Positions 1-64,000 of a stretch of DNA of 64,000 bases are shown piece after piece (the stretch's first letter is position 1; each line of letters starts with the position of its first letter). The stretch spans positions 682,001 through 746,000 of the forward strand of contig JAGBEG010000010.1 in the NCBI GenBank assembly GCA_017937095.1, in the 5' to 3' direction. This DNA comes from Roseburia sp. (GTDB lineage Bacteria; Bacillota; Clostridia; Lachnospirales; Lachnospiraceae). A program made the translations under genes and the position numbers. Below the pieces are notes generated by a model, which ran no database searches, was not told the DNA's origin, and worked only from the letters and a program-made list of their open reading frames with translations.

Positions 1-95
1 CACATCCGGTAGAGATCTTCATCGTTGATAAAACGCTCCATCGCGCCATCGACATCACATCCCCAACTTTTTAGTTCCTCCAGCAATGTACTCAT
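1..95 (-). CDS. Hpt (histidine phosphotransfer) domain protein, 3' part outside window
   Basis: Only the N-terminal ~31 residues are visible (MSTLLEELKSWGCDVD, then MERFINDEDLYRM). This looks like the first helix of an Hpt domain, which passes phosphate between histidine kinases and response regulators. The start overlaps the stop of the upstream two-REC regulator by four bases (ATGA), so the two are probably translationally coupled and act in one phosphorelay. The phosphorylated histidine would lie beyond the window edge, so the call rests on the N-terminal pattern and the neighbour. Confidence 0.6.
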   Translation of the reverse strand, partial: MSTLLEELKSWGCDVDGAMERFINDEDLYRM

Positions 96-2692
96 ATCTT
101 CTCACCTTCCAGTCCTTTCTCTCCGGCAGTCACAACCTGTCCCATAAGCCTGCCGAGCCCTATGACGTGCTCCACCCTGCGAAATGCGATTTCCGGCACG
201 AACGGCTTCACAATGTAGTCCTCCGCCCCGAGTTCCAAGGTCTGAAGCTGCCGTCCCGTCGTGTCATCCGCCGTTATGACGATCACAGGAATCCCCGCAA
301 TTGCGGAATCCTTTGACTTTCTCTCAAGAAACGTCAGACCGTCCATCACAGGCATCCTTAAGTCCAGAAGAATCAGCGCTATCTCTCCTGCATGCTCCGC
401 AAGAACCGAAAGCGCCTCCGCCCCGTTCTCAGCCTCAAGTACCTGATAATGTGCCTCTAAGATGCAGCGCAGCGATACCCGGTTCGCCTCCTCATCATCC
501 ACTACAAGAATCGTTCTTACCGCATGTTCTGCCGCGTACAGAGCCTGTCTGTACTTCTGCAGTTCCTGATCCATCTTCTTCTGCTGCGTGATATCGGAAA
601 TCGTTCCGACGATAATATGCTTTCCGCCGACCTTCGTGATATACTTAAGCTTCAGATGAACCCAGATCCATCTGCCGTTCTCAAGCCTGCGCATAAATTC
701 GCACTCCGCCATCTCTCCGGTCTTAATCAGCGTATCAAATGTCTCAAGCAGTTCTTCCCTGCCCTCTTCCTGCACTGCCTCTATGCTGTCCCTGCGCCCG
801 AATGTATTGATATCCCCGTAGCCGAACAAATCATAGTAGGCATTATTGGCGCGGAGAATGCCGATACTCCTGCTCTCCTCATCGTATTCGTAAATTCCGG
901 CTGCATCCAGCATACCGGAAAACATTCCTTCCATCTGCGCCGTGGCAGTCCACAGGCTGTCTCCGGCTGCGTCCATTGCGCGCTCCTGCTCCTTATGTCC
1001 CCTGTCCCTGGAAAATGCGAGCGCTTCATAGTCTTCCACCGGCATCGGTCTGGCAAAATAATAGCCCTGCACATATTCGCAGCCGACGCTGTGCAGAAAA
1101 TCGACCTGTTCCCTGCGCTCTACGCCCTCTGCCACGACCGGGAGATCGAGCCACTTCGCCATTCTGACAACGGACGCAAGGATATTCTCTCCTCTGCCCG
1201 ACTTTTCTGAATCCGAAAGGAACTTCATATCGATTTTTAAAATATCGACCGCGATATCCTTGAGCACATTTAAGGAAGAATAGCCGCTCCCGAAATCATC
1301 CATCAGAATCGAAAAGCCCTCTCTCTGCAGGCGCTCCATCGTCTCCTTGATTGCCTTGGGATTTGTCGTGTACGCACTCTCTGTAAGCTCAAGCTGCAAT
1401 AACTCCCGCGGAATCTGATACTTGTCCGTCAGGCCGCAGATCCATTCCACCAGCTTCGGATTGTACATGCTGACCCTTGAAATATTTACCGAGACAGGCG
1501 CAGGCGTCCTGCCCTCTGCGATCCACTTTGCGATCAGTGCGCAGGTCTTCTCCCATACATAATAATCCAGCTTGATGACAAAACCGTTCCGCTCAAAAAC
1601 AGGTATGAACTCCCCCGGAGAAATCATCTCCCCCGACGGCTTCCTCCAGCGCACCAGCGCCTCCGCCCCGCAGAGCTTATTGTCCTGCAGGCTGTACTTC
1701 GGCTGCAGATAAATCACAAATTCCTCGTCGGCAAGCGCCTTTCGCATATGATTTACGATCTGCTGCTCCCGTACAATGCCGTCCCGCATATCTTCCGTGT
1801 AGAACGCATAGTTATTGATGTAATTGCCCTTGCACTGCTTCGCTGCGAGAAGCGCGCGGTCATACATCCGGTCGACCGGCATCTTTCGTTCCTCTTCCTC
1901 GATCACATACATCCCGACCGTCGGTACGACGTCAAATTCCAGCGCATACTGTCCCAGACGCATCCTCAGATATTTCACAAACTCAATGAGCGCTTCCTCG
2001 CCCGGATACGGCATACAGATTCCGAAAATATCCGCCTCGATCCGCCCGAAGGAAACCTTGCCCGTCTCTCCCGCAAAACGCCGGATCTCATCAGCTATAT
2101 AACACAGCAGACCGTCGCCCGAACTGCTCCCAAAGAAAGAATTGACCAGTTGGAACTTCTCAATATCCATGCGCAAAAGCACGAACTTCTCCGAAGGATT
2201 CCGGTTCAAAGTCGCCCGCGTCGCCTCGAAGAACTTCGTCTTATTGTAGATGCCTGTCAGCATATCATAGTCCGCCCGGTATCTTAACTCCCGGCTTAGC
2301 TGCTGCTCGCTTCTCTCTATGGCATTTCTGAGCCGGAACTGAATGACCGAAGCATCATAAGGCTTGCTGACAAAATCCCACGCTCCAAGCTTTAAGCATT
2401 CCCGCTCCGTATTCACGTCTCCGTCAACAGTTGCAATGATTACCGGAATCCCGCGATAGGACTCTACCTTGCGGTATTCCTCCATAAATTCAAGTCCGCC
2501 CATCTTAGGCATCACAAGATCCAGCAGTATCGCCGCGATCGTATCGAACTCTGTCTGCGCTTCGAGAATCTCCAGCGCCTGCTGCCCGTCCTCCGCCTCT
2601 ATGACCTCATACGTATCTCCCAGTATCTTCCTTAAAGCAATCCGGTCAACCTTTGCGTCATCCGCAATCAATATTTTATTCTTACCCGCCAT
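92..2692 (-). CDS. Two-REC response regulator with degenerate GGDEF, EAL and PAS domains
   Basis: 866 aa cytoplasmic signalling protein. Order: REC1 (about 5-125, acceptor region LLDLVMPKMGG), GGDEF-like domain (about 135-300), EAL domain (about 315-560), PAS with PAC (about 590-715), REC2 (about 735-855, LLDLRMPVMDG). The GGDEF signature is replaced by GRIEADIF, so cyclase activity is probably lost. The EAL domain keeps GAEALVRW, LELTES, DDFGSGYSS and AEGVE, so it is a likely cyclic-di-GMP phosphodiesterase. There is no transmembrane segment. The downstream gene is an overlapping Hpt protein, which could feed phosphate to either REC. The substrate and output are inferred from domain families. 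Confidence 0.9.
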   Translation of the reverse strand: MAGKNKILIADDAKVDRIALRKILGDTYEVIEAEDGQQALEILEAQTEFDTIAAILLDLVMPKMGGLEFMEEYRKVESYRGIPVIIATVDGDVNTERECLKLGAWDFVSKPYDASVIQFRLRNAIERSEQQLSRELRYRADYDMLTGIYNKTKFFEATRATLNRNPSEKFVLLRMDIEKFQLVNSFFGSSSGDGLLCYIADEIRRFAGETGKVSFGRIEADIFGICMPYPGEEALIEFVKYLRMRLGQYALEFDVVPTVGMYVIEEEERKMPVDRMYDRALLAAKQCKGNYINNYAFYTEDMRDGIVREQQIVNHMRKALADEEFVIYLQPKYSLQDNKLCGAEALVRWRKPSGEMISPGEFIPVFERNGFVIKLDYYVWEKTCALIAKWIAEGRTPAPVSVNISRVSMYNPKLVEWICGLTDKYQIPRELLQLELTESAYTTNPKAIKETMERLQREGFSILMDDFGSGYSSLNVLKDIAVDILKIDMKFLSDSEKSGRGENILASVVRMAKWLDLPVVAEGVERREQVDFLHSVGCEYVQGYYFARPMPVEDYEALAFSRDRGHKEQERAMDAAGDSLWTATAQMEGMFSGMLDAAGIYEYDEESRSIGILRANNAYYDLFGYGDINTFGRRDSIEAVQEEGREELLETFDTLIKTGEMAECEFMRRLENGRWIWVHLKLKYITKVGGKHIIVGTISDITQQKKMDQELQKYRQALYAAEHAVRTILVVDDEEANRVSLRCILEAHYQVLEAENGAEALSVLAEHAGEIALILLDLRMPVMDGLTFLERKSKDSAIAGIPVIVITADDTTGRQLQTLELGAEDYIVKPFVPEIAFRRVEHVIGLGRLMGQVVTAGEKGLEGEKI

Positions 2693-2816
2693 GCTTCTAC
2701 TCCAGTTTCCTGTACAATCTAAAATAAAACCGTTTCCTGCTTTCCACTCTTATTTCATCATAGCAAAGTTGCCATTTCTTTTCAATACTGCGCTCAAAAT
2801 TCCTGGTAAAAAAGTC

Positions 2817-4178
2817 CTATTCGCTGATCTTTTTCATTGCCTTTTTGAACTGAAAATAAAACAATATCACCGTAAATGTCACCGCCAGCACGTCTGCGAC
2901 AGGCTCCGCCAAATACACCGCCATGACCTGATCCGAAATCAACTGCGGCAGAAGATAAATAAGCGGAAGAAGCAGGACGAATTTCCGCATCACGGCAACC
3001 ATAATCGAAGCCAGTGCATTTCCCAGTGAAATAAAGGTCATCTGACATGCGATCTGCGCCCCGAAAATTCCCATCGACGCACAGTAGATGCGCAGTGCCC
3101 ACCTCGTATATGCAATCAGCTCGGCGTCGGAGGAGAAAATCATCGCGAACATTTCCGGGAACAACATAATCAGCAGCCATACGATGATACTGTAGCTTAA
3201 GCTCGTAATCAGAAGCAGACGAAACGTCTTCTTCACGCGCTCCTGATTCTTCGCGCCGTAATTGAAGCTTGAAATCGGCTGCGCCCCCTGTCCGAGTCCC
3301 TGCATCGGCAGCATCGAGAACTGCATTGCACTCGATAGGATCGTCATCGCGCCCACCGCGACGTCCCCGCCATACTTTAACAGCGAAGAGTTAAAGCAGA
3401 CGATAATCACACTCTCGCTCGCCTGCATGATAAACGGCGCAAGCCCGAGCGCAAGTCCCGGAAGCACCACCCTCGCCTCAAGCCTTAAATATTTCCTGCG
3501 TATTCTAAGCACCGTCTTTTTTCCTGTCAGAAATGAAATGACCCATACGGTAGAAACTGCCTGCGAAAGCACTGTCGCCACCGCTGCGCCGCGCACGCCC
3601 ATATGAAAGCCGTATATCAGAATCGGATCTAAGACGATATTGCATACCGCGCCGATCAAAACGCTCAACATTCCCGTCTTCGCAAAGCCCTGCGCCGTAA
3701 TAAACGCGTTCATCCCAAGCGTGAGCTGTACGAAGATCGTACCAAACGCATAAATTCCCATATATGCCGCCGCGTAGGAAATCGTATTTTCACTCGCCCC
3801 GAACATAAGAAGCAGCGGTCTGTGGAACAAGACCATGATTACGGTGAGCAGCACAGAAATGATGATCTGCAGGGAAAAACTGTTGCCGAGAATCTTTTCC
3901 GCCTCATCATAGTCTCCCTTCCCCATCGCCATCGACGCGCGCGGCGCGCCTCCGTTGCTCACCAGCGCGGCAAACGCCGTCACAATCATGATGATCGGCA
4001 TACAGACACCCACACCGGTAAGCGCCAGCGCGCCGTCCTCTGGCATATGTCCGATATAGACACGGTCCACCAGATTGTAGAGCAGATTGATAATCTGCGC
4101 CGCAATCGCCGGAACCGACATTTTCCAAAGCAGCTTCCCGATTGGCTCCTTCCCAAGGAAATCATTCTTCTGTTCCAT
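2817..4178 (-). CDS. MATE family multidrug/Na+ exporter
   Basis: About 453 aa, close to the usual MATE length, with about 12 hydrophobic segments. Two MatE repeats are visible: the first begins near PIGKLLWKMSVPAIAAQIINLLYN, written here only as its position (residues about 15-38), and the second begins near VVLPGLALGLAPFIMQ. The family exports cationic compounds from the cytoplasm with Na+ or H+ antiport; the substrate here is unknown. ATG at 4178 (MEQKND) is preferred over the in-frame ATG at 4184 because AAGGGGG stands six bases upstream of it. It is a stand-alone gene with no regulator beside it. Confidence 0.9.
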   Translation of the reverse strand: MEQKNDFLGKEPIGKLLWKMSVPAIAAQIINLLYNLVDRVYIGHMPEDGALALTGVGVCMPIIMIVTAFAALVSNGGAPRASMAMGKGDYDEAEKILGNSFSLQIIISVLLTVIMVLFHRPLLLMFGASENTISYAAAYMGIYAFGTIFVQLTLGMNAFITAQGFAKTGMLSVLIGAVCNIVLDPILIYGFHMGVRGAAVATVLSQAVSTVWVISFLTGKKTVLRIRRKYLRLEARVVLPGLALGLAPFIMQASESVIIVCFNSSLLKYGGDVAVGAMTILSSAMQFSMLPMQGLGQGAQPISSFNYGAKNQERVKKTFRLLLITSLSYSIIVWLLIMLFPEMFAMIFSSDAELIAYTRWALRIYCASMGIFGAQIACQMTFISLGNALASIMVAVMRKFVLLLPLIYLLPQLISDQVMAVYLAEPVADVLAVTFTVILFYFQFKKAMKKISE

Positions 4179-4233
4179 ATGCATCCCCCTTTAGACACTC
4201 TCTTATGTATTGCAACCGCACGCCTCTTTCTTA

Positions 4234-5919
4234 TCACGCAAAAAACATATAAGAAAGATACCTGTCATTAAATCCTGCGTCCATTGCAAGATTTATCTCT
4301 GTTGCCTTCTGTATGATTTCATCCATCCGCGCCGCCGCTTCCCTTCTGTCCGCCAACAGATACTGCTCCGCCCCCGCAAGCGCGCTGTTTCCGAGCATTT
4401 CAACTCTTCCCGCAAACGTTTCCGGGAACATCCCGATGCGGATTGCCTGCTCCACATTCAGATAGCTGCCGAAGCCGCCCGCGACGCAGACCTTCCCGAA
4501 ATCCGCCTTTCCCGCTTTCTCAAGCAGCGTCTCGATGCCTGCCCGGATCGCAGACTTCCCCATCTGAATCTGGCGGATATCCGCCTCCGTGAACCGGAGC
4601 TTTTCTCCGGCAAGCTTAACGCCCTCCGAAAACCATGGTTCCTCAAGCGTTCCGTTCTCATCGACCAGCCCAAGACGTACCAGCTCGCCCATCACATCGA
4701 TGATTCCCGTGCCGCAGAGCCCGACGGGCGCACCTCCTCCAATCGTCTCGCAGACTGCCGTCACAAGACGCGCCTCTCTCCTGCCGCCGCTTTCGCAATT
4801 CCCGTGCAGGTCTCCGGCAGTTTTCCCAGTCTTCTCGTCGTCTGTAAGTTTGAGCGCGATTTTCGCAACAGCCCCCGGCACTCCGGGTACGCCGCATTCG
4901 ATATTTCCTCCCTCGAACACCGGGCCCGCCGCCGCCGAGGTCACGAGAAACCCTTCCCTGCCGCCGATTGCCATTTCCCCGTTCGTCCCGATGTCCAGAA
5001 GAAGATTCGACTCCTCCAGATCCATACCGCTTCCATAGATTCCCGCGACAATATCCGCCCCGACGAACGCCGAGATACCGGGCAGAACCGTCATCCTGGC
5101 ATTCCACGCCGAAAGCCCGGGAAACTCCTTTGCGCTTCCCTCCCAGAGCGAAATATCCTCCGGCGTAAATGGCGCTGCGCCAAGTCCCGCGCAGGATAAG
5201 CCGCGAAGCAGATGACACATGGTCGTATTTCCCGCGATAACGATCTCACTTACCGCCTCCGCCAAAACCCCCGCTTTCTCCGTGAGCCGTCCAAGCAGTT
5301 CTCCGATATCCGCGCAGACGCTCCGCTGCAATGCCTCTCCCGCACCGTCACACGCCGCCTGAATACGTGAAATCACGTCCGCCCCGTAGGCGCGCTGATG
5401 ATTGACTGCGGAAGCAGTGGCAATTCTCCTTCCGTCCGCAAGATCAAGCAGCGAAGCTGCAAGCGTCGTTGTGCCGATATCTACCGCAACGCCATAGCCT
5501 GCGGCCCGCCTTGTCATTCCCGCCGTCTCCGCTGCGGTCTTTTTCTCCGGCTTCGCCGATGTTTCTGCCGCTCCTGTCCCGCTTCCCCGTTTCTTCTCGT
5601 CTTCTATATTTGACGTTTTCCCATCTGTAATTTTGCTGCCGACGAGCACCGCCATTTCCTCTTCTCTCCGGGAAGGCAGTTCGACGGTACATGTTCCCTG
5701 CGGACGCGCTGCGCAGGCAAGCCGGATTCCCTCTGCCAGTTCCTTTTCGGAAAGCAGCCGCTTTTCCTTCTCTGCCGGCTCCGGTGCGCCTTCCAGAAAC
5801 CGCACACGGCATCTGCCGCAATTTCCGCTGCCGCCGCAGGGCGCGTCAATATAGATCTGCCGCTCCCGCAGAATATCAAGCAGACTTTTCCCGTTTTCTG
5901 TCTCAACCCTGATTGTCAT
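4234..5919 (-). CDS. DUF4445 [2Fe-2S] ferredoxin / ASKHA ATPase, corrinoid-activator type
   Basis: 561 aa. The N-terminus is a plant-type [2Fe-2S] domain with the cysteine cluster CGGSGNCGRC and a later Cys in RLACAARPQG. The remainder is an ASKHA-fold domain with glycine-rich phosphate loops GVAVDIGTTTLAASLLDL and NLLLDIGTNGEMAIG. This architecture belongs to RamA/RACo-like reductive activators of corrinoid proteins (family knowledge). No methyltransferase or corrinoid protein gene lies beside it, so its partner is unknown. A variable charged linker (about residues 100-140) separates the domains. Confidence 0.85.
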   Translation of the reverse strand: MTIRVETENGKSLLDILRERQIYIDAPCGGSGNCGRCRVRFLEGAPEPAEKEKRLLSEKELAEGIRLACAARPQGTCTVELPSRREEEMAVLVGSKITDGKTSNIEDEKKRGSGTGAAETSAKPEKKTAAETAGMTRRAAGYGVAVDIGTTTLAASLLDLADGRRIATASAVNHQRAYGADVISRIQAACDGAGEALQRSVCADIGELLGRLTEKAGVLAEAVSEIVIAGNTTMCHLLRGLSCAGLGAAPFTPEDISLWEGSAKEFPGLSAWNARMTVLPGISAFVGADIVAGIYGSGMDLEESNLLLDIGTNGEMAIGGREGFLVTSAAAGPVFEGGNIECGVPGVPGAVAKIALKLTDDEKTGKTAGDLHGNCESGGRREARLVTAVCETIGGGAPVGLCGTGIIDVMGELVRLGLVDENGTLEEPWFSEGVKLAGEKLRFTEADIRQIQMGKSAIRAGIETLLEKAGKADFGKVCVAGGFGSYLNVEQAIRIGMFPETFAGRVEMLGNSALAGAEQYLLADRREAAARMDEIIQKATEINLAMDAGFNDRYLSYMFFA

Positions 5920-5974
5920 AATATATACTCATTCCCTCCACAATCTTTGATAGCTTCCGTATGCCCCGCTCCGG

Positions 5975-6694
5975 CTACCGGAAATCCACGCCTGCCCTCT
6001 GCGCCTGCAATTTCTGATTTTCCCCTTCGATATGATACACCTTTTCGCCTTTTTTAAAAACAGCGCCCGTCTGCTTGAACTGAAACGGCACGTCGTATTT
6101 CACACACTGATTCATCGCGTCAAGCACCCACGCGAAATCACAGACCCTTGCACCCTCTCCCGACTCGCCGCCGCAGATCACGCGCTCAATCTGTCCGCTT
6201 TCCAGATATTTTTCCATCTGGATACGCTCTAACATCGGTTCCAGCAGAACCGCTTTATGCCGGATGGGAAGCGACAGCAATACCGGTATTCTGTCGTCCG
6301 CCCGGCTCTGATTCTCCGCCGAGCACATCACTGTCACATTCTCGTACCCCTCGCCCCAATCCTCAGGCAGCGATACCTTAAATCTGTGAATACGCTTTGT
6401 GACGATCACGAACGAAAGATCGGCGCGCTCCTTTATCATCGCCCACGCATCCTTCCTCCACTCGTCCGCCGCCTTAATAAAGAAATCGGAACTCATGCAC
6501 ACACAGACCGGCTCTTCTCCCGGCATAAGCTTATAGTCTCCCCTGCGGTTCTTCTGCACCGGAAAATCGAACTTCGCTGTCTTTTTTATCCGGGATGCAT
6601 CTTTTCCAAATTCCGCATCCCTGGCGTAAACATAACAGTAATTGCAGCCGGGACTAAGTTTTATGCAGCCGTGCCACGGATTCCATGTGGGCAT
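5975..6694 (-). CDS. DUF5131 (phage Gp37/Gp68-like) family protein
   Basis: 239 aa. It starts MPTWNPWHGC and carries the cysteine cluster CIKLSPGCNYCYVYARD, typical of DUF5131 proteins, which are radical-SAM-like in layout. Further family blocks are VCMSSDFF, FVIVTKR, VICGGESG and PFQFKQ. No biochemical role is established to my knowledge. ATG at 6694 sits ten bases after AAAGGAGG; an in-frame upstream ATG at 6721 has no ribosome site. It is divergent from the exonuclease III gene, so the ~115 bp between 6695 and 6810 holds both promoters. Confidence 0.8.
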   Translation of the reverse strand: MPTWNPWHGCIKLSPGCNYCYVYARDAEFGKDASRIKKTAKFDFPVQKNRRGDYKLMPGEEPVCVCMSSDFFIKAADEWRKDAWAMIKERADLSFVIVTKRIHRFKVSLPEDWGEGYENVTVMCSAENQSRADDRIPVLLSLPIRHKAVLLEPMLERIQMEKYLESGQIERVICGGESGEGARVCDFAWVLDAMNQCVKYDVPFQFKQTGAVFKKGEKVYHIEGENQKLQAQRAGVDFR

Positions 6695-6810
6695 CACAGT
6701 TCCTCCTTTCTCTGGTTTCACTATGATTTTCCTCTTCCCTTTTTCTTATGGAAATGCTATTCTATGAACAATCCAATCAAAACAATCGAAATAAGAAAGG
6801 TACTATTATT

Positions 6811-7566
6811 ATGAAGCTAATCTCATGGAATGTCAACGGACTGCGCGCCTGTATGCAAAAGGGTTTTATGGAATTTTTCACCTCTGCGGATGCAGATTTT
6901 TTCTGTCTTCAGGAGACGAAATTGCAGGAAGGCCAGATTGATTTTGCGCCGGACGGTTATCACGCATACTGGAATTATGCCGAGAAAAAGGGCTACTCCG
7001 GCACTGCGATTTTTACAAAAAAGGAACCTCTCGCGGTAAGTTATGGCATCGGTATACCGGAACATGATATGGAAGGCCGCGTGATTACATTAGAATACGA
7101 AGATTTCTATATGGTGACGTGCTATACGCCCAATTCCCAGAATGAGCTTGCAAGACTTCCCTACCGCATGAAATGGGAAGATGATTTCCGCGCCTACTTA
7201 AAAGCGCTCGATGCGAAAAAGCCGCTGATTCTCTGCGGCGACTTGAATGTTGCGCACAAGGAGATCGATTTGAAAAATCCGAAGACGAACCGGAAGAACG
7301 CCGGTTTCACCGACGAGGAACGCGAGAAAATGACAACACTGCTCGATTCCGGCTTCACCGATACGTTCCGGTATTTCTATCCTGACGCCGAGGGCATCTA
7401 TTCCTGGTGGTCTTACCGCTTTAAGGCGAGAGAGAAGAACGCCGGATGGCGTATCGACTATTTCATCACCTCCTCCGCACTGAATGAAAAGCTTACGGAT
7501 GCAAAAATCCACACGGATGTGTTCGGCTCCGACCACTGCCCCATCGAGCTTACGATCGCGCTTTAA
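6811..7566 (+). CDS. xth: Exodeoxyribonuclease III (AP endonuclease)
   Basis: 251 aa. It begins [14 protein letters not shown], the usual start of exonuclease III/ExoA. Catalytic blocks are visible: FCLQETKLQ (metal-binding Glu), [32 protein letters not shown] and the terminal GSDHCPIEL (catalytic Asp-His). The enzyme cuts 5' of abasic sites and removes 3' blocks in base excision repair. The start at 6811 has AGAAAGG upstream; an in-frame ATG at 6748 would add an unconserved tail. It converges on the GNAT gene with only three bases between the stops and no obvious terminator. Confidence 0.95.
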
Positions 7567-7569
7567 ATT

Positions 7570-8088
7570 TCACACTTTATATACATAACGGTAGAGAATA
7601 TCCCGTATCGTCTCATATTCTCCCGCCGTAAGGCGCCTTGGATAAGACATGATATCGAGCGGGATTTTCTTGCCCTCCGCGCTCATGGCAGGCTGCACAT
7701 ACTCATATGGGTTGAGGAGAAATCCGTTTCTCTCGTAGAAGCGGATTCTTCGCTCCTGCATCTCCCCGACCGGCGGCTCCGCTTCGAGAATCACCGGAAG
7801 ACCATTCCGCTCCAGAAGCTGCTGTAACAGTTCCGCTCCCAGCCCGCCGTTGCGGTATGTGTGCTTTACGGCAAAGTGTTCTATGAATGTAAATACATCG
7901 AACTCCCATACCGCCAGAAATGCCACGACTTCTTTTCTCTGACGATATCCATAGAGGTGATAATACGGATTATTAAGAACTTCCTCCTGACCCTTACGGT
8001 CTCTTCGCTCATCCACAGGAAAGCTCTCTTCCATAATCTTCCACACTTCCCCAAAATCCTCTGCGGTCAGCCTCTCCAATCTCTGCAT
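7570..8088 (-). CDS. GNAT family N-acetyltransferase
   Basis: 172 aa with the GNAT core: a central strand VVAFLAVWEFDVFTFIEHFAV, then the acetyl-CoA loop TYRNGGLGAELLQ (consensus R-x-x-G-x-G/A), and RRIRFYERNGFLLNPYEY near the C-terminus. The acceptor substrate cannot be told from sequence. ATG follows GTGAGGAAGTA. It is a single gene between exonuclease III and the thiamine cluster. Confidence 0.85.
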   Translation of the reverse strand: MQRLERLTAEDFGEVWKIMEESFPVDERRDRKGQEEVLNNPYYHLYGYRQRKEVVAFLAVWEFDVFTFIEHFAVKHTYRNGGLGAELLQQLLERNGLPVILEAEPPVGEMQERRIRFYERNGFLLNPYEYVQPAMSAEGKKIPLDIMSYPRRLTAGEYETIRDILYRYVYKV

Positions 8089-8209
8089 TACTTCCTCACA
8101 TTCTGCCGCGCAAACGGCGCTACCATTTATCCTAGTCCTTTTTAACCATTAACATTTAAAATAGTATCACAAAACATGCCAAAATGGTAGCCCTTTCTTA
8201 TTACAGGCG

Positions 8210-8920
8210 TCACAGGCGCATCATTCCAGACATGATGCTCGCCCCCTTTGCGCCGCAGGAGAAAATCTCCTGCATCTGCTGTCTGCAGGGCCGCGGCATG
8301 TCCGAAGCGCCTGCTTTGCCCTCCAGATGAATCCCCCCAATGGCATAAATTGGAAGCGATACCGCAGTGCACACGTCCCTCAGAAATGAAGTTCCGCGGG
8401 GCGGCACGCCCCGTTTACAGTCGGTCGCATAAATGTGTCCCGCCACAAGATAGGTCGCGCCAAGCGCTTCTGCTTCCAACGCTTCTTCCACGGAGTGAAC
8501 CGAGCAGCCAAGCATATCATATGCCGGATGTGTTCCCGCTGTTCCCGCTGTTTCTGCTGTTCCCGCTGTTCCTGCTGTTTCCGCTGTCATAAGCGCTCTT
8601 AAGCCAGAAAGTGACAGATGTAATTTATAGTTTCCCGTATACTCCGCCGCCTCGGGGCAGCTATGCAATATACAATCAACGTTATATTCCTTGCAGACGG
8701 CAAGGACCTCCCCGGCAAGCGCCGTATATTCCTCCGGTGCAAGGTCCTTTTCCCGCAGGAGAAGCGCCGCCGGATGCACGGCACAGATGCGCTTAATCTG
8801 CGCAAGGAATCGGTCTTTCCATGCATTTCCATCTTCCGATGTCATTGTCTGCTCCGCCGCGCATAGCTTCCGGTTCGTCACCGCAATGACATCGGAAAAT
8901 GCATATTCTCTCCTATACAT
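8210..8920 (-). CDS. Thiamine phosphate synthase / TenI-like protein
   Basis: 236 aa TIM-barrel protein of the ThiE/TenI family. Visible blocks are DVIAVTNRKLC (N-terminus), LLLREKDL, CSVHSVEEALEAEALGATYLVAGHIYATDCKRG and YAIGGIH. ThiE couples HMP-PP with thiazole phosphate, while TenI is a thiazole tautomerase. The usual ThiE signature DGxHxGQ is replaced by KLHLSLSG, so a TenI-type role is possible. It is the last gene of the thiSG-thiH-thiE set, eight bases after thiH. It contains an inserted Thr-Ala-Gly/Glu repeat just after residue 110. Confidence 0.75.
   Translation of the reverse strand: MYRREYAFSDVIAVTNRKLCAAEQTMTSEDGNAWKDRFLAQIKRICAVHPAALLLREKDLAPEEYTALAGEVLAVCKEYNVDCILHSCPEAAEYTGNYKLHLSLSGLRALMTAETAGTAGTAETAGTAGTHPAYDMLGCSVHSVEEALEAEALGATYLVAGHIYATDCKRGVPPRGTSFLRDVCTAVSLPIYAIGGIHLEGKAGASDMPRPCRQQMQEIFSCGAKGASIMSGMMRL
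8529..8582 (-). repeat. 9-bp tandem repeat inside thiE/tenI
   Basis: About six imperfect copies of the 9-mer GTTCCCGCT (plus strand), with variants TTTCTGCT and TTTCCGCT. It encodes alternating TAG and TAE triplets. The unit is a multiple of three, so gain or loss of a copy keeps the reading frame. Confidence 0.85.
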
Positions 8921-8928
8921 AGTTTCTC

Positions 8929-10146
8929 CTACACATAGATATAGTCGCTCATGACAGGCTGAAGCTGCTGTGCCACAAGCGCCTCATAGACTTCCGTCAC
9001 AGAGCGTCCGTCTGAAATCTCGAACTGCTCGTCTCCCTTTTCCTCAAGTTCCTCCACATGGCTGCCGATTCCGGTACTGACTCCCGCCGAAATCTTGGTC
9101 GCCGCGATATTTACCAGATGATCGCGCACTCTCGCGCACTCCCTCGTCGATACCGTGATGCTCGCAAACGGAAGGAACAGGCGGTATGCGGTCACCACCT
9201 GCAATAGCTGTGCCTCATGCACATCCATCGGGTTGATCTTATCGTTATTGATGATCGGACGCAGCCTTGGACAGGAAAATGCGATTTCCGCATGTGGATA
9301 TTTCCTCTGAATCAGGTACGCATGCATACCGGTGGCAAAGGCGTCCTTCCTGAAATCATCCAATCCCAGAAGCGCCGCAAAACCGACGCCGCGCATACCG
9401 CCCTTTAGCGCCCGCTCCTGCGCGTTGATGCGGTATGGGAAGATCCGCTTATGTCCTGCCAGGTGAAGCGTCTCGTATTTATCCGCGTGATATGTCTCCT
9501 GAAACACCGTCACATAGTCCGCGCCGCATTCATGCAGATATGCGTATTCCTCGGAGTTCATCGGGTAGACCTCAAGCCCTATCACTTTAAAATAGTTCCG
9601 TGCAATCTTACACGCCTCCCCGATATAGTTCACATCCGACATCGAGCGGCTCTCCCCTGTCAGAATCAGAATTTCCTCTAATCCCGTCTCTGCAATCGCC
9701 GCCATCTCTTTTTCAATTGCCTCATAAGTAAGCTTCGCCCTGCGAATTTTGTTGTGACAGTTGAAGCCGCAATAAATACAATAGTTCTCACAATAATTGG
9801 CAATGTAAAGCGGTGTGAACATATAGACCGAATTTCCAAAATGTTTTCTCGTCTCCCTCTGCGCCGCCTGCGCCATATCCTCTAAATATGGCAGTGCCGC
9901 CGGGGACAAAAGCGCCGCGAAATCCTCGGGCGTGCGGTTCTCCTTTGCGAGCGCGCGCCGCACATCCGCCGCCGTGTATTTGTTGTAATCATACGCCTCC
10001 ATCGCCGCAATCACACGGTCTGCCACATCGGATTCCAGCACTTCCATTCCCGGCAGATACGTCATATGGTCGATCCGGTTCTCCTTCTGATGCTCCTTGA
10101 TTTCTTCACTTAAGATACTCTCATTTACATGATTTTCTGTACTCAT
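8929..10146 (-). CDS. thiH: 2-iminoacetate synthase ThiH (radical SAM)
   Basis: 405 aa. The radical-SAM cluster motif CENYCIYCGF (C-x3-C-x2-C) binds the [4Fe-4S] cluster that cleaves S-adenosylmethionine. ThiH splits tyrosine to dehydroglycine for thiazole formation. Other family blocks are ILTGESR, VYPMNSEEY, VTVFQETYH, GMRGVGFAALLGL and SCPRLRP. ATG at 10146 follows the thiG stop after one base, so translation is probably coupled. The next gene is thiE/tenI. Confidence 0.93.
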   Translation of the reverse strand: MSTENHVNESILSEEIKEHQKENRIDHMTYLPGMEVLESDVADRVIAAMEAYDYNKYTAADVRRALAKENRTPEDFAALLSPAALPYLEDMAQAAQRETRKHFGNSVYMFTPLYIANYCENYCIYCGFNCHNKIRRAKLTYEAIEKEMAAIAETGLEEILILTGESRSMSDVNYIGEACKIARNYFKVIGLEVYPMNSEEYAYLHECGADYVTVFQETYHADKYETLHLAGHKRIFPYRINAQERALKGGMRGVGFAALLGLDDFRKDAFATGMHAYLIQRKYPHAEIAFSCPRLRPIINNDKINPMDVHEAQLLQVVTAYRLFLPFASITVSTRECARVRDHLVNIAATKISAGVSTGIGSHVEELEEKGDEQFEISDGRSVTEVYEALVAQQLQPVMSDYIYV

Positions 10147-10147
10147 T

Positions 10148-11209
10148 TTAAATATTTTCACCCCCATCCTGCAAGAATCCGGTCAGCGGTGAGGATGCGC
10201 TCGCGCCCCGCTCCATCACGCGCCCGAGCCCTGACAAATAAGCAGTTCTTCCCGCCGCAATCGCCATGCGAAACGCCTCCGCCATCGCCGGGATATCTCC
10301 CGCCGTCGCAATCGCCGTATTCGCCATCACCGCAGCGGCTCCCATCTCCATCGCCTCACATGCCTGCGACGGTCTGCCGATTCCCGCATCTACAATCACC
10401 GGAAGATCGATTTCGTCAATCAAAATCTGTATAAATTCCTTCGTGCAGATTCCCTTATTGGAACCGATCGGCGCACCGAGCGGCATAATACAGGCTGCTC
10501 CCGCATTTGCCATATCCCGCGCTGCGTTCAGATCCGGGTACATATACGGCATGACAACAAACCCTTCCTTTGCAAGCATCTCCACTGCGCGCGCCGTCTC
10601 GTAATTATCCGGCAGCAGATATTTACTGTCGCGGATGACCTCGACCTTCACAAAGTCGCTGCGGCAGATTTCCCTGGAAAGCCTCGCAATGCGGACTGCC
10701 TCCTCGGCATTCCTTGCACCCGAGGTGTTCGGCAGCAGGGTCACGCCCTCTGGTATGTAGTCGAGAATGTTCGCCACACCGCCCTCATTTGCACGGCGCA
10801 GCGCAAGCGTGATAATCTGCGCTCCTGCATGTTTCACCGCCGCATCGATCAGCTCGAGTGAATACTTTCCCGAACCTAAGATAAAGCGGGAAGAAAACGT
10901 ATGCCCGCCAAGTGTGAAAACATCCTCCGTTCCTTTTCCGCCATCTTCTCTGACGTGGGAAATCTGCGTACCCACAGGCTTCTGCATAGACGAACCCGAA
11001 GGCTCGTTTGCGCTGCCCCCTCCCATAAAGCTCACGATTTCGATCCGGTCGCCATCCCCGATTCTGACCTTGCCATAGTTCTCTCTGGGAATAATTACCT
11101 CGTTTAACTCTACCGCCACATAGCTGTCCTTCTGTCCTTCCGCTTCCAGAAATTCCTTTATCGTCATTTCTCCCGGGAACTCCTTTGTCTTTCCATTAAC
11201 TGTTATCAT
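10148..11209 (-). CDS. thiG: ThiS-ThiG fusion: sulfur carrier plus thiazole synthase
   Basis: 353 aa. Residues 1-66 are ThiS-like ([11 protein letters not shown], then [10 protein letters not shown]), followed by a ~35-residue linker and then full ThiG. ThiG shows [55 protein letters not shown] and [13 protein letters not shown]. ThiG joins DXP, dehydroglycine and sulfur to make thiazole phosphate. In free ThiS the C-terminal Gly-Gly is thiocarboxylated; here the glycines are internal, so that step would need cleavage or another sulfur route. No thiF is visible in the window. ATG is preceded by AAAGGAGAAGAA. Confidence 0.88.
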
Positions 11210-11267
11210 TTCTTCTCCTTTCCGGTGAATAAATAGGAATCCGTGTTTTTTCCTATAGAGTAAAAAA

Positions 11268-11315
11268 GAGTTCACAAAGGATTACACCCGCGGTGGTGTA
11301 CCCCTTCATGAACTC
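11268..11315 (-). terminator. Terminator-like hairpin upstream of thiSG
   Basis: On the minus strand GAGTTCA pairs with TGAACTC, AAGG with CCTT, and an inner ACACC/GGTGT arm encloses ACCGCG; a run of six T follows. It may end the yitT transcript or act as an attenuator in the thiS-G leader. The inner ACCGCGGGT resembles a T-box core, but the specifier stem and other T-box parts were not found. No TPP riboswitch consensus was recognised. The stretch 11316-11513 holds nothing else I can support. Confidence 0.6.
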
Positions 11316-11513
11316 TTTGTTCACTCTCTGTGTCACATATTCTAATTTAAAGAACAGATTCTATTCCGCTCATGTTTCTTAGTATAATTTTCCTGCTGCA
11401 AAATGTCAAGACTGCATTTCCTATTTTGCCGCGCAGCATTTCTTATTTTGCCGCACAGATATTACCGCTGGAATCTGCGAAAGATATGCGCACAGTCTCC
11501 GCAGCCACAATTG

Positions 11514-12428
11514 TTATACGCAAGCCCCAGTTTCCTCATGCAGCGCCTGGCAGACTTCCTCACGCTCCCCGATCTGCACCATCCGAAAGCCCTCCCCATG
11601 CACTTCATTTGATTCCAGTACAATCATAAATGCCTCCGGGTCGGCTTCCTTTACGGCATGCTGCACCAGATACATATCCTTGTTGCTGCAGGCACACATG
11701 ACGACCTGCTTCTCGTCTCCGCGGTAGCCGCCCTGTCCCTTTAAGATCGTGGAACCGCGCTTACAGCAATTGTCGATCACATCACAGATTTCCTTTCCGT
11801 GTTCCGTCACAATCAGCGTCATCTTACCCGCATTGATTCCGTACATCAGCTTATCCACGACGACAGCGAGCAGGAAGCTGACGATCATTCCGTAAATCAT
11901 GCCGTCAACATCACGAAGCAGAAAGCCGCCCAGAAGAATTATCAGAACATCGAAAACAAATGCAATCTTTCCCACCGACCAGTATGGCTTCCATGATTTT
12001 ACCGCCATAATGATGAAATCCGCACCGCCTGTCGAGGAATTTCTCATATAGATGACTGCATACCCCAGCCCTGCAAATACGCCGGTACAGAGCGCTGCAA
12101 GCAGGCGGTCTCCGTCATAGACCGGAAACAGCGGCGCAATATAGTCTATCATCACCGAAGAAATCACCATACAGCGCAGGGAACTGATAAAGAACTGCCG
12201 CCCCAGCAAGCGGTAACACAAAAGCGCCACCGGTATATTGAGCAGGATCGTGGACAGACCGATCGGCACATTCCAAAGCTGATACAGTATGATCGAGATA
12301 CCGGAAAAGCCCGTCATCGGAAATCCCGCCTGCACCGCGAAATTATAGATTCCCGCCGCAATACACGCGCTTCCCAACACTTCCCAGAATATCTGCTTTG
12401 TAAATTCCATCCAGTTTATTTTCTTCAT
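11514..12428 (-). CDS. YitT family membrane protein (DUF161 + DUF2179)
   Basis: 304 aa. Five to six hydrophobic segments fill residues about 10-200, followed by a soluble DUF2179 domain (TLIVTEHGKEICDVI, GSTILKGQGGYRG, VDPEAF-like region). MRNSSTGGADFI is the typical YitT block. The function is unknown; these are common Firmicute inner-membrane proteins. ATG at 12428 has AAAGGGG nine bases upstream; a further in-frame ATG at 12467 lacks a ribosome site. Confidence 0.88.
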   Translation of the reverse strand: MKKINWMEFTKQIFWEVLGSACIAAGIYNFAVQAGFPMTGFSGISIILYQLWNVPIGLSTILLNIPVALLCYRLLGRQFFISSLRCMVISSVMIDYIAPLFPVYDGDRLLAALCTGVFAGLGYAVIYMRNSSTGGADFIIMAVKSWKPYWSVGKIAFVFDVLIILLGGFLLRDVDGMIYGMIVSFLLAVVVDKLMYGINAGKMTLIVTEHGKEICDVIDNCCKRGSTILKGQGGYRGDEKQVVMCACSNKDMYLVQHAVKEADPEAFMIVLESNEVHGEGFRMVQIGEREEVCQALHEETGACV

Positions 12429-12498
12429 ATGCAAATCCCCTTTCCTGTCACACCCTATAGGCATCATCTGTTCACGCTTTCTTTTCTATAAAACACAA

Positions 12499-12544
12499 AA
12501 AGAGCGCCAGCAGATTATACGAATATAATATGCTAACGCTCTTT
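12499..12544 (-). terminator. Rho-independent terminator-like hairpin
   Basis: Arms AAGAGCG-CCAGCA and TGCTAA-CGCTCTT flank an AT-rich loop; on the minus strand TTTTTGTGTTTT follows. It lies about 130 bp after the XRE-membrane gene and before yitT, so it may end the former or attenuate the latter. Confidence 0.65.
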
Positions 12545-12670
12545 TCTGAGAGATATTTTAACACTATCATTTTTTATTTGTCAAGTCATTCCTTCCCCAC
12601 TTAAATTTATAACGGAAATACATTACATAATACAAAAGACACCGCCAGACTATCCCGTAAACTGGAATTT

Positions 12671-13137
12671 TTACTTGAGCTTAATCTCGTAATTGCGAAA
12701 AAAATAAATTACAAACATAATAATTCCGATAATTGCAAGCAATAATCCAACACCCGTTCCGTTATTATTAGGATAGTAGTAATTTATCGCCAAATGTACA
12801 GGCGTAAGAAGAAATGCGATTGCCAACCATGCCAGTTCTATTCGGAGCAGACTTTTCTGTGCCTTAACCTTTTTTTCTTGTAACTCAAGCAAATTCTCTT
12901 CTGCCTTTTCTTTATAGTTTTCCATAGCAATATGTTCCCTGCCAGAAGCTCATTGACACTGATTTTTAATAGATTACATAGTTCAAGCATTATGGAGGCA
13001 TCGGGCATACTTTTTCCTGTCTCCCACTTTGAAACTGCTCTATCAGTTATCCCAAGTTTTTCGCCAAGTGATGCCTGAGTATACCCACATTCTTTTCTGC
13101 AAGATGCAATAAACCTTCCTATTTTTTCCTGATTCAT
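12671..13137 (-). pseudogene. XRE regulator with membrane tail, split by a frameshift
   Basis: The first frame (13137 down to 12838) encodes an XRE helix-turn-helix, YTQASLGEKLGITDRAVSKWE, ending in LLKISVNELLAG. The second frame (12925 to 12671) starts MENYKEKAEENLLEL and carries two transmembrane helices. Homologues that I recall are one protein reading from NELLxG straight into the charged helix and membrane pair. A single-base loss near 12925-12935 would explain the split. A weak AGGGA lies before the second ATG, so two separate proteins remain possible. The upstream promoter region (13140-13195) abuts the left end of the conjugative element. Confidence 0.7.
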
Positions 13138-13195
13138 TTTTGGGAACCCTCCTTTCGCTACTAACGATACAATATAGGTCTAAATTGTACCACAG

Positions 13196-13209
13196 ACCAA
13201 CAGTTGATA
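13196..13209 (+). other. Left end direct repeat (candidate attL core)
   Basis: ACCAACAGTTGATA occurs here and again at 38040-38053 in the same orientation. It lies between the XRE gene promoter and the recombinase gene. The exact crossover dinucleotide cannot be fixed from one sequence. Confidence 0.6.
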
Positions 13210-13240
13210 TTCCTGAAAAGCCGTACAATAATGCACTCAA

Positions 13241-13261
13241 GCATCGGTGTACAAGGGGTAC
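13241..13261 (+). repeat. Left terminal inverted repeat
   Basis: The 21 bases here (core GGTGTACAAGGGG) match 38018-38038 in inverted orientation with about three mismatches. This fits paired recombinase-binding arms of an attP site, although the distance to the direct repeat differs at the two ends (31 bp here, 1 bp at the right). Confidence 0.6.
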
Positions 13262-13303
13262 AAACGAGATAAAATAGAAATGAGGGGCGATAGAGCGGAA
13301 ATG

Positions 13304-14812
13304 TCAGATTTTCCACTCTATCTGAACACGGTCGCTGGTGGCCTTGATTGTAGAAATCAAGCCATCGGCGGCTTTTCTTTTGTCATCAAAATCTATGCTC
13401 TCCCAGTTGTCGAGATAATAGGACAGTTTCTTTATCTGCTGGGGCGATATGGTTTCGACGCTCAAATCGGCTATTGCTTTTGAAATGGTCTGACGGCGGG
13501 TGTCCAGTTCTTCGATTTTCTTGTTGGCGTAAGCAAGCAAGGTCGCATTGGCTCCGGTCAGCGTGTCCAGCAGCTTTTCAATTTCTGCCTCCACCTGCGC
13601 CAGCTCTACTTGATAGGCTGTCAGCTTCGGATTGACCTTTTCCTCTTGGCCGTGGAGTATCTGAAAATCTTTGAACTTCTCCTGCATGGCTGAAAAAATG
13701 AATTGTTCAAATTCTTCTTTGCGGATTTTCCCGCAGCCCGGACAGCCTTTGTTTTCCGTCCGTTTGGTGCAGCGGAAATAGCCTGTGCTGTTTGGTACAT
13801 GGGTGGCTTTCAGCGCATACCCACAATGCCCGCATTTGATTTTTCCGGCCAGCCAGGTGTTTTTCGGTTTCCGCCCCTGTTGGAAGGTGGTGTTTGCCAT
13901 GAGCTTTTTCCGGCATTTCAGCCATGTGTCAGAGGGGATCAATGCTTCATGGGGAGCGATAACAAGTATCTGGTCTTTTAGGCACCTGTCCTTGTCCTCT
14001 TTCACATCCCGCCCCTGATAAAGATAGCAGCCGTTTGTTCCGGCAAAATCGGAAGCGTCATTGACAATCGCCGCGCCCTGGCTCTTGAAAAACTCGTACA
14101 GTTCCAAGTCGGCCTGTGCGTAAACAGGGTTCCGTAAAAGCTGGGAAAGGAAACTCCGAACCATTGACTTTTCGTAAATCTTGATACCCTGTTCCTCAAA
14201 GTAGCGGGTAATGTCTCCGAAAGAGGTTTCCGGCTCGGCGTACATCTCAAACATCAGCCGTACATGGTCGGCGGCTACGGGGTCGGCAACCATCTTTTTT
14301 GTACGGATACCCTCTACCACGGTGGGCTCCAACTGATAGCCGTATGGAGCCTGCCCGCTCATGTGGAAGCCTTTCAAGCAACGGGAATAGTAGGCGTCCG
14401 TGACGCGCTTCTGGATTGTCTCACGTTCAAGCTGGGCGAATACAATGCAGATATTCAGCATGGCCCGTCCCATCGGGGTCGAGGTATCAAACTTTTCCGT
14501 AGATGATACAAACTCTACATCGTACTCTTGAAATAGCTCCATCATATTTGCAAAGTCCAGAATAGAGCGGCTTATCCGGTCCAGCTTGTACACGATGACC
14601 CGCCGAACCTTTCCCTTGCGGATCTCGCCCAGCAGCTTTTGAAACTCCGGCCTGTCGGTATTCTTGCCGGAATAGCCTTTGTCCTTAAATACCCGGCAGC
14701 TCCCACCTTTCAATTCGTACTTGCAGAAGTCAATCTGACTTTCAATGCTGATACTGTCCTTGCGGTCTACTGACTGTCTCGCATAAATGCAATCTTCTCT
14801 GATAAATTCCAT
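13304..14812 (-). CDS. Large serine recombinase (element integrase)
   Basis: 502 aa. The N-terminal resolvase domain contains YARQSVDRKDS (catalytic Ser14) and VYKLDRISRS. A recombinase domain follows (about 170-280). A zinc ribbon CGHCGYALK with CTKRTENKGCPGC comes next (about 305-345), then a coiled coil (about 370-440). Such enzymes integrate and excise elements without host factors. ATG at 14812 follows AAAGGAG; an in-frame GTG upstream lacks a site. A promoter with 17-bp spacing lies at 14861-14889. The gene points towards the left end of the element, as usual for such integrases. Confidence 0.93.
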   Translation of the reverse strand: MEFIREDCIYARQSVDRKDSISIESQIDFCKYELKGGSCRVFKDKGYSGKNTDRPEFQKLLGEIRKGKVRRVIVYKLDRISRSILDFANMMELFQEYDVEFVSSTEKFDTSTPMGRAMLNICIVFAQLERETIQKRVTDAYYSRCLKGFHMSGQAPYGYQLEPTVVEGIRTKKMVADPVAADHVRLMFEMYAEPETSFGDITRYFEEQGIKIYEKSMVRSFLSQLLRNPVYAQADLELYEFFKSQGAAIVNDASDFAGTNGCYLYQGRDVKEDKDRCLKDQILVIAPHEALIPSDTWLKCRKKLMANTTFQQGRKPKNTWLAGKIKCGHCGYALKATHVPNSTGYFRCTKRTENKGCPGCGKIRKEEFEQFIFSAMQEKFKDFQILHGQEEKVNPKLTAYQVELAQVEAEIEKLLDTLTGANATLLAYANKKIEELDTRRQTISKAIADLSVETISPQQIKKLSYYLDNWESIDFDDKRKAADGLISTIKATSDRVQIEWKI

Positions 14813-14860
14813 ATTGGGCTCCTTTCCTTGTGGGAATGGAGCTACCAACCTTACAACTAT

Positions 14861-14889
14861 ATTATACTATCAGCAGCCCCGGACAACAA
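14861..14889 (-). promoter_or_regulatory. Promoter of the serine recombinase gene
   Basis: On the minus strand TTGTTG (14884-14889) and TATAAT (14861-14866) are separated by 17 bp. It overlaps the duplicated 44-bp regulatory sequence at 14877-14920, which would place any binding protein at or just upstream of the -35 box. Confidence 0.7.
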
Positions 14890-14920
14890 TGTTGCGAATG
14901 GTTAGTGAAACCTGTCCCCG
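14877..14920 (+). repeat. 44-bp duplicated regulatory/nic-like sequence, copy A
   Basis: It shares ATGTTGCGAA, TTAGTGAA and CCTGTCCC with copy B at 20370-20414, in the same order and spacing. It has GGACA/TGTCC inverted ends. Its right half overlaps the stop codon of the 58-aa gene and its left half overlaps the recombinase -35 box. Confidence 0.75.
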
Positions 14921-15078
14921 TACTTACTGAACACCTCATAAAGACGGCGTTCAATTTCTTTTTTGCGCTGTTCCTTCTCCTTCGGGGAAAGTACCGGCGT
15001 GAGGCTTTCCAGCACAATAGTTTTCCCTTGAAAGGGTACAGACTTTGTTTCTCGTTGATATGTGACGGCCTTTGTCAT
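14902..15078 (-). CDS. Small conserved element protein, unrecognised
   Basis: 58 aa, basic and hydrophilic (MTKAVTYQRETKSVPF, then LSPKEKEQRKKEIERRLYEVF). A strong AAAGGAGG lies seven bases before the ATG, so it is likely a real gene. No known domain is visible. It sits between the 67-aa gene and the recombinase and ends inside copy A of the 44-bp repeat. Its position next to the recombinase suggests a role in excision control, but this is inference only. Confidence 0.6.
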   Translation of the reverse strand: MTKAVTYQRETKSVPFQGKTIVLESLTPVLSPKEKEQRKKEIERRLYEVFSKYGDRFH

Positions 15079-15186
15079 TGGAAACCTCCTTTTCAGAATG
15101 GGTGTACTTGCCAGCGTTTCCCTCTTGTCCTGTGGGGAAATGTCAAAAGACGGCACCCGCAGGTGCCGCCCTTTGAGCTTTCTCCA

Positions 15187-15209
15187 CTTCGGGCCGATGT
15201 GGCCCGAGG
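15187..15209. repeat. ICE palindrome 1
   Basis: Arms CTTCGGGCCG and TGGCCCGAGG around ATG. It starts directly after the stop codon of the 67-aa gene (minus strand). Confidence 0.85.
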
Positions 15210-15413
15210 TCAGTACGGACTGGAGTGGAACTTCTGTTTGGCGTCCTCCACACTGTTGAGATCAAAGACTTCATAAAGCTGTCCCACAACACGACGAATA
15301 TCTTTCTTTGAAAAGCCGCAGTCCTCCATTGCCATGATGACATAGCCGCGGCAGGCGTCGTTGCTCCATTCATCCGGCTCAAAACCGGGAAACATCCCAA
15401 ACGCATTTTCCAT
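15210..15413 (-). CDS. Small acidic element protein, unrecognised
   Basis: 67 aa: MENAFGMFPGFEPDEW, then AMEDCGFSKKDIRRVVGQLYEVFDL. AAAGGAG stands six bases before ATG at 15413. No family is recognised. A terminator-like hairpin lies only ~25 bp upstream (15439-15496), so its expression could depend on read-through. The 3' end is followed immediately by an ICE palindrome. Confidence 0.6.
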   Translation of the reverse strand: MENAFGMFPGFEPDEWSNDACRGYVIMAMEDCGFSKKDIRRVVGQLYEVFDLNSVEDAKQKFHSSPY

Positions 15414-15438
15414 AAGAAACTCCTTTGAGAAAAAAGAT

Positions 15439-15496
15439 GGGGAGCCCCGCCAGATTGGTTGGCCTATCATCAGACAGCATTGCCGGAGGGCTCCCC
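15439..15496 (-). terminator. Leader hairpin with T run before the 67-aa gene
   Basis: On the minus strand GGGGAGCCC pairs with GGGCTCCCC across a ~39-nt loop, then ATCTTTTTTCTC and the ribosome site follow. This is the layout of a transcription attenuator, or the 3' end of a separate transcript from the 427-bp region upstream. Confidence 0.65.
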
Positions 15497-15923
15497 ACAG
15501 GTTTTTACTACATTATAGGCACATCGGACGGGCATAGGCTTTCTGCCCCATAGTATTTCAACTCTCCCCATTCTGATGGCAAGGCGTTCTCATTGCCTGC
15601 GACGGCTCACGGCTTGCAAGGCCGCTTCAACGCTCGGACTGTGACTAAACGCAAGTATCCGGGTCATGTGCCTGTTCCGGTGGAGCCAGCCTTGCCCCAC
15701 CTATGGCATGAGCCTGATCGCTCGCCCTGTTTTATAGAGACTGTATTCTCCAAAAGCAGAGGTCGTGGCGGGCCTGTCACACAGCGCATTTCCCTTCGTA
15801 TCCGGGTGCCTTTTTATTCAGTTTTCAATTTGCATGAGGGCTTGTCCGAACCTCGGGCCACCTTGACCCGGAGTGTTTTGCCTCTCATAAGCCATTTCAT
15901 TTTTTGGCCTAAATCGGTACACC
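15497..15923 (-). other. 427-bp leader region without a clear gene
   Basis: On the minus strand two short open frames look partly protein-like: about 25 codons beginning MTRILAFSHSPSVEAA, and another frame reading NALPSEWGELKYYGAESL before a stop. They would join with one frameshift, so a broken small gene is possible. ICE palindrome 2 lies at 15851-15873. A structured RNA ending at the 15439-15496 hairpin is the other reading. Confidence 0.35.
15851..15873. repeat. ICE palindrome 2 (degenerate)
   Basis: Arms CCTCGGGCCA and TGACCCGGAG around CCT. It lies 50 bp after the sigma-like gene stop. Confidence 0.7.
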
Positions 15924-16346
15924 TCACAAAGATTTTTTCAAAATTTTTTCCAAGTGCCGTAGCCCGCGCTCGATTGCCACACGGACTACTTTCTCATGGA
16001 CCCCTTCTGCCCTGGCAATATCCTGTTTCGTCATGCCAAGAATAAAGTGGGCGTAAATCCGTTTTGCCTGTTTGTCCGGCAGGCTGGCAATAGCAGCGTG
16101 AAGTTCCTGCATGGTAACTTTCCGCTCGTACAGTTCATGGGGCGAAAGTGCGACAAAGACAGCCTCATGCTCCAACCCATCATCCCGATCAAGGGAATAG
16201 TAGGCTTTATGGCGGTATGTACGCAACCGGTAAGCAGCCTCCCTGCGGTCAAATTCTTTGAACATTTCAGCAACCTCGTCCGATACTTCCATGAAGCAAT
16301 CCGATGCATAAAACGGGTAGTAGTCCCGCAAATTGATAATAGCCAT
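15924..16346 (-). CDS. Sigma-70-like RNA polymerase factor of the element
   Basis: 140 aa. The C-terminal half resembles sigma region 4: ELHAAIASLPDKQAKRIYAHF, LGMTKQDIARAEGVHEKVVR and AIERGLRHLEKILKK, with a helix-turn-helix. The N-terminal half is short (INLRDYYPFYASDCFMEVSD). Similar small sigma-like proteins regulate transfer or excision genes in Tn916- and Tn1549-type elements (family knowledge). ATG at 16346 sits after ACGGAGGTCAAT. It lies upstream of the two small genes and the recombinase on the same strand. Confidence 0.8.
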   Translation of the reverse strand: MAIINLRDYYPFYASDCFMEVSDEVAEMFKEFDRREAAYRLRTYRHKAYYSLDRDDGLEHEAVFVALSPHELYERKVTMQELHAAIASLPDKQAKRIYAHFILGMTKQDIARAEGVHEKVVRVAIERGLRHLEKILKKSL

Positions 16347-16419
16347 ATTGACCTCCGTTTCGGTTGGTGGTTGACGAGTGACCGAAACGAAGGCGGTGGA
16401 GAGCGGCACCGGGGAATGA

Positions 16420-16442
16420 TTTCGGGCCAACATGACCCGAAG
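16420..16442. repeat. ICE palindrome 3
   Basis: Arms TTTCGGGCCA and TGACCCGAAG around ACA. It lies upstream of the sigma-like gene, not between genes of one strand. Confidence 0.75.
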
Positions 16443-16533
16443 CAGTCCCATAAGAACACAAAAGCGCCCGGGCAGCACAAGGCCACTCGGACACATGAAA
16501 TAATATATTTGTTTATGTGCTGCCAAACTTCAT

Positions 16534-16576
16534 GTCTACCGTCAAACTTATCCTGTTTCGTTGGTAGACTTTTTTT
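16534..16576 (+). terminator. Plus-strand hairpin with T7
   Basis: GTCTACC and GGTAGAC are separated by 22 nt and followed by TTTTTTT. The loop contains TTATCCTGTTTCG, which matches the MOBP nic pattern YATCCTG-Y; this may be chance. Confidence 0.6.
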
Positions 16577-16696
16577 GACAGGTTAGGGGGATGGAAAATG
16601 AAAAAGGACACAGCGATACCTCCCAGATACCGCCGTATCCTTAAAAAAGGGCGACTTTAACACACCCCCCGTATTCTCATTTTTCAAAAAGAAAAC

Positions 16697-16727
16697 GGCG
16701 GCTTGAAATTGCTATTTCAAAACCGCC
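16697..16727 (-). terminator. Minus-strand terminator-like hairpin
   Basis: GGCGG-TTGAAAT and ATTTCAA-CCGCC arms surround a TTGCTA-type loop; on the minus strand GTTTTCTTTTT follows. Confidence 0.7.
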
Positions 16728-16881
16728 ATTAGAAGTTTTTAAGCATATTGAATTACCACTTCATATAACGGTTTTTTTATTTCCGTCATGTGAAATGGAA
16801 ATCAAGGTATGTCAGAATACTACAAATTTATTTTAGCATAATAAATGCTTTGTGCGAGGAACATGATTGATTAAAAAAGAA

Positions 16882-16910
16882 AATGTGCCATATCGAAAAT
16901 ATGGCACATT
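16882..16910 (-). terminator. Terminator of the CD3324-family gene
   Basis: AATGTGCCATAT and ATATGGCACATT arms with a four-base loop. TTTTCTTTTTT follows on the minus strand, six bases after the CD3324 stop codon. Confidence 0.85.
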
Positions 16911-16915
16911 CAGAA

Positions 16916-17191
16916 CTAATATCTATTTTTTTCTTGTCGTATGATACGTTGGATGCTTTTTTCTACCAAAAAGTATTTTTTAGCAAGTTTTGAAATTGGG
17001 ATTCCGGAACAAAACTCAGAATAAATTTTAGCATTTCGATCTGCAAGTTCCCTTTTAGTTGGCGTATTCTCACCCCAAAAGCACTTATTATTTTCCTTTT
17101 TAGGAATATATAAAACTTCGCCACTGATATATTGTTGTACTTGTTCTATAACTTCAAGTGGCAAAACATCTTTTGCTTTTACATAGCCCAA
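16916..17191 (-). CDS. CD3324 family small DNA-binding-like protein
   Basis: About 91 aa from a TTG start at 17191: GYVKAKDVLPLEVIEQVQQY, GEVLYIPKK, WGENTPTKRELADRN and ISKLAKKYFLVEKSIQRIIRQ. The C-terminal part is a resolvase-like helix-turn-helix. AGGAGG lies nine bases before TTG; the upstream in-frame ATG would put that ribosome site inside the gene. Length fits the family (~90 aa), whose role is unknown. The AT-rich base use differs from the surrounding element, so it is probably cargo. A related N-terminus occurs at 39262 beside the right end. Confidence 0.8.
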   Translation of the reverse strand: MGYVKAKDVLPLEVIEQVQQYISGEVLYIPKKENNKCFWGENTPTKRELADRNAKIYSEFCSGIPISKLAKKYFLVEKSIQRIIRQEKNRY

Positions 17192-17377
17192 AATGGTGCA
17201 CCTCCTAAAGAATTTCATGTTCATTTAGGATTAGCACAGGCTATTACCTTTCCATATTAAATTTTATATTTTGCAATAGCCCATGCTATGCACCAATATC
17301 ACCCATAAACCAAAGAGCCACCTTTCTGCAAATCTTATTAACAGTTTAATCTATCAGTTGAACTTTTGCAATGCTTT

Positions 17378-17854
17378 TTAAGAAATATCCGCAACCATGA
17401 TATATTCCTCATTGTTTTCACTAACAATTTTAAACCCTGCTTTTTGGTACATTTTAACAGCATAATTAGCTTTTTGAACAGACAACGATACCTTAGCGTA
17501 TTTGCTTTTCTTTAATTTGGTAAGCAAACCTTCCAACAAGGCCGTTCCTATTCCATATCCTCTGTATTCTTTATATAGTGACATTGCTAAGGATGGCGTT
17601 TTGTTATCAATATGCCCGTAATCATTCATAATTCTCACCCAAGCCGCTCCAACAATTTTATTATCAATCTCTACCACCATTCCTTGGTCTCCATGTTTTT
17701 TTCCAAAGTCCTTTATATATACTTGCAATTCTGGCAAGGAAATAATGGTTTTAGGTGGTGGGGTTGAGCCTTCTGGAATGAAAATAGCTTCGTATAGAAA
17801 TTGGCTTAGTAGCAAATACTCATGGTTTCTTATCTCTCGTATCTTATAATTCAT
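17378..17854 (-). CDS. GNAT family N-acetyltransferase (cargo)
   Basis: 158 aa. The acetyl-CoA loop EYRGYGIGTALLEGLL and the terminal MYQKAGFKIVSENNEEYIM are typical GNAT blocks; GAAWVRIMNDYG forms the central strand. The substrate is unknown. ATAGGAGGATTAT precedes ATG. It is AT-rich, unlike the transfer genes, and sits next to the CD3324 gene, suggesting both came in together as cargo of the element. Confidence 0.85.
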   Translation of the reverse strand: MNYKIREIRNHEYLLLSQFLYEAIFIPEGSTPPPKTIISLPELQVYIKDFGKKHGDQGMVVEIDNKIVGAAWVRIMNDYGHIDNKTPSLAMSLYKEYRGYGIGTALLEGLLTKLKKSKYAKVSLSVQKANYAVKMYQKAGFKIVSENNEEYIMVADIS

Positions 17855-18003
17855 ATAATCCTCCTATTATTATTTTATCATACTTCTTGGTTACTATACA
17901 TCTTAACACAGCTTCACCTTGTAGTGAAATAAAATAATACTTTATATCAAATTTCACTACATTCTCATAAGCTGACCCGAAATGTACAATGATATAGGGT
18001 GAT

Positions 18004-18369
18004 ATGAGAATGAACCAAGACGAAAGAAGGTTTGACTTTCACGGGCTCGGGCTCGCTTTGAAACAAGCCAGAGAGGAAAAGGGCTGGACACAAGCCTATG
18101 TGGCGGAGCTGGTCGGCAAGACTGACCGCACCATTATGAACATTGAGAACAAAGGCCAGCACCCCAGCTTCAACCTGTTTTTCAAACTCGTCACTCTGTT
18201 CGAAATTTCCGTAGATCAGTTTTTCTATACAGAAGGTCAGCGTGGAGAGAACAGTTGCAGAAAGCATATTGATGTGCTTTTAAGCTCGATGAATGAGAAA
18301 GAGCTTGTTGTCATGGAGGCCACAGCCGAAGGGCTCAAGAAAGCCAGAGAAACGGAGGTTCAGGAGTAA
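18004..18369 (+). CDS. XRE family transcriptional regulator
   Basis: 121 aa. Helix-turn-helix: LGLALKQAREEKGWTQAYVA, then LVGKTDRTIMNIENKG and ISVDQFFY. It is the only clear plus-strand gene inside the element and lies head-away from the GNAT gene, at the point where the transfer array ends, which suits an element regulator. ATG at 18004 or 18010 can be used; AGGGTG lies just upstream. A terminator overlaps its stop. Confidence 0.85.
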   Translation: MRMNQDERRFDFHGLGLALKQAREEKGWTQAYVAELVGKTDRTIMNIENKGQHPSFNLFFKLVTLFEISVDQFFYTEGQRGENSCRKHIDVLLSSMNEKELVVMEATAEGLKKARETEVQE

Positions 18370-18384
18370 GAGCCTCCGTTTTTT
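18351..18384 (+). terminator. Terminator of the XRE gene
   Basis: AACGGAGG and CCTCCGTT arms with a 14-nt loop spanning the stop codon, followed by TTTTTT. Confidence 0.85.
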
Positions 18385-18480
18385 CATGCCATTTTTGGGG
18401 CTGCCGCTAAGTGGCAAGCAATGCCTCCGTGGCCACAAAGGCCCGGACGCTGCTTGTTGGGGCTCGCCCCAAACCCGTAT

Positions 18481-18503
18481 CTTCGGGCCAACATGGCCCG
18501 AAG
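18481..18503. repeat. ICE palindrome 4
   Basis: Perfect arms CTTCGGGCCA and TGGCCCGAAG around ACA. It lies 34 bp after the relaxase stop. Confidence 0.9.
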
Positions 18504-18537
18504 TATTTGCGTCGCTTTGCTCCTTGTTTTCATAACC

Positions 18538-19953
18538 TCAACGCTCCTTTTCCTGCTTTCTGCCCGGCTCGGTGTAGCCCAGCAGAGTATCAATATTTGC
18601 CTTGATGGTGACGATTTCCTGCATATCCCGGCGCGCTTTCTGATACTCTCCATAAAGGCGCTTTTTCTTTGCCGTGAGCTTACGGCCTTCCTCCTTCAGC
18701 GCATCCATTTTCGGGAGTTTCGCCCCGCCCAGCAGACGGCGCATTTCCGCCTGTGCCGCCCGGTACAGTTCAATATCGGCCTCATGCTCCACAAGGAATT
18801 TCCGCCTGTACTTGGCAGCCTTGTACTGCTCAAAGACCGGGCGTGTTTTGGCATACTGAACCGTTGCGGCCTTTAGCCCGGCATTGGTTTTCATGGCCTG
18901 CTCCGTCTGCTTGATCTGCTCGGAAAGCGCATGGAAATGGTCGGTTGCCTCGGTGGCTTTCTGCGCCAACTGCTCATAATCAGTCAGGCCTTTGTCCTGT
19001 ATATAGGCGAGGGCGGCGGCCATCTGCTTGATGTTGAACACCTTCGCCCACCGCTCGTAGCCCGGTCCCTTACCGGCAGCCAGCTTTGCTTGAATATCCA
19101 CCGCCAGACTGATTTTTCGCTCCGGGCGTCCGGGGCGTTTTTCTTTGCCCTCAATGGCGGCAAGAACATCTTTCAGATCGTAGCCGTCCCCCAGCGTAGA
19201 GGCCCGCAGACGGGTAAAGCGTTCCTGTCCCTGGCCGGTCAGCCGGAAGCTGATACCACCGCCCCGAACCTTCTTGACTTCATATCCGGCCCGCTTCATC
19301 AGGGAAAGAAATTCGTCCAGATCGGCGGGGCGCTCGGCCAGCGCGGTATCAATGGCAAAGCGCAGCCGGTCCTGATACGAAAGCGGTCCTCTCCGTTCTT
19401 TCTGCCACTCCCCATAGTTCCGGTATTTTCCCTTGCTCCGGGGCTTCGGGTTCTCCACGATGGACAGCCCGTTTTCAAGGCACAGTCTGTCGGAGAGCCG
19501 ACGGAGGGCGAAGCTGGAGCCCCAGAAGTTTCGGAATTTTCGGGTACAGTCAAGGGTGGTGGAGTTGTAATAAATGTGACAATGAATGTGACGCTTATCG
19601 GTGTGCGTGGTAACGATAAAAGCGTGCCGCCCCTTCGTCCAGCGCATAGCCAGCTCATAGCCGATACGGTTCGCCTCCTTCGGTGTGATTTCCCCCGGAT
19701 AGAAGGATTGTCGTATCTGATAGCACAGCACATCATTGGCCTTTTTCTGTTCCCGGCCCGTCATGGCGGCATAGCTGGCCTTCGCCAAAAGAAACTCGTC
19801 CGCCACGGTGGCAGGGTCGCACTCATAAGCGGAGATATACTTTCCGCTTTCTGTTTTTTCCGGGTTTTTACCATAGTCCAGACAATCCCGGATGGCCTCG
19901 GCAATCGTTTCGCCTTCGCCCGCATGGCGCTGCAACAAAGTTGTGGTAGCCAG
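18538..19953 (-). CDS. MOBP relaxase (mobilisation nuclease)
   Basis: 471 aa from a CTG codon at 19953. The family normally begins MATT-x-L; here the sequence reads L-ATTTLLQRHAGEG, with GGGAGGG seven bases before CTG. The metal-binding motif HIHCHIYYNST is at residues about 122-132. Tyr residues near the N-terminus (about residue 27) could be the nicking residue. It would nick oriT, stay linked to the strand and lead it to VirD4. The C-terminal half is a long charged coiled coil (about 290-470). ICE palindrome 4 lies downstream; MobC is encoded upstream. A TTG at 19938 is the alternative start but would be too far from the ribosome site. Confidence 0.88.
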   Translation of the reverse strand: MATTTLLQRHAGEGETIAEAIRDCLDYGKNPEKTESGKYISAYECDPATVADEFLLAKASYAAMTGREQKKANDVLCYQIRQSFYPGEITPKEANRIGYELAMRWTKGRHAFIVTTHTDKRHIHCHIYYNSTTLDCTRKFRNFWGSSFALRRLSDRLCLENGLSIVENPKPRSKGKYRNYGEWQKERRGPLSYQDRLRFAIDTALAERPADLDEFLSLMKRAGYEVKKVRGGGISFRLTGQGQERFTRLRASTLGDGYDLKDVLAAIEGKEKRPGRPERKISLAVDIQAKLAAGKGPGYERWAKVFNIKQMAAALAYIQDKGLTDYEQLAQKATEATDHFHALSEQIKQTEQAMKTNAGLKAATVQYAKTRPVFEQYKAAKYRRKFLVEHEADIELYRAAQAEMRRLLGGAKLPKMDALKEEGRKLTAKKKRLYGEYQKARRDMQEIVTIKANIDTLLGYTEPGRKQEKER

Positions 19954-20005
19954 AAATCATCCCTCCCTTCTATGGAAAAAGGGCGGCCCGTCCAGACCGC
20001 TCCGA

Positions 20006-20028
20006 CATCGGGCCAACATGGCCCGAGG
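20006..20028. repeat. ICE palindrome 5
   Basis: Arms CATCGGGCCA and TGGCCCGAGG around ACA. It starts four bases after the CD1845-like stop codon. Confidence 0.85.
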
Positions 20029-20032
20029 CTGT

Positions 20033-20326
20033 TTAACTTGCCAGAAACCGATACAGAGCGGATTTGCCTCCGTCCAGCGCCCAAAGCAGAGAACCAGCCG
20101 CCGCTTGCAGCCCATACGGCGAAAGGAGGAAGGCGAGGAACAGAAATACAATCCCGCCGATGGGGGTCGGCGTGAAAAAGAGGGCGATACCCAGCACCGC
20201 CAGGATCACGGAGGCAATCGTCAGCAGGAAGGCGCAAATATCAAATAGAAACACCAGTAGAGCCGCCAGAAGGGATAGCGCCAGAGCGAAGGGCGCGACT
20301 AATATTTTCAGCAGTATCTTCATCAT
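20033..20326 (-). CDS. CD1845-like small membrane protein
   Basis: 97 aa, nearly all hydrophobic: MMKILLKILVAPFALAL, a second segment rich in Leu/Ile/Ala, and PTPIGGIVFLFLAFLLSPYG. Two or three membrane helices are expected. Proteins of this kind recur next to the relaxase in Tn1549-type elements; the role is unknown. AAAGGAGG stands five bases before the ATG pair. Copy B of the duplicated 44-bp sequence lies upstream with a promoter-like TTTATG-17-TAAAAT. Confidence 0.75.
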   Translation of the reverse strand: MMKILLKILVAPFALALSLLAALLVFLFDICAFLLTIASVILAVLGIALFFTPTPIGGIVFLFLAFLLSPYGLQAAAGSLLWALDGGKSALYRFLAS

Positions 20327-20369
20327 CAAAACCTCCTTTATTCTTTCTATCTCTATTTTATCATGCCTG

Positions 20370-20414
20370 CCCGGGGACATAAATGTTGCGAAAGATTAGT
20401 GAATCCTGTCCCGG
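20370..20414 (+). repeat. 44-bp duplicated regulatory/nic-like sequence, copy B
   Basis: Matches copy A (14877-14920). Ends CCGGGGACA and TGTCCCGG are inverted. It contains AATCCTG-TCCC, which fits the MOBP nic pattern YATCCTG-Y apart from the first base. On the minus strand it runs into TTTATG-17 bp-TAAAAT. It lies between mobC and the relaxase genes, a usual place for oriT. Confidence 0.75.
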
Positions 20415-20416
20415 AG

Positions 20417-20439
20417 CTTCGGGTCAACATGGCCCGAAG
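20417..20439. repeat. ICE palindrome 6
   Basis: Arms CTTCGGGTCA and TGGCCCGAAG around ACA. It directly adjoins copy B of the 44-bp repeat. Confidence 0.85.
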
Positions 20440-20454
20440 TGGTAAAAAAAGAAC

Positions 20455-20492
20455 AGGGCGGCAAGCCCCACACAACGGAAGCCTGCCGCCCT
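20455..20492 (-). terminator. Hairpin with T7 after mobC
   Basis: On the minus strand AGGGCGGCAGGC pairs with GCTTGCCGCCCT and TTCTTTTTTTACC follows, five bases after the mobC stop. It reads as a terminator. A stem-loop near oriT is an alternative. Confidence 0.7.
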
Positions 20493-20496
20493 CGTC

Positions 20497-20838
20497 TTAC
20501 TTTGCCACCAGCTCGGAGAGCTCCCGCAGCACCTTTGACACCTCGCCCCACAGCTTTTCATAGTCCCGCTTCAATCCGTCGATTTCCTCCAGGTACACGC
20601 CGTAGGTATGCGCGTGTACGGCGACCTGATTGAGATTGTTGGAACAGCGCCTTTGCAGAGAGATCAATTCTTTTATGGGCGCAAGGTCAACGTGCAGGAT
20701 ATACCCGTTCAGAGCCATCTTCCGCACATAAGCCCCGGCATTGGAAATGCCCGCTTCGGCCATCCGTTCATGGATGGCCGCCAGCTCGTCCGGCGTCACC
20801 ATGACGTGCAGATGGACATTCCGCTTGCGGTTCTCCAT
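20497..20838 (-). CDS. mobC: MobC-like relaxosome accessory protein
   Basis: 113 aa. It begins MENRKRNVHLHVMVTPDELA with a ribbon-helix-helix-like N-terminus, then AGISNAGAYVRKMALNGYIL and the MobC-type stretch ISLQRRCSNNLNQVAVHAHTYG. MobC proteins open oriT DNA for the relaxase. Its ATG overlaps the stop of the upstream 60-aa gene (TGATG), so the two are coupled. The relaxase follows two features downstream. Confidence 0.88.
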   Translation of the reverse strand: MENRKRNVHLHVMVTPDELAAIHERMAEAGISNAGAYVRKMALNGYILHVDLAPIKELISLQRRCSNNLNQVAVHAHTYGVYLEEIDGLKRDYEKLWGEVSKVLRELSELVAK

Positions 20839-21020
20839 CAGCGTTCCAGCTCCCGGCCCTTTCTGCGCTCTTTGGGCTCCTTCACTTTATCCAGCGGTTT
20901 TGCGTCCAGCTCCGGGGGCGCAGGCTGGATGGGCGTGTTATTGGGTACGCCGTCGATCATGTTGCAGTTCTGCTCCGTGGAGAGCTCGGCGGTTTTCAAA
21001 TAGTTGTCTTTTTCGTGCAT
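20838..21020 (-). CDS. 60-aa hydrophilic protein, unrecognised
   Basis: MHEKDNYLKTAELSTEQNCN, then a proline-rich PIQPAPPELD and a charged tail. AAAGGAGG is six bases before ATG. The TGATG overlap with mobC supports translation. No domain is known to me. It is likely a small element protein made together with MobC. Confidence 0.6.
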   Translation of the reverse strand: MHEKDNYLKTAELSTEQNCNMIDGVPNNTPIQPAPPELDAKPLDKVKEPKERRKGRELER

Positions 21021-21032
21021 GGCAATCCTCCT

Positions 21033-21623
21033 TTATCGTTCCTCATGGTTTTTATGGTTCCGCTTCTGGCTGGGTTCCTTCGGGGGTTCCTGCCCTCTGG
21101 CTCCATCCTTGAGCCGGGCGGTGATGGAGGGGCGCACCCGGTCAGGATTGGCCGGTGCGGGTTTCAGCTCGTAGTCCTCCATCTGTTTTTCGGTCAGCGG
21201 CTTCGCATAGGTCAGTTCTCCCCATGCCATCAGCCTGCCATTTGCCACAGGACGCCGCCTGTCGTCATCGTAGTTGACGATGGAAAGCGGAAGGTTATCC
21301 GGGGGCTTCGGGTAGGTGCCTATGTCCACAGGGCGCTGGGTGGAATAGTAGCGGTAAACGCCATCCGGGCCCAGCTCTGTATTTTTGACTGCTGCATGGT
21401 AAAGGTGCTGATAATCGTCCACCCGGCGGTCAAAGTCCCGCTGCGCCCATTCCGGACTGTTTCCATAGCGGCCCCAGTAGTAATCCCGCTGGCCCTTTTC
21501 GCCTTCGGTAAACTGCCAGGTCACAAATGGGTCCGGCGCTCCCGGATTATGCCCCAGCGCAAAGCCGTGTCCGCTGTCAAAAGTGGTTGTTTTCAAAATG
21601 GCATAGCCTTGTACGATCTCCAA
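21033..21623 (-). CDS. Conserved Tn1549-type protein of unknown function
   Basis: 196 aa from TTG at 21623: EIVQGYAILKTTTFDSGHGF, then DPFVTWQFTEGEKGQRDYYWG and NPDRVRPSITARLK. AGGAGG lies six bases before TTG; the only in-frame ATG upstream is inside ICE palindrome 7. It is glyco-enzyme-unlike and soluble, with a charged C-terminal tail. I recognise it as a recurrent gene of these elements but not its function. Confidence 0.6.
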   Translation of the reverse strand: MEIVQGYAILKTTTFDSGHGFALGHNPGAPDPFVTWQFTEGEKGQRDYYWGRYGNSPEWAQRDFDRRVDDYQHLYHAAVKNTELGPDGVYRYYSTQRPVDIGTYPKPPDNLPLSIVNYDDDRRRPVANGRLMAWGELTYAKPLTEKQMEDYELKPAPANPDRVRPSITARLKDGARGQEPPKEPSQKRNHKNHEER

Positions 21624-21642
21624 GAGATACCTCCTTTCTGTA

Positions 21643-21665
21643 CCTCGGGCCAACATGGCCCGAAG
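21643..21665. repeat. ICE palindrome 7
   Basis: Arms CCTCGGGCCA and TGGCCCGAAG around ACA. It ends just before the ribosome site of the TTG-start gene. Confidence 0.9.
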
Positions 21666-21755
21666 TGTGGTATGTTACGAAATGAGGGAGTAAACCGGGG
21701 CGGGATGGGTTGCAGTATTCCCGCCCCGGAAACGCCCTCAAAAAAGCCCGGAATA

Positions 21756-22157
21756 TCAAGCCTTTCGGGGCGGCAAATCGTAACCGCCGCCCGGCCTTTT
21801 CTCCCGCATTTTCCTCATGCGTTCCCGGCTTTTCCGGCGGTTTCCTTCGGCCTTGCAGGCGTCGGAACAGTAGGCTTGACGGCCTTCGGGTAAAAATGCC
21901 CGCCCGCAGACCGTACAGGCCCGAAGCTCCGGGGAGCCGCCTTCCACGGTCAGCGCCGCAAGAAGCTCCGGGTCAATGGGCAAGACGGCCTCCCGGAAAT
22001 ACCGACAGTAAGCGCCCGTCCAGCATTTGTGTAGCATATAGCAGCCACAGTCCAGCGGCAGGCAAAGGCCCGTTTCCCGATCATAGTTGGCGCACATCCC
22101 CGTGACAAGGGAACGGATTTTCTTCCTCTCGTCACGGGTCAGCTCCCGGGCGTCCAT
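21756..22157 (-). CDS. Cysteine-rich VLP-type zinc protein
   Basis: 133 aa. Two cysteine clusters: MCANYDRETGLCLPLDCGCYMLHKC (residues about 21-45), and RACTVCGRAFLPEGRQAYCSDACKAEG near the C-terminus, which looks like a zinc ribbon. Matches the Cys_rich_VLP family found in conjugative elements; role unknown. The start abuts the previous gene stop with no gap. Confidence 0.75.
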   Translation of the reverse strand: MDARELTRDERKKIRSLVTGMCANYDRETGLCLPLDCGCYMLHKCWTGAYCRYFREAVLPIDPELLAALTVEGGSPELRACTVCGRAFLPEGRQAYCSDACKAEGNRRKSRERMRKMREKRPGGGYDLPPRKA

Positions 22158-22349
22158 TCAGGACTTCGGGCCACGATGGCCCGAAGGGCGGGGCTCCACA
22201 ATCAGCGCCCGGAATTTCTTCCGACACTGTTTTTTCCTGCCTTTGCACTCCTTGTAGTAGCGGCATCCGGTACAAGGGTCATCGCTGCCCCGGCCCGGCC
22301 ACGGGACTTCCTTCATCATTCGTTCAAAGGGGCTGTTGGTAAAATTCAC
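22158..22349 (-). CDS. Small cysteine-rich protein, GTG start
   Basis: 63 aa from GTG at 22349 (NFTNSPFERMMKEVPWPGRG, then CTGCRYYKECKGRKKQC). The GTGA overlaps the stop of the DUF4366 gene by four bases and AGGAGG lies seven bases upstream. Four cysteines suggest a metal site. The C-terminus reads RPSGHRGPKS, encoded by ICE palindrome 8. Confidence 0.6.
   Translation of the reverse strand: MNFTNSPFERMMKEVPWPGRGSDDPCTGCRYYKECKGRKKQCRKKFRALIVEPRPSGHRGPKS
22164..22186. repeat. ICE palindrome 8, inside a gene
   Basis: Arms CTTCGGGCCA and TGGCCCGAAG around CGA. It encodes SGHRGPK at the end of the 63-aa protein. Confidence 0.9.
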
Positions 22350-23020
22350 TGGCGGGCCTCCTGTTCTTCCGTGTCCTCGTCCCACGGAGGGGTATCCTCG
22401 TCCTCGGGTTCCTCTGCGATTTCCTCCGGTCCTTCGTCCTCATATTCGCAGTAGTCGTCCTCCAGGTCCGGCGCTTCGTGCTTCGGCTTGTAAATCTTGA
22501 AGTAATAACCGGCACCGCCGCCAATCAGCACCACCGCCCCGATCAGGAGCAGCGAAAGAAGCGGGCTGTCTGTTTTTTCGGCCTCGGGTTCGGGTTCCGG
22601 CTCGGTCACTTCCTCCACGGGTTCGGTGGGCTCCGGCTCCGGTTCGGGGGGCACTTCCTCGGCTGGTTCCTCGCCCTGTTCGGCAAGAGGCAGAAGGTCA
22701 TCCACGGTTACAGCGTTGAGGAAATAGACATTTTCGCTGGTTTTCTGCTTGTCGATCACCAGATAGAAAATACTCTCGTCTGCGGTGGTAATGGTGTAGA
22801 ACTCTTTGCCGTCCTCGTCGGTGGCGTTGTCCACCACCGTTCCCGTTCCATCCGGGGTAAAGGGGTTCTGGGTTTCCGGCTCCGCCTCGGTTTCCACCGG
22901 GGCGGGGGTGGCCTCGGGCTGCGGCTCATTGCTCTGGGCGTAAGCCGGGACCGTAAAGATCAGGCAACACAAAAGGCTGGCAGTCATCACCGCCAGCCTG
23001 CGAAATTTAGTTTTCTTCAT
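22346..23020 (-). CDS. DUF4366 (CD1107-type) secreted membrane protein
   Basis: 224 aa. Signal peptide MKKTKFRRLAVMTASLLCC with cleavage after AYA. An extracellular domain contains EFYTITTADESIFYLVIDKQ and NVYFLNAV. A Pro/Glu-rich spacer follows (about 120-150), then one transmembrane helix SPLLSLLLIGAVVLIGGGAG and an acidic cytoplasmic tail. These proteins accompany the mating apparatus of CTn elements and probably sit at the cell surface. ATG at 23020 follows AAAGGAGG and lies inside the 3' end of the DUF4315 gene. Confidence 0.8.
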   Translation of the reverse strand: MKKTKFRRLAVMTASLLCCLIFTVPAYAQSNEPQPEATPAPVETEAEPETQNPFTPDGTGTVVDNATDEDGKEFYTITTADESIFYLVIDKQKTSENVYFLNAVTVDDLLPLAEQGEEPAEEVPPEPEPEPTEPVEEVTEPEPEPEAEKTDSPLLSLLLIGAVVLIGGGAGYYFKIYKPKHEAPDLEDDYCEYEDEGPEEIAEEPEDEDTPPWDEDTEEQEARQ

Positions 23021-23273
23021 GGGCCGTGTCCTCCTTTTCGGGTGCCTCCGGCTTCGGGCCATTGTGGCCCGAAGCGGCAAGGCTGTTTTTGGGGTCGTTC
23101 AGAAAGGCCATCAGCTCGGCGGGGGTCAGTTTGAGAGAGCGCACCGCCTGCACGATCTGGCTGTTTTCTTCCTCCTGTTTCTGCTTTTCCAGCTCCCGGA
23201 TTTTGGCCTGCCACTCGGCGGCCTTCTCCCGGGCCTTTTCCAGCTCCTTATCGAGCTTGTCGATCTTGTTCAT
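23007..23273 (-). CDS. DUF4315 family protein
   Basis: 88 aa. A coiled-coil N-terminus (MNKIDKLDKELEKAREKAAE) is followed by SLKLTPAELMAFLND, as in DUF4315. The tail AASGHNGPKPEAPEK comes from ICE palindrome 9 and looks added after the conserved end. It overlaps the next gene by 14 bases. Function unknown; always among transfer genes. Confidence 0.75.
   Translation of the reverse strand: MNKIDKLDKELEKAREKAAEWQAKIRELEKQKQEEENSQIVQAVRSLKLTPAELMAFLNDPKNSLAASGHNGPKPEAPEKEDTAHEEN
23052..23074. repeat. ICE palindrome 9, inside a gene
   Basis: Arms CTTCGGGCCA and TGGCCCGAAG around TTG. It encodes SGHNGPK near the DUF4315 C-terminus. Confidence 0.9.
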
Positions 23274-23295
23274 GCAAGGGCTCCTTTCTTCTGGC

Positions 23296-25194
23296 TCACA
23301 AACGCCCGAAGGCGTAGAAATGTGTCTGCCAGTAGCTTGAATTGATATTTGCGTATTGGATGGGCGACCCGCAATGCAGCATCATCCCGTCGCCCACATA
23401 AATCCCCACATGGGACACAGGGCCGGGGCTGTCATAGGTTCCCGTGAAAAAGATAATGTCGCCCGGTTTCGCCTCGGAGGGGGAAATGATGGCGCACTGG
23501 TTGTAAATGCCCTGCGCCGTGGTACGGGGCAGGTTGTGGACGCCGCTGGCCGTGTACACCCAGCAGACAAAGCCCGAACAGTCAAAGGAGGTGGACGGGC
23601 TGGAGCCGCCCCACACATAAGGCCAGCCGATGTACTTTGTCGCCTCTGCCATGAGCGCCGCAAAGGCCGGGTCATCCAGCGCCTCGCCGGGTATCTCATA
23701 GCTGGGGCCGGTTTCCTCGCCGCCGGTATAAATCCCTTCCCACAAATAGGGCTTGTTGCCTTTGAGCTGCTGCATGACGGTGTAGATTTCCCGCTGCTGT
23801 TCGTTAAGCCTCGGCAGGATCACAGCAGGCAGCGTTTTGTTTGTGAGGGTCACATTGAGGATGTAATACTCATAGGGGACTTCCTCGGTGGTGGTTTCTC
23901 CGGTTTCCGGGTCGGTGCTGATTTCGGTGCGGTAGCGTATCTCGATTTCCTCCGTCAAGGTCAGCTCATACTGCGCCTCGAAGATCTCCCGCAGCTCGTC
24001 CTGCACCTGTTCCCGGAAATAAACATGGTACTTTGCCGAGAGATAGGACGCCAACTCATAGGGGTTGTGGCCGATCTCGTCCACAGAATAGCGGTACTCG
24101 TCATAGCCGGGATGGGTGCTTTCGATGTTCGCTACCGTCTGCGCCAGTTCATTTTCCAGCGCCGTGTAGTCCTCGTCCACGCCAAGCAGGTCGGCGTCCT
24201 CCGAAGCATAGGAAGTGCCGGACACCGCATTGGCAAGACCGCTGCCAAGCGTGGGAAAGATGGAGCTTACCGCCGACAGGATATAGCAGACCAGCAGCAA
24301 CAGCACCAAAACCAAAACCGCCACAGGATGACGGGTCACAAACTGCGCTGCCCGCCGGGTCACATTCCCCGAAGCGGCAGCGGCTTTCTTTGCGGCCTTT
24401 GTACTCTGTTTTGCCGCCACCTTTGCCTCTTTGGAATACCGGCGTTTTAGTTTCCACTTCTGCTGTATCCGGGACAGCGGATTGCTGGCAAGCTCCGGGT
24501 GCTCGGCGGCCATCTTCTGAAAATCCACATTAGCCCGGGCTTTTATGTCCTTCCGTTCCCACTTTGCCACCTTCCGGGCCGGGTGTTCCCGCCAGCGCCG
24601 TTTGGCATACCGGGTCAGTTTCCGGGTCCCGGCCTCGGCGGTCAGCTCGGATTTATGCGCTCCTTCCACGCCCACATTTTCACGCTCGACTTCGTGGATT
24701 TTGTTGTGGAGATAAAACCATGCCTCGGTGCGGGCTCCCCGGGCGGCTTTCTTTGCAAGGCCCGGCGGCTTCTGCGCCGCCCGTTTCGCCTCGACCTTAT
24801 CCAGCTTCTCCCGGGCCTTTCCCAGCTTTTCCCCGGCGCGCTCCGCTTTGGCCTGCGCCTTCTGGTACTTGTCCTTTTTACTCCCGGCTTTCTCGGCGGA
24901 GCCCTCCGGCTCCTGCGCCTTGCCGGTATCCTGCGGACCGCCTCTGTCATCCTCCTGCCTCATGCGGTCAGAAGGGCGGGCTTTCCGGCTGTCCTCTTGA
25001 AACTTGCCGCTTTTGGACTTCGGGCCATCATGGCCCGAAGCGCCGGTCTGCCCGGTATCCTCGTCCTCAAACCGCAGGCGTCGGGACGGTGCGGGGGAAG
25101 GCCCTTCCCGGTCAGCCGGTCCGGGGCGAGTGCTCCCGGTATCCTCCGGCGGCCCCGGCCTTTGAAAATTCCGTTTATCCGGTTTCTTTCCGAT
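23296..25194 (-). CDS. NlpC/P60 cell-wall hydrolase of the mating apparatus
   Basis: About 632 aa if started at the ATC codon at 25194 (GKKPDKRNFQRPGP). GGAGGG lies upstream and no ATG, GTG or TTG is available nearby. The first in-frame ATG (24963) has no ribosome site and would drop 77 residues. Layout: charged coiled coil (1-270), one transmembrane helix (VLVLVLLLLVCYILSAV), an extracellular part, then NlpC/P60 with WGGSSPSTSFDCSGFV (catalytic Cys) and SHVGIYVGD (His). It would open peptidoglycan for the channel, like VirB1. ICE palindrome 10 encodes SGHDGPKS within the N-terminal tail. Confidence 0.82.
   Translation of the reverse strand: MGKKPDKRNFQRPGPPEDTGSTRPGPADREGPSPAPSRRLRFEDEDTGQTGASGHDGPKSKSGKFQEDSRKARPSDRMRQEDDRGGPQDTGKAQEPEGSAEKAGSKKDKYQKAQAKAERAGEKLGKAREKLDKVEAKRAAQKPPGLAKKAARGARTEAWFYLHNKIHEVERENVGVEGAHKSELTAEAGTRKLTRYAKRRWREHPARKVAKWERKDIKARANVDFQKMAAEHPELASNPLSRIQQKWKLKRRYSKEAKVAAKQSTKAAKKAAAASGNVTRRAAQFVTRHPVAVLVLVLLLLVCYILSAVSSIFPTLGSGLANAVSGTSYASEDADLLGVDEDYTALENELAQTVANIESTHPGYDEYRYSVDEIGHNPYELASYLSAKYHVYFREQVQDELREIFEAQYELTLTEEIEIRYRTEISTDPETGETTTEEVPYEYYILNVTLTNKTLPAVILPRLNEQQREIYTVMQQLKGNKPYLWEGIYTGGEETGPSYEIPGEALDDPAFAALMAEATKYIGWPYVWGGSSPSTSFDCSGFVCWVYTASGVHNLPRTTAQGIYNQCAIISPSEAKPGDIIFFTGTYDSPGPVSHVGIYVGDGMMLHCGSPIQYANINSSYWQTHFYAFGRL
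25018..25040. repeat. ICE palindrome 10, inside a gene
   Basis: Arms CTTCGGGCCA and TGGCCCGAAG around TCA. It encodes SGHDGPK if the NlpC/P60 gene starts at 25194. Confidence 0.9.
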
Positions 25195-25215
25195 GATGTA
25201 TCCCTCCTTTCCGAA

Positions 25216-25238
25216 CCTCGGGCCAGCATGGCCCGAAG
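25216..25238. repeat. ICE palindrome 11
   Basis: Arms CCTCGGGCCA and TGGCCCGAAG around GCA. It starts four bases after the virB4 stop. Confidence 0.9.
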
Positions 25239-25242
25239 TGTG

Positions 25243-27636
25243 TTACGCCCGCTTCATTTCCTGTTTCTTGTCCTCCGGGCGGGTGGTCATAATGGCGTAC
25301 AGCTCGGTATTCTGCGGGAAGCGGTCAACAAACGGGATGGTGGTGTTCCCGAAGAACAACAGCCCTTCGCCGGAATTGGTGTGGGTCACATAGGAAAGCT
25401 GGTGGGGGCTGATACCGAGCTGTTTGGCTAAAATCTGCCTGTCGCCCTGCGCCTGCGAGAGCAGCACAAGGAAGTCCGAGTTTTCAAAGATGTTCTCGAT
25501 CTCCGGGCTGGCAAGGAAGTCCTTCACATTCTGCGTTAAGGCGCTGGGTACGCAGCCCTTCTTACGGAGCATTTTCCAGATCGCCACACAGTAGCTTGCC
25601 GTCAGCCGGTCACGGAGCAGCACATGGAACTCGTCGAAGTAGCACCATGTAGCGATACCGCGCAGGAAATTCATGGACACCTGCGAATTGACAAGGTCCT
25701 GCATAATGAGCATGGCAATCGTCCGAAGCCCGGCCCCCAGCTTTTTCAGGTCAAGACACACAAGGCGGCGGTTCAGGTCTACATTGGTTTCATGGTTGAA
25801 TACGTTGAGAGAGCCCGACACATAGATTTCAAGAGCCGTCGCCAGCCGTACCGCCTCACCCTCGGGCTGGGAACAGAGCAGGTCATAGAGGGTTTGGAGG
25901 GTCGGCATTTTCGCCGTCTCCGGGTTCTGTAAATGCTCCCGGTACATCTGGCGCACACAGCGGTCAATGACGGTCCGTTCCACCGGCTGCAAGCCGTCCT
26001 TGCCGCCGACGATCAGCTCCATCAACGACAGGATAAAGTCGGCTTTCAGCGCCATCGGGTTTTCCTCGTCGAAGCTCAAATCAATGTCCATCGGGTTAAT
26101 GTGGTGCGGGCTGTCCGGGGCGATCTCGATGACCTGTCCGCCCAGCCGCTTGATAAGGGGCGAATATTCACCCATCGGGTCCACCACGATAATTCGGTCA
26201 CGGGTGGCAAGGAACACGTTCACAAGCTCCCGCTTTGCGGCAAAGGATTTGCCGGAGCCCGGCACGCCGAGGAACAGGCCATTGGGGTTTTTGAGCTTCT
26301 TCCGGTTCGCCATGATGACGTTATGGGAAAGAGCGTTGAGCCCGTAATAGACGGCCTCGCCGTCCATACGGAGCTCCTGCGTCATAAAGGGAACGAAAAT
26401 AGCCGTGGAGCTGGTGGTCATGCCGCGCTTGATTTCAATGCCGTTATGACCCAGCGGCAGGCTGGAAAGAAAACCGTCCTCCTGCTGGAAGTCCAGCCGC
26501 TTCAAGGTGCAGTTGTATTTCTGAACAATACCCGACACCGTGAACAGGTCGTTGTCCAGCTCCCGACGGGTCGGAGCCATGTTCACCACAAGGAAGGTCA
26601 GCAGGAACATTCGCTCGTTCCGGCTCTGCAAATCTTCCAAGAGGGTCTTTGCGTCGTTGCTGTACGTCACAAGGTCGGGCGGGAGTATGTCCATGTCGTA
26701 CCCGGCCCGGGCGGCCTTCTTCTGTTCCTCCACCTTCATCTTGTCAATATCAGAGACTTTGGCCTTGATGGATTTCACGGCGGCGGCCTGATCGACGGTC
26801 TGGATATGGAGCGTGATCGTCATTTCCGCATCCATTTCCAAAAGCTCCGCCAGCAGTTTGTCCGAGAGCTCCGAGGCCAAAATCTGCAAATAGGAGGCAG
26901 CGCCCCAGGTCGTCCCCACCCGGAACAAGCGGCTGAAACGGAAGTCGAAGCTGTCCGGGGCGATAAAGTCCTTTGTGGAAAGGCCGGTCTGGGGTATCAT
27001 ATCCCACGAAAACCGGAAAGGGTCGGTGCCGCCGGGGTGGAGCTGCCCGTGAAGAAGCTCCAGCCGTTCCAGCCCCGAGAGGGAGCGGCACTTGACACCC
27101 AGCTTTTTGAAGTTGCCGCAAATGTCCGCCTCCACACGCTCCAGCCTCGCCCTTGCGGTGGAGAGGTCGTCCACATTCACACCGAAGGTCAGGAGCTTTG
27201 TGCGGACAATGCCGTTGTTGCTTTTGGCGATCTGGTTCTCCAGCATTTCCACATATTCACGCCGGACGCTGTTGTAGTCGTCCTCCTGCATGGGGATGTT
27301 GACGCTATACCGGCTGCCCGGGCGGCTCCGATGGTTGAGGAAAGAAAGCTGAAACGGCAAGGAGCTGTCAAAGTAGTTCAGACAGGCGCTCCACCCGTCA
27401 AAGATGGCCGCCTGATCTTCGGTCTGGGCGAGCTGGTAGTTGATGTCCTCATATTCAATGGTTTTGGTGTAATAGCGGTCCTCCACCCGGCACACTCCAT
27501 CCCGGTACATTTCCCGGTAAGGGAGGGTTTGCTGGGCGGTGGTGGGAATGTCCTTTCCCTTTGTGAACAGGCCGAGAAGGCCCGTCTTGTCAGGCTTTTT
27601 GCCTGCGGGCTTTCCGGCCCTTCTGTTGTTTTGCAA
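25243..27636 (-). CDS. VirB4-like conjugation ATPase
   Basis: 797 aa from TTG at 27636 with AAAGGAGG nine bases upstream. The N-terminal CagE/TrbE region shows YTKTIEYEDINYQLAQTEDQ. The ATPase domain has Walker A GVPGSGKSFAAKREL and the conserved block DRIIVVDPMGEYSPLIKRL. Later motifs are CYFDEFHVLLRD (Walker B) and LSQAQGDRQILAKQLGIS. It would power assembly of the mating channel at the inner membrane. The start lies inside the prgI gene, a usual overlap in this operon. Confidence 0.93.
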   Translation of the reverse strand: MQNNRRAGKPAGKKPDKTGLLGLFTKGKDIPTTAQQTLPYREMYRDGVCRVEDRYYTKTIEYEDINYQLAQTEDQAAIFDGWSACLNYFDSSLPFQLSFLNHRSRPGSRYSVNIPMQEDDYNSVRREYVEMLENQIAKSNNGIVRTKLLTFGVNVDDLSTARARLERVEADICGNFKKLGVKCRSLSGLERLELLHGQLHPGGTDPFRFSWDMIPQTGLSTKDFIAPDSFDFRFSRLFRVGTTWGAASYLQILASELSDKLLAELLEMDAEMTITLHIQTVDQAAAVKSIKAKVSDIDKMKVEEQKKAARAGYDMDILPPDLVTYSNDAKTLLEDLQSRNERMFLLTFLVVNMAPTRRELDNDLFTVSGIVQKYNCTLKRLDFQQEDGFLSSLPLGHNGIEIKRGMTTSSTAIFVPFMTQELRMDGEAVYYGLNALSHNVIMANRKKLKNPNGLFLGVPGSGKSFAAKRELVNVFLATRDRIIVVDPMGEYSPLIKRLGGQVIEIAPDSPHHINPMDIDLSFDEENPMALKADFILSLMELIVGGKDGLQPVERTVIDRCVRQMYREHLQNPETAKMPTLQTLYDLLCSQPEGEAVRLATALEIYVSGSLNVFNHETNVDLNRRLVCLDLKKLGAGLRTIAMLIMQDLVNSQVSMNFLRGIATWCYFDEFHVLLRDRLTASYCVAIWKMLRKKGCVPSALTQNVKDFLASPEIENIFENSDFLVLLSQAQGDRQILAKQLGISPHQLSYVTHTNSGEGLLFFGNTTIPFVDRFPQNTELYAIMTTRPEDKKQEMKRA

Positions 27637-27976
27637 TCGGCTGCGCCTCCTTTCTGGCGCCAAGCAGCGCATAGAAGTTTTCGGTTTTGTAAGGCCGCAC
27701 CCGGGGATAGAGGAACCGGGTGCGGATGATGTTTTTCAGCACCTTTTCCAGCGGCAGGCCGTCCCGCTCATACATAGCGAAAAAGAAGAACGGGAGCATG
27801 AGGCCGATCATCAGGAACATGGCGGCGCTGTTTCCGATACTGCCACGGGAAAACAGGTAGGCCGGAAGGCCCACCGCCGCCGCGCCGGAAAAACAAATAA
27901 GCTGGCGCTTCGTGAGATTGAAGGCCAGCTTTGTCTTGATTTTGGACAGGTCTTTGGGTACTGGCACATAGGCCAT
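27590..27976 (-). CDS. PrgI family (VirB3-like) channel protein
   Basis: 128 aa. MAYVPVPKDLSKIKTKLAFN is typical of PrgI proteins, then two membrane helices (LICFSGAAAVGLPAYLF and AAMFLMIGLMLPFFFFAM), then YERDGLPLEKVLKN. It forms part of the inner-membrane channel next to VirB4, whose gene overlaps by 47 bases. AAAGGAGG stands nine bases before ATG. Confidence 0.9.
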   Translation of the reverse strand: MAYVPVPKDLSKIKTKLAFNLTKRQLICFSGAAAVGLPAYLFSRGSIGNSAAMFLMIGLMLPFFFFAMYERDGLPLEKVLKNIIRTRFLYPRVRPYKTENFYALLGARKEAQPIAKQQKGRKARRQKA

Positions 27977-27997
27977 TTCGTTACACCTCCTTTACCG

Positions 27998-28020
27998 CTT
28001 CGGGCCAACATGGCCCGAAG
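27998..28020. repeat. ICE palindrome 12
   Basis: Perfect arms CTTCGGGCCA and TGGCCCGAAG around ACA. It starts directly after the stop of the 206-aa gene. Confidence 0.92.
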
Positions 28021-28641
28021 CTACCTTGCGGCCTCTTTGGCCGCGGCTGTGCTGCGGGCGGCTTCGGCGGCCTCCCGTCCGCTCTGCCTTGCTCGCCAGT
28101 ATTCGGGATTGTATTGCCGGATGGACTGATTGAGGTTTTCTTCAAACCGCTCTTTGTCCTTGATACGGTCGGGGATCTTCCAGAGCTTTTTGTCCAGCAG
28201 CTCCCGGAGCACCACACTTTCCTGTGCGTCCTCCTCATAGCAGATATAGCCCTTGTCCTTGAAACCGCATTTTTTCGCCGCCGGAGAGAGGACGGCGGCC
28301 ACCTCGTTTGCAACCATCGTTCCGCCGTGGCTGGCGGTGGATACCAAAAACACGCCCGGACAGAGAACTTCACAGCTCTGCACCTCTCCCCACGGGGAGC
28401 TCTGGGGCGCATGGAACATCCCGCCCGTCCGGTTCCGGTCCGCCTGCATGAGCGCCGCCTTTTCCAAGATGGCCTTCAGCTCCGGGGAAAAGCAGGCGTA
28501 TTCCCGCAGGACACGGGCGGCGTCCCCGCCACAGGCGTTCATCAACAGGGTATAGGCATCGCTGTCCGCTTTGGTACAGCGGCCCAGCAGCTTGCCGTCA
28601 TAGTAGCAGGCCGCGTCATAGCCCGTCCGTTTGCGTGGCAT
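28021..28641 (-). CDS. Conserved element protein, unrecognised domain
   Basis: 206 aa from ATG at 28641, with AAAGGAGG eight to nine bases upstream. MPRKRTGYDAACYYDGKLLG, then VFLVSTASHGGTMVAN, CGFKDKGYICYEED and an Ala/Arg-rich tail. The SHGG and GYxCYEED blocks look conserved and enzyme-like, but I cannot name a function. It lies between spoVG-like and prgI in the transfer array and may be a DUF7007-type protein (memory only). Confidence 0.6.
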   Translation of the reverse strand: MPRKRTGYDAACYYDGKLLGRCTKADSDAYTLLMNACGGDAARVLREYACFSPELKAILEKAALMQADRNRTGGMFHAPQSSPWGEVQSCEVLCPGVFLVSTASHGGTMVANEVAAVLSPAAKKCGFKDKGYICYEEDAQESVVLRELLDKKLWKIPDRIKDKERFEENLNQSIRQYNPEYWRARQSGREAAEAARSTAAAKEAAR

Positions 28642-28660
28642 GGGTTTCGCCTCCTTTCCG

Positions 28661-28683
28661 CTTCGGGCCAGCATGGCCCGAGG
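28661..28683. repeat. ICE palindrome 13
   Basis: Arms CTTCGGGCCA and TGGCCCGAGG around GCA. It starts directly after the SpoVG-like stop. Confidence 0.9.
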
Positions 28684-29325
28684 TCAACGCTCCGCACCAC
28701 GGCTGGGCTTTTCCTTCGGGGGGCGTTCCGCTTTTGCCTGTTCGGCAGCCGCTTTCCCGGCCTTGAGCTGTTCGCTGATGGACGCACGCCCGGCAGAGCC
28801 GCGCTCCGCCATCTGTTCCAGCTTTACTTCATAGGCTTGCAGAACAGCAGTGTTGAGCTGTTCCCGGAACTCCTTCGTGACAGGATAGGCCATATCCCGG
28901 TAGCCGCCCTTGCCGTCCGGCTGGCTGGGCATCCCCACGAAAAGGCCCTTGCTGCCCTGCACGATTTTCAGATTTTCCACCACAAAGCAGTCGTTGAATT
29001 TCACGCTGGCAAAGCCCATCAGGTTTTTCACAGGTTCGATGACCCGCACGCTTACATCCAGCTTCAACGATGCGGCGGGGGTGGCGTCCGCAACCTTTTC
29101 CTGCATGGTTTCCTCCTTTCCGGCGGGAACAAGATTCCCGTCCTTGTAGTCATAGCCTTCCGCCCGGAGTGCCGCCAGCGTGTCCGCCGATACGCACCCG
29201 GACAGTTTCAGATCGGTTTCTACCATAAAGCGCATGGTGTCTGTTTTAGAAAATTCCTCGGGGAGCTTTCCGTAGAAAGCCGGGTGCGGCTGTCCATCCG
29301 CACCCTGTTTGTAGCGCCGGGGCAT
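28684..29325 (-). CDS. SpoVG-domain protein with extra N-terminal segment
   Basis: 213 aa. Residues about 84-170 match SpoVG: LDVSVRVIEPVKNLMGFASV, KFNDCFVVENLKIVQGSKG and PVTKEFREQLNTAVLQAY. SpoVG proteins bind nucleic acid and regulate genes. The first ~74 residues (MPRRYKQGADGQPHPAFYG) are not part of SpoVG. An internal ATG at residue 74 (MQEKVADATPAASLK) has its own AAAGGAGG five bases upstream, so a short SpoVG form may also be made. The C-terminal tail is charged and Ala-rich. Confidence 0.82.
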   Translation of the reverse strand: MPRRYKQGADGQPHPAFYGKLPEEFSKTDTMRFMVETDLKLSGCVSADTLAALRAEGYDYKDGNLVPAGKEETMQEKVADATPAASLKLDVSVRVIEPVKNLMGFASVKFNDCFVVENLKIVQGSKGLFVGMPSQPDGKGGYRDMAYPVTKEFREQLNTAVLQAYEVKLEQMAERGSAGRASISEQLKAGKAAAEQAKAERPPKEKPSRGAER

Positions 29326-29340
29326 ACCGCCTCCTTTCCG

Positions 29341-29363
29341 CTTCGGGTCAGCATGGCCCGAAG
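29341..29363. repeat. ICE palindrome 14
   Basis: Arms CTTCGGGTCA and TGGCCCGAAG around GCA. It starts four bases after the TrbL-like stop. Confidence 0.9.
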
Positions 29364-29367
29364 TCTC

Positions 29368-30234
29368 TTAATGGCAGCCGAAGATGGATTTTGCAAGGCT
29401 GCCCGTTTTGAACAGGGTAAAACACAGCAGCACCGTATAGCCCACACAGCCCCAGATCGCCCCGATGGGGTCGCCGTCGGTGGCGATACTCTGGATAAGC
29501 ACCGCGTAGATGGCGACACAGACCAAAATGAGCAAGCCTTGAAAGCCCACCGCAAAGAGGGAGCGGAAATAGTTCTGCCCCATGTGTCCGGTTTCCCGGT
29601 TGGGGACGGTGGCAAACGGGATGGGTGCCAAACTTGTGAGTAAGTAAATTTCAATCATACGGCCATATACGATAACGAAGATTACGATGTTTAAGGCAAT
29701 CATGGTAAGCTGAATCAGGAATGACTGGAGCCAGAGGCCAAACAGGGGTCCTAACTCCATTGCCTCCAGCTCGGTCCGCAGACTGTCCATTACATCCGTT
29801 GTGATCTCTGTCCCGTTCTGGATAATGCCCGCCGATTGCTGGATGACGTGCTGGCTCACATCAAAGACGGCCAGCACGATATTGAAGGTATTCGTCAGGA
29901 TCATTACCGCCACAAAGGTTTTGAACACCCACTTGAAAAACATCCATGTGTCAACGTCATGGAGGTTGTTGCGGTCAATGAGCATTTGTATCAGCTCATA
30001 GGTCATTACAAAAGTGAGGATGGCCCCGGCGATTGGCAGGATGGCGGTTTCAGAGATTTGCCGTATCATGGAAAAGACCCCGGCGTTCCAGTCCGCCGGG
30101 GTCGTGCCTACCTGTGTGGCGATCTCGCCAACGCTCTGATTGACGTTATTGAAAAGGCCATCCAGATTTCCCATGATACCATCGACAAGCAAACCTTTGA
30201 GCCATTCAACGATTGCGTCGATGATAAAGTCCAT
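29368..30234 (-). CDS. TrbL/VirB6-like polytopic channel protein
   Basis: 288 aa with about six membrane segments, for example ILPIAGAILTFVMTYELIQM, FFKWVFKTFVAVMILTNTF and TMIALNIVIFVIVYGRMIEI, written as positions about 65-85, 100-118 and 180-200. The block TSLAPIPFATVPNRETGHMG is conserved in CTn TrbL proteins. It forms part of the inner-membrane pore. It lies between maff2 and the SpoVG-like gene. Confidence 0.85.
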   Translation of the reverse strand: MDFIIDAIVEWLKGLLVDGIMGNLDGLFNNVNQSVGEIATQVGTTPADWNAGVFSMIRQISETAILPIAGAILTFVMTYELIQMLIDRNNLHDVDTWMFFKWVFKTFVAVMILTNTFNIVLAVFDVSQHVIQQSAGIIQNGTEITTDVMDSLRTELEAMELGPLFGLWLQSFLIQLTMIALNIVIFVIVYGRMIEIYLLTSLAPIPFATVPNRETGHMGQNYFRSLFAVGFQGLLILVCVAIYAVLIQSIATDGDPIGAIWGCVGYTVLLCFTLFKTGSLAKSIFGCH

Positions 30235-30275
30235 ACATCAGCTCCTTTTCTGGAAAAAGGGACAACGGGTAAGGG

Positions 30276-30491
30276 TTAGCTGAACAGGCCGGACAGCAGA
30301 GGGATAAGCTGCATACCGATCAGGACGACACCCCCGCCCGCCATGAGCTGCTTAATGCCCTGGCTTTTTGCCGCGGGGTTGTCGGACCCGTAACCTTCCA
30401 GCAGGTTGATGACGCCCCACACCGCCAGACCAGCGCCCAGCGCCATGACCAGAATCTTGAGAATGTCGATAGCAGAGTTGAAAAATTCCAT
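30276..30491 (-). CDS. Maff2 family small membrane protein
   Basis: 71 aa. MEFFNSAIDILKILVMALGA, then VWGVINLLEGYGSDNPAAKSQ and a second hydrophobic stretch. This pilin-like two-helix layout (VirB2-like) is the Maff2 family of CTn elements. AGGAACG before ATG is a modest ribosome site. It is followed by the TrbL-like gene. Confidence 0.85.
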   Translation of the reverse strand: MEFFNSAIDILKILVMALGAGLAVWGVINLLEGYGSDNPAAKSQGIKQLMAGGGVVLIGMQLIPLLSGLFS

Positions 30492-30553
30492 ATACGTTCC
30501 TCCATTTTGTTTGTTGGTTTTGGGTACAAAAAAAGCCGCCCACATTGGCGGCG

Positions 30554-30576
30554 CTTCGGGCCATCATGGCCCGAAG
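30554..30576. repeat. ICE palindrome 15
   Basis: Arms CTTCGGGCCA and TGGCCCGAAG around TCA. It starts directly after the virD4 stop. Confidence 0.92.
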
Positions 30577-32400
30577 TTACACAAACTCGTCGCTGTCCAG
30601 ATCGTCGAAATTCAACAGGTCAGCTTCTTCGTCTGTGTCGGAGCCGTCCACCTCGTACACCGTGTATTCGTCCTCCGGCTTTAGTCTCAATGGCCGGTGG
30701 CGGAACAGGCTTTCCAAGTGGAAGGCGTTTTTCTTTTTGTCAAACTCGGCTGTGTACTTGTAATTGGGGTGCTTTTTCAAATCATATTTGGGAGAAAAGA
30801 AGGGCGGGAGCCCTCGAAGCTGCAAGATACACTTGTCTCCCGGCATGGTGGTGATCTCGCTGGTGGTCATCAGCTCCCGGCCAAGCCGCTGCATATTCTG
30901 GCTGTAACTCTCGGACTGGCCCCGGCTGCGGCCCTCGGTCTGCATGGAGATGGTGGCCTTGCCCAGCCAGTTTTCCGAAATATCCTTTAGGGTGGAAGCC
31001 TCCCGGCCTCCGAGGAACACGATACTGTCCATGTTTCCCATGATGGTTTCGGAATGGTCCTTGTACAGCGCCTTGCATTGGCTCATAGCCTGATAAAAGA
31101 GCGTCAGGCTGATCTCCCGGGAACGGATAACGGCAACGATTTTTTCCAGCCCCGGCACCTGTCCCGTGTTGGCCGCCTCGTCCCACAGCACCCGTACATG
31201 ATGGGGCAGGCGTCCGCCGTAGGTGTTGTCGGCCCGTTCACACAGAAGGTTGAACATCTGCGAGAAAGCGAGGGCCACAAGAAAGTTATAGGTGGTGTCC
31301 GTATCGCTGATAAGGAAAAACAGCGCCGATTTTTCATCCCCCAGCCGGTCAAGCTCCAGCTCGTCATAGGACATGATCTCCCGAAGCTGGGGAATGTCAA
31401 AGGGAGCGAGGCGGGCCCCGCAGCTAATCAGTATGCTCTTAGCCGTCTTGCCGCTTGCCAGCTTGTACTTCTTGTACTGCCTCACAGCGAAGTGCTGGGG
31501 ACTCCGGCGCTCCAGCCCGTCAAACATATAGTCCACCGCGTTTTTGAAGGTTTCGTCATCCTCCCGGACCTCCATGCTGTTTATCATTTCCACCAGCGTA
31601 TTCATGTTGCGTTCTTCCTCCGGCCCCTCAAATACGATGTAGGCCACAAGGGCGCAGTACAAAAGGGTTTCGGCTTTGGTCCAGAACTCGTCGCCCTCCT
31701 TGCCGTCGCCTTTGGTGTTGGCGATCAGGGCGGTGACGAATTTCAGCACGTCGCTTTCCGTTTTGATGTAGGCCAGCGGATTGTAGTGCATGGATTTGGA
31801 GAAGTCGATACTATTGAACACCCGCACCTTATATTTCTCCCGTTGCAGGAACCGCCCGCATTGGTCGAGGGTGCCGCCCTTCGGGTCCACCACCACATAC
31901 GAGGAATGGGCTTGAAGGAGCTGCGGGGTCAGCCAGAACCTTGTCTTGCCCGATCCGGACGAGCCGATGACGCAGGCGTTCAGGTTGCGGGCGTTGGCGG
32001 GTATCTTCGGGCGGGTGTTCATGGTAAGAAACTCCGTCCCGGTGAGAATAACATTGTTCTGAAATTTGGGGTCTACAAACGGCTTTATATCCTCCTTTGT
32101 TCCCCAGCGGGCGGTGCCGTACTCCGCATCCCGCCGGAATTTCTTTGCCTGCTTGATTTTGGACTGTATCAGCAGATACACCCCAGCCGCACCGGCGAGG
32201 CCCACCAGCAGGTCAATGCCGCCCAGTCCCGGCCAGTAGGTTTCAAAGGCTTTGGGGAATGTGTCGAGCATCCCCATGAGCTTTGTCCCGAAGTCTGCGC
32301 CGGGCGCGATACGGTAGGCCGTCCCGATTTTGGAGAAAAACCAGAACACAAAGAGGTACGGCAGGTTGGGGAGCACATATTTTCTGATCTTGTCACTCAA
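30577..32400 (-). CDS. VirD4-like coupling protein (CD1115 type)
   Basis: 607 aa. Two N-terminal membrane helices (LPYLFVFWFFSKIG and LLVGLAGAAGVYLLI) are followed by a TraG/VirD4 ATPase: Walker A CVIGSSGSGKTRFWLTP, VVVDPKGGTLDQCG, Walker B VRVLWDEAANTGQVPG and YQAMSQCKALY. It links the relaxase-DNA complex to the channel. It overlaps the PcfB gene by four bases and has an acidic C-terminal tail. Confidence 0.93.
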   Translation of the reverse strand: MSDKIRKYVLPNLPYLFVFWFFSKIGTAYRIAPGADFGTKLMGMLDTFPKAFETYWPGLGGIDLLVGLAGAAGVYLLIQSKIKQAKKFRRDAEYGTARWGTKEDIKPFVDPKFQNNVILTGTEFLTMNTRPKIPANARNLNACVIGSSGSGKTRFWLTPQLLQAHSSYVVVDPKGGTLDQCGRFLQREKYKVRVFNSIDFSKSMHYNPLAYIKTESDVLKFVTALIANTKGDGKEGDEFWTKAETLLYCALVAYIVFEGPEEERNMNTLVEMINSMEVREDDETFKNAVDYMFDGLERRSPQHFAVRQYKKYKLASGKTAKSILISCGARLAPFDIPQLREIMSYDELELDRLGDEKSALFFLISDTDTTYNFLVALAFSQMFNLLCERADNTYGGRLPHHVRVLWDEAANTGQVPGLEKIVAVIRSREISLTLFYQAMSQCKALYKDHSETIMGNMDSIVFLGGREASTLKDISENWLGKATISMQTEGRSRGQSESYSQNMQRLGRELMTTSEITTMPGDKCILQLRGLPPFFSPKYDLKKHPNYKYTAEFDKKKNAFHLESLFRHRPLRLKPEDEYTVYEVDGSDTDEEADLLNFDDLDSDEFV

Positions 32401-32867
32401 CGCCCGTCCTTCACCGCCTCTCTGGTCCGCTGCTTCTCCTTCGGCTTTGTCCTGATCTGCTCCGTGAGCTTGCGGAGCTGGCCGAGGATAGAAGCCTTGT
32501 CCTGGTCTTTGTTCAGCACCTTTGTACTGTATTTCTGGAAGGCCGCCGTGATGGCGTCCGCCTGATTGGCTTTGAAAAACAGCAGGTAATGGCCGGGGCT
32601 CACTTTATGGAAAGCGTAGTCCACATGGAACTCCTTCGCTATCCGGTCAAAATCCTTCGGCGCACCCACATACTGCATGGCGTTTTTGCCGCCGTAGTGG
32701 TTCATCAGCTTCTTCACGCTCTGGCGGCCCTGCGGGGTCAGCGCCTTCCGGTGGTGCTTTTGCAGCACCCGAACCACCTTGCCAAGAGCGGCGGCCAGCA
32801 CTTTTCCCGTCAGCTTTGCCGTCTTGATCGAAAGGGCAACTGTTTTTTGGTTTACTTCTTCCTGCAT
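32397..32867 (-). CDS. PcfB family transfer protein
   Basis: 156 aa. MQEEVNQKTVALSIKTAKLT, LTPQGRQSVKKLM and DYAFHKVSPGHYLLFFKANQ match PcfB-type proteins that work with the VirD4 protein (PcfC in pCF10). AAAGGAGG stands before ATG. The four-base overlap with virD4 supports a joint role. Confidence 0.85.
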   Translation of the reverse strand: MQEEVNQKTVALSIKTAKLTGKVLAAALGKVVRVLQKHHRKALTPQGRQSVKKLMNHYGGKNAMQYVGAPKDFDRIAKEFHVDYAFHKVSPGHYLLFFKANQADAITAAFQKYSTKVLNKDQDKASILGQLRKLTEQIRTKPKEKQRTREAVKDGR

Positions 32868-32934
32868 AAAACCTCCTTTCCGTCAGGGCTCCCGGTAGAC
32901 GGGAGGCCCCCGTACACTCCGGGGCAACAGAAAA

Positions 32935-32957
32935 CCTCGGGCCAATGTGGCCCGAGG
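32935..32957. repeat. ICE palindrome 16
   Basis: Arms CCTCGGGCCA and TGGCCCGAGG around ATG; the C/G change at the second position is matched on both arms. It starts one base after a stop codon. Confidence 0.9.
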
Positions 32958-32958
32958 C

Positions 32959-33978
32959 TTACCGCTCGGCATCCCTGCCGGACGGAGCTTTCTTTTCCGG
33001 CTCCGTCTGGACTTTTTCGCCCTGTTCCCGCATGGTCTGCAAGATAGAGGGCTTCTTTTGAAGCTGGGAGGGCTTTTCGCCGGACAGCGGCTTGATACAT
33101 TCCAGACGGTCAGCCGCCCGGATGGCGTTGTCCGTGAGCTGCCGCTGCCATGCGCCCACGCTTGGAGCCCAGCGAAAGCCGTTGCTTTTCAGCTCGGCCC
33201 GGGTGCCCGCGTCAGGCTTTCCGTCAAAGAACACCTGTAAGCGGTTGTCCTCCCGGTTCATTTCCACACGGCCCCCGTCAAACTCCCAGCCGGAGAACTC
33301 CCGCTGCGCCTGTTTGGAAAGCTGTTCGATACGGGCTTTTACCCGGCGGATCTCCGCGTTGTTGTTGGTAAGCTGGTAGCTTTCAAAGGGCCTCGGGTCG
33401 CTCCGCCAGCTTGACGCCATGCTGGCTTTCAGCTTTTCGATCTGGTCAGGCGACAGCAGCGCACAGCCGTCCAGCTTGCCATGCTTGCGGTAATAGGCGT
33501 TGACCTCCTTCATAATGAGCTGGGAGCGTTCCAGCCCGTCCAGCTTTTTCTGGAGCTTTTCAATGGCCGCCGGGTCATCGGCGCTGATACCGCCCATGCC
33601 GGTGCTGCGTATCTTATCCAGCAGCCCTTGAATATGCCGCCATTCCTCCATGTTGCTGTCCCGCGCCCGGTTCTGTTTTTCCTTTTTCCCAACCGGGAAA
33701 TTGGAAGGCCCGGCGATCAGCACAGAGGGAACTCTTGCGTCAATGGCAAAGCCCTGGTTCATGTTTTCGGCCAGCTTGCGGGCGTAGGTGTCTAACAGAT
33801 GGTCGATCTTCTCGTGGTACATGGGGTCCACCCGGGATTTTTGCCGTTCGGCTATGGCTGCGGCCTTGTCTACCATTGCCCGGTATTCCGCCGTTGCGCT
33901 CCCTTCCTTATAGTCGAAAAAGCTGTTCATTTCCTTTGCCCGGCGGGCGGCCCCTTCATTGATGGGGTAATAGTTGAT
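32959..33978 (-). CDS. Conserved element protein with DUF3560-like C-terminus
   Basis: About 339 aa if started at ATC (33978): NYYPINEGAARRAKEMNSFF. AAGGAGG lies eight bases before this ATC. Homologues I recall start MNYYP. The in-frame ATG at 33996 would place the ribosome site inside the gene and has none of its own. The C-terminal part (FSGWEFDGGRVEMN, LQVFFDGKPDAGTRAELKSN, GFRWAPSVGAWQRQLT) looks like a DUF3560-type domain. A long helical middle part precedes it. Function unknown. Confidence 0.6.
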   Translation of the reverse strand: MNYYPINEGAARRAKEMNSFFDYKEGSATAEYRAMVDKAAAIAERQKSRVDPMYHEKIDHLLDTYARKLAENMNQGFAIDARVPSVLIAGPSNFPVGKKEKQNRARDSNMEEWRHIQGLLDKIRSTGMGGISADDPAAIEKLQKKLDGLERSQLIMKEVNAYYRKHGKLDGCALLSPDQIEKLKASMASSWRSDPRPFESYQLTNNNAEIRRVKARIEQLSKQAQREFSGWEFDGGRVEMNREDNRLQVFFDGKPDAGTRAELKSNGFRWAPSVGAWQRQLTDNAIRAADRLECIKPLSGEKPSQLQKKPSILQTMREQGEKVQTEPEKKAPSGRDAER

Positions 33979-33997
33979 GGTATGCACCTCCTTCATG

Positions 33998-34020
33998 CTT
34001 CGGGCCATGTTGGCCCGAAG
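33998..34020. repeat. ICE palindrome 17
   Basis: Arms CTTCGGGCCA and TGGCCCGAAG around TGT. It starts two bases after the ArdA stop. Confidence 0.92.
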
Positions 34021-34022
34021 TC

Positions 34023-34736
34023 TTACCGTTCCTCATGGAAAAGCCCCGCCTTGTCCTTTTGCGGAGCGGGCGGGGCCTCTTGAAACCGTTTGAGTGCGCC
34101 GAGAATGGAATGGACGGGTTCGGCCTTTTCGGGATAGGCAAATACCCGGTGTTCCGGCGGTATGTCCTGCGTTCCGTGGTAATGCTCCTTAAAGCCCACC
34201 GGGTCCGCCGCCACATATCCGCCGGGAGCGAATACGCCGCCCTCGTTGATACGCATATCCCGCCCGTATGCCTCATAATCGAAGTAGCCTTGAATGTGCT
34301 CCGGTATGTCGATGGTCCTCAGCTCGTCGGCGTACAGATGGCCCAGCCCTTCATCATCGGAAATATCCGGGTAAAAGCGGTAGAGGTCAAGGTTCTGTGT
34401 CAGGTTGATTAGGTCCTTCACGCTGCCCGTGTGTTTTCCCAAGACAAGAGCGGCCTCAAAGGTTTCCAATCCGCCCTTGTCCCGTACTTCCAGCAGGGCA
34501 TGGCCCAGCTCATTCAGCTCGTCGATGTTCTCGTACTCGTCCAGATAGTCGTACAGTCCCAGCACATCGCTGTCAAAGCTGGTAATAAACACTTCGCTGT
34601 ACCGCTTTCCGTCTATCCCGATTTTGGCAAGGGCGGCCTGTACCTCCTGTGTGGTCGTGGGGAAATGTACCGTTGTTCCCACCTCAATCCCCATCATGGG
34701 GTACAGGGCCGTGTTGGTTATATAGGCTTCAAACAT
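34023..34736 (-). CDS. ardA: ArdA-type antirestriction protein
   Basis: 237 aa. MFEAYITNTALYPMMGIEVG, FITSFDSDVLGLYDYLDEYE and IDELNELGHALLEV are ArdA blocks; the protein is very acidic, mimicking DNA, and blocks type I restriction enzymes. The extra C-terminal ~60 residues (after DYEAYGRDM) include QDIPPEHRVFAYPE. ATG at 34736 follows GGAGG. It is followed, on the same strand, by a conserved element gene and preceded by the methyltransferase gene, so both lie in one anti-restriction block. Confidence 0.88.
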   Translation of the reverse strand: MFEAYITNTALYPMMGIEVGTTVHFPTTTQEVQAALAKIGIDGKRYSEVFITSFDSDVLGLYDYLDEYENIDELNELGHALLEVRDKGGLETFEAALVLGKHTGSVKDLINLTQNLDLYRFYPDISDDEGLGHLYADELRTIDIPEHIQGYFDYEAYGRDMRINEGGVFAPGGYVAADPVGFKEHYHGTQDIPPEHRVFAYPEKAEPVHSILGALKRFQEAPPAPQKDKAGLFHEER

Positions 34737-34740
34737 GGGC

Positions 34741-35826
34741 TCAATCCTCCTTTCCGGCCCTGTCTGCCAGCACTTCATAAATCCCGGCCATGATGTAATC
34801 GGCGCAAGGGAGGGCAATCGCATTTCCCAGCGCCTTGTAGCGTTGCAGAGGCCGGATTTCCTCGCCGTCCGCCCCGTACTTTGTCCAGCCCTCCGGCAGC
34901 CCCATCAGCCGCTCACTTTCCGTTTCCGTCAAGAAGCGGATACAGCCGTCGTCCGGGTCGCCCTCGTACCAAAAGGCGAAGGGCGTCACGTCGCTGGCTA
35001 AAAGAGTGGGAAAAGGGTCAGTTGGTAATCCGAAGCTGTTTCGGAAGGCGGTTTCTTCCTGCCTTTTTGCCGCTCCCCGCATACGGAAGCATTGAAAGGG
35101 GTGGATGACTGGTATTTGCCGCCCTGTTTCAAAAGAAGATGTTCGATCTCCTTCGGCGGCGGTCCGCCCGCCCTCTCGGCAAGGCGGAGGAAGTGGGAGC
35201 ATTGGACGGGGCTTAAATAGTATGTCGGCGGCACGTCTGCCTCTAAAATCCGCCACGATGAAAATTCGCTGCCTTCGCGCCAGCCTTCGGGAGCCTGCCC
35301 AATACTGGGCGTCCATGAGCCGCCAGCACACATCAGGCGTTCCCCCTCGCACCATTCCGGCGTTTCCCCATCTTCCAGAAGGAGGCATTGGAACTTCGGT
35401 GTCCGAGAAGGCGGATAGGACGGCTCTAAAATCCATCCGGTCATTTGTAGAAAACGCTCCCATGACGTTTTCCCAAACAGCGATAGCTGGATATAGGTTA
35501 TCAGTGGCATCCCTCATTTCCTGTATGATACGAAACGCCTGATAAAACAGGCTGGATTTTGCCCCGGCAAGGCCGGAGCGGTTGCCGATCAGAGAAAGGT
35601 TCTGACAGGGAGAGCCGAAGGTTATCACATGGACAGGCGGGATTTTCCCGCCGTCCACCTTCGTAATATCCCCCAAGTGCGCCATATCGGGAAAGTGCCT
35701 TTTGGTTATGGAGATCGGCGCTTTTTCAATCTCGCTGGCCCACACCGGACGGATACCGCAGCGGGAGGCCGCCAGAGGGAAAACGCCTATCCCATCAAAA
35801 AGGCTCCCCAGCTTAATGTCCGGCAT
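34741..35826 (-). CDS. C5-cytosine DNA methyltransferase
   Basis: 361 aa. Motif I LGSLFDGIGVFPLAASRCGI, motif IV FGSPCQNLS with the catalytic Cys, motif VI ENVMGAF, motif VIII RRQRIFIVADF and motif X GNAIALPCADYIMAGIY. The target-recognition region lies between about 200 and 290. It would methylate the element's DNA, protecting it in new hosts. Its start overlaps the upstream gene by 14 bases, and ardA follows after four bases. Target site unknown. Confidence 0.92.
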   Translation of the reverse strand: MPDIKLGSLFDGIGVFPLAASRCGIRPVWASEIEKAPISITKRHFPDMAHLGDITKVDGGKIPPVHVITFGSPCQNLSLIGNRSGLAGAKSSLFYQAFRIIQEMRDATDNLYPAIAVWENVMGAFSTNDRMDFRAVLSAFSDTEVPMPPSGRWGNAGMVRGGTPDVCWRLMDAQYWAGSRRLARRQRIFIVADFRGRRAADILFKPRPMLPLPPPCREGGRTAAEGDRTSSFETGRQIPVIHPFQCFRMRGAAKRQEETAFRNSFGLPTDPFPTLLASDVTPFAFWYEGDPDDGCIRFLTETESERLMGLPEGWTKYGADGEEIRPLQRYKALGNAIALPCADYIMAGIYEVLADRAGKED

Positions 35827-36169
35827 GACCCGGGCCGCCGTGTCCCTTCACGGCAAGAACCCCGTCCAGCGTAGTAGCCGCGATACCCAGCCGCCCGGCA
35901 ACCGCAATGTCGTTTTTCACATCCTCGTCCACCGCACCGCCGCAGACGATCAGGGTATGGGAGCGCCGCAGCATATCCCGGCGCATATCAATCCCGGCCT
36001 TATGTTCCTCGGGAACGCTGTCATTCAAGAACAGCGGAAGATACAAAAGCGGGCAGATGGGGGAAAAGCCCGCCTCATAGGCAAGACGGCAGTAGTGGGC
36101 CGCCAGCTCCATATCAATATCCGGCTCACCGCTCCATGCGGCGGTCAGATAGGCCAAAGGTCGTTTCAT
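35813..36169 (-). CDS. DUF4406-like nucleoside/NAD-type fold protein
   Basis: 118 aa. MKRPLAYLTAAWSGEPD, then FSPICPLLYLPLFLND and RRSHTLIVCGGAVDEDVKND resemble DUF4406/DUF7768 proteins, which share a nucleoside 2-deoxyribosyltransferase-like fold. AATGGAGG stands seven bases before ATG. It overlaps the methyltransferase gene by 14 bases. The biological role is unknown. Confidence 0.65.
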   Translation of the reverse strand: MKRPLAYLTAAWSGEPDIDMELAAHYCRLAYEAGFSPICPLLYLPLFLNDSVPEEHKAGIDMRRDMLRRSHTLIVCGGAVDEDVKNDIAVAGRLGIAATTLDGVLAVKGHGGPGHAGH

Positions 36170-36253
36170 TGGTTCAACCTCCATTTCTTTCTGATTTACG
36201 GAAAGCAAGGTTTCGCCCAACCCCTCCGCCCCTTCCCGGGGGAAGGGGGACGG

Positions 36254-36417
36254 CTCTGGAGAATTTATATCCCCGTCGCTTGTCCGGGAAAAAGCATAAC
36301 CGGGAGAAATCCGTCAAGGGTGCCTCTGGCACCGCCTGCGGCGGCGTTGCCCTTGACTGATTTTCCCGGCTATGCTACGGAATAACTGGCGACGGGGAAT
36401 AATTTATATCTCCAGAG
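36254..36417. repeat. ~164-bp nested inverted-repeat element
   Basis: Outer arms CTCTGGAGA and CCCCGTCGC (36254-36279) pair with 36389-36417. Middle arms AGCATAACCGGGAGAAAT (36293-36310) pair with 36359-36375. Inner GTCAAGGG pairs with CCCTTGAC. The tip can form TGCC/GGCA and CCGC/GCGG hairpins. It could be a structured RNA, a single-strand origin, an oriT region or a small non-autonomous insertion. Confidence 0.75.
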
Positions 36418-36446
36418 CTTCGGGGCGCGGGGCAGTGCCCCGCAAT

Positions 36447-36469
36447 CCTCGGGCCATCTTGACCCGAAG
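36447..36469. repeat. ICE palindrome 18
   Basis: Arms CCTCGGGCCA and TGACCCGAAG around TCT. It starts seven bases after the parB stop. Confidence 0.85.
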
Positions 36470-36476
36470 TTTCGGC

Positions 36477-37850
36477 TTACTTTTCCGGCTCGGTTTTCTT
36501 CTCCGGCTTTTCGTGTTCCTTCTGCTGGCCCTTCCAGTCGTCCAGCAGCTTGATGATCTGGTCCTTCATTTCCCTCGGCGTGGTTTCCTTGCCGAAGTAT
36601 TTGCTCAGTTCCGCACCCGTCAGAATCACTTTGTCTACCTCCTTTTTGTCCTCCATCATAATGCCGTCGATCACATCCCCGTTGAGCAGCTTCTTTTCGT
36701 CCAGCTCCCGCATACGCTTTGCCTGCGCCTGCGAAGGCGAGGACTGCTGGCTGTCGATGGCGATGGCGATATAGTTCTGGTTCTTCTTGCCGATGTAGGA
36801 AAGCTCCACCGCCGTAGTGAAGCCCAGCTTTTTCTCGTCCATCAGCTTCATCAGGTCGGGGACCAGCTCATTCAGCCGGATATACCGCTGCACCTGCTTG
36901 ACGGCCATCTTGTTCCGCTCGGCCACGATCTCGTTGGAGCGTTTGCCTGCGTCCTTCGGGTCAATCTGGCCCGAAGTGCGGGAGCCCTGGTGCTTGATGG
37001 CCTCAAGCTGCATTTTCAGAGCTTTGGCCCGCTCGCTGGGGAGAATTTCTTCGCGCTGGTTCAGATTGTCCTCCACCATCTGCGTGATGGCTTCATCGTC
37101 CGTCAGGTTGCGGACGATACAGGGCATATCCGCATATCCGGCAAGCTCGCTGGCTTTCTGGCGGCGGTGGCCGGACACGATCTCATAGCCGCCATCCTCA
37201 CGGGGACGGACGATAGCAGGCTGGGTAACGCCCTTGTCCTTGACGCTGGACACCATAGCCCGCATTTCTTCATCGTCCCGGACCTCAAAGGGATGGTTCT
37301 TGAAGGCGTGGAGCTCGTTCAGCTTGATATATACGATCTGTTCCTCGCCACGGCGGGGAGCCTCCTTCGGCCCCTCGGGTTCCTTCGGAGCGGGAGCGGC
37401 CTGCACCGTGGGAGCCGCTTTTTTCTCCGGTTTCTCTTTGGGTGCCTTTTCCTGCTTTTTCTGTGCGGGGGCTTTGGGCTTCAGAGCGGCGGCCTTGTCC
37501 TTATCCTCTTTCGGGGGACGGCCCCTGCGCTTCGGCTGCTCGGGCTCTTTGGGCTTTTCCTGTTTTCCCTCGGCCTTTTTCGGAGCCTCCGGCTGCTTTT
37601 CCGGTTTCTCCGTTTTTGCCGGGGCAGGCTTTTCCCCGCCAGAAGCCGCCGCCCGTTCCTCGGCCTTCTTTCCTTTCATAATTTCAGCGAAGTCATAGAC
37701 GGACACCTGCGGGCTCTTTGCCTGCTGTTCCGTCTTTTTTTCGGCCTCCGGGGAAGTAGGCGTTTTCTCCGGCTCGGGCGGAGTTTCCTTGCCCGGCCCG
37801 GTATCTGTTACCGGCTGCTCCGGCATTTTCGTGGTTTTATCATCTGCCAT
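36477..37850 (-). CDS. ParB/Spo0J-family partition protein
   Basis: 457 aa. The first ~170 residues are low-complexity Lys/Pro/Glu with Ala. The ParB domain follows: VYIKLNELHAFKNHPFEVRD, EIVSGHRRQKASELAG and MVEDNLNQREEILPSERAKA, then a helix-turn-helix KMAVKQVQRYIRLNELVPDL. AGGAGG lies nine bases before ATG at 37850. No parA is seen, so it may regulate rather than partition. ICE palindrome 19 encodes SGQIDPK inside the ParB domain. It is the first gene of the minus-strand array. Confidence 0.88.
   Translation of the reverse strand: MADDKTTKMPEQPVTDTGPGKETPPEPEKTPTSPEAEKKTEQQAKSPQVSVYDFAEIMKGKKAEERAAASGGEKPAPAKTEKPEKQPEAPKKAEGKQEKPKEPEQPKRRGRPPKEDKDKAAALKPKAPAQKKQEKAPKEKPEKKAAPTVQAAPAPKEPEGPKEAPRRGEEQIVYIKLNELHAFKNHPFEVRDDEEMRAMVSSVKDKGVTQPAIVRPREDGGYEIVSGHRRQKASELAGYADMPCIVRNLTDDEAITQMVEDNLNQREEILPSERAKALKMQLEAIKHQGSRTSGQIDPKDAGKRSNEIVAERNKMAVKQVQRYIRLNELVPDLMKLMDEKKLGFTTAVELSYIGKKNQNYIAIAIDSQQSSPSQAQAKRMRELDEKKLLNGDVIDGIMMEDKKEVDKVILTGAELSKYFGKETTPREMKDQIIKLLDDWKGQQKEHEKPEKKTEPEK
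36954..36976. repeat. ICE palindrome 19, inside parB
   Basis: Arms CTTCGGGTCA and TGGCCCGAAG around ATC. It encodes SGQIDPK between the ParB nuclease-like domain and the helix-turn-helix. Confidence 0.85.
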
Positions 37851-37884
37851 AAGCATTTACCTCCTGTTTTTGGGCGTAAAAAAA

Positions 37885-37908
37885 GGGCTCAACTTTTCAG
37901 TCAAGCCC
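37885..37908 (-). terminator. parB leader hairpin 2 with T7
   Basis: On the minus strand GGGCTTGACT, a GAAA loop and AGTTGAGCCC are followed by TTTTTTT, 27 bases before the parB start. It reads as an attenuator. Confidence 0.75.
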
Positions 37909-37947
37909 CCGTGGGAAGTTCCTCCTTTCTCCGCCAAGATACAAAAA

Positions 37948-37975
37948 TACCGCCCGTAGTCTCGTTTGGGCGGTA
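37948..37975 (-). terminator. parB leader hairpin 1 with T5
   Basis: On the minus strand TACCGCCC and GGGCGGTA arms enclose 12 nt, then TTTTTGTATC. AAAGGAGG follows between hairpins 1 and 2, which might serve a leader peptide. Confidence 0.7.
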
Positions 37976-38017
37976 CTTTGTGTAAGATTGGCAGTCCATT
38001 ATTAAGTTTTTTATTAT

Positions 38018-38038
38018 GTTCCCTTTGTACACCGTTGC
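38018..38038 (-). repeat. Right terminal inverted repeat
   Basis: Inverted match of 13241-13261 (shared core CCTTTGTACACCG-type), one base from the right direct repeat. Confidence 0.6.
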
Positions 38039-38039
38039 A

Positions 38040-38053
38040 ACCAACAGTTGATA
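38040..38053 (+). other. Right end direct repeat (candidate attR core)
   Basis: ACCAACAGTTGATA, identical to 13196-13209. It lies 27 bp beyond the 3' end of the phosphotransferase gene, so integration broke no gene there. Confidence 0.6.
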
Positions 38054-38080
38054 ACAAAAAACTGCAAGAAATACACCGAA

Positions 38081-38989
38081 TTATTTATAACCAATCGCTT
38101 TTAATATTTCTTCTTCATTTTTCTCTACAAAATGATAGATTCTCATAGCATCCTCGGAACACTTTATATCACTCTGTTCCATAAACCATGCTGCAAATAA
38201 AAGCTCAATGGATTCCATCACATACGGAACCGCCTGCTTTTCTTCTGCCAGCAATTCACATTCCTGCTCATATCCTGTAAAGAAATGTCTTAATATGCCA
38301 AACCATTGTTCTTCTGTAATATCGGGCAGCTCTTCTTCCGACAGTAAGCCCAACATAAAATAGCACAAATCAAAAATTCTTATATTCCTTTGACTCAAAT
38401 CAAAATCAATATATCCCGAAAAACTACCCTTGTCAAAGAGAAAGTTACCAAAATGTACATCTCTATGTATTAACTGAACCGGTAACTTATCATATAATTT
38501 CTCCATCCGCTCTACTAACATACAAAAATCAGATTCCTCTATGTATTTCCAATTATTCTTAACGAAAACAGATTTTATCCATCCCTTCATTTCATCCAGC
38601 AAGCTACTATCCCAAAATTCATCCTGCGTTTCGCATTTTTTGAATGCTTTATGCAGTCTGGCTAACACCCTTCCCATTTCCGATGTTATTGCAATATTTT
38701 TATCTATATCCGTTATATTGCTTCCGGAAAGTTTATTTGTCAGGATATAATAATATTCATGATCCTTGACATAGGTTTTCTTATCCTTTGTCGAAACAAT
38801 ACCGCTAACCGGAATCCCCATACTATCCAAAATAGTCAGCGCCTTGATATTTCTTTGAAGCATATCGACATCTTTATATAGTTTCAAAACAAAATCCTCC
38901 CCGATCTGCCACGCTGAATCATATATCTGCTTCACTTCCTTGTTCTCGATATCCCACTCATTTATAATTTGCTGAATTTTATGATTCAT
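38081..38989 (-). CDS. Aminoglycoside/choline phosphotransferase-like protein
   Basis: 302 aa from ATG at 38989 (MNHKIQQIINEWDIEN) with AAAGGG nine bases upstream. Kinase-fold motifs are VQLIHRDVHFGNFLFDKGSF (catalytic loop H-x-D-x4-N) and GYIDFDLSQRNIRIFDLCYF (metal-binding Asp). The family phosphorylates aminoglycosides, choline or similar small molecules; the substrate is not predictable. The reading frame continues upstream without a stop into a CD3324-type segment, so a fused product is also possible. The gene is AT-rich and lies just outside the conjugative element. Confidence 0.8.
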   Translation of the reverse strand: MNHKIQQIINEWDIENKEVKQIYDSAWQIGEDFVLKLYKDVDMLQRNIKALTILDSMGIPVSGIVSTKDKKTYVKDHEYYYILTNKLSGSNITDIDKNIAITSEMGRVLARLHKAFKKCETQDEFWDSSLLDEMKGWIKSVFVKNNWKYIEESDFCMLVERMEKLYDKLPVQLIHRDVHFGNFLFDKGSFSGYIDFDLSQRNIRIFDLCYFMLGLLSEEELPDITEEQWFGILRHFFTGYEQECELLAEEKQAVPYVMESIELLFAAWFMEQSDIKCSEDAMRIYHFVEKNEEEILKAIGYK

Positions 38990-39262
38990 TTTCTCATACC
39001 CTTTCCTTTGTTCTGTGATAATCCTTCGGATGCTGGAATCCGACAAGTGATACTTCACTGCGAGCTTACCACTACTTATGCCCCCTAAGAATTTTGTAAA
39101 AATATGCTCATTGCGTTTGATTAGTTCCTGCTCATATTTCGTGAAGCCAGGATTTCTCACCTTATCCTTTATTGGTATATAAATATATTCTCCCTGCACA
39201 TACTACTGTATTTCCTTCACCAATTCATCCGGTAATATATAATTCGCATTTTTATACTTCAC
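38990..39262 (-). pseudogene. CD3324-type segment with in-frame amber codon, fused to the kinase frame
   Basis: From GTG at 39262 (GGGAG eight bases upstream) the frame reads KYKNANYILPDELVKEIQ, then TAG (39203-39205), then YVQGEYIYIPIKDK and KLAVKYHLSDSSIRRIITEQ. This matches the CD3324 family except for the amber codon. A GTG directly after the stop could restart translation but lacks a ribosome site. The frame then runs into the phosphotransferase. The likely reading is a once-intact CD3324 gene damaged by one substitution. Confidence 0.7.
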
Positions 39263-39452
39263 GCTATCAGCTCCCTTGGTATCGTATTGTCTACAGTAAA
39301 TCATGGTCTACATCCGATATATTTACGCTCATTATATCATCTATAACAAAAGAAAACCGTCTGTATTTTATACAGAATAAAACACAGACAGCTCCAATCC
39401 CCTACATGTGTTCCAGCCACATTTCTCCATGTGTCCTTTTTCTACAAAAAAA

Positions 39453-39482
39453 CTGCCCTTTATGCCAAAACATAAAGAGCAG
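39453..39482 (-). terminator. Terminator after the ppdK-end copies
   Basis: CTGCTCTTTATG and CATAAAGGGCAG arms around TTTTGG on the minus strand; T runs lie on both sides, so it may work in both directions. It follows the ppdK-like stop codon at 39527 by ~45 bases. Confidence 0.8.
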
Positions 39483-39526
39483 TTTTTTGATTTTCATATT
39501 ATTGCAATCGCATTTCTTCCAGTATA

Positions 39527-39556
39527 TTACAGATTGGCAATTGCTGCACTGTGCAC
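39527..39556 (-). repeat. ppdK 3'-end copy 2
   Basis: On the minus strand it reads VHSAAIANL-stop; ppdK ends AQAAIANQ-stop. ATTGCCAAT is identical to ppdK. Confidence 0.6.
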
Positions 39557-39586
39557 GCTGCTCAGGCAGCATCCACTGTCTGGCAA

Positions 39587-39616
39587 CTATTTATTGGCGA
39601 TAGCTGCCTGTGCAGA
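39587..39616 (-). repeat. ppdK 3'-end copy 1
   Basis: On the minus strand it reads SAQAAIANK-stop, in the ppdK frame. 19 of 21 bases match the genuine ppdK end at 46028-46048 (GCACAGGC-GCTAT-GCCAAT). Confidence 0.75.
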
Positions 39617-39734
39617 GTACATATTACATGGTGTTATCCTAACCTTTATTTGTTGTGTATGGCTGTATTGCAGGTGCTATAGTCGAAGGGGATAATAAGA
39701 AGAATTTGCTATTCCTATTTAATGAATCTCATAA

Positions 39735-40733
39735 TCAAGAAATCATATCTTCTCCACTATTTTCTACACTCTCTATCTTGTATATCAAATCATATTTGCA
39801 CAGTATATCGTATAACTTCTTATAATCATCATTAATAAATTTATTATTTTTATCTACATATAAAATTCCCTCTCGTTTTGTTTTTCCAATAAAAAATTTT
39901 ATTTCTTCACAATCAGCATATTCTTCTACATTCAAATTAATTCGCTCAACTGTCCTTATATCCTTGACTATATCGTCATACTTTTTACCAAGCGGTAATT
40001 TACATTTATCAATTAATGTAAGTAATACATTTTGTTTGGTTAACATCATGTCTTCTCTTTTATAGTCTACACTTACTTCCTTTTCTGCATCCTTAATTTT
40101 TTTCTCTAATAAATCTAATTCATACTTGTATATCTGATTACTTCCTTCGTTGAATATTTTAGAATACTTAATTAAAACCACTGCAAAAAATAGTCCTATA
40201 CCTATTATTCCATACCATGTTGGATATCCATCACCAGCTCTCATGTAGTCTAAAAATAGCGTTGCACAAATTGATAATCCAACAGATATCAAACACGTAC
40301 ATAAATATTCTTTTGCTTCTAACGTACGTTCTAAAAATTCCTTTCTATTATACAATTTACACAAATCATTTCCAATTACAAGATCCACTTTCCCATCCTT
40401 TTTATAATAAAAATTTATAACATTTATCATCTCTTGATAATGCTCTTTTGTTTCTCCCCAATGTGTATTATAGTTGTCTAATTCATCAAACAGACTATCT
40501 CCTGAAGAATATATATTCGTTATACTACCTACAAAATATTTTACAATTGCGATTCCAACCCATGCTATCAATGGACACAAAAACAGTAATAGAAAAATAA
40601 ATGCAGCTATTTTAACAAATTCATCCAAAATACTTCCCACTACCGCAAAAGAATCAATTATTTGTATAACTATAAAATATGCAAAAAGAAAAATCCCATA
40701 ACCACGCCAAAACCTCAATTTTTTACTACTCAT
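39735..40733 (-). CDS. Four-helix membrane protein, unrecognised
   Basis: 332 aa. Two N-terminal membrane helices (IFLFAYFIVIQIIDSFAV, then FIFLLLFLCPLIAWVGIAI) and two central ones (CTCLISVGLSICATLFL and YGIIGIGLFFAVVLIKY). Soluble parts lie between and after them, ending in a Lys/Asp-rich domain. GGAGG is eight bases before ATG. No family is recognised. AT-rich base use and a place beside a toxin-antitoxin pair suggest accessory, possibly defensive, origin, but nothing proves it. Confidence 0.6.
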   Translation of the reverse strand: MSSKKLRFWRGYGIFLFAYFIVIQIIDSFAVVGSILDEFVKIAAFIFLLLFLCPLIAWVGIAIVKYFVGSITNIYSSGDSLFDELDNYNTHWGETKEHYQEMINVINFYYKKDGKVDLVIGNDLCKLYNRKEFLERTLEAKEYLCTCLISVGLSICATLFLDYMRAGDGYPTWYGIIGIGLFFAVVLIKYSKIFNEGSNQIYKYELDLLEKKIKDAEKEVSVDYKREDMMLTKQNVLLTLIDKCKLPLGKKYDDIVKDIRTVERINLNVEEYADCEEIKFFIGKTKREGILYVDKNNKFINDDYKKLYDILCKYDLIYKIESVENSGEDMIS

Positions 40734-40836
40734 AGTGTACACCTCCGCAAGTTCTTTTCACATTATTTTTCAACGCTTGCATTCTTTAGTAAAGAGGACT
40801 ATCACTGCTGATAAGCTCCAAAATATTCATTTCTAT

Positions 40837-41745
40837 TTATTTCTTATATACAAACACATCTGATTCTGCGATTATTGCAATTCCATTCTCAATTGCATAA
40901 TCATACGAAATATTCTCATACAATAATTTCTGTGTTACATTTTTATAATCAGGCTCATAGAATCTGCTTTTAATTATCTCCTTAAGCATATCCGGAATAA
41001 AATATTTAAGCTGCGCCGATGGATTATTCTTAGATTGCATCCTATCATCTCTGACCATATCAATTAACTTATCCAGTTCTTCATTCAGCTCAACCTCTCG
41101 TAGAAGCTTGCAGATATCATATAAGTGTCTCGAATCCCGGTCCTGCATATTCTGTATTTTATAATCGCATACGGCAAACACCTTATCCACGAAAGTTCTT
41201 TCTACGGATTGAACATTCATCATCACTTCTGCAGCTTCAAAGGGAACTGGCAGAATGATATTTCTGTCTAAACAAAATCTTCCTATAAAGCTACCCACAA
41301 CATGTTTGTCAACAGGATATACCGACTGATAATAACTTGTTTCTATAATAATCTCCAATGGAATTACCGAAAACAAAGAGTCATACTTAAATACATATTT
41401 ATTATAATCATACCGTGACTTTAGCTCTTCCGGATTTGACAACACCAATCCTAAATTCTCGGCAATTTCAATAATCAATTCTTTTGATTTCACACGCTCT
41501 GATTGTGTAGGTCTCCGATTCATTGACAAATCAATATCTTCTGAAAAGCGATCTATCAGATTATATGCCTTAGAAAGTGAAGTTCCACCTTTAAACACAA
41601 ATGGTAATTCCGACTTTGCCAGCTCATACAAGAACATTGACTGAATGGTATCTTTTTCAACCATTTGCTCACTTCTACCTAATTCTCTGGCTACCGTTTC
41701 AATAATTTCTTTCCACTCAGCTTGATATTCTCTATACCAATTCAT
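40837..41745 (-). CDS. AbiEii/AbiGii-type nucleotidyltransferase toxin
   Basis: 302 aa. The nucleotidyltransferase signature ELPFVFKGGTSLSKAY, followed by DRFSEDIDLSMN (Gly-Ser/Thr motif with paired Asp), is that of AbiEii toxins, which modify tRNA or other targets and stop growth during phage attack. Later DKVFAVCDYKIQNMQDRDSRHLYDI is also conserved. The start overlaps the antitoxin gene by 14 bases, the usual type IV toxin-antitoxin layout. Confidence 0.88.
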   Translation of the reverse strand: MNWYREYQAEWKEIIETVARELGRSEQMVEKDTIQSMFLYELAKSELPFVFKGGTSLSKAYNLIDRFSEDIDLSMNRRPTQSERVKSKELIIEIAENLGLVLSNPEELKSRYDYNKYVFKYDSLFSVIPLEIIIETSYYQSVYPVDKHVVGSFIGRFCLDRNIILPVPFEAAEVMMNVQSVERTFVDKVFAVCDYKIQNMQDRDSRHLYDICKLLREVELNEELDKLIDMVRDDRMQSKNNPSAQLKYFIPDMLKEIIKSRFYEPDYKNVTQKLLYENISYDYAIENGIAIIAESDVFVYKK

Positions 41746-42349
41746 TCATCAAACCTCCTTGATAAATATTTCGATATACTCTATCCGGAAATAACGACAA
41801 ATATTTTTTTACCTGCCCAAAATCAACATCTACTATAGAAATAAAATTCTTTATCTTCATTGCAAATTCATCACCACTAACTTCGCTGTATCTGTCAATC
41901 GTACTCATAAGATCCAAAAATTGTAATGCCCCTCTATTTTCTTTTGATACTTCTACAACTGGTTTGTAAACAATAATCTGTCTGCCATCTACATCTACTT
42001 TACGCTGTTTGGTAGATGCTTCATTAGAACATACCTCATAACAGGACGGATTTTGCGTTGTAAAACCATACATATTCGCAAGTTGAATCCCTGTAATATA
42101 TCCGAATATCTCTCCATTCGCTTCCAGATATCTCTTTTGTACAAATTTATCAACTGAGACTTTTCCCTTAGTTCCCAAAATAGTTTTGTAAGAACGATAA
42201 TACACACCATTGTATAATCTCTCTAGTTTCCCTTCATCTGTAAGTTTCTTCATCTCTTGCCTTACAGATTCTCTGGATTTGCCAGGAAGCTCTGCAAGAA
42301 AGATTGGTTCATCTTTTTGATAGTTGGTAATAATATAATCATATAACAT
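41732..42349 (-). CDS. AbiEi-like (DUF6088) antitoxin / transcription regulator
   Basis: 205 aa from ATG at 42349. The N-terminal winged helix LYDYIITNYQKDEPIFLAEL, then SRESVRQEMKKLTDEGKLERL and NGVYYRSYKT, is typical of this antitoxin group, which binds its own promoter and neutralises the nucleotidyltransferase. The ribosome site (GAGAGGCGAG) is moderate. It is encoded directly before the toxin. Confidence 0.82.
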   Translation of the reverse strand: MLYDYIITNYQKDEPIFLAELPGKSRESVRQEMKKLTDEGKLERLYNGVYYRSYKTILGTKGKVSVDKFVQKRYLEANGEIFGYITGIQLANMYGFTTQNPSCYEVCSNEASTKQRKVDVDGRQIIVYKPVVEVSKENRGALQFLDLMSTIDRYSEVSGDEFAMKIKNFISIVDVDFGQVKKYLSLFPDRVYRNIYQGGLMNELV

Positions 42350-42525
42350 ACAGAACTCGCCTCTCACAATTTTGAAATTATATATTTCACTTTTATTATA
42401 TCCAATTTTTCTTCATTGTCAAAGGATTTTTCCGGCAAATATTTTATATTCATTACTTTCTCGCTCAACATCCGAACCTCTTTAAGCGAGAATTTTTCAC
42501 TGGCTCTAATTATATACATAAATCC

Positions 42526-43068
42526 TTATTCCCTCAAATCGATAATTTCCCAATCGTCAGTAAATACGCCCTTACTTTTTTCATAGGTTTTAGCTTGCAT
42601 CGCTACACATAACAATTTCTTAGGTCTACTCATTCCAACATAGGCAAGTTTACGACTATAATCAAACAAATTTGATTTTCCGAGTTTACCAACACCATAA
42701 TACGGAAGAATTCTATTTAAATCTGACGCCCCTTGTCTATCAGTTTCAAGGTAGAGGGTTGCATCATGCGTTTCACCCTTAACTCCATGAATCGTGTCGA
42801 ATTCTATCCTACGCCCTCTGATTGAATCGATGAATACATTTTTTTCTTTTTTCTCTGTTTGACTTACAACAACATCCTTATCAAGAAAATGCTCCGGCAG
42901 ACAAGTAAAAATATCTTCTGTTTGAGCGGTCATAATTTTAGAAAGTTCATTTATCTTTTGTCGTATGAAGCAATCAGCAGTTTCCCTATCAAAATTCTGC
43001 ACTCCTGACAATTCGTAAATCCACTGACGATATATATCCTGATATTCATCATCAAGCAACTTTTTCAA
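42526..43068 (-). pseudogene. C-terminal remnant of a UvrD/PcrA-type helicase
   Basis: 180 codons. Motif V FDTIHGVKGETHDATLYLET and motif VI LAYVGMSRPKKLLCVAMQAK are clear, but the ATPase motifs I-IV are absent. The frame is closed by TAA just upstream (about 43098) and the only start is a TTG without a ribosome site. A full helicase has ~600 residues, so this is a 5'-truncated gene. GajB-like helicases of defence systems share this C-terminus, which is a possible origin only. Confidence 0.8.
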
Positions 43069-43217
43069 TGTAACTGTTGAAAACTCCTTGCTTTATGTAA
43101 AATTTCATTATCTCTATTGTATCAAAAAGCGCACTCATTATCTACAAAATCCTACCTCTTGCCAGCTAGTGTCTTTGTTTGTATAAATAACATATATAAA
43201 ATAATTACCAATATAAA

Positions 43218-44393
43218 TTATTCATCTATTCCCACAAATTCTGGAATCATATACAATATTTGATACAAGCATTTTTCAGCCTTTTCCATCTTAGACTCTT
43301 GGATACATTTTTCATAATCACTTAGTATTTCCATTATGTCATCCTTCAGCATATCATCATCTATCATTTTTAGCTTATTATTAATTTTTGCTAAATCTAG
43401 AATCTTGTTTTCCTTTATTGCTTCATTCACTATTTCTCTTATTTCACAGATATATGGAAAATCAAATTCCACATATGGTGTACCTACAAGATTTACAAGT
43501 TCTTTTCTTTCTTTTTTGTTATCTAATTCTCCATAACATTCTTCAACATAATCGACTAATTCTTGCGAAGTAGACCCATTCAGGAAATCATATATGTATC
43601 CATTTATTAATGAAGGTTCCAATTCCAACGGCTCAATACTATCCAAAAACTCAAAAAAAGAATTTATTTCCTTTGAATTTCTAATGTAAACTAATAACTC
43701 TTTAAATGCTAATGTCTTCATACTGTTTCTATATGATAAATAATCCTTTGAATCACTTAAATCAAGGAAAACACTTTCAGCCTTACTATTAGGTCTTAAC
43801 TCGTATGTGTATATATTTAATTGGTGGGCCCTCGTGACGATTAACGAATAATATACTTTTGCAATTTTTCCAACCGTTCTTCCTATCATTCTTTTTGTTT
43901 TATCATTGTTCTCTACTACGCCACTTAAACCCTCAGATGTTTCAGAATACTTGTTCAAGAATTCTCTTAATAACGTTTTTTCATTCCCTTTATTATTTAT
44001 GATATTGAATCTTTCATACCTAAGTGAATTATAAAATTCTTGGAGCAGTGACAAAAACTCATTTTCTCTCGAAGAAAAATTCAGTTTGTCCTTTAACAAA
44101 TCATCTTCTATTACTTTCTTTATGTCTGAATGAAGACCTATGTGACTGTGATTTCTAATTGAATTTTCAAAATCTGAATTGCTAATATTACTATGTAGCC
44201 CCCATAAACCATATACAACCTTCTGCAAACGTTCTATCCCAACAGATATATTGTACAGAGATGTAAATAATGGCGCATAATCATTAAAATAATCCACCGC
44301 ATACATAGTTGATAATCCGTTATATATGAATTCTCCAGCGATATCTAATTCTGTTCCCAAATTAAAATTTTGATAATATGTTCTTATGTCCAT
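43218..44393 (-). CDS. Unrecognised protein, second gene of a two-gene module
   Basis: 391 aa, mostly helical and acidic. MDIRTYYQNFNLGTELDIAG, then VGIERLQKVVYGLWGLHSNI and RNHSHIGLHSDIKKVIED. No known domain or exact HEPN motif is seen. AAGGAG stands nine bases before ATG, 19 bases after the stop of the upstream gene, so the two form an operon. AT-rich base use marks it as acquired. Location in an island with AbiE suggests defence, but this is inference. Confidence 0.6.
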   Translation of the reverse strand: MDIRTYYQNFNLGTELDIAGEFIYNGLSTMYAVDYFNDYAPLFTSLYNISVGIERLQKVVYGLWGLHSNISNSDFENSIRNHSHIGLHSDIKKVIEDDLLKDKLNFSSRENEFLSLLQEFYNSLRYERFNIINNKGNEKTLLREFLNKYSETSEGLSGVVENNDKTKRMIGRTVGKIAKVYYSLIVTRAHQLNIYTYELRPNSKAESVFLDLSDSKDYLSYRNSMKTLAFKELLVYIRNSKEINSFFEFLDSIEPLELEPSLINGYIYDFLNGSTSQELVDYVEECYGELDNKKERKELVNLVGTPYVEFDFPYICEIREIVNEAIKENKILDLAKINNKLKMIDDDMLKDDIMEILSDYEKCIQESKMEKAEKCLYQILYMIPEFVGIDE

Positions 44394-44412
44394 TTTAGGT
44401 TTCTCCTTAGCT

Positions 44413-45087
44413 TCATCTAAAAATTAAATTATATCGTTGTTCTATTTCTTCCTTTCTATTCTCATGAAATTCACTTAATATATTATTGTACGTATCCCAA
44501 CTCTCATTTTTCCAATTATCATCAAAAAAAACATTATACTTTTCTTTCATTTTCGGGAGAAATGATAAACAAAAATCTTCTAGATATGCATTATATCCCG
44601 TCTCCTTCTTTCCCCATATTTCCCAAAAAAGAACATTTTCTTCTTTAATTATCCATTCTTCTACGTTATCCGGATTTTCTATTTCAAAATTCGATTGATA
44701 CGCATTCCTTAATTTTTCAAAAAAGAAACAGGGATTATCATAATAATTAGATGTTGTAGCTCTTTTTGAATTTATTTGGCATCTACCTTTCCCGATAATG
44801 TGTGGCATAAGAATATATGCACTTATATTTTCTTCATTACCCTTTTGTGCCTTAATACTTTTAAATATTATTTTGGACGCTTGCTTTCTTGTTATTAAAT
44901 TGTCTCCTCTTAAAACAATCTGCTTGTCATTTTTTCCTATGAGAACAGTATTTCTTACTCTTTTTATCTCTGATATTGCAGAATCCCTTTCTTTTAGTTT
45001 ATAAAGAAATAACTCTTTTTCCGTTTCAATCGCTGTGCAACTCTGGTCTGAATTTTTTTGATCAAAAATTTGTTCTAAATCGATCAT
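44413..45087 (-). CDS. Unrecognised protein, first gene of a two-gene module
   Basis: 224 aa. MIDLEQIFDQKNSDQSC, RNTVLIGKNDKQIVLRGDNL, YILMPHIIGKGRCQINSKRA and a C-terminal helix-rich part EEWIIKEENVLFWEIWGKKE. No transmembrane segment or known motif. Its stop lies 19 bases before the start of the next gene. GAGG lies twelve bases before ATG, a weak spacing. No function is proposed. Confidence 0.55.
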   Translation of the reverse strand: MIDLEQIFDQKNSDQSCTAIETEKELFLYKLKERDSAISEIKRVRNTVLIGKNDKQIVLRGDNLITRKQASKIIFKSIKAQKGNEENISAYILMPHIIGKGRCQINSKRATTSNYYDNPCFFFEKLRNAYQSNFEIENPDNVEEWIIKEENVLFWEIWGKKETGYNAYLEDFCLSFLPKMKEKYNVFFDDNWKNESWDTYNNILSEFHENRKEEIEQRYNLIFR

Positions 45088-45954
45088 TTTATTTTAATCC
45101 TCACTTCATCACTAAATCATTTTTCTTATGTTTAATCTACTTCCCATCTTCAATTCACTTATCATCTAGTTTATTTATCCCTCTGGAATAGCCAATCCCT
45201 TCCAAACTTTAATGCACCATAATTCTCTCTATCATTAATCATAACATATCATACAACAGATATATAGAAGAACTCGACAATTCATAGAAACTAATTGAAA
45301 TATGGAAGACAACTGCCCGATAGAGTTCTGCAATCATCTTCCATATTCTTATTTATCAATACATATTTATTTTTCGTTTTTCCTCATCCAATCGCATAAA
45401 AACCCCCTTAGATTCCCGACTCGCTTCTAATAGCTCATCCGCGATGTTCAATTCCAACTGCAATCTTCTACATAAAATCGAATATGTACGTTCATCTAAC
45501 AAATCCCTAAGATTCTCATCAATCTCCTTTACAACGCTTGAAATCTATACTATTTCAAACTGCACGTTTCGTCTTACAACTACTTACCCGACGCCCTCAG
45601 AATCTCTTCTAAGCACTATCTCCCCTGCCAGATGTTGTAGGGATAAGGACTGCGAATCCTCATAGGTGTGATTATCCTCCGCCTGGATGTTACCTCATCA
45701 GTGCTCGCTACACTTTTTCCCTCTCGGTACTGAGTCTCATCGCATAACTTCATTCAAACTCACGCCAATAAATTTGAATTCTGATTTCCAACCGGATTTT
45801 CTCGTGTTGTAATTGCTGTTCAATTGTTAAGCCTATTATAACTGGGATAAAAATAAGATATCGTCCATTATAATAACGATTTGAAAATGAAATCATCCTT
45901 TTAAGTAATGATTTTAGAATTTTTGAAAATTTCAAGTGTCTCAAGACATAAAAA
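45088..45954. other. 867-bp AT-rich region with a gene remnant
   Basis: On the minus strand 45356-45544 is an open frame of about 62 codons without a proper start, protein-like (VVKEIDENLRDLLDERTYS, LQLELNIADELLEASRES). It seems to be the end of a lost gene. An imperfect hairpin ATGGAAGAC/TCTTCCAT lies at 45302-45345. The rest shows no supported gene, and no integrase was found. Confidence 0.45.
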
Positions 45955-45983
45955 CCCCTTAGAACCAAAGTGGCTCTAAGGGG
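45955..45983 (-). terminator. ppdK terminator
   Basis: CCCCTTAGA and TCTAAGGGG arms with TTTTTATG following on the minus strand, ~40 bases after the ppdK stop. Confidence 0.85.
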
Positions 45984-46021
45984 CATAAATACTAGCTTTT
46001 TAAGTAGTTTTTTGCTTAACC

Positions 46022-48658
46022 CTACTGATTGGCAATAGCAGCCTGTGCAGCGGCAAGTCTTGCGATCGGCACACGGAACGGTGAGCAGGATACATAATCC
46101 AGACCAATCTTGTGGCAGAACTCTACGGAAGAAGGATCTCCGCCGTGCTCTCCACAGATGCCGACATGAAGGTTCGGATTTACCGGCTTACCAAGCTTGA
46201 TTGCTGTCTCCATCAGCTTACCAACACCTGTCTGGTCAAGCTTTGCAAACGGATCGTTCTCGAAAATCTTGGTGTCGTAGTAAGCATTTAAGAACTTACC
46301 GGCATCGTCACGGGAGAAACCGAATGTCATCTGTGTTAAATCGTTGGTACCGAAGCAGAAGAAATCAGCCTCTGTTGCGATCTCGTCAGCAGTAAGAGCT
46401 GCTCTCGGGATCTCAATCATCGTACCTACTTCGTACTCAAGCTTTACGCCTGCTGCTGCGATCTCTGCGTCTGCAGTCTCTACAACAACCTTCTTAACAA
46501 ACTTAAGCTCTTTGACCTCGCATACAAGCGGAATCATAATCTCCGGCTTAACCGTCCAGTCAGAATGCTTCTTCTGAACGTTGATTGCTGCGCGGATAAC
46601 AGCCTTAGTCTGCATCTTTGCAATCTCCGGATATGTAACGGCAAGACGGCATCCTCTGTGACCCATCATCGGGTTGAACTCATGCAGGGAAGCGATGATC
46701 GTCTTGATCTCCTCTACGCTCTTGCCCTGTGCCTTTGCCAGCTTCTCAATATCAGCTTCCTCAGTCGGAACGAACTCATGAAGAGGCGGGTCTAAGAAAC
46801 GGATGGTAACCGGGTTACCCTCTAATGCTTCATATAATGCCTCGAAGTCTCCCTGCTGATACGGTAAAATCTTCTCTAATGCTGCTTCTCTCTCCTCTAC
46901 GGTGTCAGAGCAGATCATTTCACGGAATGCAGCGATTCTGTCCTCTTCAAAGAACATATGCTCAGTACGGCAAAGACCGATACCTTCTGCGCCAAGCTCA
47001 CGAGCCTTCTTCGCGTCTGCAGGAGTATCTGCATTCGTACGAACCTTTAAGGTTCTGTATTTGTCAGCCCATGCCATAACACGTCCGAACTCACCGGCGA
47101 TAGAAGCATCCACGGTCGGGATAAGACCTGCATAGATGTTACCTGTTGTACCATCGATTGAAATCTCAGATCCCTCTGTAAATGTCTGTCCTGCCAATGT
47201 GAACTTCTTGTTCTCCTCGTCCATAGCGATATCGCCGCATCCGGATACACAGCAGGTACCCATACCACGTGCTACTACGGCTGCGTGGGATGTCATACCA
47301 CCGCGAACGGTTAAGATACCCTGTGCAGCTTTCATACCTGTAATATCTTCCGGGGATGTCTCAAGACGAACAAGAACTACCTTCTCGCCTCTTGCAGCCC
47401 ATGCCTCAGCGTCGTCTGCTGTGAATACAACCTTACCGCAGGCAGCTCCCGGAGATGCTCCAAGCCCCTTTCCAAGCGGAGTTGCAGCCTTTAATGCAGC
47501 AGCGTCGAACTGCGGATGAAGTAATGTATCAAGGTTACGCGGATCGATCATAGCAACCGCTTCCGCCTCTGTCTTATGTCCCTCGTCAACAAGGTCGCAG
47601 GCAATCTTAAGAGCAGCCTGTGCTGTTCTCTTACCGTTACGGCACTGTAACATGTAAAGCTTCTTATTCTCTACAGTGAACTCCATATCCTGCATGTCAT
47701 GGTAGTGGTTCTCAAGAATCTCGCATACCTTAACGAACTCTGCATATGCCTCCGGGAACTCCTGCTCCATCTGTGCGATCGGCATCGGCGTACGAACACC
47801 GGCAACTACGTCCTCGCCCTGCGCGTTCTTAAGGAACTCACCCATCAGCTTCTTCTCTCCGGTTGCAGGATCACGGGTAAATGCAACACCGGTACCGGAC
47901 TCCTCATTTAAGTTACCGAATACCATAGGCATTACGTTGACAGCAGTACCCCAGGAATACGGGATATCATTGTCACGACGATATACATTTGCACGAGGGT
48001 TGTCCCAGGAACGGAATACCGCCTCGATTGCAAGCTTTAACTGCTCTACCGGATCAGACGGGAAGTCGCTTCCAAGCTGCTTCTTGTACTCTGCCTTGAA
48101 CTGCTCAGCTAACTCCTTAAGGTCGGCTGCCGTAAGGTCTACATCGTACTGAACGCCCTTCTTCTCCTTCATCTGGTCGATGAGCTGCTCGAAATATTTC
48201 TTACCGACTTCCATAACGACGTCAGAGAACATCTGAATGAATCTTCTGTAAGAATCATATACGAATCTCTCAAATTTCGGGTCCGGGTTGCCAGCGATCA
48301 TCGCTGCTACTACCTCGTCATTAAGACCCAGATTTAAGATGGTGTCCATCATACCCGGCATAGACGCTCTCGCACCGGAACGCACAGATACAAGAAGCGG
48401 ATTCTTGAGATCGCCGAACTTCTTGCCGTTAATCTCCTCCATCTTCTTAACGCCTTCCATTGCCTGTGCCATAATCTCATCGTTGATCTTACGGCCATCC
48501 TCATAATACTGCGTACAAGCCTCTGTGGTGATGGTAAAGCCCTGCGGTACAGGAAGACCAATGCTTGACATCTCAGCAAGGTTCGCACCCTTACCGCCGA
48601 GAAGATTACGCATGGTCATGTCACCTTCACTGAACATATACACCCATTTGTTCGCCAT
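46022..48658 (-). CDS. ppdK: Pyruvate, phosphate dikinase
   Basis: 878 aa, the normal length. N-terminal ATP-grasp domain (VYMFSEGDMTMRNLLGGKGANLAEM, cited as residues 6-30), central phosphohistidine domain with TVRGGMTSHAAVVARGMG (catalytic His about 455), and a C-terminal PEP/pyruvate TIM barrel with GLCRTEHMFFE and CGEHGGDPSSVEF. The enzyme interconverts pyruvate, ATP and Pi with PEP, AMP and PPi, common in anaerobic glycolysis. AGGAGG lies eight bases before ATG. Its 3' end borders the accessory island and is partly copied at 39.5-39.6 kb. Confidence 0.97.
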   Translation of the reverse strand: MANKWVYMFSEGDMTMRNLLGGKGANLAEMSSIGLPVPQGFTITTEACTQYYEDGRKINDEIMAQAMEGVKKMEEINGKKFGDLKNPLLVSVRSGARASMPGMMDTILNLGLNDEVVAAMIAGNPDPKFERFVYDSYRRFIQMFSDVVMEVGKKYFEQLIDQMKEKKGVQYDVDLTAADLKELAEQFKAEYKKQLGSDFPSDPVEQLKLAIEAVFRSWDNPRANVYRRDNDIPYSWGTAVNVMPMVFGNLNEESGTGVAFTRDPATGEKKLMGEFLKNAQGEDVVAGVRTPMPIAQMEQEFPEAYAEFVKVCEILENHYHDMQDMEFTVENKKLYMLQCRNGKRTAQAALKIACDLVDEGHKTEAEAVAMIDPRNLDTLLHPQFDAAALKAATPLGKGLGASPGAACGKVVFTADDAEAWAARGEKVVLVRLETSPEDITGMKAAQGILTVRGGMTSHAAVVARGMGTCCVSGCGDIAMDEENKKFTLAGQTFTEGSEISIDGTTGNIYAGLIPTVDASIAGEFGRVMAWADKYRTLKVRTNADTPADAKKARELGAEGIGLCRTEHMFFEEDRIAAFREMICSDTVEEREAALEKILPYQQGDFEALYEALEGNPVTIRFLDPPLHEFVPTEEADIEKLAKAQGKSVEEIKTIIASLHEFNPMMGHRGCRLAVTYPEIAKMQTKAVIRAAINVQKKHSDWTVKPEIMIPLVCEVKELKFVKKVVVETADAEIAAAGVKLEYEVGTMIEIPRAALTADEIATEADFFCFGTNDLTQMTFGFSRDDAGKFLNAYYDTKIFENDPFAKLDQTGVGKLMETAIKLGKPVNPNLHVGICGEHGGDPSSVEFCHKIGLDYVSCSPFRVPIARLAAAQAAIANQ

Positions 48659-48974
48659 TTGATAATTCCTCCTAAACTTACTATGCTTTGCAATAAAAAA
48701 ACCTACTACGGCTCTTCTATTGACTGCTGCGAATTATGTGCATCTCCCAAAACGCACACATTTATAATATCATACTTTTACCAAATAGCAACAATTATTT
48801 TCGTTATTATTTGCCATTTTTTGTCATAATTTCACAATTCAAAACATTGTTTCATGATGTGAAACGATACTTTTCCAGCAATTACGGACTTTGAAAATAC
48901 TGCAAAATATGTTATATTAAAAAAGATAGACCGGTGGCACCAAAATCAATCACCGGACACGAAAGGATATCACA
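48659..48974. promoter_or_regulatory. Divergent promoter region of ppdK and the membrane-protein gene
   Basis: Plus strand: TTGAAA (48891-48896), 16 bp, TATATT (48913-48918). Minus strand: TTGCTA, 16 bp, TATTAT near 48765-48795. A dyad GTTTCA-N5-TGAAAC at 48849-48865 lies between them and could be an operator. Nothing else is seen. Confidence 0.55.
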
Positions 48975-50231
48975 ATGGAAAAAATCAAAAAAATATGGGA
49001 CAGGCTATCCTATGAAGCGATCATCTTTGTTGCGCTGATGCTTTCGCTTCTGATGACCCGCGCCACAGAATTGCAGGGCTGGTCATCCGCATGGTCTGCG
49101 ATGGACTACTCGATGGGAAGCGGTTCGAGACTTCTGATCGGAAGTATCTACCGTCTTTTTTACGGAGATTTTCTTGATTATACGGTAGCGTACAAATACA
49201 CCATGGCAGGGATTGCGCTCACGATCGCCGTACTCTCTATCGTACTCGGACGGATGATCCGCATGTCGATTGCCGCAAGACCGGATTTAAAGCACGCGGT
49301 TTTCGGAACTGTGGCAGCTTACGTCGCAGCGCCCTTCTCCATCGCCTATGTATGGAACTGGCAGAACCTCGGCAGATTCGACGGCTATATGCTTCTGGTC
49401 GGACTGCTCGCACTCCTTGCAGGACTTTTGATCCGCAATGTATATGTGAAGTTCCTTGTCATCACCGTACTCGGCGTCATCGGACTTGCGATTCATCAGG
49501 GCTTCGCTTTCCTGTATTATCCGATGGTGCTCATCGTGCTGTGCCACGATACCTTTGAAGGAAACCGCGTCCACGTAAAGACATTGATTGCGGCATTTAT
49601 TTCGGGAATCATCGAAGTCGGCGTCGCCGTTTATTTCCAGTTCTTCTCGAGCATCAATTTCGACAGCGCAGCGGATATGGCGGCTGCCATTACCGCACAC
49701 ACCAATGTTCCTGTTGCAGAGTGGGCGCTTGAGATCGAATATTTCGGCGGCTTAAGCTATCAGCTTGAGAACATCACGCCTGCATTTTTCCGTGATGAAG
49801 CGCCTTGGACGCACGGTCTTGTCATCGTATTATTGTTAGCGCCGATTCTTCTTCTGTATCTTCTGGTATGGAAGGATGTCTTTGTACATCAGCGTTCCAA
49901 CCATGTAAAGGTACTGCAGTCTCCGTACCTGTATGTGGCGTTATCGCAGCTTTTGTTTTTACCGATGTTCTTAATCCACACGGACTGGGGCAGACATTTC
50001 GCACCGCTCTTTGCGATGCCGACCTTTATCTTCCTTTATTTCCTCGCGAAAAAGGACGAATCCATGCTTTACGCATATGAGAAAATGAAGGGTCGTATCA
50101 AGGCGCATCCATGGTATTTTATCTTAACGCTTGTCTGGATCGCAACCTTTGAGAGCTTCGGCGCGCGCAATCCGTTTCAGGATGAAGCACAGATGCTCTA
50201 CAATTTCATTAAATACGGTTTCTTCCAGTAA
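48975..50231 (+). CDS. Polytopic membrane protein, possible glycan/glycosyl function
   Basis: 418 aa with about ten hydrophobic helices. Conserved-looking blocks are ATELQGWSSAWSAMDYSMGS, IHQGFAFLYYPMVLI and HTDWGRHFAPLFAMPTFIFL. The layout resembles polymerase or glycosyltransferase-like membrane proteins, but no catalytic motif is certain. AAAGGATATCACA precedes ATG. It is transcribed alone from the divergent promoter and ends in a strong terminator. Confidence 0.6.
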   Translation: MEKIKKIWDRLSYEAIIFVALMLSLLMTRATELQGWSSAWSAMDYSMGSGSRLLIGSIYRLFYGDFLDYTVAYKYTMAGIALTIAVLSIVLGRMIRMSIAARPDLKHAVFGTVAAYVAAPFSIAYVWNWQNLGRFDGYMLLVGLLALLAGLLIRNVYVKFLVITVLGVIGLAIHQGFAFLYYPMVLIVLCHDTFEGNRVHVKTLIAAFISGIIEVGVAVYFQFFSSINFDSAADMAAAITAHTNVPVAEWALEIEYFGGLSYQLENITPAFFRDEAPWTHGLVIVLLLAPILLLYLLVWKDVFVHQRSNHVKVLQSPYLYVALSQLLFLPMFLIHTDWGRHFAPLFAMPTFIFLYFLAKKDESMLYAYEKMKGRIKAHPWYFILTLVWIATFESFGARNPFQDEAQMLYNFIKYGFFQ

Positions 50232-50249
50232 GAACCCCCATAAAACCAA

Positions 50250-50289
50250 AGCGGGGCTGTTCACTGACTTTCCAGTGAGCAGCCCCGCT
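50250..50289 (+). terminator. Terminator after the membrane-protein gene
   Basis: AGCGGGGCTG and CAGCCCCGCT arms with an inner TCACTG/CAGTGA stem, followed by TTTTT. Confidence 0.92.
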
Positions 50290-50342
50290 TTTTCGGTGAT
50301 TGCAGATTCCTGCAATTCAAAAAGGGAGTCATTTATAAATCA

Positions 50343-51152
50343 TCAGCCCTTTACAGCGCCGACAATTCCATTTGCAAAGCTCTTCTGCAATACCAGGAAC
50401 AAGATTCCCGTAGGCAGGGAGCAGATCAAAACGCCGAGCATCAGCACGCCGTAATCAATGCTGTAGCCGGATGCAAGATTCGCCACTAACATCGGCATCG
50501 TCTGGGACGTCTCCGACATCATAATTACCTTCGGCCACAGATAGTTGTTCCATGCGTTCATGAACGTCACCGTAAGCGCAGCCGCATAGGTGGAACGCAT
50601 CGTCGGCATGAAGATCCGAAGGAAAATCTGCAGCTCGCCCAGACCGTCGATCCGCGCTGCCTCGATAATCTCCGTCGGGAACGACCGGGCGCTCTGGCGG
50701 AACAGCATAATGAGGAAAGGCGTCGATATCGTAGGCAGGATGTAGGCAATCCATGTACTCTGTAAATGCATTCCCGTGAACAGCTTGAACAGCGGAATCA
50801 ATGTTGCTGCAAAGGGAACCATCATTGCAAGCAGCAGAATCGACATCAGGGTGTCTTTTGCCTTATCGTGATAAATCTCAAAGCCATATCCCGCGATGGA
50901 ACATACCAGCAGGGACAGGAGGCTTAAAATACTTGAGAAAAGCAGGGAATTACCAAAGGCTCTTCCCACATTCTGCCGTTCCAGAAGACTTTGCAGATTC
51001 TGCATCAGGTTCATTCCGATCGTCAGCTTTCCCGCCAATACATCCGTGCTGTTATTAGTCGCCGCCGCAATCATCCAGTACAGAGGGAACACGGAAATAA
51101 GTGAAACAATCGTCAAAAAGAAATAGATTCCAAAGCTTCTTAATTTTCTCAT
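50343..51152 (-). CDS. Sugar ABC transporter permease, MalG type
   Basis: 269 aa, six helices. The EAA loop that contacts the ATPase reads EIIEAARIDGLGELQIFLRI. It is the second inner-membrane subunit of a CUT1 importer. It overlaps the MalF-type gene by four bases and ends the operon. The ATPase subunit is not encoded nearby and is probably shared (MsmK-like). Confidence 0.92.
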   Translation of the reverse strand: MRKLRSFGIYFFLTIVSLISVFPLYWMIAAATNNSTDVLAGKLTIGMNLMQNLQSLLERQNVGRAFGNSLLFSSILSLLSLLVCSIAGYGFEIYHDKAKDTLMSILLLAMMVPFAATLIPLFKLFTGMHLQSTWIAYILPTISTPFLIMLFRQSARSFPTEIIEAARIDGLGELQIFLRIFMPTMRSTYAAALTVTFMNAWNNYLWPKVIMMSETSQTMPMLVANLASGYSIDYGVLMLGVLICSLPTGILFLVLQKSFANGIVGAVKG

Positions 51153-52033
51153 CTCTTATCCCCCACTTTCATCTGAATGAATGACAATATCGCAACGAGT
51201 ATGAAGATGACATAGGACATTGCCGCCGCATAACCGAACTGCGAATTATATTCAAAGGACGTCTTAAAGATATAATGCGACATGGTGAGCGTCGAATTTG
51301 CCGGTCCTCCGTTTGTGAGGTTTACAGATTCATCAAATAACTGTAATGTACCGTTAATAGACATGATCGTTGTCAGCAGAATCGTCGGGCGCAGCAGAGG
51401 CACCGTAATGCTGAAAAACGTCTTAATCGGTCCTGCTCCGTCAATGCGGGCAGCCTCATAGAGGGAGTCATCTATATTCTGAAGTCCTGCAAGATAAAAT
51501 ACCATATTGTATCCGGTCCATCTCCAGATCAGCGCTATGATAATAATGATCTTTGCAGTACCTGTTTGTCCGAGCCAGTTGATTCTTGAGTCAATCAGTC
51601 CAAGATTCAATAAAACCGTGTTTACATAGCCGTCATAGGAAAATAACGTCTTAAAAATAATGGAATATGATACCAATGCCGTACAGCAGGGCAAAAAGAT
51701 CGCCGTCCGAAACAGCCCTTTACATTTCAGATCTTTTTTATTTAACAAAGACGCAAGGATCAGCGCCAGTACCAGCATGACCGGAACCTGAATAATCAGG
51801 TAGAAAAAATTGTTTTTGATGGAAGTGGTAAATACCGTATCTTCCAAAAGTCTTTTATAATTGCTCAGTCCGCCCCACTGCAGGTTGTTGCCGACTCCCG
51901 TCTGAAATGACAGAAGCAGCGCCTGCACCATCGGGTAAAAGCTCATTGCAAAAATCAGAATCGTTGCCGGAAGTAAAAAAAGCCAGCCTGTGAGATTTCT
52001 TCTCTGTACGCCTGTAAATTTGCTTTTCATCAT
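51149..52033 (-). CDS. Sugar ABC transporter permease, MalF type
   Basis: 294 aa, six helices, EAA loop SLYEAARIDGAGPIKTFFSI. It pairs with the MalG-type permease to form the sugar channel. GAAGGAGAGAAG precedes the double ATG at 52033/52030. A strong hairpin without T run lies between it and the binding-protein gene. Confidence 0.92.
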   Translation of the reverse strand: MMKSKFTGVQRRNLTGWLFLLPATILIFAMSFYPMVQALLLSFQTGVGNNLQWGGLSNYKRLLEDTVFTTSIKNNFFYLIIQVPVMLVLALILASLLNKKDLKCKGLFRTAIFLPCCTALVSYSIIFKTLFSYDGYVNTVLLNLGLIDSRINWLGQTGTAKIIIIIALIWRWTGYNMVFYLAGLQNIDDSLYEAARIDGAGPIKTFFSITVPLLRPTILLTTIMSINGTLQLFDESVNLTNGGPANSTLTMSHYIFKTSFEYNSQFGYAAAMSYVIFILVAILSFIQMKVGDKR

Positions 52034-52058
52034 CTTCTCTCCTTCTGCTCTTTTGAAT

Positions 52059-52090
52059 CCGGGGGATTCACCCAAAGGCGAATCCCCCGG
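52059..52090 (-). other. Intercistronic hairpin between binding protein and permease genes
   Basis: CCGGGGGATTC and GAATCCCCCGG form a perfect 11-bp stem with a ten-base loop and no T run. Such stems often protect the binding-protein mRNA and lower permease expression. Confidence 0.8.
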
Positions 52091-52109
52091 TCATCACATT
52101 TTCGTCTGC

Positions 52110-53474
52110 TTACTGTCCGACGGTAAACTCGACCGTAGACTGTGCCTCTTCAATCGCAGCATCCAGATCCGCAGCCCCGGACAATACATTGGATAATGCA
52201 ACGCCTAACGCATTCTTCTCCTCTGTCCAGTAGATACCCTTGTTGATGGTAGGGATATTGCTGCCGTAGGATACGATTTTTGCGTAGATCGCCTCGCCGC
52301 CAAAGTAGTCGGACGCCTCATTGTATGCCTCGGAATCCGCTGCCGGAAGATACGTTCCGATTGCTCCTAAGCCCACCAGTATGTTGTCATAAAACTCTGT
52401 GCTGCCTGCCCAGGTCGTGTTGAAGAAATCTACTGCAAGGTCATAATTGCTGCAGGTGGAGGAGATTGCCCATGTAGAGCCGCCCTGTGCGGAATAATTG
52501 GTCGCGCCCGCATAGTCGTTTAACTTCGGCATATTGGTGACCGCCCAGTTTCCAGCCTGCTCTCCCTGATCGGTAGACATGATGGTGGAGCAGATCCAGG
52601 AACCGTTGATCGTTCCGACTACCGTACCGTTGTTGATAGAGCCCTGATATCCCGACCAGTCGGTCTGCTCCTGAAGGAGTCCTTTTTCTACCAGCTCCAT
52701 ATAAACATTCATTGCCTCTTTCAAACCGTCATTTCCGACAAGACTGATCTTGCCTTCCTCGTCAAATACGGAGATTCCTGCAGACTGTAAAATCATATTC
52801 AATAAGTCCGGCTCACCCTGTACGTTCGTCAGCATCGGCATACCTGTCTTCTCCTTGACATCCTCACCGATGGTGATGAACTCATCCCATGTAATGTCCG
52901 TCATATCCTCGATGGTATAGCCTGCCTGCTCTAAGTAATCGGTGCGGTAGCAGGCAATGACTGTGTTGCTGTCGTATGGAATCCCATAGTTCTTTCCGTC
53001 CGCCACGGAATTTGCGACCTTCGACGGTGCGAAATCACCGAAGTTGATTCCGGAATCGGTCAGATCTGCAAATACTTCCGGATAGTTCTGTAAATATTTT
53101 GCAAATACCTGATCATCCATCAGAAAGATATCCGGCAGCGCGTCCAGCTCGCCGCTCATTGCATAGGTCTGTACCAATGTCTGAATATCTGCGGAAAGCG
53201 TCTCCTGCACGTCAATGGTTACATCCGGGTGATCCTGCTGATAAATACGTGCCGCTTCCTTCATTGCATCCATGTTAAATGCGTCCCAGCACCAGACAGT
53301 TAAGGTCTGTCCGTCCGCGCTGCCTGCATCGCCTGCCGCATCCGCGCTCTCTGTGCTGCCGGCAGTTTCTCCCGCCGGTTCTGTGGCTGTCGTGCCGTTT
53401 GCATCACCTCCGCAGGCAGTAACGGAAACGGCCATTGCTGCTGCAAGTAATACGGAAATCAGTTTTTTCTTCAT
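52110..53474 (-). CDS. Sugar-binding lipoprotein of the ABC importer
   Basis: 454 aa from ATG at 53474. Lipoprotein signal MKKKLISVLLAAAMAVSV then TACGG (lipidated Cys). The CUT1 binding-protein fold shows TLTVWCWDAFNMDAMKEAA, DITWDEFITIGEDVKEKTG and NGSWICS. It captures a sugar outside the cell. It is the first gene of the transporter operon, after the two-component genes. The substrate is unknown. Confidence 0.92.
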   Translation of the reverse strand: MKKKLISVLLAAAMAVSVTACGGDANGTTATEPAGETAGSTESADAAGDAGSADGQTLTVWCWDAFNMDAMKEAARIYQQDHPDVTIDVQETLSADIQTLVQTYAMSGELDALPDIFLMDDQVFAKYLQNYPEVFADLTDSGINFGDFAPSKVANSVADGKNYGIPYDSNTVIACYRTDYLEQAGYTIEDMTDITWDEFITIGEDVKEKTGMPMLTNVQGEPDLLNMILQSAGISVFDEEGKISLVGNDGLKEAMNVYMELVEKGLLQEQTDWSGYQGSINNGTVVGTINGSWICSTIMSTDQGEQAGNWAVTNMPKLNDYAGATNYSAQGGSTWAISSTCSNYDLAVDFFNTTWAGSTEFYDNILVGLGAIGTYLPAADSEAYNEASDYFGGEAIYAKIVSYGSNIPTINKGIYWTEEKNALGVALSNVLSGAADLDAAIEEAQSTVEFTVGQ

Positions 53475-53630
53475 GTTTTTATCCTCCCAATGTTCTTTTC
53501 TTGATGTACTTATTGTAGCAGTGACACCCTGCATTTCTTTAGAACTTTGTTTGCCCGAATTTTCAATATTTTAGGGAGCGTCTCCCTGCATTTGAAAAAT
53601 CTTTGGAAATTTGTATTTTTTGCAAAAAAA

Positions 53631-53661
53631 GAAGCGGTGACTATTCCCTGGCCACCGCTTC
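53631..53661 (-). terminator. Terminator of the regulator/binding-protein operon
   Basis: GAAGCGGTGG and TCACCGCTTC arms span the stop codon, followed by TTTTTTT on the minus strand. Confidence 0.88.
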
Positions 53662-54930
53662 CGCTTTTACCTGAACTCTTTTTAAGCACTCCTCCATTCT
53701 TCCATCCACCAGCACGTTTTGAAACTCTGATTCCAGAATATCCTCAATCTCATAGGTCTTGCTCCCATAGTTCACAACCGGAATCTCATCCGCCATATCC
53801 GTCAGGATTTTTGTCGCCTGCTGCCCGCCGAAGAACGCCTCCTCTGCCTCATAATTGGACAGAATCTTCGGATTCTTCAGGGAGGGAACGATTCCGATTT
53901 CCGAAATCAGAGCGTCTGTAAACTCTGTATTTTCCGAGAACATGGTAATCATAAATTCCGTCGCCACTTCGGAATTTTTTGAATTTTTCAATACATACCA
54001 TGCACTTCCGCCTACATTTGACGCTTCCACCGCACTTTCATTTTCCTCTACCAGAGGGATCGGAGCGATCCGCCACAATCCCGCCTGATCCTCCGCCTCC
54101 ATGATGCTTGAGATAATCCAGCCGCCGCTTAATACCGAGGCGACCTCCCCCTGCTGAAACGCGGAAATGAACTCATTCCATCCGTTCACACTCATTCCGA
54201 CATTGCTCTCAAGCAATTCCTGATAGATGGCAAGCGCCTGCCTTAGCGCCTCGTTGTCCTCAATATAAGCCGTCGTGCCGTCCTCCTTCACATACCAGCT
54301 TCCGGTGCTCTGCATGATGAGGCGCACCAGCGGCAGATCCGTCGGGTCCAAGGTCAGCATCGGAATCCCGGTTTTCTCATATACATCCTTCCCGATTTCG
54401 ATATAACGATCCCACGTCAGATTCATCATGTCCTCCTCGGAGTACCCCGCCTGCTCTAAAATATCAATCCGGTAAAAAAGCGCCGCCGTCCCGCAGTCAA
54501 AGGGGATGCCGTAGCCGCGCCCGTCCTTCGAGCAGAGCCGGGTTTTAAAGTCGACATACTTACTGTAATCCACCAGCTCTGTCAGTTCTACAAACTCCGA
54601 CTCATAGGATTCCAAAACGTCCTGCACGTCATAGTCTTCTATCATGATGACATCGGGCAGGTTCTCGTATACCTTGGAGGATAAGATCATTTTCGTATCG
54701 GTCAGAATCTCTTCCCGTTCCTTCGTCTCGATGATCACTTCCACATTTTCATTGATTTTCTTATATTCTTCCGCCGCCATGCGCGCGGCCTTTATATTAA
54801 ACGTCTCATCCCATGCCCAGATAATGATCTGCTGCCTCTGCCCGCCGTCTGCCGTATCTTTTCCCGGTGCGCAGCCGCATAAGAGCATAACTATGACCAA
54901 AAAGATGGACAATGCCTGTTTTCTTCTCAT
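53641..54930 (-). CDS. Second sugar-binding lipoprotein, in the sensor operon
   Basis: 429 aa. Signal MRRKQALSIFLVIVMLLCGC with the lipobox Cys. Paralogue of the 52110 protein: IIIWAWDETFNIKAARMAAE, MNLTWDRYIEIGKDVYEKTG, LSGGWIISSIM. It overlaps the kinase gene by four bases (ATGA), so it is made with the sensor, not with the permeases. It may present sugar to the sensor kinase; this is inferred from layout. Confidence 0.88.
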   Translation of the reverse strand: MRRKQALSIFLVIVMLLCGCAPGKDTADGGQRQQIIIWAWDETFNIKAARMAAEEYKKINENVEVIIETKEREEILTDTKMILSSKVYENLPDVIMIEDYDVQDVLESYESEFVELTELVDYSKYVDFKTRLCSKDGRGYGIPFDCGTAALFYRIDILEQAGYSEEDMMNLTWDRYIEIGKDVYEKTGIPMLTLDPTDLPLVRLIMQSTGSWYVKEDGTTAYIEDNEALRQALAIYQELLESNVGMSVNGWNEFISAFQQGEVASVLSGGWIISSIMEAEDQAGLWRIAPIPLVEENESAVEASNVGGSAWYVLKNSKNSEVATEFMITMFSENTEFTDALISEIGIVPSLKNPKILSNYEAEEAFFGGQQATKILTDMADEIPVVNYGSKTYEIEDILESEFQNVLVDGRMEECLKRVQVKAEAVARE

Positions 54931-56717
54931 TTGCTCTCCTGATTGTCGTTCTCCCCTTCTGGTTTCCGGTGAACCGGAAGCCTGATTTTCACGGAAGTTC
55001 CTCTCTCCTTCTGGCTTTCAATGGTGATTCCGTAATCCGCCCCATACAGAAGCTGAAGACGATCCTGTACATTGTGAATGCCGATTCCCGAAAAATGCTC
55101 CTTCTTCTGCCGGATCACGTCCTTTGCCTGTTCTTCATCCATTCCGATGCCGTCATCCATAATCCGGATATCCAGCGTCTGATCTGTTTCACTGATAAAA
55201 ATCTGAATGACGCCGCTCTGCCCCGACGGAAACGCATGGAAAAATGCATTTTCAATAAACGGCTGCAATACCAGCTTCGGCAAAAGACAGTCGTAACAGT
55301 CGTGCGCCACATAATATTCCACCTGAATAGCGTCCCCGTATCTCGTATGATTGATTAAGACATAATTTTCAAGGTTCACCAGTTCCTGCTCCACCGTGAT
55401 GAACTCGTCCGTATTGCTGATCGTATTCCGAAGCAGACTGATAAACGCATCGATGGTCTTTGTCGTTTCCTCCACATCATTTTTGTATACCAGCCATTTG
55501 ATACTTGCCAGCGTGTTGTAAATATAATGAGGGCTGATCTGCATCTGCAGCGCCTTGATCTCCGCCTTGCGCTGTGCTTTCTGTGTCTCCATCAGCTCTT
55601 TTACGTAGCTTTGGATATCGTTTAGCATATCGTTGTAGGTAGTGGCAAGTTTCTGAACCTCGATGGTTCCCTGCACCGGAACATAGCTGCGGAAGTTCTC
55701 CTTCCGGCTGTCCGACATTTTTAAGACCAGCTCGGAAAGCGGTCTTACAGTCTTTCGCGCAAATAGAAGGCAGCTTGCAAGAACTGCGATTCCAATCCCC
55801 GCGCATATGAAGATCAGAAGCGGCATGTTGTAGAGCTCATCCAACGCCACATCATTATCGATCACCCCGTACATCGTGCAGCCGTAATAGGACATTTCCT
55901 TTTTTAAGACGGTGAGATTTGCGCCGTTTTCCTTTACGACCATGCGCTCCGCTTCCTGCTTCCCGGCGTGCAGATACCACTCCTCTGTCAGCGGTTCTCC
56001 GACCGCAGCCGTCTGGTTGGAGCATACCACCGTTCCGTTTTGGTCTACCAGATACCAGTCGGTATTTTCAGACACGAAATAGTCGTAATAACGCTTCATG
56101 TCATCCCGGCTTAAGGTCACAAGCACGACGGCGTAAATTTCCCCGCTTTCCCTGTAGTACAGCGCCTTGGATGCAATGATAACGTCGTTGTTGCTGCTGG
56201 TCGCCGTATATGCTCCCTTCGCATAGGTATACTGAATCGCCTCGGGCTCCAAAACCGCTTTCTGCACCGCTTCGCTTTCCCATATCTTTTCGTCGGTCAT
56301 GGAAATTACTTCCGTTCTGGACAGGTAATGCTTTCCGTTCCTTCCCAGAACAAGAATATTCATGCGCTCCATGTCCGAGGTCTTACTCTTATTCAAATCG
56401 TATTCCATCTGATAGATATTCTGGAAATTCTGTACGTTATCCAGCCTGCTGTCGTCGCTTAGATACAGGCGAAACGCCCAGCTCGTGTCAATGGCGCTCA
56501 CTACGCCAAGCAGGCTCGTGTGAAAATCATTCAGTTCATTGTCAATCTGATGAAATACCTGTTCCTGCGATTTTCCATAGGTATCCGTAAATACCGCCTG
56601 CGACATCGCTAAGACAACGCCGCTGACCGTAAACGCCATGATGCTGATTCCCAGCATCACCAGTATGGTGATCCGCCCGGAAAAGCTGTTCCACTGGCTT
56701 GTTCGTGTCTTATTCAT
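54927..56717 (-). CDS. YesM-type sensor histidine kinase
   Basis: 596 aa. One helix near residue 25, an extracellular sensor domain (about 45-295), a second helix (LLIFICAGIGIAVLASCLLFA), HAMP (about 320-370), then His_kinase with QISPHYIYNTLASIKWL (phosphorylated His) and a HATPase domain with PFIENAFFHAFPSG and DDGIGM. It senses a sugar-related signal and phosphorylates the AraC-type regulator next door, whose gene overlaps by eight bases. Confidence 0.93.
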   Translation of the reverse strand: MNKTRTSQWNSFSGRITILVMLGISIMAFTVSGVVLAMSQAVFTDTYGKSQEQVFHQIDNELNDFHTSLLGVVSAIDTSWAFRLYLSDDSRLDNVQNFQNIYQMEYDLNKSKTSDMERMNILVLGRNGKHYLSRTEVISMTDEKIWESEAVQKAVLEPEAIQYTYAKGAYTATSSNNDVIIASKALYYRESGEIYAVVLVTLSRDDMKRYYDYFVSENTDWYLVDQNGTVVCSNQTAAVGEPLTEEWYLHAGKQEAERMVVKENGANLTVLKKEMSYYGCTMYGVIDNDVALDELYNMPLLIFICAGIGIAVLASCLLFARKTVRPLSELVLKMSDSRKENFRSYVPVQGTIEVQKLATTYNDMLNDIQSYVKELMETQKAQRKAEIKALQMQISPHYIYNTLASIKWLVYKNDVEETTKTIDAFISLLRNTISNTDEFITVEQELVNLENYVLINHTRYGDAIQVEYYVAHDCYDCLLPKLVLQPFIENAFFHAFPSGQSGVIQIFISETDQTLDIRIMDDGIGMDEEQAKDVIRQKKEHFSGIGIHNVQDRLQLLYGADYGITIESQKERGTSVKIRLPVHRKPEGENDNQESK

Positions 56718-58242
56718 TTAACTTTTCTCTTCTCCACACCGACGGTGTTTTTCCCGTAATTTTCTTAAATACCCGGCAGAAATAGCTCTGCTCGGAGTAG
56801 CCCACCCTGCTGCTGACCTCCGCAATCGCGATATCCTCATTTTCCAGCATCTGACATGCTTTCTCAATACGGATGCGGTTTAGATATTCGCTGAACCCTT
56901 CCTTCATCTGCTGGTTAAAGTATGCGGATAAATAGTGATAATTAAAATTAAATTCCGTCACAAGATCCTCCAGCTTTAAGTTCTCCTGATAGTTCTGCTG
57001 AATATACTCTAAAATCTTGTCCATCCGGTCATCCCTGGACAACACGCTCTGCTCGAAGCAAAGGCGAAGCTGTTCCATGATCTCTTCCATTGCCTGTTCA
57101 TAATCCGCCTGATACCGCGACTGGTCGATGCGCTTGAAGAACTCATAACGGCAGTTTTCTTTCCTGTCATTCTCCATGGAAAGCAGATCGAGAAATTGAA
57201 AAATCATATTTTTCATCTGGTTTTTCATCCGGTAGACGTCCATCCGGCAGGCAAGCACCTCTTCGTTATATTTTTTGAGCATATCAAGAGCCTCCGCAAA
57301 TTGCCTTGCACTGAGCAGACGGTTGTACCGGAAGAAATCGAATCTCGGCGCCTGCGCCTCCTCCTCTTCTGTCTTCTTTCCCTCCAGTATCAGAAGGCTT
57401 TTCCCCGGATAATAAAAGCCCTTGTCCACATACTTCATGATATCCTGCCCGAAAACATCCAGAACCTCGGGCAGCCGGGAAAAGGAATGACTCACAACAC
57501 CGAATACGCTGTCGCACAGCACGGCAAGCTGTCCGTTTAACTTTTCCAGCTTGATCCGCAGATTCCCCCTCTGCGACATCTCATAGCCGAAAATCACACA
57601 GACAATCTCTTCCCGGAACATCAGCATTAACGTTTCGATATTGGAAAAGCCCTGCAGCTCTCTCTCGATTTTCTTGATCAGCGTCTCGGAAAGGCTCTGT
57701 CCGCTGCCGTTCTCCTGATTTACATTGACCGCATACAGGCAGAAATAAGATGCAGACAGAATAGGTGCAAACTGTGCAAAATCCAGTTCCCTGTCCATCC
57801 CAAGGAGATAGCGCTCCATCATGCTCGCATAACTGACCCTTCCGGTGTTCTGTTCCATGCGGTATTCGGGAATCCGTTCCGTCGCCTTTCTTAAGACCTC
57901 CTTCAATTCCTTCGGATTCAGTGTCGGTTTTAAAATATAGTCCACCACTCCGTTGAGCAGCGTGTGTTTCACATATTCGAAATTGTCGTATCCGCTTAAA
58001 ATAATCATCTGTATCTTCGGATACAGGTTGTGGACTGCCTCCGAGAAATCAACGCCATCCAGTAAAGGCATGACGACGTCGCTGATAATGATATGCGGCT
58101 CTAATTCCTCAATCAGGCGCAGAGCATCCTTGCCGTTTGCTGCCTCCCCGACAATCTCATACCCTTCCTGTTCCCAGTTCATCATATAGCGCAGTCCCTG
58201 CCGCATAATAAATTCATCATCTACGATCAATACCCGAATCAT
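56710..58242 (-). CDS. YesN-type response regulator, REC plus AraC helix-turn-helix
   Basis: 510 aa. REC domain (1-120): MIRVLIVDDEFIMRQGLRYM, phosphoacceptor IIISDVVMPLLDG. A long middle part follows. The C-terminal AraC domain (about 405-505) shows EDLVTEFNFNYHYLSAYFNQ and IAEVSSRVGYSEQSYFCRVF. It would switch on the binding protein and permease genes downstream. First gene of the sensor operon. Confidence 0.94.
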   Translation of the reverse strand: MIRVLIVDDEFIMRQGLRYMMNWEQEGYEIVGEAANGKDALRLIEELEPHIIISDVVMPLLDGVDFSEAVHNLYPKIQMIILSGYDNFEYVKHTLLNGVVDYILKPTLNPKELKEVLRKATERIPEYRMEQNTGRVSYASMMERYLLGMDRELDFAQFAPILSASYFCLYAVNVNQENGSGQSLSETLIKKIERELQGFSNIETLMLMFREEIVCVIFGYEMSQRGNLRIKLEKLNGQLAVLCDSVFGVVSHSFSRLPEVLDVFGQDIMKYVDKGFYYPGKSLLILEGKKTEEEEAQAPRFDFFRYNRLLSARQFAEALDMLKKYNEEVLACRMDVYRMKNQMKNMIFQFLDLLSMENDRKENCRYEFFKRIDQSRYQADYEQAMEEIMEQLRLCFEQSVLSRDDRMDKILEYIQQNYQENLKLEDLVTEFNFNYHYLSAYFNQQMKEGFSEYLNRIRIEKACQMLENEDIAIAEVSSRVGYSEQSYFCRVFKKITGKTPSVWRREKLNE

Positions 58243-58372
58243 AACGTTTCCCTGATTTTCCTATATTTTTCTCCATTATATCAATTGGGATATTTTTCAT
58301 AAAGCGAATTTGAAATTCTCCTAAAATTTTACAAATTCCAAAAATTATGCAAATCCTAAAAATCGTACAAAA

Positions 58373-58401
58373 AGAGGCCGTTCCGTTTCTGAACAGCCTC
58401 T
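58373..58401 (-). terminator. glyQS terminator
   Basis: AGAGGCTGTTC and GAACGGCCTCT arms followed by TTTTTGT on the minus strand. Confidence 0.88.
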
Positions 58402-58457
58402 CATCGCCTTGCTTATATCCTAATTATAATCTGCCATACAAGTTTCAGACATTTGTC

Positions 58458-59855
58458 TTACCACTCAAATTTCGCTGCAAAGTAAGCCTCAAGCTCCTCG
58501 ATCTTCACACGCTCCTGCTCCATTGTATCGCGGTCACGGACGGTCACTGCGCCGTCTGTCTCAGACTCGAAATCATAGGTCACGCAGAACGGCGTACCGA
58601 TCTCGTCCTGTCTGCGGTAGCGCTTACCGATATTTCCTCTGTCGTCGAACTCGCAGTTATATTTCTTCGAAAGCTGTGCAAAGACCTTCTCCGCGCCCTC
58701 GGAGAGCTTCTTGGAAAGAGGCAGGACGCCGATCTTAACAGGCGCGAGCGCCGGGTGGAAATGAAGCACGGTTCTCACATCCGGCTTCTCCTCCGTTCCG
58801 ATATTCTCCTCGTCGTATGCCGCGCAGAGGAATGCCAGTACCACACGGTCTGCGCCAAGGGACGGCTCGATGACATACGGAAGGTATCTCTCATTCTTCT
58901 CATCATCGAAGTATGTAAGATCCTGTCCGGAAGTCTCCTGATGACGTCCAAGGTCATAGTCGGTACGGTCTGCGATACCCCAAAGCTCGCCCCAGCCGAA
59001 CGGGAATAAGAACTCGATATCGGTCGTACCCTTGCTGTAGAAGGAAAGCTCCTCCGGATCATGGTCGCGCAGACGCATCTCATCCTCCTTGATGCCCAGA
59101 GAAATCAGCCAGTCACGGCAGAAGCCTCTCCAGTACTGGAACCACTCCAGATCGGTTCCCGGCTCGCAGAAGAACTCAAGTTCCATCTGCTCGAACTCGC
59201 GTGTACGGAAAGTAAAGTTGCCCGGTGTGATCTCATTTCGGAAGGACTTGCCGATCTGTCCGATACCGAACGGAATCTTCTTGCGGGAGGTTCTCTGTAC
59301 ATTCTTGAAATTAACGAAGATACCCTGTGCCGTCTCCGGTCTTAAATATACGGTGTTCTTCGCATCCTCGGTCACGCCCTGAAACGTCTTGAACATCAGA
59401 TTGAACTGACGGATATCGGTAAAATTGTGCTTGCCGCAGGTCGGACACGGAATCTGCTGCTCCTCGATGAAATTCTTCATCTCCTCCTGTGTCCAGCCGT
59501 CAACAGAGCCTGACAGGGCAATCCCCTTCTCCTCTGCAAAGTCCTCGATGATCTTATCCGCACGGAAACGCTCGTGGCACTCCTTACAATCCATCAGAGG
59601 ATCGGAAAATCCGCCAAGATGTCCCGAAGCCACCCATGTCTGCGGATTCATCAGAATCGCACAGTCCACGCCGACATTGTAAGGATTCTCCTGAATAAAC
59701 TTCTGCCACCATGCGCGCTTTACATTGTTCTTAAGCTCCACGCCGAGATTGCCGTAGTCCCATGTATTGGCAAGACCGCCGTAAATCTCAGACCCCGGAT
59801 ATACAAATCCTCTTGATTTTGCCAGCGCTACGATTTTTTCCATTGACTTTTCCAT
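58458..59855 (-). CDS. glyQS: Glycyl-tRNA synthetase (single-chain dimeric type)
   Basis: 465 aa. Class II motifs: motif 1 region [20 protein letters not shown], motif 2 [20 protein letters not shown], motif 3 [28 protein letters not shown] and CPTCGKHNF are cysteine pairs near the N-terminus. The enzyme charges tRNA-Gly. ATG at 59855 is used, with GAGG eight bases upstream; GTG precedes it in frame. Flanks are the two-component operon and a lipoprotein gene. Confidence 0.96.
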
Positions 59856-59888
59856 CACTAATTCCTCGCCTTTCCTATTGATTGCTGT

Positions 59889-60644
59889 TTATTTATAAAC
59901 AATAAATGTATATACATCCGTCTCAAACGAACCGTCGTCCGCCGCATTCTCCGCCTGCCCGTCGGTGAAATCCTCTGCCAGTTCTGTGCCGGAAATGTCC
60001 GCTTCCATTTCCATGCTCTCCGTTCCCGGTGTCACATTCTCTGCCGGCGTCGTCGACCCGGTGTCAAGATAGTAGCCGTTCCTGATCGACACGCTGTCCG
60101 CTCCGGTCAGCTTCACATTCTCACAGGAAACATAGCGGATCTCTCCCTCGACCTTCACATCCGTATTCGCACGGATAATCACGACCTTTAAATCCTCGTC
60201 GGCATAAATCTCCTGCTTTGTCGCAGAGCCTGTCACCCTGCCTTCCTCCACTCTCGCAAACTCTCCGTCATACACGTAGCCCGCTGCAAGAGAAGCAACG
60301 ACCTCGCCCTGGTACAGCTCGATTCCGTTGAAATCCGTGTAGTCGTCCGACGTCTTATAGCGCATCTTAAGCTTTGCCACGCCGTCCTCCGTGGTCAGCT
60401 CCTCCACCTTTACAGAACCCTTCTCGTGCTCGCTCACATAGGTCTCTACCGCCTCGTCCACAAAGGACTTAAGCTCTGTCTCATCATAGAAATCCTGATC
60501 CAGCTCCTCCACATCCAGCGAATACACGATTCCCTTTTTATCCACATATACGACACTCTCATCCCCATCCAGCGAAACACCGCAGCCGCAAAGCAATACG
60601 GCACAGAGCGCTGCGAGGAGGATGGTGCTTATCCATTTCTTCAT
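59889..60644 (-). CDS. Lipoprotein of unknown function
   Basis: 251 aa. MKKWISTILLAALCAVLLCGCG gives a clear lipobox (Cys about 21). The mature part is acidic and beta-rich (VVYVDKKGIVYSLDVEELDQ, YVYDGEFARVEEGRVTGSAT) and ends with an Ala/Glu/Thr-rich linker before FETDVYTFIVYK. No family is recognised. It is a single gene between recO and glyQS. Confidence 0.8.
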   Translation of the reverse strand: MKKWISTILLAALCAVLLCGCGVSLDGDESVVYVDKKGIVYSLDVEELDQDFYDETELKSFVDEAVETYVSEHEKGSVKVEELTTEDGVAKLKMRYKTSDDYTDFNGIELYQGEVVASLAAGYVYDGEFARVEEGRVTGSATKQEIYADEDLKVVIIRANTDVKVEGEIRYVSCENVKLTGADSVSIRNGYYLDTGSTTPAENVTPGTESMEMEADISGTELAEDFTDGQAENAADDGSFETDVYTFIVYK

Positions 60645-60687
60645 AATTAAGTCTCCATTCTCTCTGAAAAGTATCGGTGATATTATA

Positions 60688-61440
60688 CTATTTTAAGGAT
60701 GCGATTTCAACAAGAATCTTAAGCGACTTGAATGTATGCGCCACATAATGCTCCAGATAAGACTCCATCACACGCTGCAGCTCACCGAGCACCTGTTCGC
60801 TTACCGTAAACGTGTATAACTTCTCCACCTTCGCCGAAATCACATACTGCATCGTGTACATCGTCGATTCCGTAAGCTGTATGGCGTCCGATATCTCTCC
60901 CCTGCACTCCGCGCAGAACGCCCCGCCCCGCTTCACGGAAAACCAGTGAAGTTCCTCTCTGCCGCCGCATTTTAAGCAGGAAAAGACATTCGGCGCCTCT
61001 CCGTTTACCGCAAGCGCCTTCAGTTCAAAGATAAGGCGTACCAGCCGGTTGTCGTATGCCGGGCTCTCTAAGGCGCGCAGCGACTGGTAGAGAAGCTTTA
61101 GCATATCGCGCTCATCATTATTCTCCTGACAATAATAGTCCGCAAATTCCAGAAAATAGAACCCATAATATGTAGCCTGATAATCCGCTGCAAGCTCCCT
61201 GAAATAGTTCTGGATGGAAGCCCGCGCGAGGGTGTAGGCGCTCCTCCCCTCGAACAGTTCAAACTCCCCAAAGGAAAAAGGATTGGTTGCAGCGAGAAGC
61301 TGGCTGTTCGGTCGTCTCGCTCCTCTTGCAAACGCTGTAATCTTTCCTCTTTCTTTGGTCAAAAGCGTGATTCTTTTGTCATATTCGCCAATCGGCATTA
61401 CCTGTAAGACCATCCCGGTCACTGTGATATTCTGTCCCAT
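60688..61440 (-). CDS. recO: DNA repair protein RecO
   Basis: 250 aa. OB-fold N-terminus ITVTGMVLQVMPIGEYDKRI, LLTKERGKITAFARGARRPN, then a helical domain and a zinc finger FSCLKCGGREELHWF with GGAFCAEC. RecO loads RecA with RecR on gapped DNA. Order era - small gene - recO is common in Clostridia. The small upstream gene overlaps its start by 62 bases. Confidence 0.95.
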   Translation of the reverse strand: MGQNITVTGMVLQVMPIGEYDKRITLLTKERGKITAFARGARRPNSQLLAATNPFSFGEFELFEGRSAYTLARASIQNYFRELAADYQATYYGFYFLEFADYYCQENNDERDMLKLLYQSLRALESPAYDNRLVRLIFELKALAVNGEAPNVFSCLKCGGREELHWFSVKRGGAFCAECRGEISDAIQLTESTMYTMQYVISAKVEKLYTFTVSEQVLGELQRVMESYLEHYVAHTFKSLKILVEIASLK

Positions 61441-61558
61441 CCGGTCTCTCTTCCCGCAGACACATCCTTCCTTGCGCCCGCTCTGACTCCGCTCCCTTAT
61501 AGCGCAGATAATCAGTTACTTTTCCTGACATCAAAAATTCCTTCCAGGCTTCATCCAT
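61379..61558 (-). CDS. YqzL-like small protein between era and recO
   Basis: 59 aa from ATG at 61558 with GGAGG eight bases upstream. MDEAWKEFLMSGKVTDYLRY matches the YqzL-type proteins coded here in many Clostridia (usually ~45 aa). The rest is an extra charged tail that runs 62 bases into recO, which suggests loss of the original stop. Function unknown; translation probably couples to recO. Confidence 0.7.
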   Translation of the reverse strand: MDEAWKEFLMSGKVTDYLRYKGAESERAQGRMCLREERPDGTEYHSDRDGLTGNADWRI

Positions 61559-61652
61559 CGGCTCATCCTCCGTTTCCAAAGCGCTTTTTGCACCTTGTTT
61601 CTAAGATTAGGTTCTCCGATGGACGCGACTTTATACCAGCAAAAAATTGGTA

Positions 61653-62561
61653 TTAAAGCTCATCCTTATTGTAGCCGAAATTCTTCATCAAAAACTCGCT
61701 GTCCCGCCAGTCCTTCTTCACCTTTACCCACAGCTTTAAGTTCACCTTTGCGTCCAGAAGACGCTCGATCTCATAGCGCGCATTCGAGCCGATCTTCTTT
61801 AGCATCGCGCCGCCCTTTCCGATGATGATTCCCTTGTGGGACTCCCGTTCGCAGACAATTGTCGCATCAATATCAATGATATCCGCTCCCTTGCGTTCCT
61901 TCATCCGGTCGATATACACCGCAATGCCGTGCGGGATCTCGTCATCTAACGCATGAAGCGCCTTCTCCCTTACGATTTCCGCGACAATCGCGCGCTCCGG
62001 CTGATCCGTCACCGTGTCCTCGTCATAGAACATCGGACCGTACGGCAGATATTTAAAAATCATATCCACCACGGTATCAAGATTCTGCTCCCGCAATGCA
62101 GACGCCGGAATGATCTCCGCAAAATCATACTCCTTCCGGTAAGCGTCGATATACGAAAGAATCTTCTCGCGCTCTACCGTATCTACCTTGTTGATAATGA
62201 GAATCACCGGGGTCTTCGTCTTCTTAAGCTGCTTTAGGATATGCTGCTCGCCCGCCCCGATAAAGGTGGACGGCTCCACGAGCCAGAGAATCACATCGAC
62301 CTCCGAGAGCGTGTGCTCCGCCACGTTCACCATATACTCGCCAAGCTTATTCTTCGCCTGATGGATGCCCGGCGTGTCAAGGAACACGATCTGCCCGCGC
62401 TCCATATCTGTGTAGACCGTCTGGATGCGGTTTCGCGTCGTCTGCGGCTTATTTGATGTAATTGCGATCTTCTGCCCGATCAGATGATTCATCAGCGTGG
62501 ATTTGCCCACGTTCGGCCGCCCGATGATCGTGACAAATCCCGATTTAAAATTTTCCTTCAT
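61653..62561 (-). CDS. era: GTPase Era
   Basis: 302 aa. GTPase motifs G1 GRPNVGKSTL, G3 DTPGIH, G4 NKVD, then the KH domain (CERESHKGIIIGKGGAMLKK). Era acts in 16S rRNA maturation and 30S assembly. GAAAGG lies before ATG. It lies just after the M16C peptidase gene on the same strand. Confidence 0.97.
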   Translation of the reverse strand: MKENFKSGFVTIIGRPNVGKSTLMNHLIGQKIAITSNKPQTTRNRIQTVYTDMERGQIVFLDTPGIHQAKNKLGEYMVNVAEHTLSEVDVILWLVEPSTFIGAGEQHILKQLKKTKTPVILIINKVDTVEREKILSYIDAYRKEYDFAEIIPASALREQNLDTVVDMIFKYLPYGPMFYDEDTVTDQPERAIVAEIVREKALHALDDEIPHGIAVYIDRMKERKGADIIDIDATIVCERESHKGIIIGKGGAMLKKIGSNARYEIERLLDAKVNLKLWVKVKKDWRDSEFLMKNFGYNKDEL

Positions 62562-62577
62562 ATGCCTTCATACCTTT

Positions 62578-64000
62578 CTAACAGAGGTTCTGTAAATGCA
62601 AAAACATTTCCTTCTCCGCCATAAGCGCTTCCTCGTTTCCGATGACACACAAATTTCCATCCGAAAGCACCGATGCGATAAGCTCCTTTAAATTCCGGAT
62701 GTCCTGCGCGTCTGCACCAAGCACCTGATCGCGCTCCTTTTGAATGTCCTCATAGGTCAGTTCCTGCAGATAAGCGGTCATCGACCGCATCCCCTTCGCA
62801 CTCGGATTCAGCGGCGTATCCAGATCGCTGATCGTTCCGATGATATACCCGGTCATCTCGCTCTCATCTGCGTCAAAGCTCTCCAGATATGCCGGAATGC
62901 CGTCATATATCTCGTTGGTCGCGGCGAGGTTCGGGTCGCGGTAGGAAACAAAATACGTATCGCCGTTGCGCATATAGCCGTTCATGCAGCCGTAAGCGCC
63001 TCCCTTGACGCGGACATTGATCCACAGATAATCGTACCCCAGAATGACCTTAAGAATCTTAAGCGCTCCGTGATAAGCGAACCCATGCTTCACAAAATTT
63101 CCGGCGCGCGCTACATATTGTACCTGCGACGCGTCCATAAAGCCCTCATTCTTCTTCTCAAAGGTCATCGCGGCAAGCGGGCGCACTCCCGGTTTTTCCT
63201 GCCCCGCCCCGCCGCACGCTTCTTCTGTGCGGTAGAGCTCCTTCTTTAACCCTGCAACCGCTTCCTTTACCGCGGCAAGATGTGCCTCCTCACACGTGAT
63301 GCTCACCGTCATGCGCTCCGCGGTAAAAATCTTTTTCACAAGCCCTGTCAGCGTCTCGATCAGTTCCTGCTTTTTCTCTTCAAAATGCTCCTCGTAATCG
63401 GCGATCACGCGGTAGCAGGTGATTCCCGCCGTCGCATCCTGGGCGTAAGCCGCGCGTGAAAAATAAGAGAGCGCCCTCGTATAAGAGACGGAATGTCCCG
63501 CAGAGCTTAAGCCTGCCTGTAATCTGGACTTTAACTGCGACAGGATTTCATGCAGGCGCTTCTCATCGGAAATGCGGGAGGTCAGAAGGATTTCACGAAT
63601 CAGATTCATCGCATCCGGAAGCTTTTCAGCGAGTACCTTTGTGCGCACTTCATAGAAAAGCGCAAGCTCCTCCGTCCTTTTCACATTCGGGTAAATGCCG
63701 ATGCTGCTGCTGATCCCTCCTGTATGGATATTGATCTCATTGGAAAGCTCGGCATAGCTGTATTGTTTTGTGTCCACATAGCCGAGCACCGCTTTTAGCA
63801 TCCCGATATAAGGAAGCTCCTCCGGCGCGATGTCACGGATGTCAAACAGAAGCGTCAGATAATCAATTCCGCCCGCATACATCTCATGCGCGACAATCTT
63901 CGTTCCGTTCTCCTCCATCACATGATTGATAAGCGGCGCCGCCTCCTTCTTTAAATCGCTTCTCTTAAGATGCGGAATCTTCGCAAGGTCCTCCTTCGGC
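62578..64000 (-). CDS. M16C (PreP/Cym1-type) metalloprotease, 5' end outside window
   Basis: The frame is open to the window edge (474 codons visible, ~970 expected). The visible part is the second half: an inactive-type M16 repeat (YAGGIDYLTLLFDIRDIAPE, VLGYVDTKQYSYAELSNEI) and GGAYGCMNGYMRNGDTYFVSY. The catalytic HxxEH would lie in the missing first half. The family degrades short peptides. Ends 16 bases before era. Confidence 0.88.
   Translation of the reverse strand, partial: PKEDLAKIPHLKRSDLKKEAAPLINHVMEENGTKIVAHEMYAGGIDYLTLLFDIRDIAPEELPYIGMLKAVLGYVDTKQYSYAELSNEINIHTGGISSSIGIYPNVKRTEELALFYEVRTKVLAEKLPDAMNLIREILLTSRISDEKRLHEILSQLKSRLQAGLSSAGHSVSYTRALSYFSRAAYAQDATAGITCYRVIADYEEHFEEKKQELIETLTGLVKKIFTAERMTVSITCEEAHLAAVKEAVAGLKKELYRTEEACGGAGQEKPGVRPLAAMTFEKKNEGFMDASQVQYVARAGNFVKHGFAYHGALKILKVILGYDYLWINVRVKGGAYGCMNGYMRNGDTYFVSYRDPNLAATNEIYDGIPAYLESFDADESEMTGYIIGTISDLDTPLNPSAKGMRSMTAYLQELTYEDIQKERDQVLGADAQDIRNLKELIASVLSDGNLCVIGNEEALMAEKEMFLHLQNLC

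Follow-up and report, generated by a model that had tools for sequence, protein, structure and literature searches.

Why does a conjugative element of Roseburia sp. carry one 23-bp palindrome in 19 copies, and what reads it? The window analysed here is a stretch of 64,000 nt that contains the element. The 23-mers are very probably parS/KorB-operator-like sites for the element's own ParB (36477-37856). Several lines of sequence evidence argue for this reading: a palindrome at the DNA level, its covariation with ParB residues, the prediction of held-out sites, junctions conserved in relatives and the fit of the resulting code to dispersed sites.

The palindrome array

A pattern scan with CTTCGGGCCANNNTGGCCCGAAG that allowed up to 3 mismatches recovered 19 positions in the window, exactly those listed in an earlier note, and seven copies are perfect. 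In 100 dinucleotide shuffles, 0 matches were obtained. The whole genome (3,891,284 bases, 24 contigs) contains the same 19 copies and no others at up to 3 mismatches, and the reversed pattern used as a control had 0 matches in it. This confirms both the number of near-identical palindromes and their confinement to the conjugative element, as the earlier note had claimed. Inspection of the copies also bears out its statements that the arms are kept while the central triplet varies, and that copy 32935 has a matched change on both arms. None of the 19 copies lies outside the interval from the recombinase gene (13304) to the end of parB (37856):

13304..37856, minus strand: approximate extent of the conjugative element, which we take to be Tn1549-like (recombinase to parB)
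15187..15209, no strand: site 1, between sigma-like gene and recombinase (pattern scan; junction comparison)
15851..15873, no strand: site 2, past sigma-like gene (pattern scan; junction comparison)
16420..16442, no strand: site 3, immediately ahead of sigma-like gene (pattern scan)
18481..18503, no strand: site 4, past relaxase gene (pattern scan; related elements)
20006..20028, no strand: site 5, ahead of relaxase gene (pattern scan)
20417..20439, no strand: site 6, past mobC (pattern scan; junction comparison)
21643..21665, no strand: site 7, immediately ahead of darA (pattern scan)
22164..22186, no strand: site 8, between CD1107-like gene and darA (pattern scan)
23052..23074, no strand: site 9, 3' end of a presumably DUF4315-like ORF (pattern scan; junction comparison)
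25018..25040, no strand: site 10, ahead of nlpC/p60 gene (pattern scan; junction comparison)
25216..25238, no strand: site 11, immediately past virB4 (pattern scan; junction comparison)
27998..28020, no strand: site 12, between DUF7007 and prgI (pattern scan; junction comparison)
28661..28683, no strand: site 13, between spoVG and DUF7007 (pattern scan; junction comparison)
29341..29363, no strand: site 14, between trbL and spoVG (pattern scan; junction comparison)
30554..30576, no strand: site 15, between virD4 and maff2 (pattern scan; junction comparison)
32935..32957, no strand: site 16, between the 32959 ORF and DUF3801, both arms changed to match (pattern scan)
33998..34020, no strand: site 17, between ardA and the 32959-34008 ORF (pattern scan)
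36447..36469, no strand: site 18, 7 nt past the parB stop (pattern scan)
36954..36976, no strand: site 19, inside parB where it codes for the linker that joins ParB_N and HTH (pattern scan)

According to our own table of 21 genes, 17 of the 19 sites lie outside coding sequence and two inside (23052 in the DUF4315-like ORF, 36954 in parB). For this table, five gene starts were shifted by hand off the longest ORF; with longest-ORF starts, 16420, 21643, 28661 and 33998 also count as coding. Seven sites begin 0-4 nt past a stop codon, and five of these are, with the hand-set starts, 7-21 nt ahead of the next start. A sister palindrome, CTTCRCGACA..TGTCGCGAAG, is present in 7 copies in another element of the same genome (contig C9, L229). 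Among the open-licence papers listed on Tn1549, ParB/parS, ParB/Noc specificity, parS in parB, KorB, orphan ParB, coevolution and BisD, none gives an account of these palindromes by title or abstract start. When the 10-mer arm was searched as text in this literature, the titles among the matches listed looked unrelated.

ParB and the site within its own gene

The window ParB combines a ParB_N (CTPase) domain (residues 173-265, Pfam E 2.5e-19) with an HTH around residues 306-330, the two parts of a ParB-type protein, and it matches NCBIfam parB_part above cut-off. A second, weak segment of the ParB profile can be aligned gap-free with 6sdk (Spo0J) and 1vz0 through the HTH, and the GHRR motif is kept. 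The N-terminus is a long K/E/P-rich extension with an RGRP motif. Relevant positions in the gene are:

36477..37856, minus strand: parB, element-encoded ParB-family protein, 459 aa (Pfam ParB_N, NCBIfam parB_part)
36816..36818, minus strand: codon of T347, couples to half-site position 10 (mutual information; glycine of GHxR motif in the alignment)
36897..36902, minus strand: codons of V319 and K320 in the recognition helix, the latter coupled to positions 7 and 8 of the half-site (mutual information, pair contrasts, permutations)

A palindrome in the parB linker is common. It has at least 8 of 10 pairs in 105 of 122 parB loops and at least 9 in 86 of them, while synonymous reshuffles reach these levels in 6.7% and 1.0%, respectively; palindrome searches had contributed 26 of these loops. 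Among the loops found by protein search alone, 83 of 92 have one with 8 or more of 10 pairs at the same spot (65 with at least 9), and these 83 palindromes comprise 50 different left hexamers (cores). The linker occurs both with and without the palindrome insert. No palindrome of at least 8 pairs is present in 17 of the 122 loops; 8 of these belong to elements with dispersed sites, and others are remote or degraded. At 14 loci compared in detail, the in-parB palindrome has no second copy in the 8-19 kb examined. L216 (ParB 46% identical) and L322 (G319K320) count against the ParB reading, as no palindrome recurs in the 16 kb of the former or the 4.4 kb of the latter.

In 104 ParBs, the strongest couplings by mutual information connect half-site position 7 with K320 (z 11.2), position 10 with T347 (z 11.0) and position 8 with K320 (z 10.6); the next one has a z of 5.9. 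A rerun on protein-selected loci only left this result unchanged, as the same three couplings lead in 83 ParBs (z 11.0, 10.4 and 11.3; next 5.6). V319 (z 5.1) does not rise above unrelated columns such as L182 (5.9), and half-site positions 4-6 have no convincing partner residue in the covariation. Pair contrasts at 70-90% ParB_N identity, calculated with permutations from 72 representatives, show that, of 78 pairs with a difference at positions 7-8, 73 also differ in residue 320, whereas 19 of the 21 pairs agreeing at these positions share the residue. Individual pairings are as follows: R347 goes with C10 in 18 of 19 cases and T, N, S or L347 with A10 in all 79 scorable ones; R320 is found with GA or GC; Y319K320 accompanies GGA (3/3 in-parB sites); V319K320 accompanies GG at positions 6-7 in 19/19, position 8 being unequal between the arms in 18 of these. 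For position 10, the contrast score of column 347 (3.54) is closely followed by columns 421 (3.28) and 182 (3.05), and three other columns also exceed the permutations; the signal is, therefore, partly phylogenetic.

In held-out sites, positions 7-8 were predicted correctly in 15 of 19 cases compared to a baseline of 23%, and position 10 in 22 of 24 compared to 80%, with R347 predicting C10 in 6/6. Failures were L353 and L361, whose sites are possibly spurious, and L404. The ParB of L229 has V319, R320 and G347, a combination absent from the observed set. In the alignment, residues 319 and 347 correspond to positions 173 and 201, which are specificity positions of ParB/Noc; residue 320 adjoins position 173, and 347 falls on the glycine of the GHxR motif. 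As described in part of PMC7383237, positions 173 and 201 set parS versus NBS specificity, and the Noc arginine at 201 reads C:G. Covariation and held-out prediction, both computational, point to a palindromic site read through the HTH specificity positions.

Dispersed sites and competing explanations

Related elements carry differently spelled, internally rather uniform palindromes at the same gene junctions. The code obtained from in-parB sites fits the dispersed sites of elements whose parB has no internal copy. In types B and C, Y319K320 occurs together with dispersed sites that read GGA. In L321, L323-L326 and L351, it is found with GA at positions 7-8; positions 6-8 are AGA in one half-site of L321 and L323-L325. 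Six type-A ParBs match GGC. This match is weak at position 8, since the arms of V319K320 sites disagree there in 18 of 19 cases, and the six proteins are related to the training set of the code.

The earlier note had proposed three explanations: sites for an element protein (ParB, XRE or SpoVG-like), RNA hairpins of the transfer mRNA, or a self-spreading palindromic element. Inter-cistron hairpins with a protective, processing or regulatory role for the long transfer mRNA would agree with the finding that many sites, on the coding strand, follow a stop codon and precede a Shine-Dalgarno-like sequence, and perfect 10-bp arms would fold well. Moreover, when type-A sites are read on the coding strand, TGN is a more frequent centre than its complement (TGT 39, ACA 6). 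However, one-sided pair changes at 375 sites are even on the coding strand (122 G·U versus 119 A·C, p 0.90), in-parB sites lean in the opposite direction (16 G·U versus 42 A·C), and type-B elements mix C·A and T·G orientations. Rfam yielded 0 matches at gathering thresholds, and an RNA structure would not predict covariation with ParB residues 320 and 347. Given the G·U/A·C symmetry, we reject the hairpin reading as highly improbable.

That the palindromes serve another DNA-binding protein of the element (sigma-like, SpoVG-domain, MobC or methyltransferase) is similarly hard to credit, although a sigma-like gene is more frequent than ParB at palindrome-bearing loci (30/131 compared to 23/131, mostly 8-kb stretches). 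The sigma-like protein was considered as this frequent neighbour and was dropped after the ParB covariation had emerged. The G153 element has no match to spoVG, the methyltransferase or the 32959 ORF and keeps its sites, so that all three were set aside as binders, and the code learned from in-parB sites fits the dispersed sites from ParB alone. Of the binders named in the earlier note, ParB is supported by covariation and out-of-sample prediction, whereas SpoVG is not needed. A self-spreading, RPE/REP-like repeat that inserts between genes would account for the shared sequence of the copies within one element, for parB linkers with and without insert and for isolated copies that adjoin ordinary-looking genes in other genomes, where no common neighbour gene was seen by eye. 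Against it, site positions are common to A, B and C elements, whose VirB4 proteins are about 70% identical, the palindrome sequence covaries with ParB residues, and the in-parB palindrome is single at the 14 loci mentioned above. On dispersal independent of a host element, the observations diverge: the element's own genome has 0 copies outside the element, and other genomes have the isolated ones noted above. We consider self-spreading very unlikely; it is not needed to explain the sequence. The ParB reading, for its part, does not explain why so many copies of an element are kept and change jointly.

Candidate ParB sites in element control

If the 23-mers are ParB sites, a ParB dimer would place one HTH on each arm of the two-fold-symmetric sequence, residue 320 (with 319) reading half-site positions around 6-8 and residue 347 position 10. 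Like KorB and ParB, the protein may load at its sites as a CTP clamp and then spread. The sites, about one per 1.2 kb and in many cases located where genes of the transfer operon meet, could allow ParB to cover the element. The likeliest purpose would be to regulate the transfer genes, along with parB, coordinately in the manner of KorB or BisD; this regulatory purpose, taken by itself, is about as likely as not.

Alternatively, ParB bound to these sites might ensure maintenance, i.e. segregation or retention of the excised circle via a host or distant ParA. The protein family is ParB, and a same-strand ParA-type ATPase motif lies no more than 4 kb away at 43 of 100 ParB loci that are not in the dispersed-site group. 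Yet such a motif was detected in 0 of 22 parB loci with dispersed sites, 10 of which have at least 2.5 kb upstream visible, and in none of four further ones grouped among the 100 (L043, L054, L103 and L129). The motif is a regular expression that ParA variants could escape. A ParA-binding motif, also a regular expression, was found in neither of two groups (0/32 and 0/148) and provides no contrast between them. At dispersed-site loci, the adjacent parA of ParB-parS systems is absent by this search. Since no ParA motif is near these parB genes, they encode orphan ParBs and not ParABS as tested; ParA-driven segregation is, therefore, less likely, and we regard maintenance as rather doubtful.

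Among known systems, KorB/OB of the conjugative plasmid RK2 also involves a ParB-family protein. Around a dozen palindromic KorB operators are dispersed in RK2; a KorB operator comprises 13 bp and appears not to resemble the 23-mer. The element site is unlike OB: it has 23 bp (10-3-10) and is found at gene ends inside the transfer operon and once inside parB, and no ParA was identified. In sequence, the window ParB matches the KorB structure 8qa8 with an E of 1.2e-4 alone and 4.6e-9 by profile. According to passages of PMC11790492, KorB acts as a sliding clamp with CTP and can silence promoters while its OB sites are distal to them. As for KorB, multiple dispersed candidate operators extend across a conjugative element (19 sites in 22 kb) and their junctions are conserved in relatives.

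Chromosomal parS is highly conserved. In contrast, the element site is hypervariable and co-diversifies with ParB, and its location is constant in many parB genes of mobile elements. Shared with ParB-parS and Noc-NBS are the fold family, the specificity positions 173 and 201 and the pairing of an arginine at 201 with C:G (PMC7383237, in part). A passage of PMC4442127 reports a parS inside parB for B. subtilis, too. BisD of ICEclc is likewise a ParB-domain protein and switches on genes of an integrative conjugative element; unlike the Roseburia protein, it works with BisC, is encoded in a parA-shi-bisDC region and is proteobacterial, and the passages of PMC7423338 that describe it do not mention a dispersed site array. 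Passages of a 2025 survey count BisD among CTP-dependent clamps and present orphan ParBs, i.e. ParB-like proteins without ParA, as common and widespread, with a reported enrichment of one divergent branch on mobile elements; for conjugative elements, these passages mention neither sites within the gene nor covariation of ParB and site (PMC12704722).

A wider picture, for and against which we see equal weight, is that a large ParB family of mobile elements carries its own candidate site inside its own gene. Specificity would then be a self-addressed cassette, and the linker peptide would be dictated by the site because the latter sits inside parB. In one clade, where no ParA was detected and the long N-terminus often includes an AT-hook-like RGRP motif, the address may have been copied to many gene boundaries. 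A segregation protein would thereby have become an element-wide clamp that controls conjugation, and the array would re-address in concert with protein specificity. The data suggest, for a widespread class of gut conjugative elements, control by a ParB clamp that loads at numerous gene junctions. Such a control point does not emerge from the gene list of the transfer operon. A simple residue-to-base code for such unusually diverse ParB-site pairs allows protein-DNA co-evolution and compatibility of mobile elements to be tested directly. A further, pointed question is how the 10-19 sites of one element come to switch specificity together. As to the surroundings of parB, it stands, by our own reading, at the element end in L020, and in G153 the ORFs beyond it look like arginine-biosynthesis genes.

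Palindromes of the conjugative element

The earlier note had listed 19 palindromic 23-mers (10-3-10) and confined them to a conjugative element. All of them are present: a search with up to 3 mismatches yields 19 matches in the window and none in 100 shuffles, and a scan of the whole genome returns the same 19 and no others.

13304..37856 (approximate), minus strand: conjugative element, recombinase to parB
15187..36976: the 19 palindromes
36477..37856, minus strand: parB, encoding a 459 aa protein
38081..45087: AT-rich island (about 32-35% G+C) directly adjoining the parB end; encodes one protein with a phosphotransferase domain and another resembling AbiEii-type toxins

The main genes, on the minus strand, encode according to Pfam a recombinase, a sigma-like protein, relaxase, MobC, DarA-C, a CD1107-like protein, NlpC/P60, VirB4, PrgI, DUF7007, SpoVG, TrbL, Maff2, VirD4, DUF3801, ArdA, a cytosine methyltransferase and ParB. 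By this gene set, the element is Tn1549-like. Sites occur about once per 1.2 kb. With a gene table in which five starts were moved by hand, 17 are located outside coding sequence and 2 inside; with the longest ORFs, the numbers are 13 and 6. Most centres at 15187-36976 read TGN on the coding strand. By eye, intrinsic-terminator-like hairpins followed by T runs are found on this strand just downstream of sites 30554-30576 and 15187-15209.

Relatives and differently spelled sites

Out of 295 genomes belonging to the same order, 15 (own genome counted) contain the 23-mer pattern with at most one mismatch. At least 118 GTDB stretches and 13 from IMG/VR were retrieved, and many of the 131 loci listed carry transfer genes like those of the window's element. 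Near relatives among them encode proteins that are mostly 82-100% identical.

Contigs with similar elements
Gemmiger formicilis: L044
Traorella massiliensis: L040, L079
Roseburia inulinivorans: L081; L066 (identities more mixed)
Clostridium fessum: L117
C. clostridioforme: L103

Perfect or near-perfect lone 23-mers, two in L104 and one each in L055, L092, L137, L141, L143 and L169, lie beside ordinary-looking genes; at these loci no match to element genes is in view. Possibly, these are cargo regions of elements.

Among 43 compared loci (the window element, L019, L020 and 40 VirB4-centred stretches), multi-copy palindromes of this kind are restricted to the window, the genome G153 (L019/L020), L172, L173, L174 and L175; four more loci contain three-member families of unrelated sequence. 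The G153 copies share the window's arms and nearly all have the centre AASTT. Type B (CTTYGGGACA..TGTCCCRAAG) is present in L172, L173 and L175, type C (CTTCTGGACA..TGTCCAGARG) in L174. Spelling is fairly uniform within any one element, and the same gene junctions are occupied across types. Centre orientations are mixed in G153 and types B and C, unlike the TGN bias of the window. A second element in the own genome (L229, C9: 189000-208000) has seven copies (≥8/10 pairs, 3134-6387) of a sister palindrome, CTTCRCGACA..TGTCGCGAAG; its ParB is 37% identical and its parB lacks an in-gene copy. In L219 (G464:C2:70000-88000), a five-member family of another design, ACATTCCC-6-GGGAATGT, adjoins a remote ParB relative (33%).

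A site within parB and its covariation with ParB

An alignment of 129 parB matches (122 distinct loops) revealed a palindrome at one fixed place, the linker between ParB_N and HTH. At least 8/10 pairs are formed in 105 and at least 9 in 86 of the 122 loops. The corresponding rates are 6.7% and 1.0% for synonymous reshuffles of these loops, and 4.8% and 0.4% for other parts of the genes. Because 26 loops had been obtained by palindrome searches, the 92 found by ParB protein search alone provide the fair figure: 83 and 65, with 50 different left hexamers. The linker peptide varies with the DNA (TSGQVGPK, TCTQVGYK, TSPQVAAK, NGVQVEHH and others); therefore, the constraint acts on DNA. In 14 loci (8-19 kb each), the palindrome found within parB did not recur among the locus's palindromes with at least 9/10 pairs; L047 has a type A (window-like) site elsewhere.

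The RNA hairpins proposed earlier are not supported. Of 489 sites scored (49 not orientable), 375 remained after removal of identical flanks, and one-sided changes on the coding strand give G·U and A·C equally often (122 vs. 119, p 0.90; 74 vs. 73 when each distinct 8-bp flank is counted once, n=249).

The earlier suggestion of ParB as binder gains support from covariation and from predicted unseen sites, both at the sequence level. For 104 of 105 ParBs (one alignment began late), each half-site position was compared by mutual information with the columns of the protein, linker excluded. Position 7-K320 (z 11.2), 10-T347 (11.0) and 8-K320 (10.6) lead, followed by an unrelated column (5.9) and V319 (5.1). 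The same three lead in 83 protein-selected ParBs (11.0, 10.4, 11.3; next 5.6). With 72 representatives, top values at positions 7, 8 and 10 exceed all 200 permutations; since three other columns also do so at position 10, part of that signal is shared ancestry. In a weak but gapless profile alignment with Spo0J (6sdk), 319 is the GKSR arginine, 320 its neighbour and 347 the GHxR-motif glycine. By motif, the three residues correspond to Caulobacter 173, 174 and 201 (excerpt of PMC7383237). According to the same excerpt, arginine 201 of Noc reads a C:G pair; likewise, R347 is paired with C at position 10 in 18/19 cases.

The frozen code was applied to 56 previously unused ParBs from IMG/VR and plasmid records, of which 16 (≥95% alike to training or each other) and 14 without an in-gene site of at least 8 pairs were left out. 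Among the 26 kept, positions 7-8 were predicted correctly in 15/19 scorable cases (3 of 4 misses within the set known for that residue) and position 10 in 22/24. Y319K320 accompanies GGA in in-parB sites (3/3); L173 and L174 have the same residues, dispersed sites (outside parB) reading GGA and no copy within parB. L034, L125, L218, L060, L213 and L134 (V319K320T347), whose parB likewise lacks a copy, have GG at 6-7 and A10 in dispersed sites, as the code expects; position 8 is ambiguous in 18/19 in-parB V319K320 sites. IMG/VR loci L321, L323-L326 and L351, all Y319K320, show GA at 7-8 in both halves of 1-3 sites each in a scan that demanded C9/G15; for L321 and L323-L325, the bases at 6-8 are AGA in one of the halves. 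No site was found within 4.4 kb in L322 (G319K320), and no repeated palindrome within 16 kb in L216 (ParB 46% identical).

Putative role of ParB and its sites

By their sequence, the 23-mers are most likely symmetric DNA sites specific to the element's ParB. KorB is loaded in a CTP-dependent manner and spreads (excerpt of PMC11790492). Similarly, ParB might load at the sites with CTP and then spread, by which it would coat the transfer operon. Regulation of transfer, KorB- or BisD-like, has about an even chance of being the purpose and is rated above segregation, which we consider unlikely. A ParA motif within 4 kb on the parB strand is found at 43 of 100 loci outside the dispersed-site group, but at 0 of 22 dispersed-site loci; the grouping rule placed four more dispersed-site loci among the 100, and there it is also absent.

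Dispersed-site ParBs form a clade with more than 150 residues before GHRR in 28/32 loci vs. 2/148 others; three of the four short N-termini are cut by contig ends, and one of the 32 (L212) is the window itself again. RGRP is present in 16/32 of these ParBs vs. 1/148 others.
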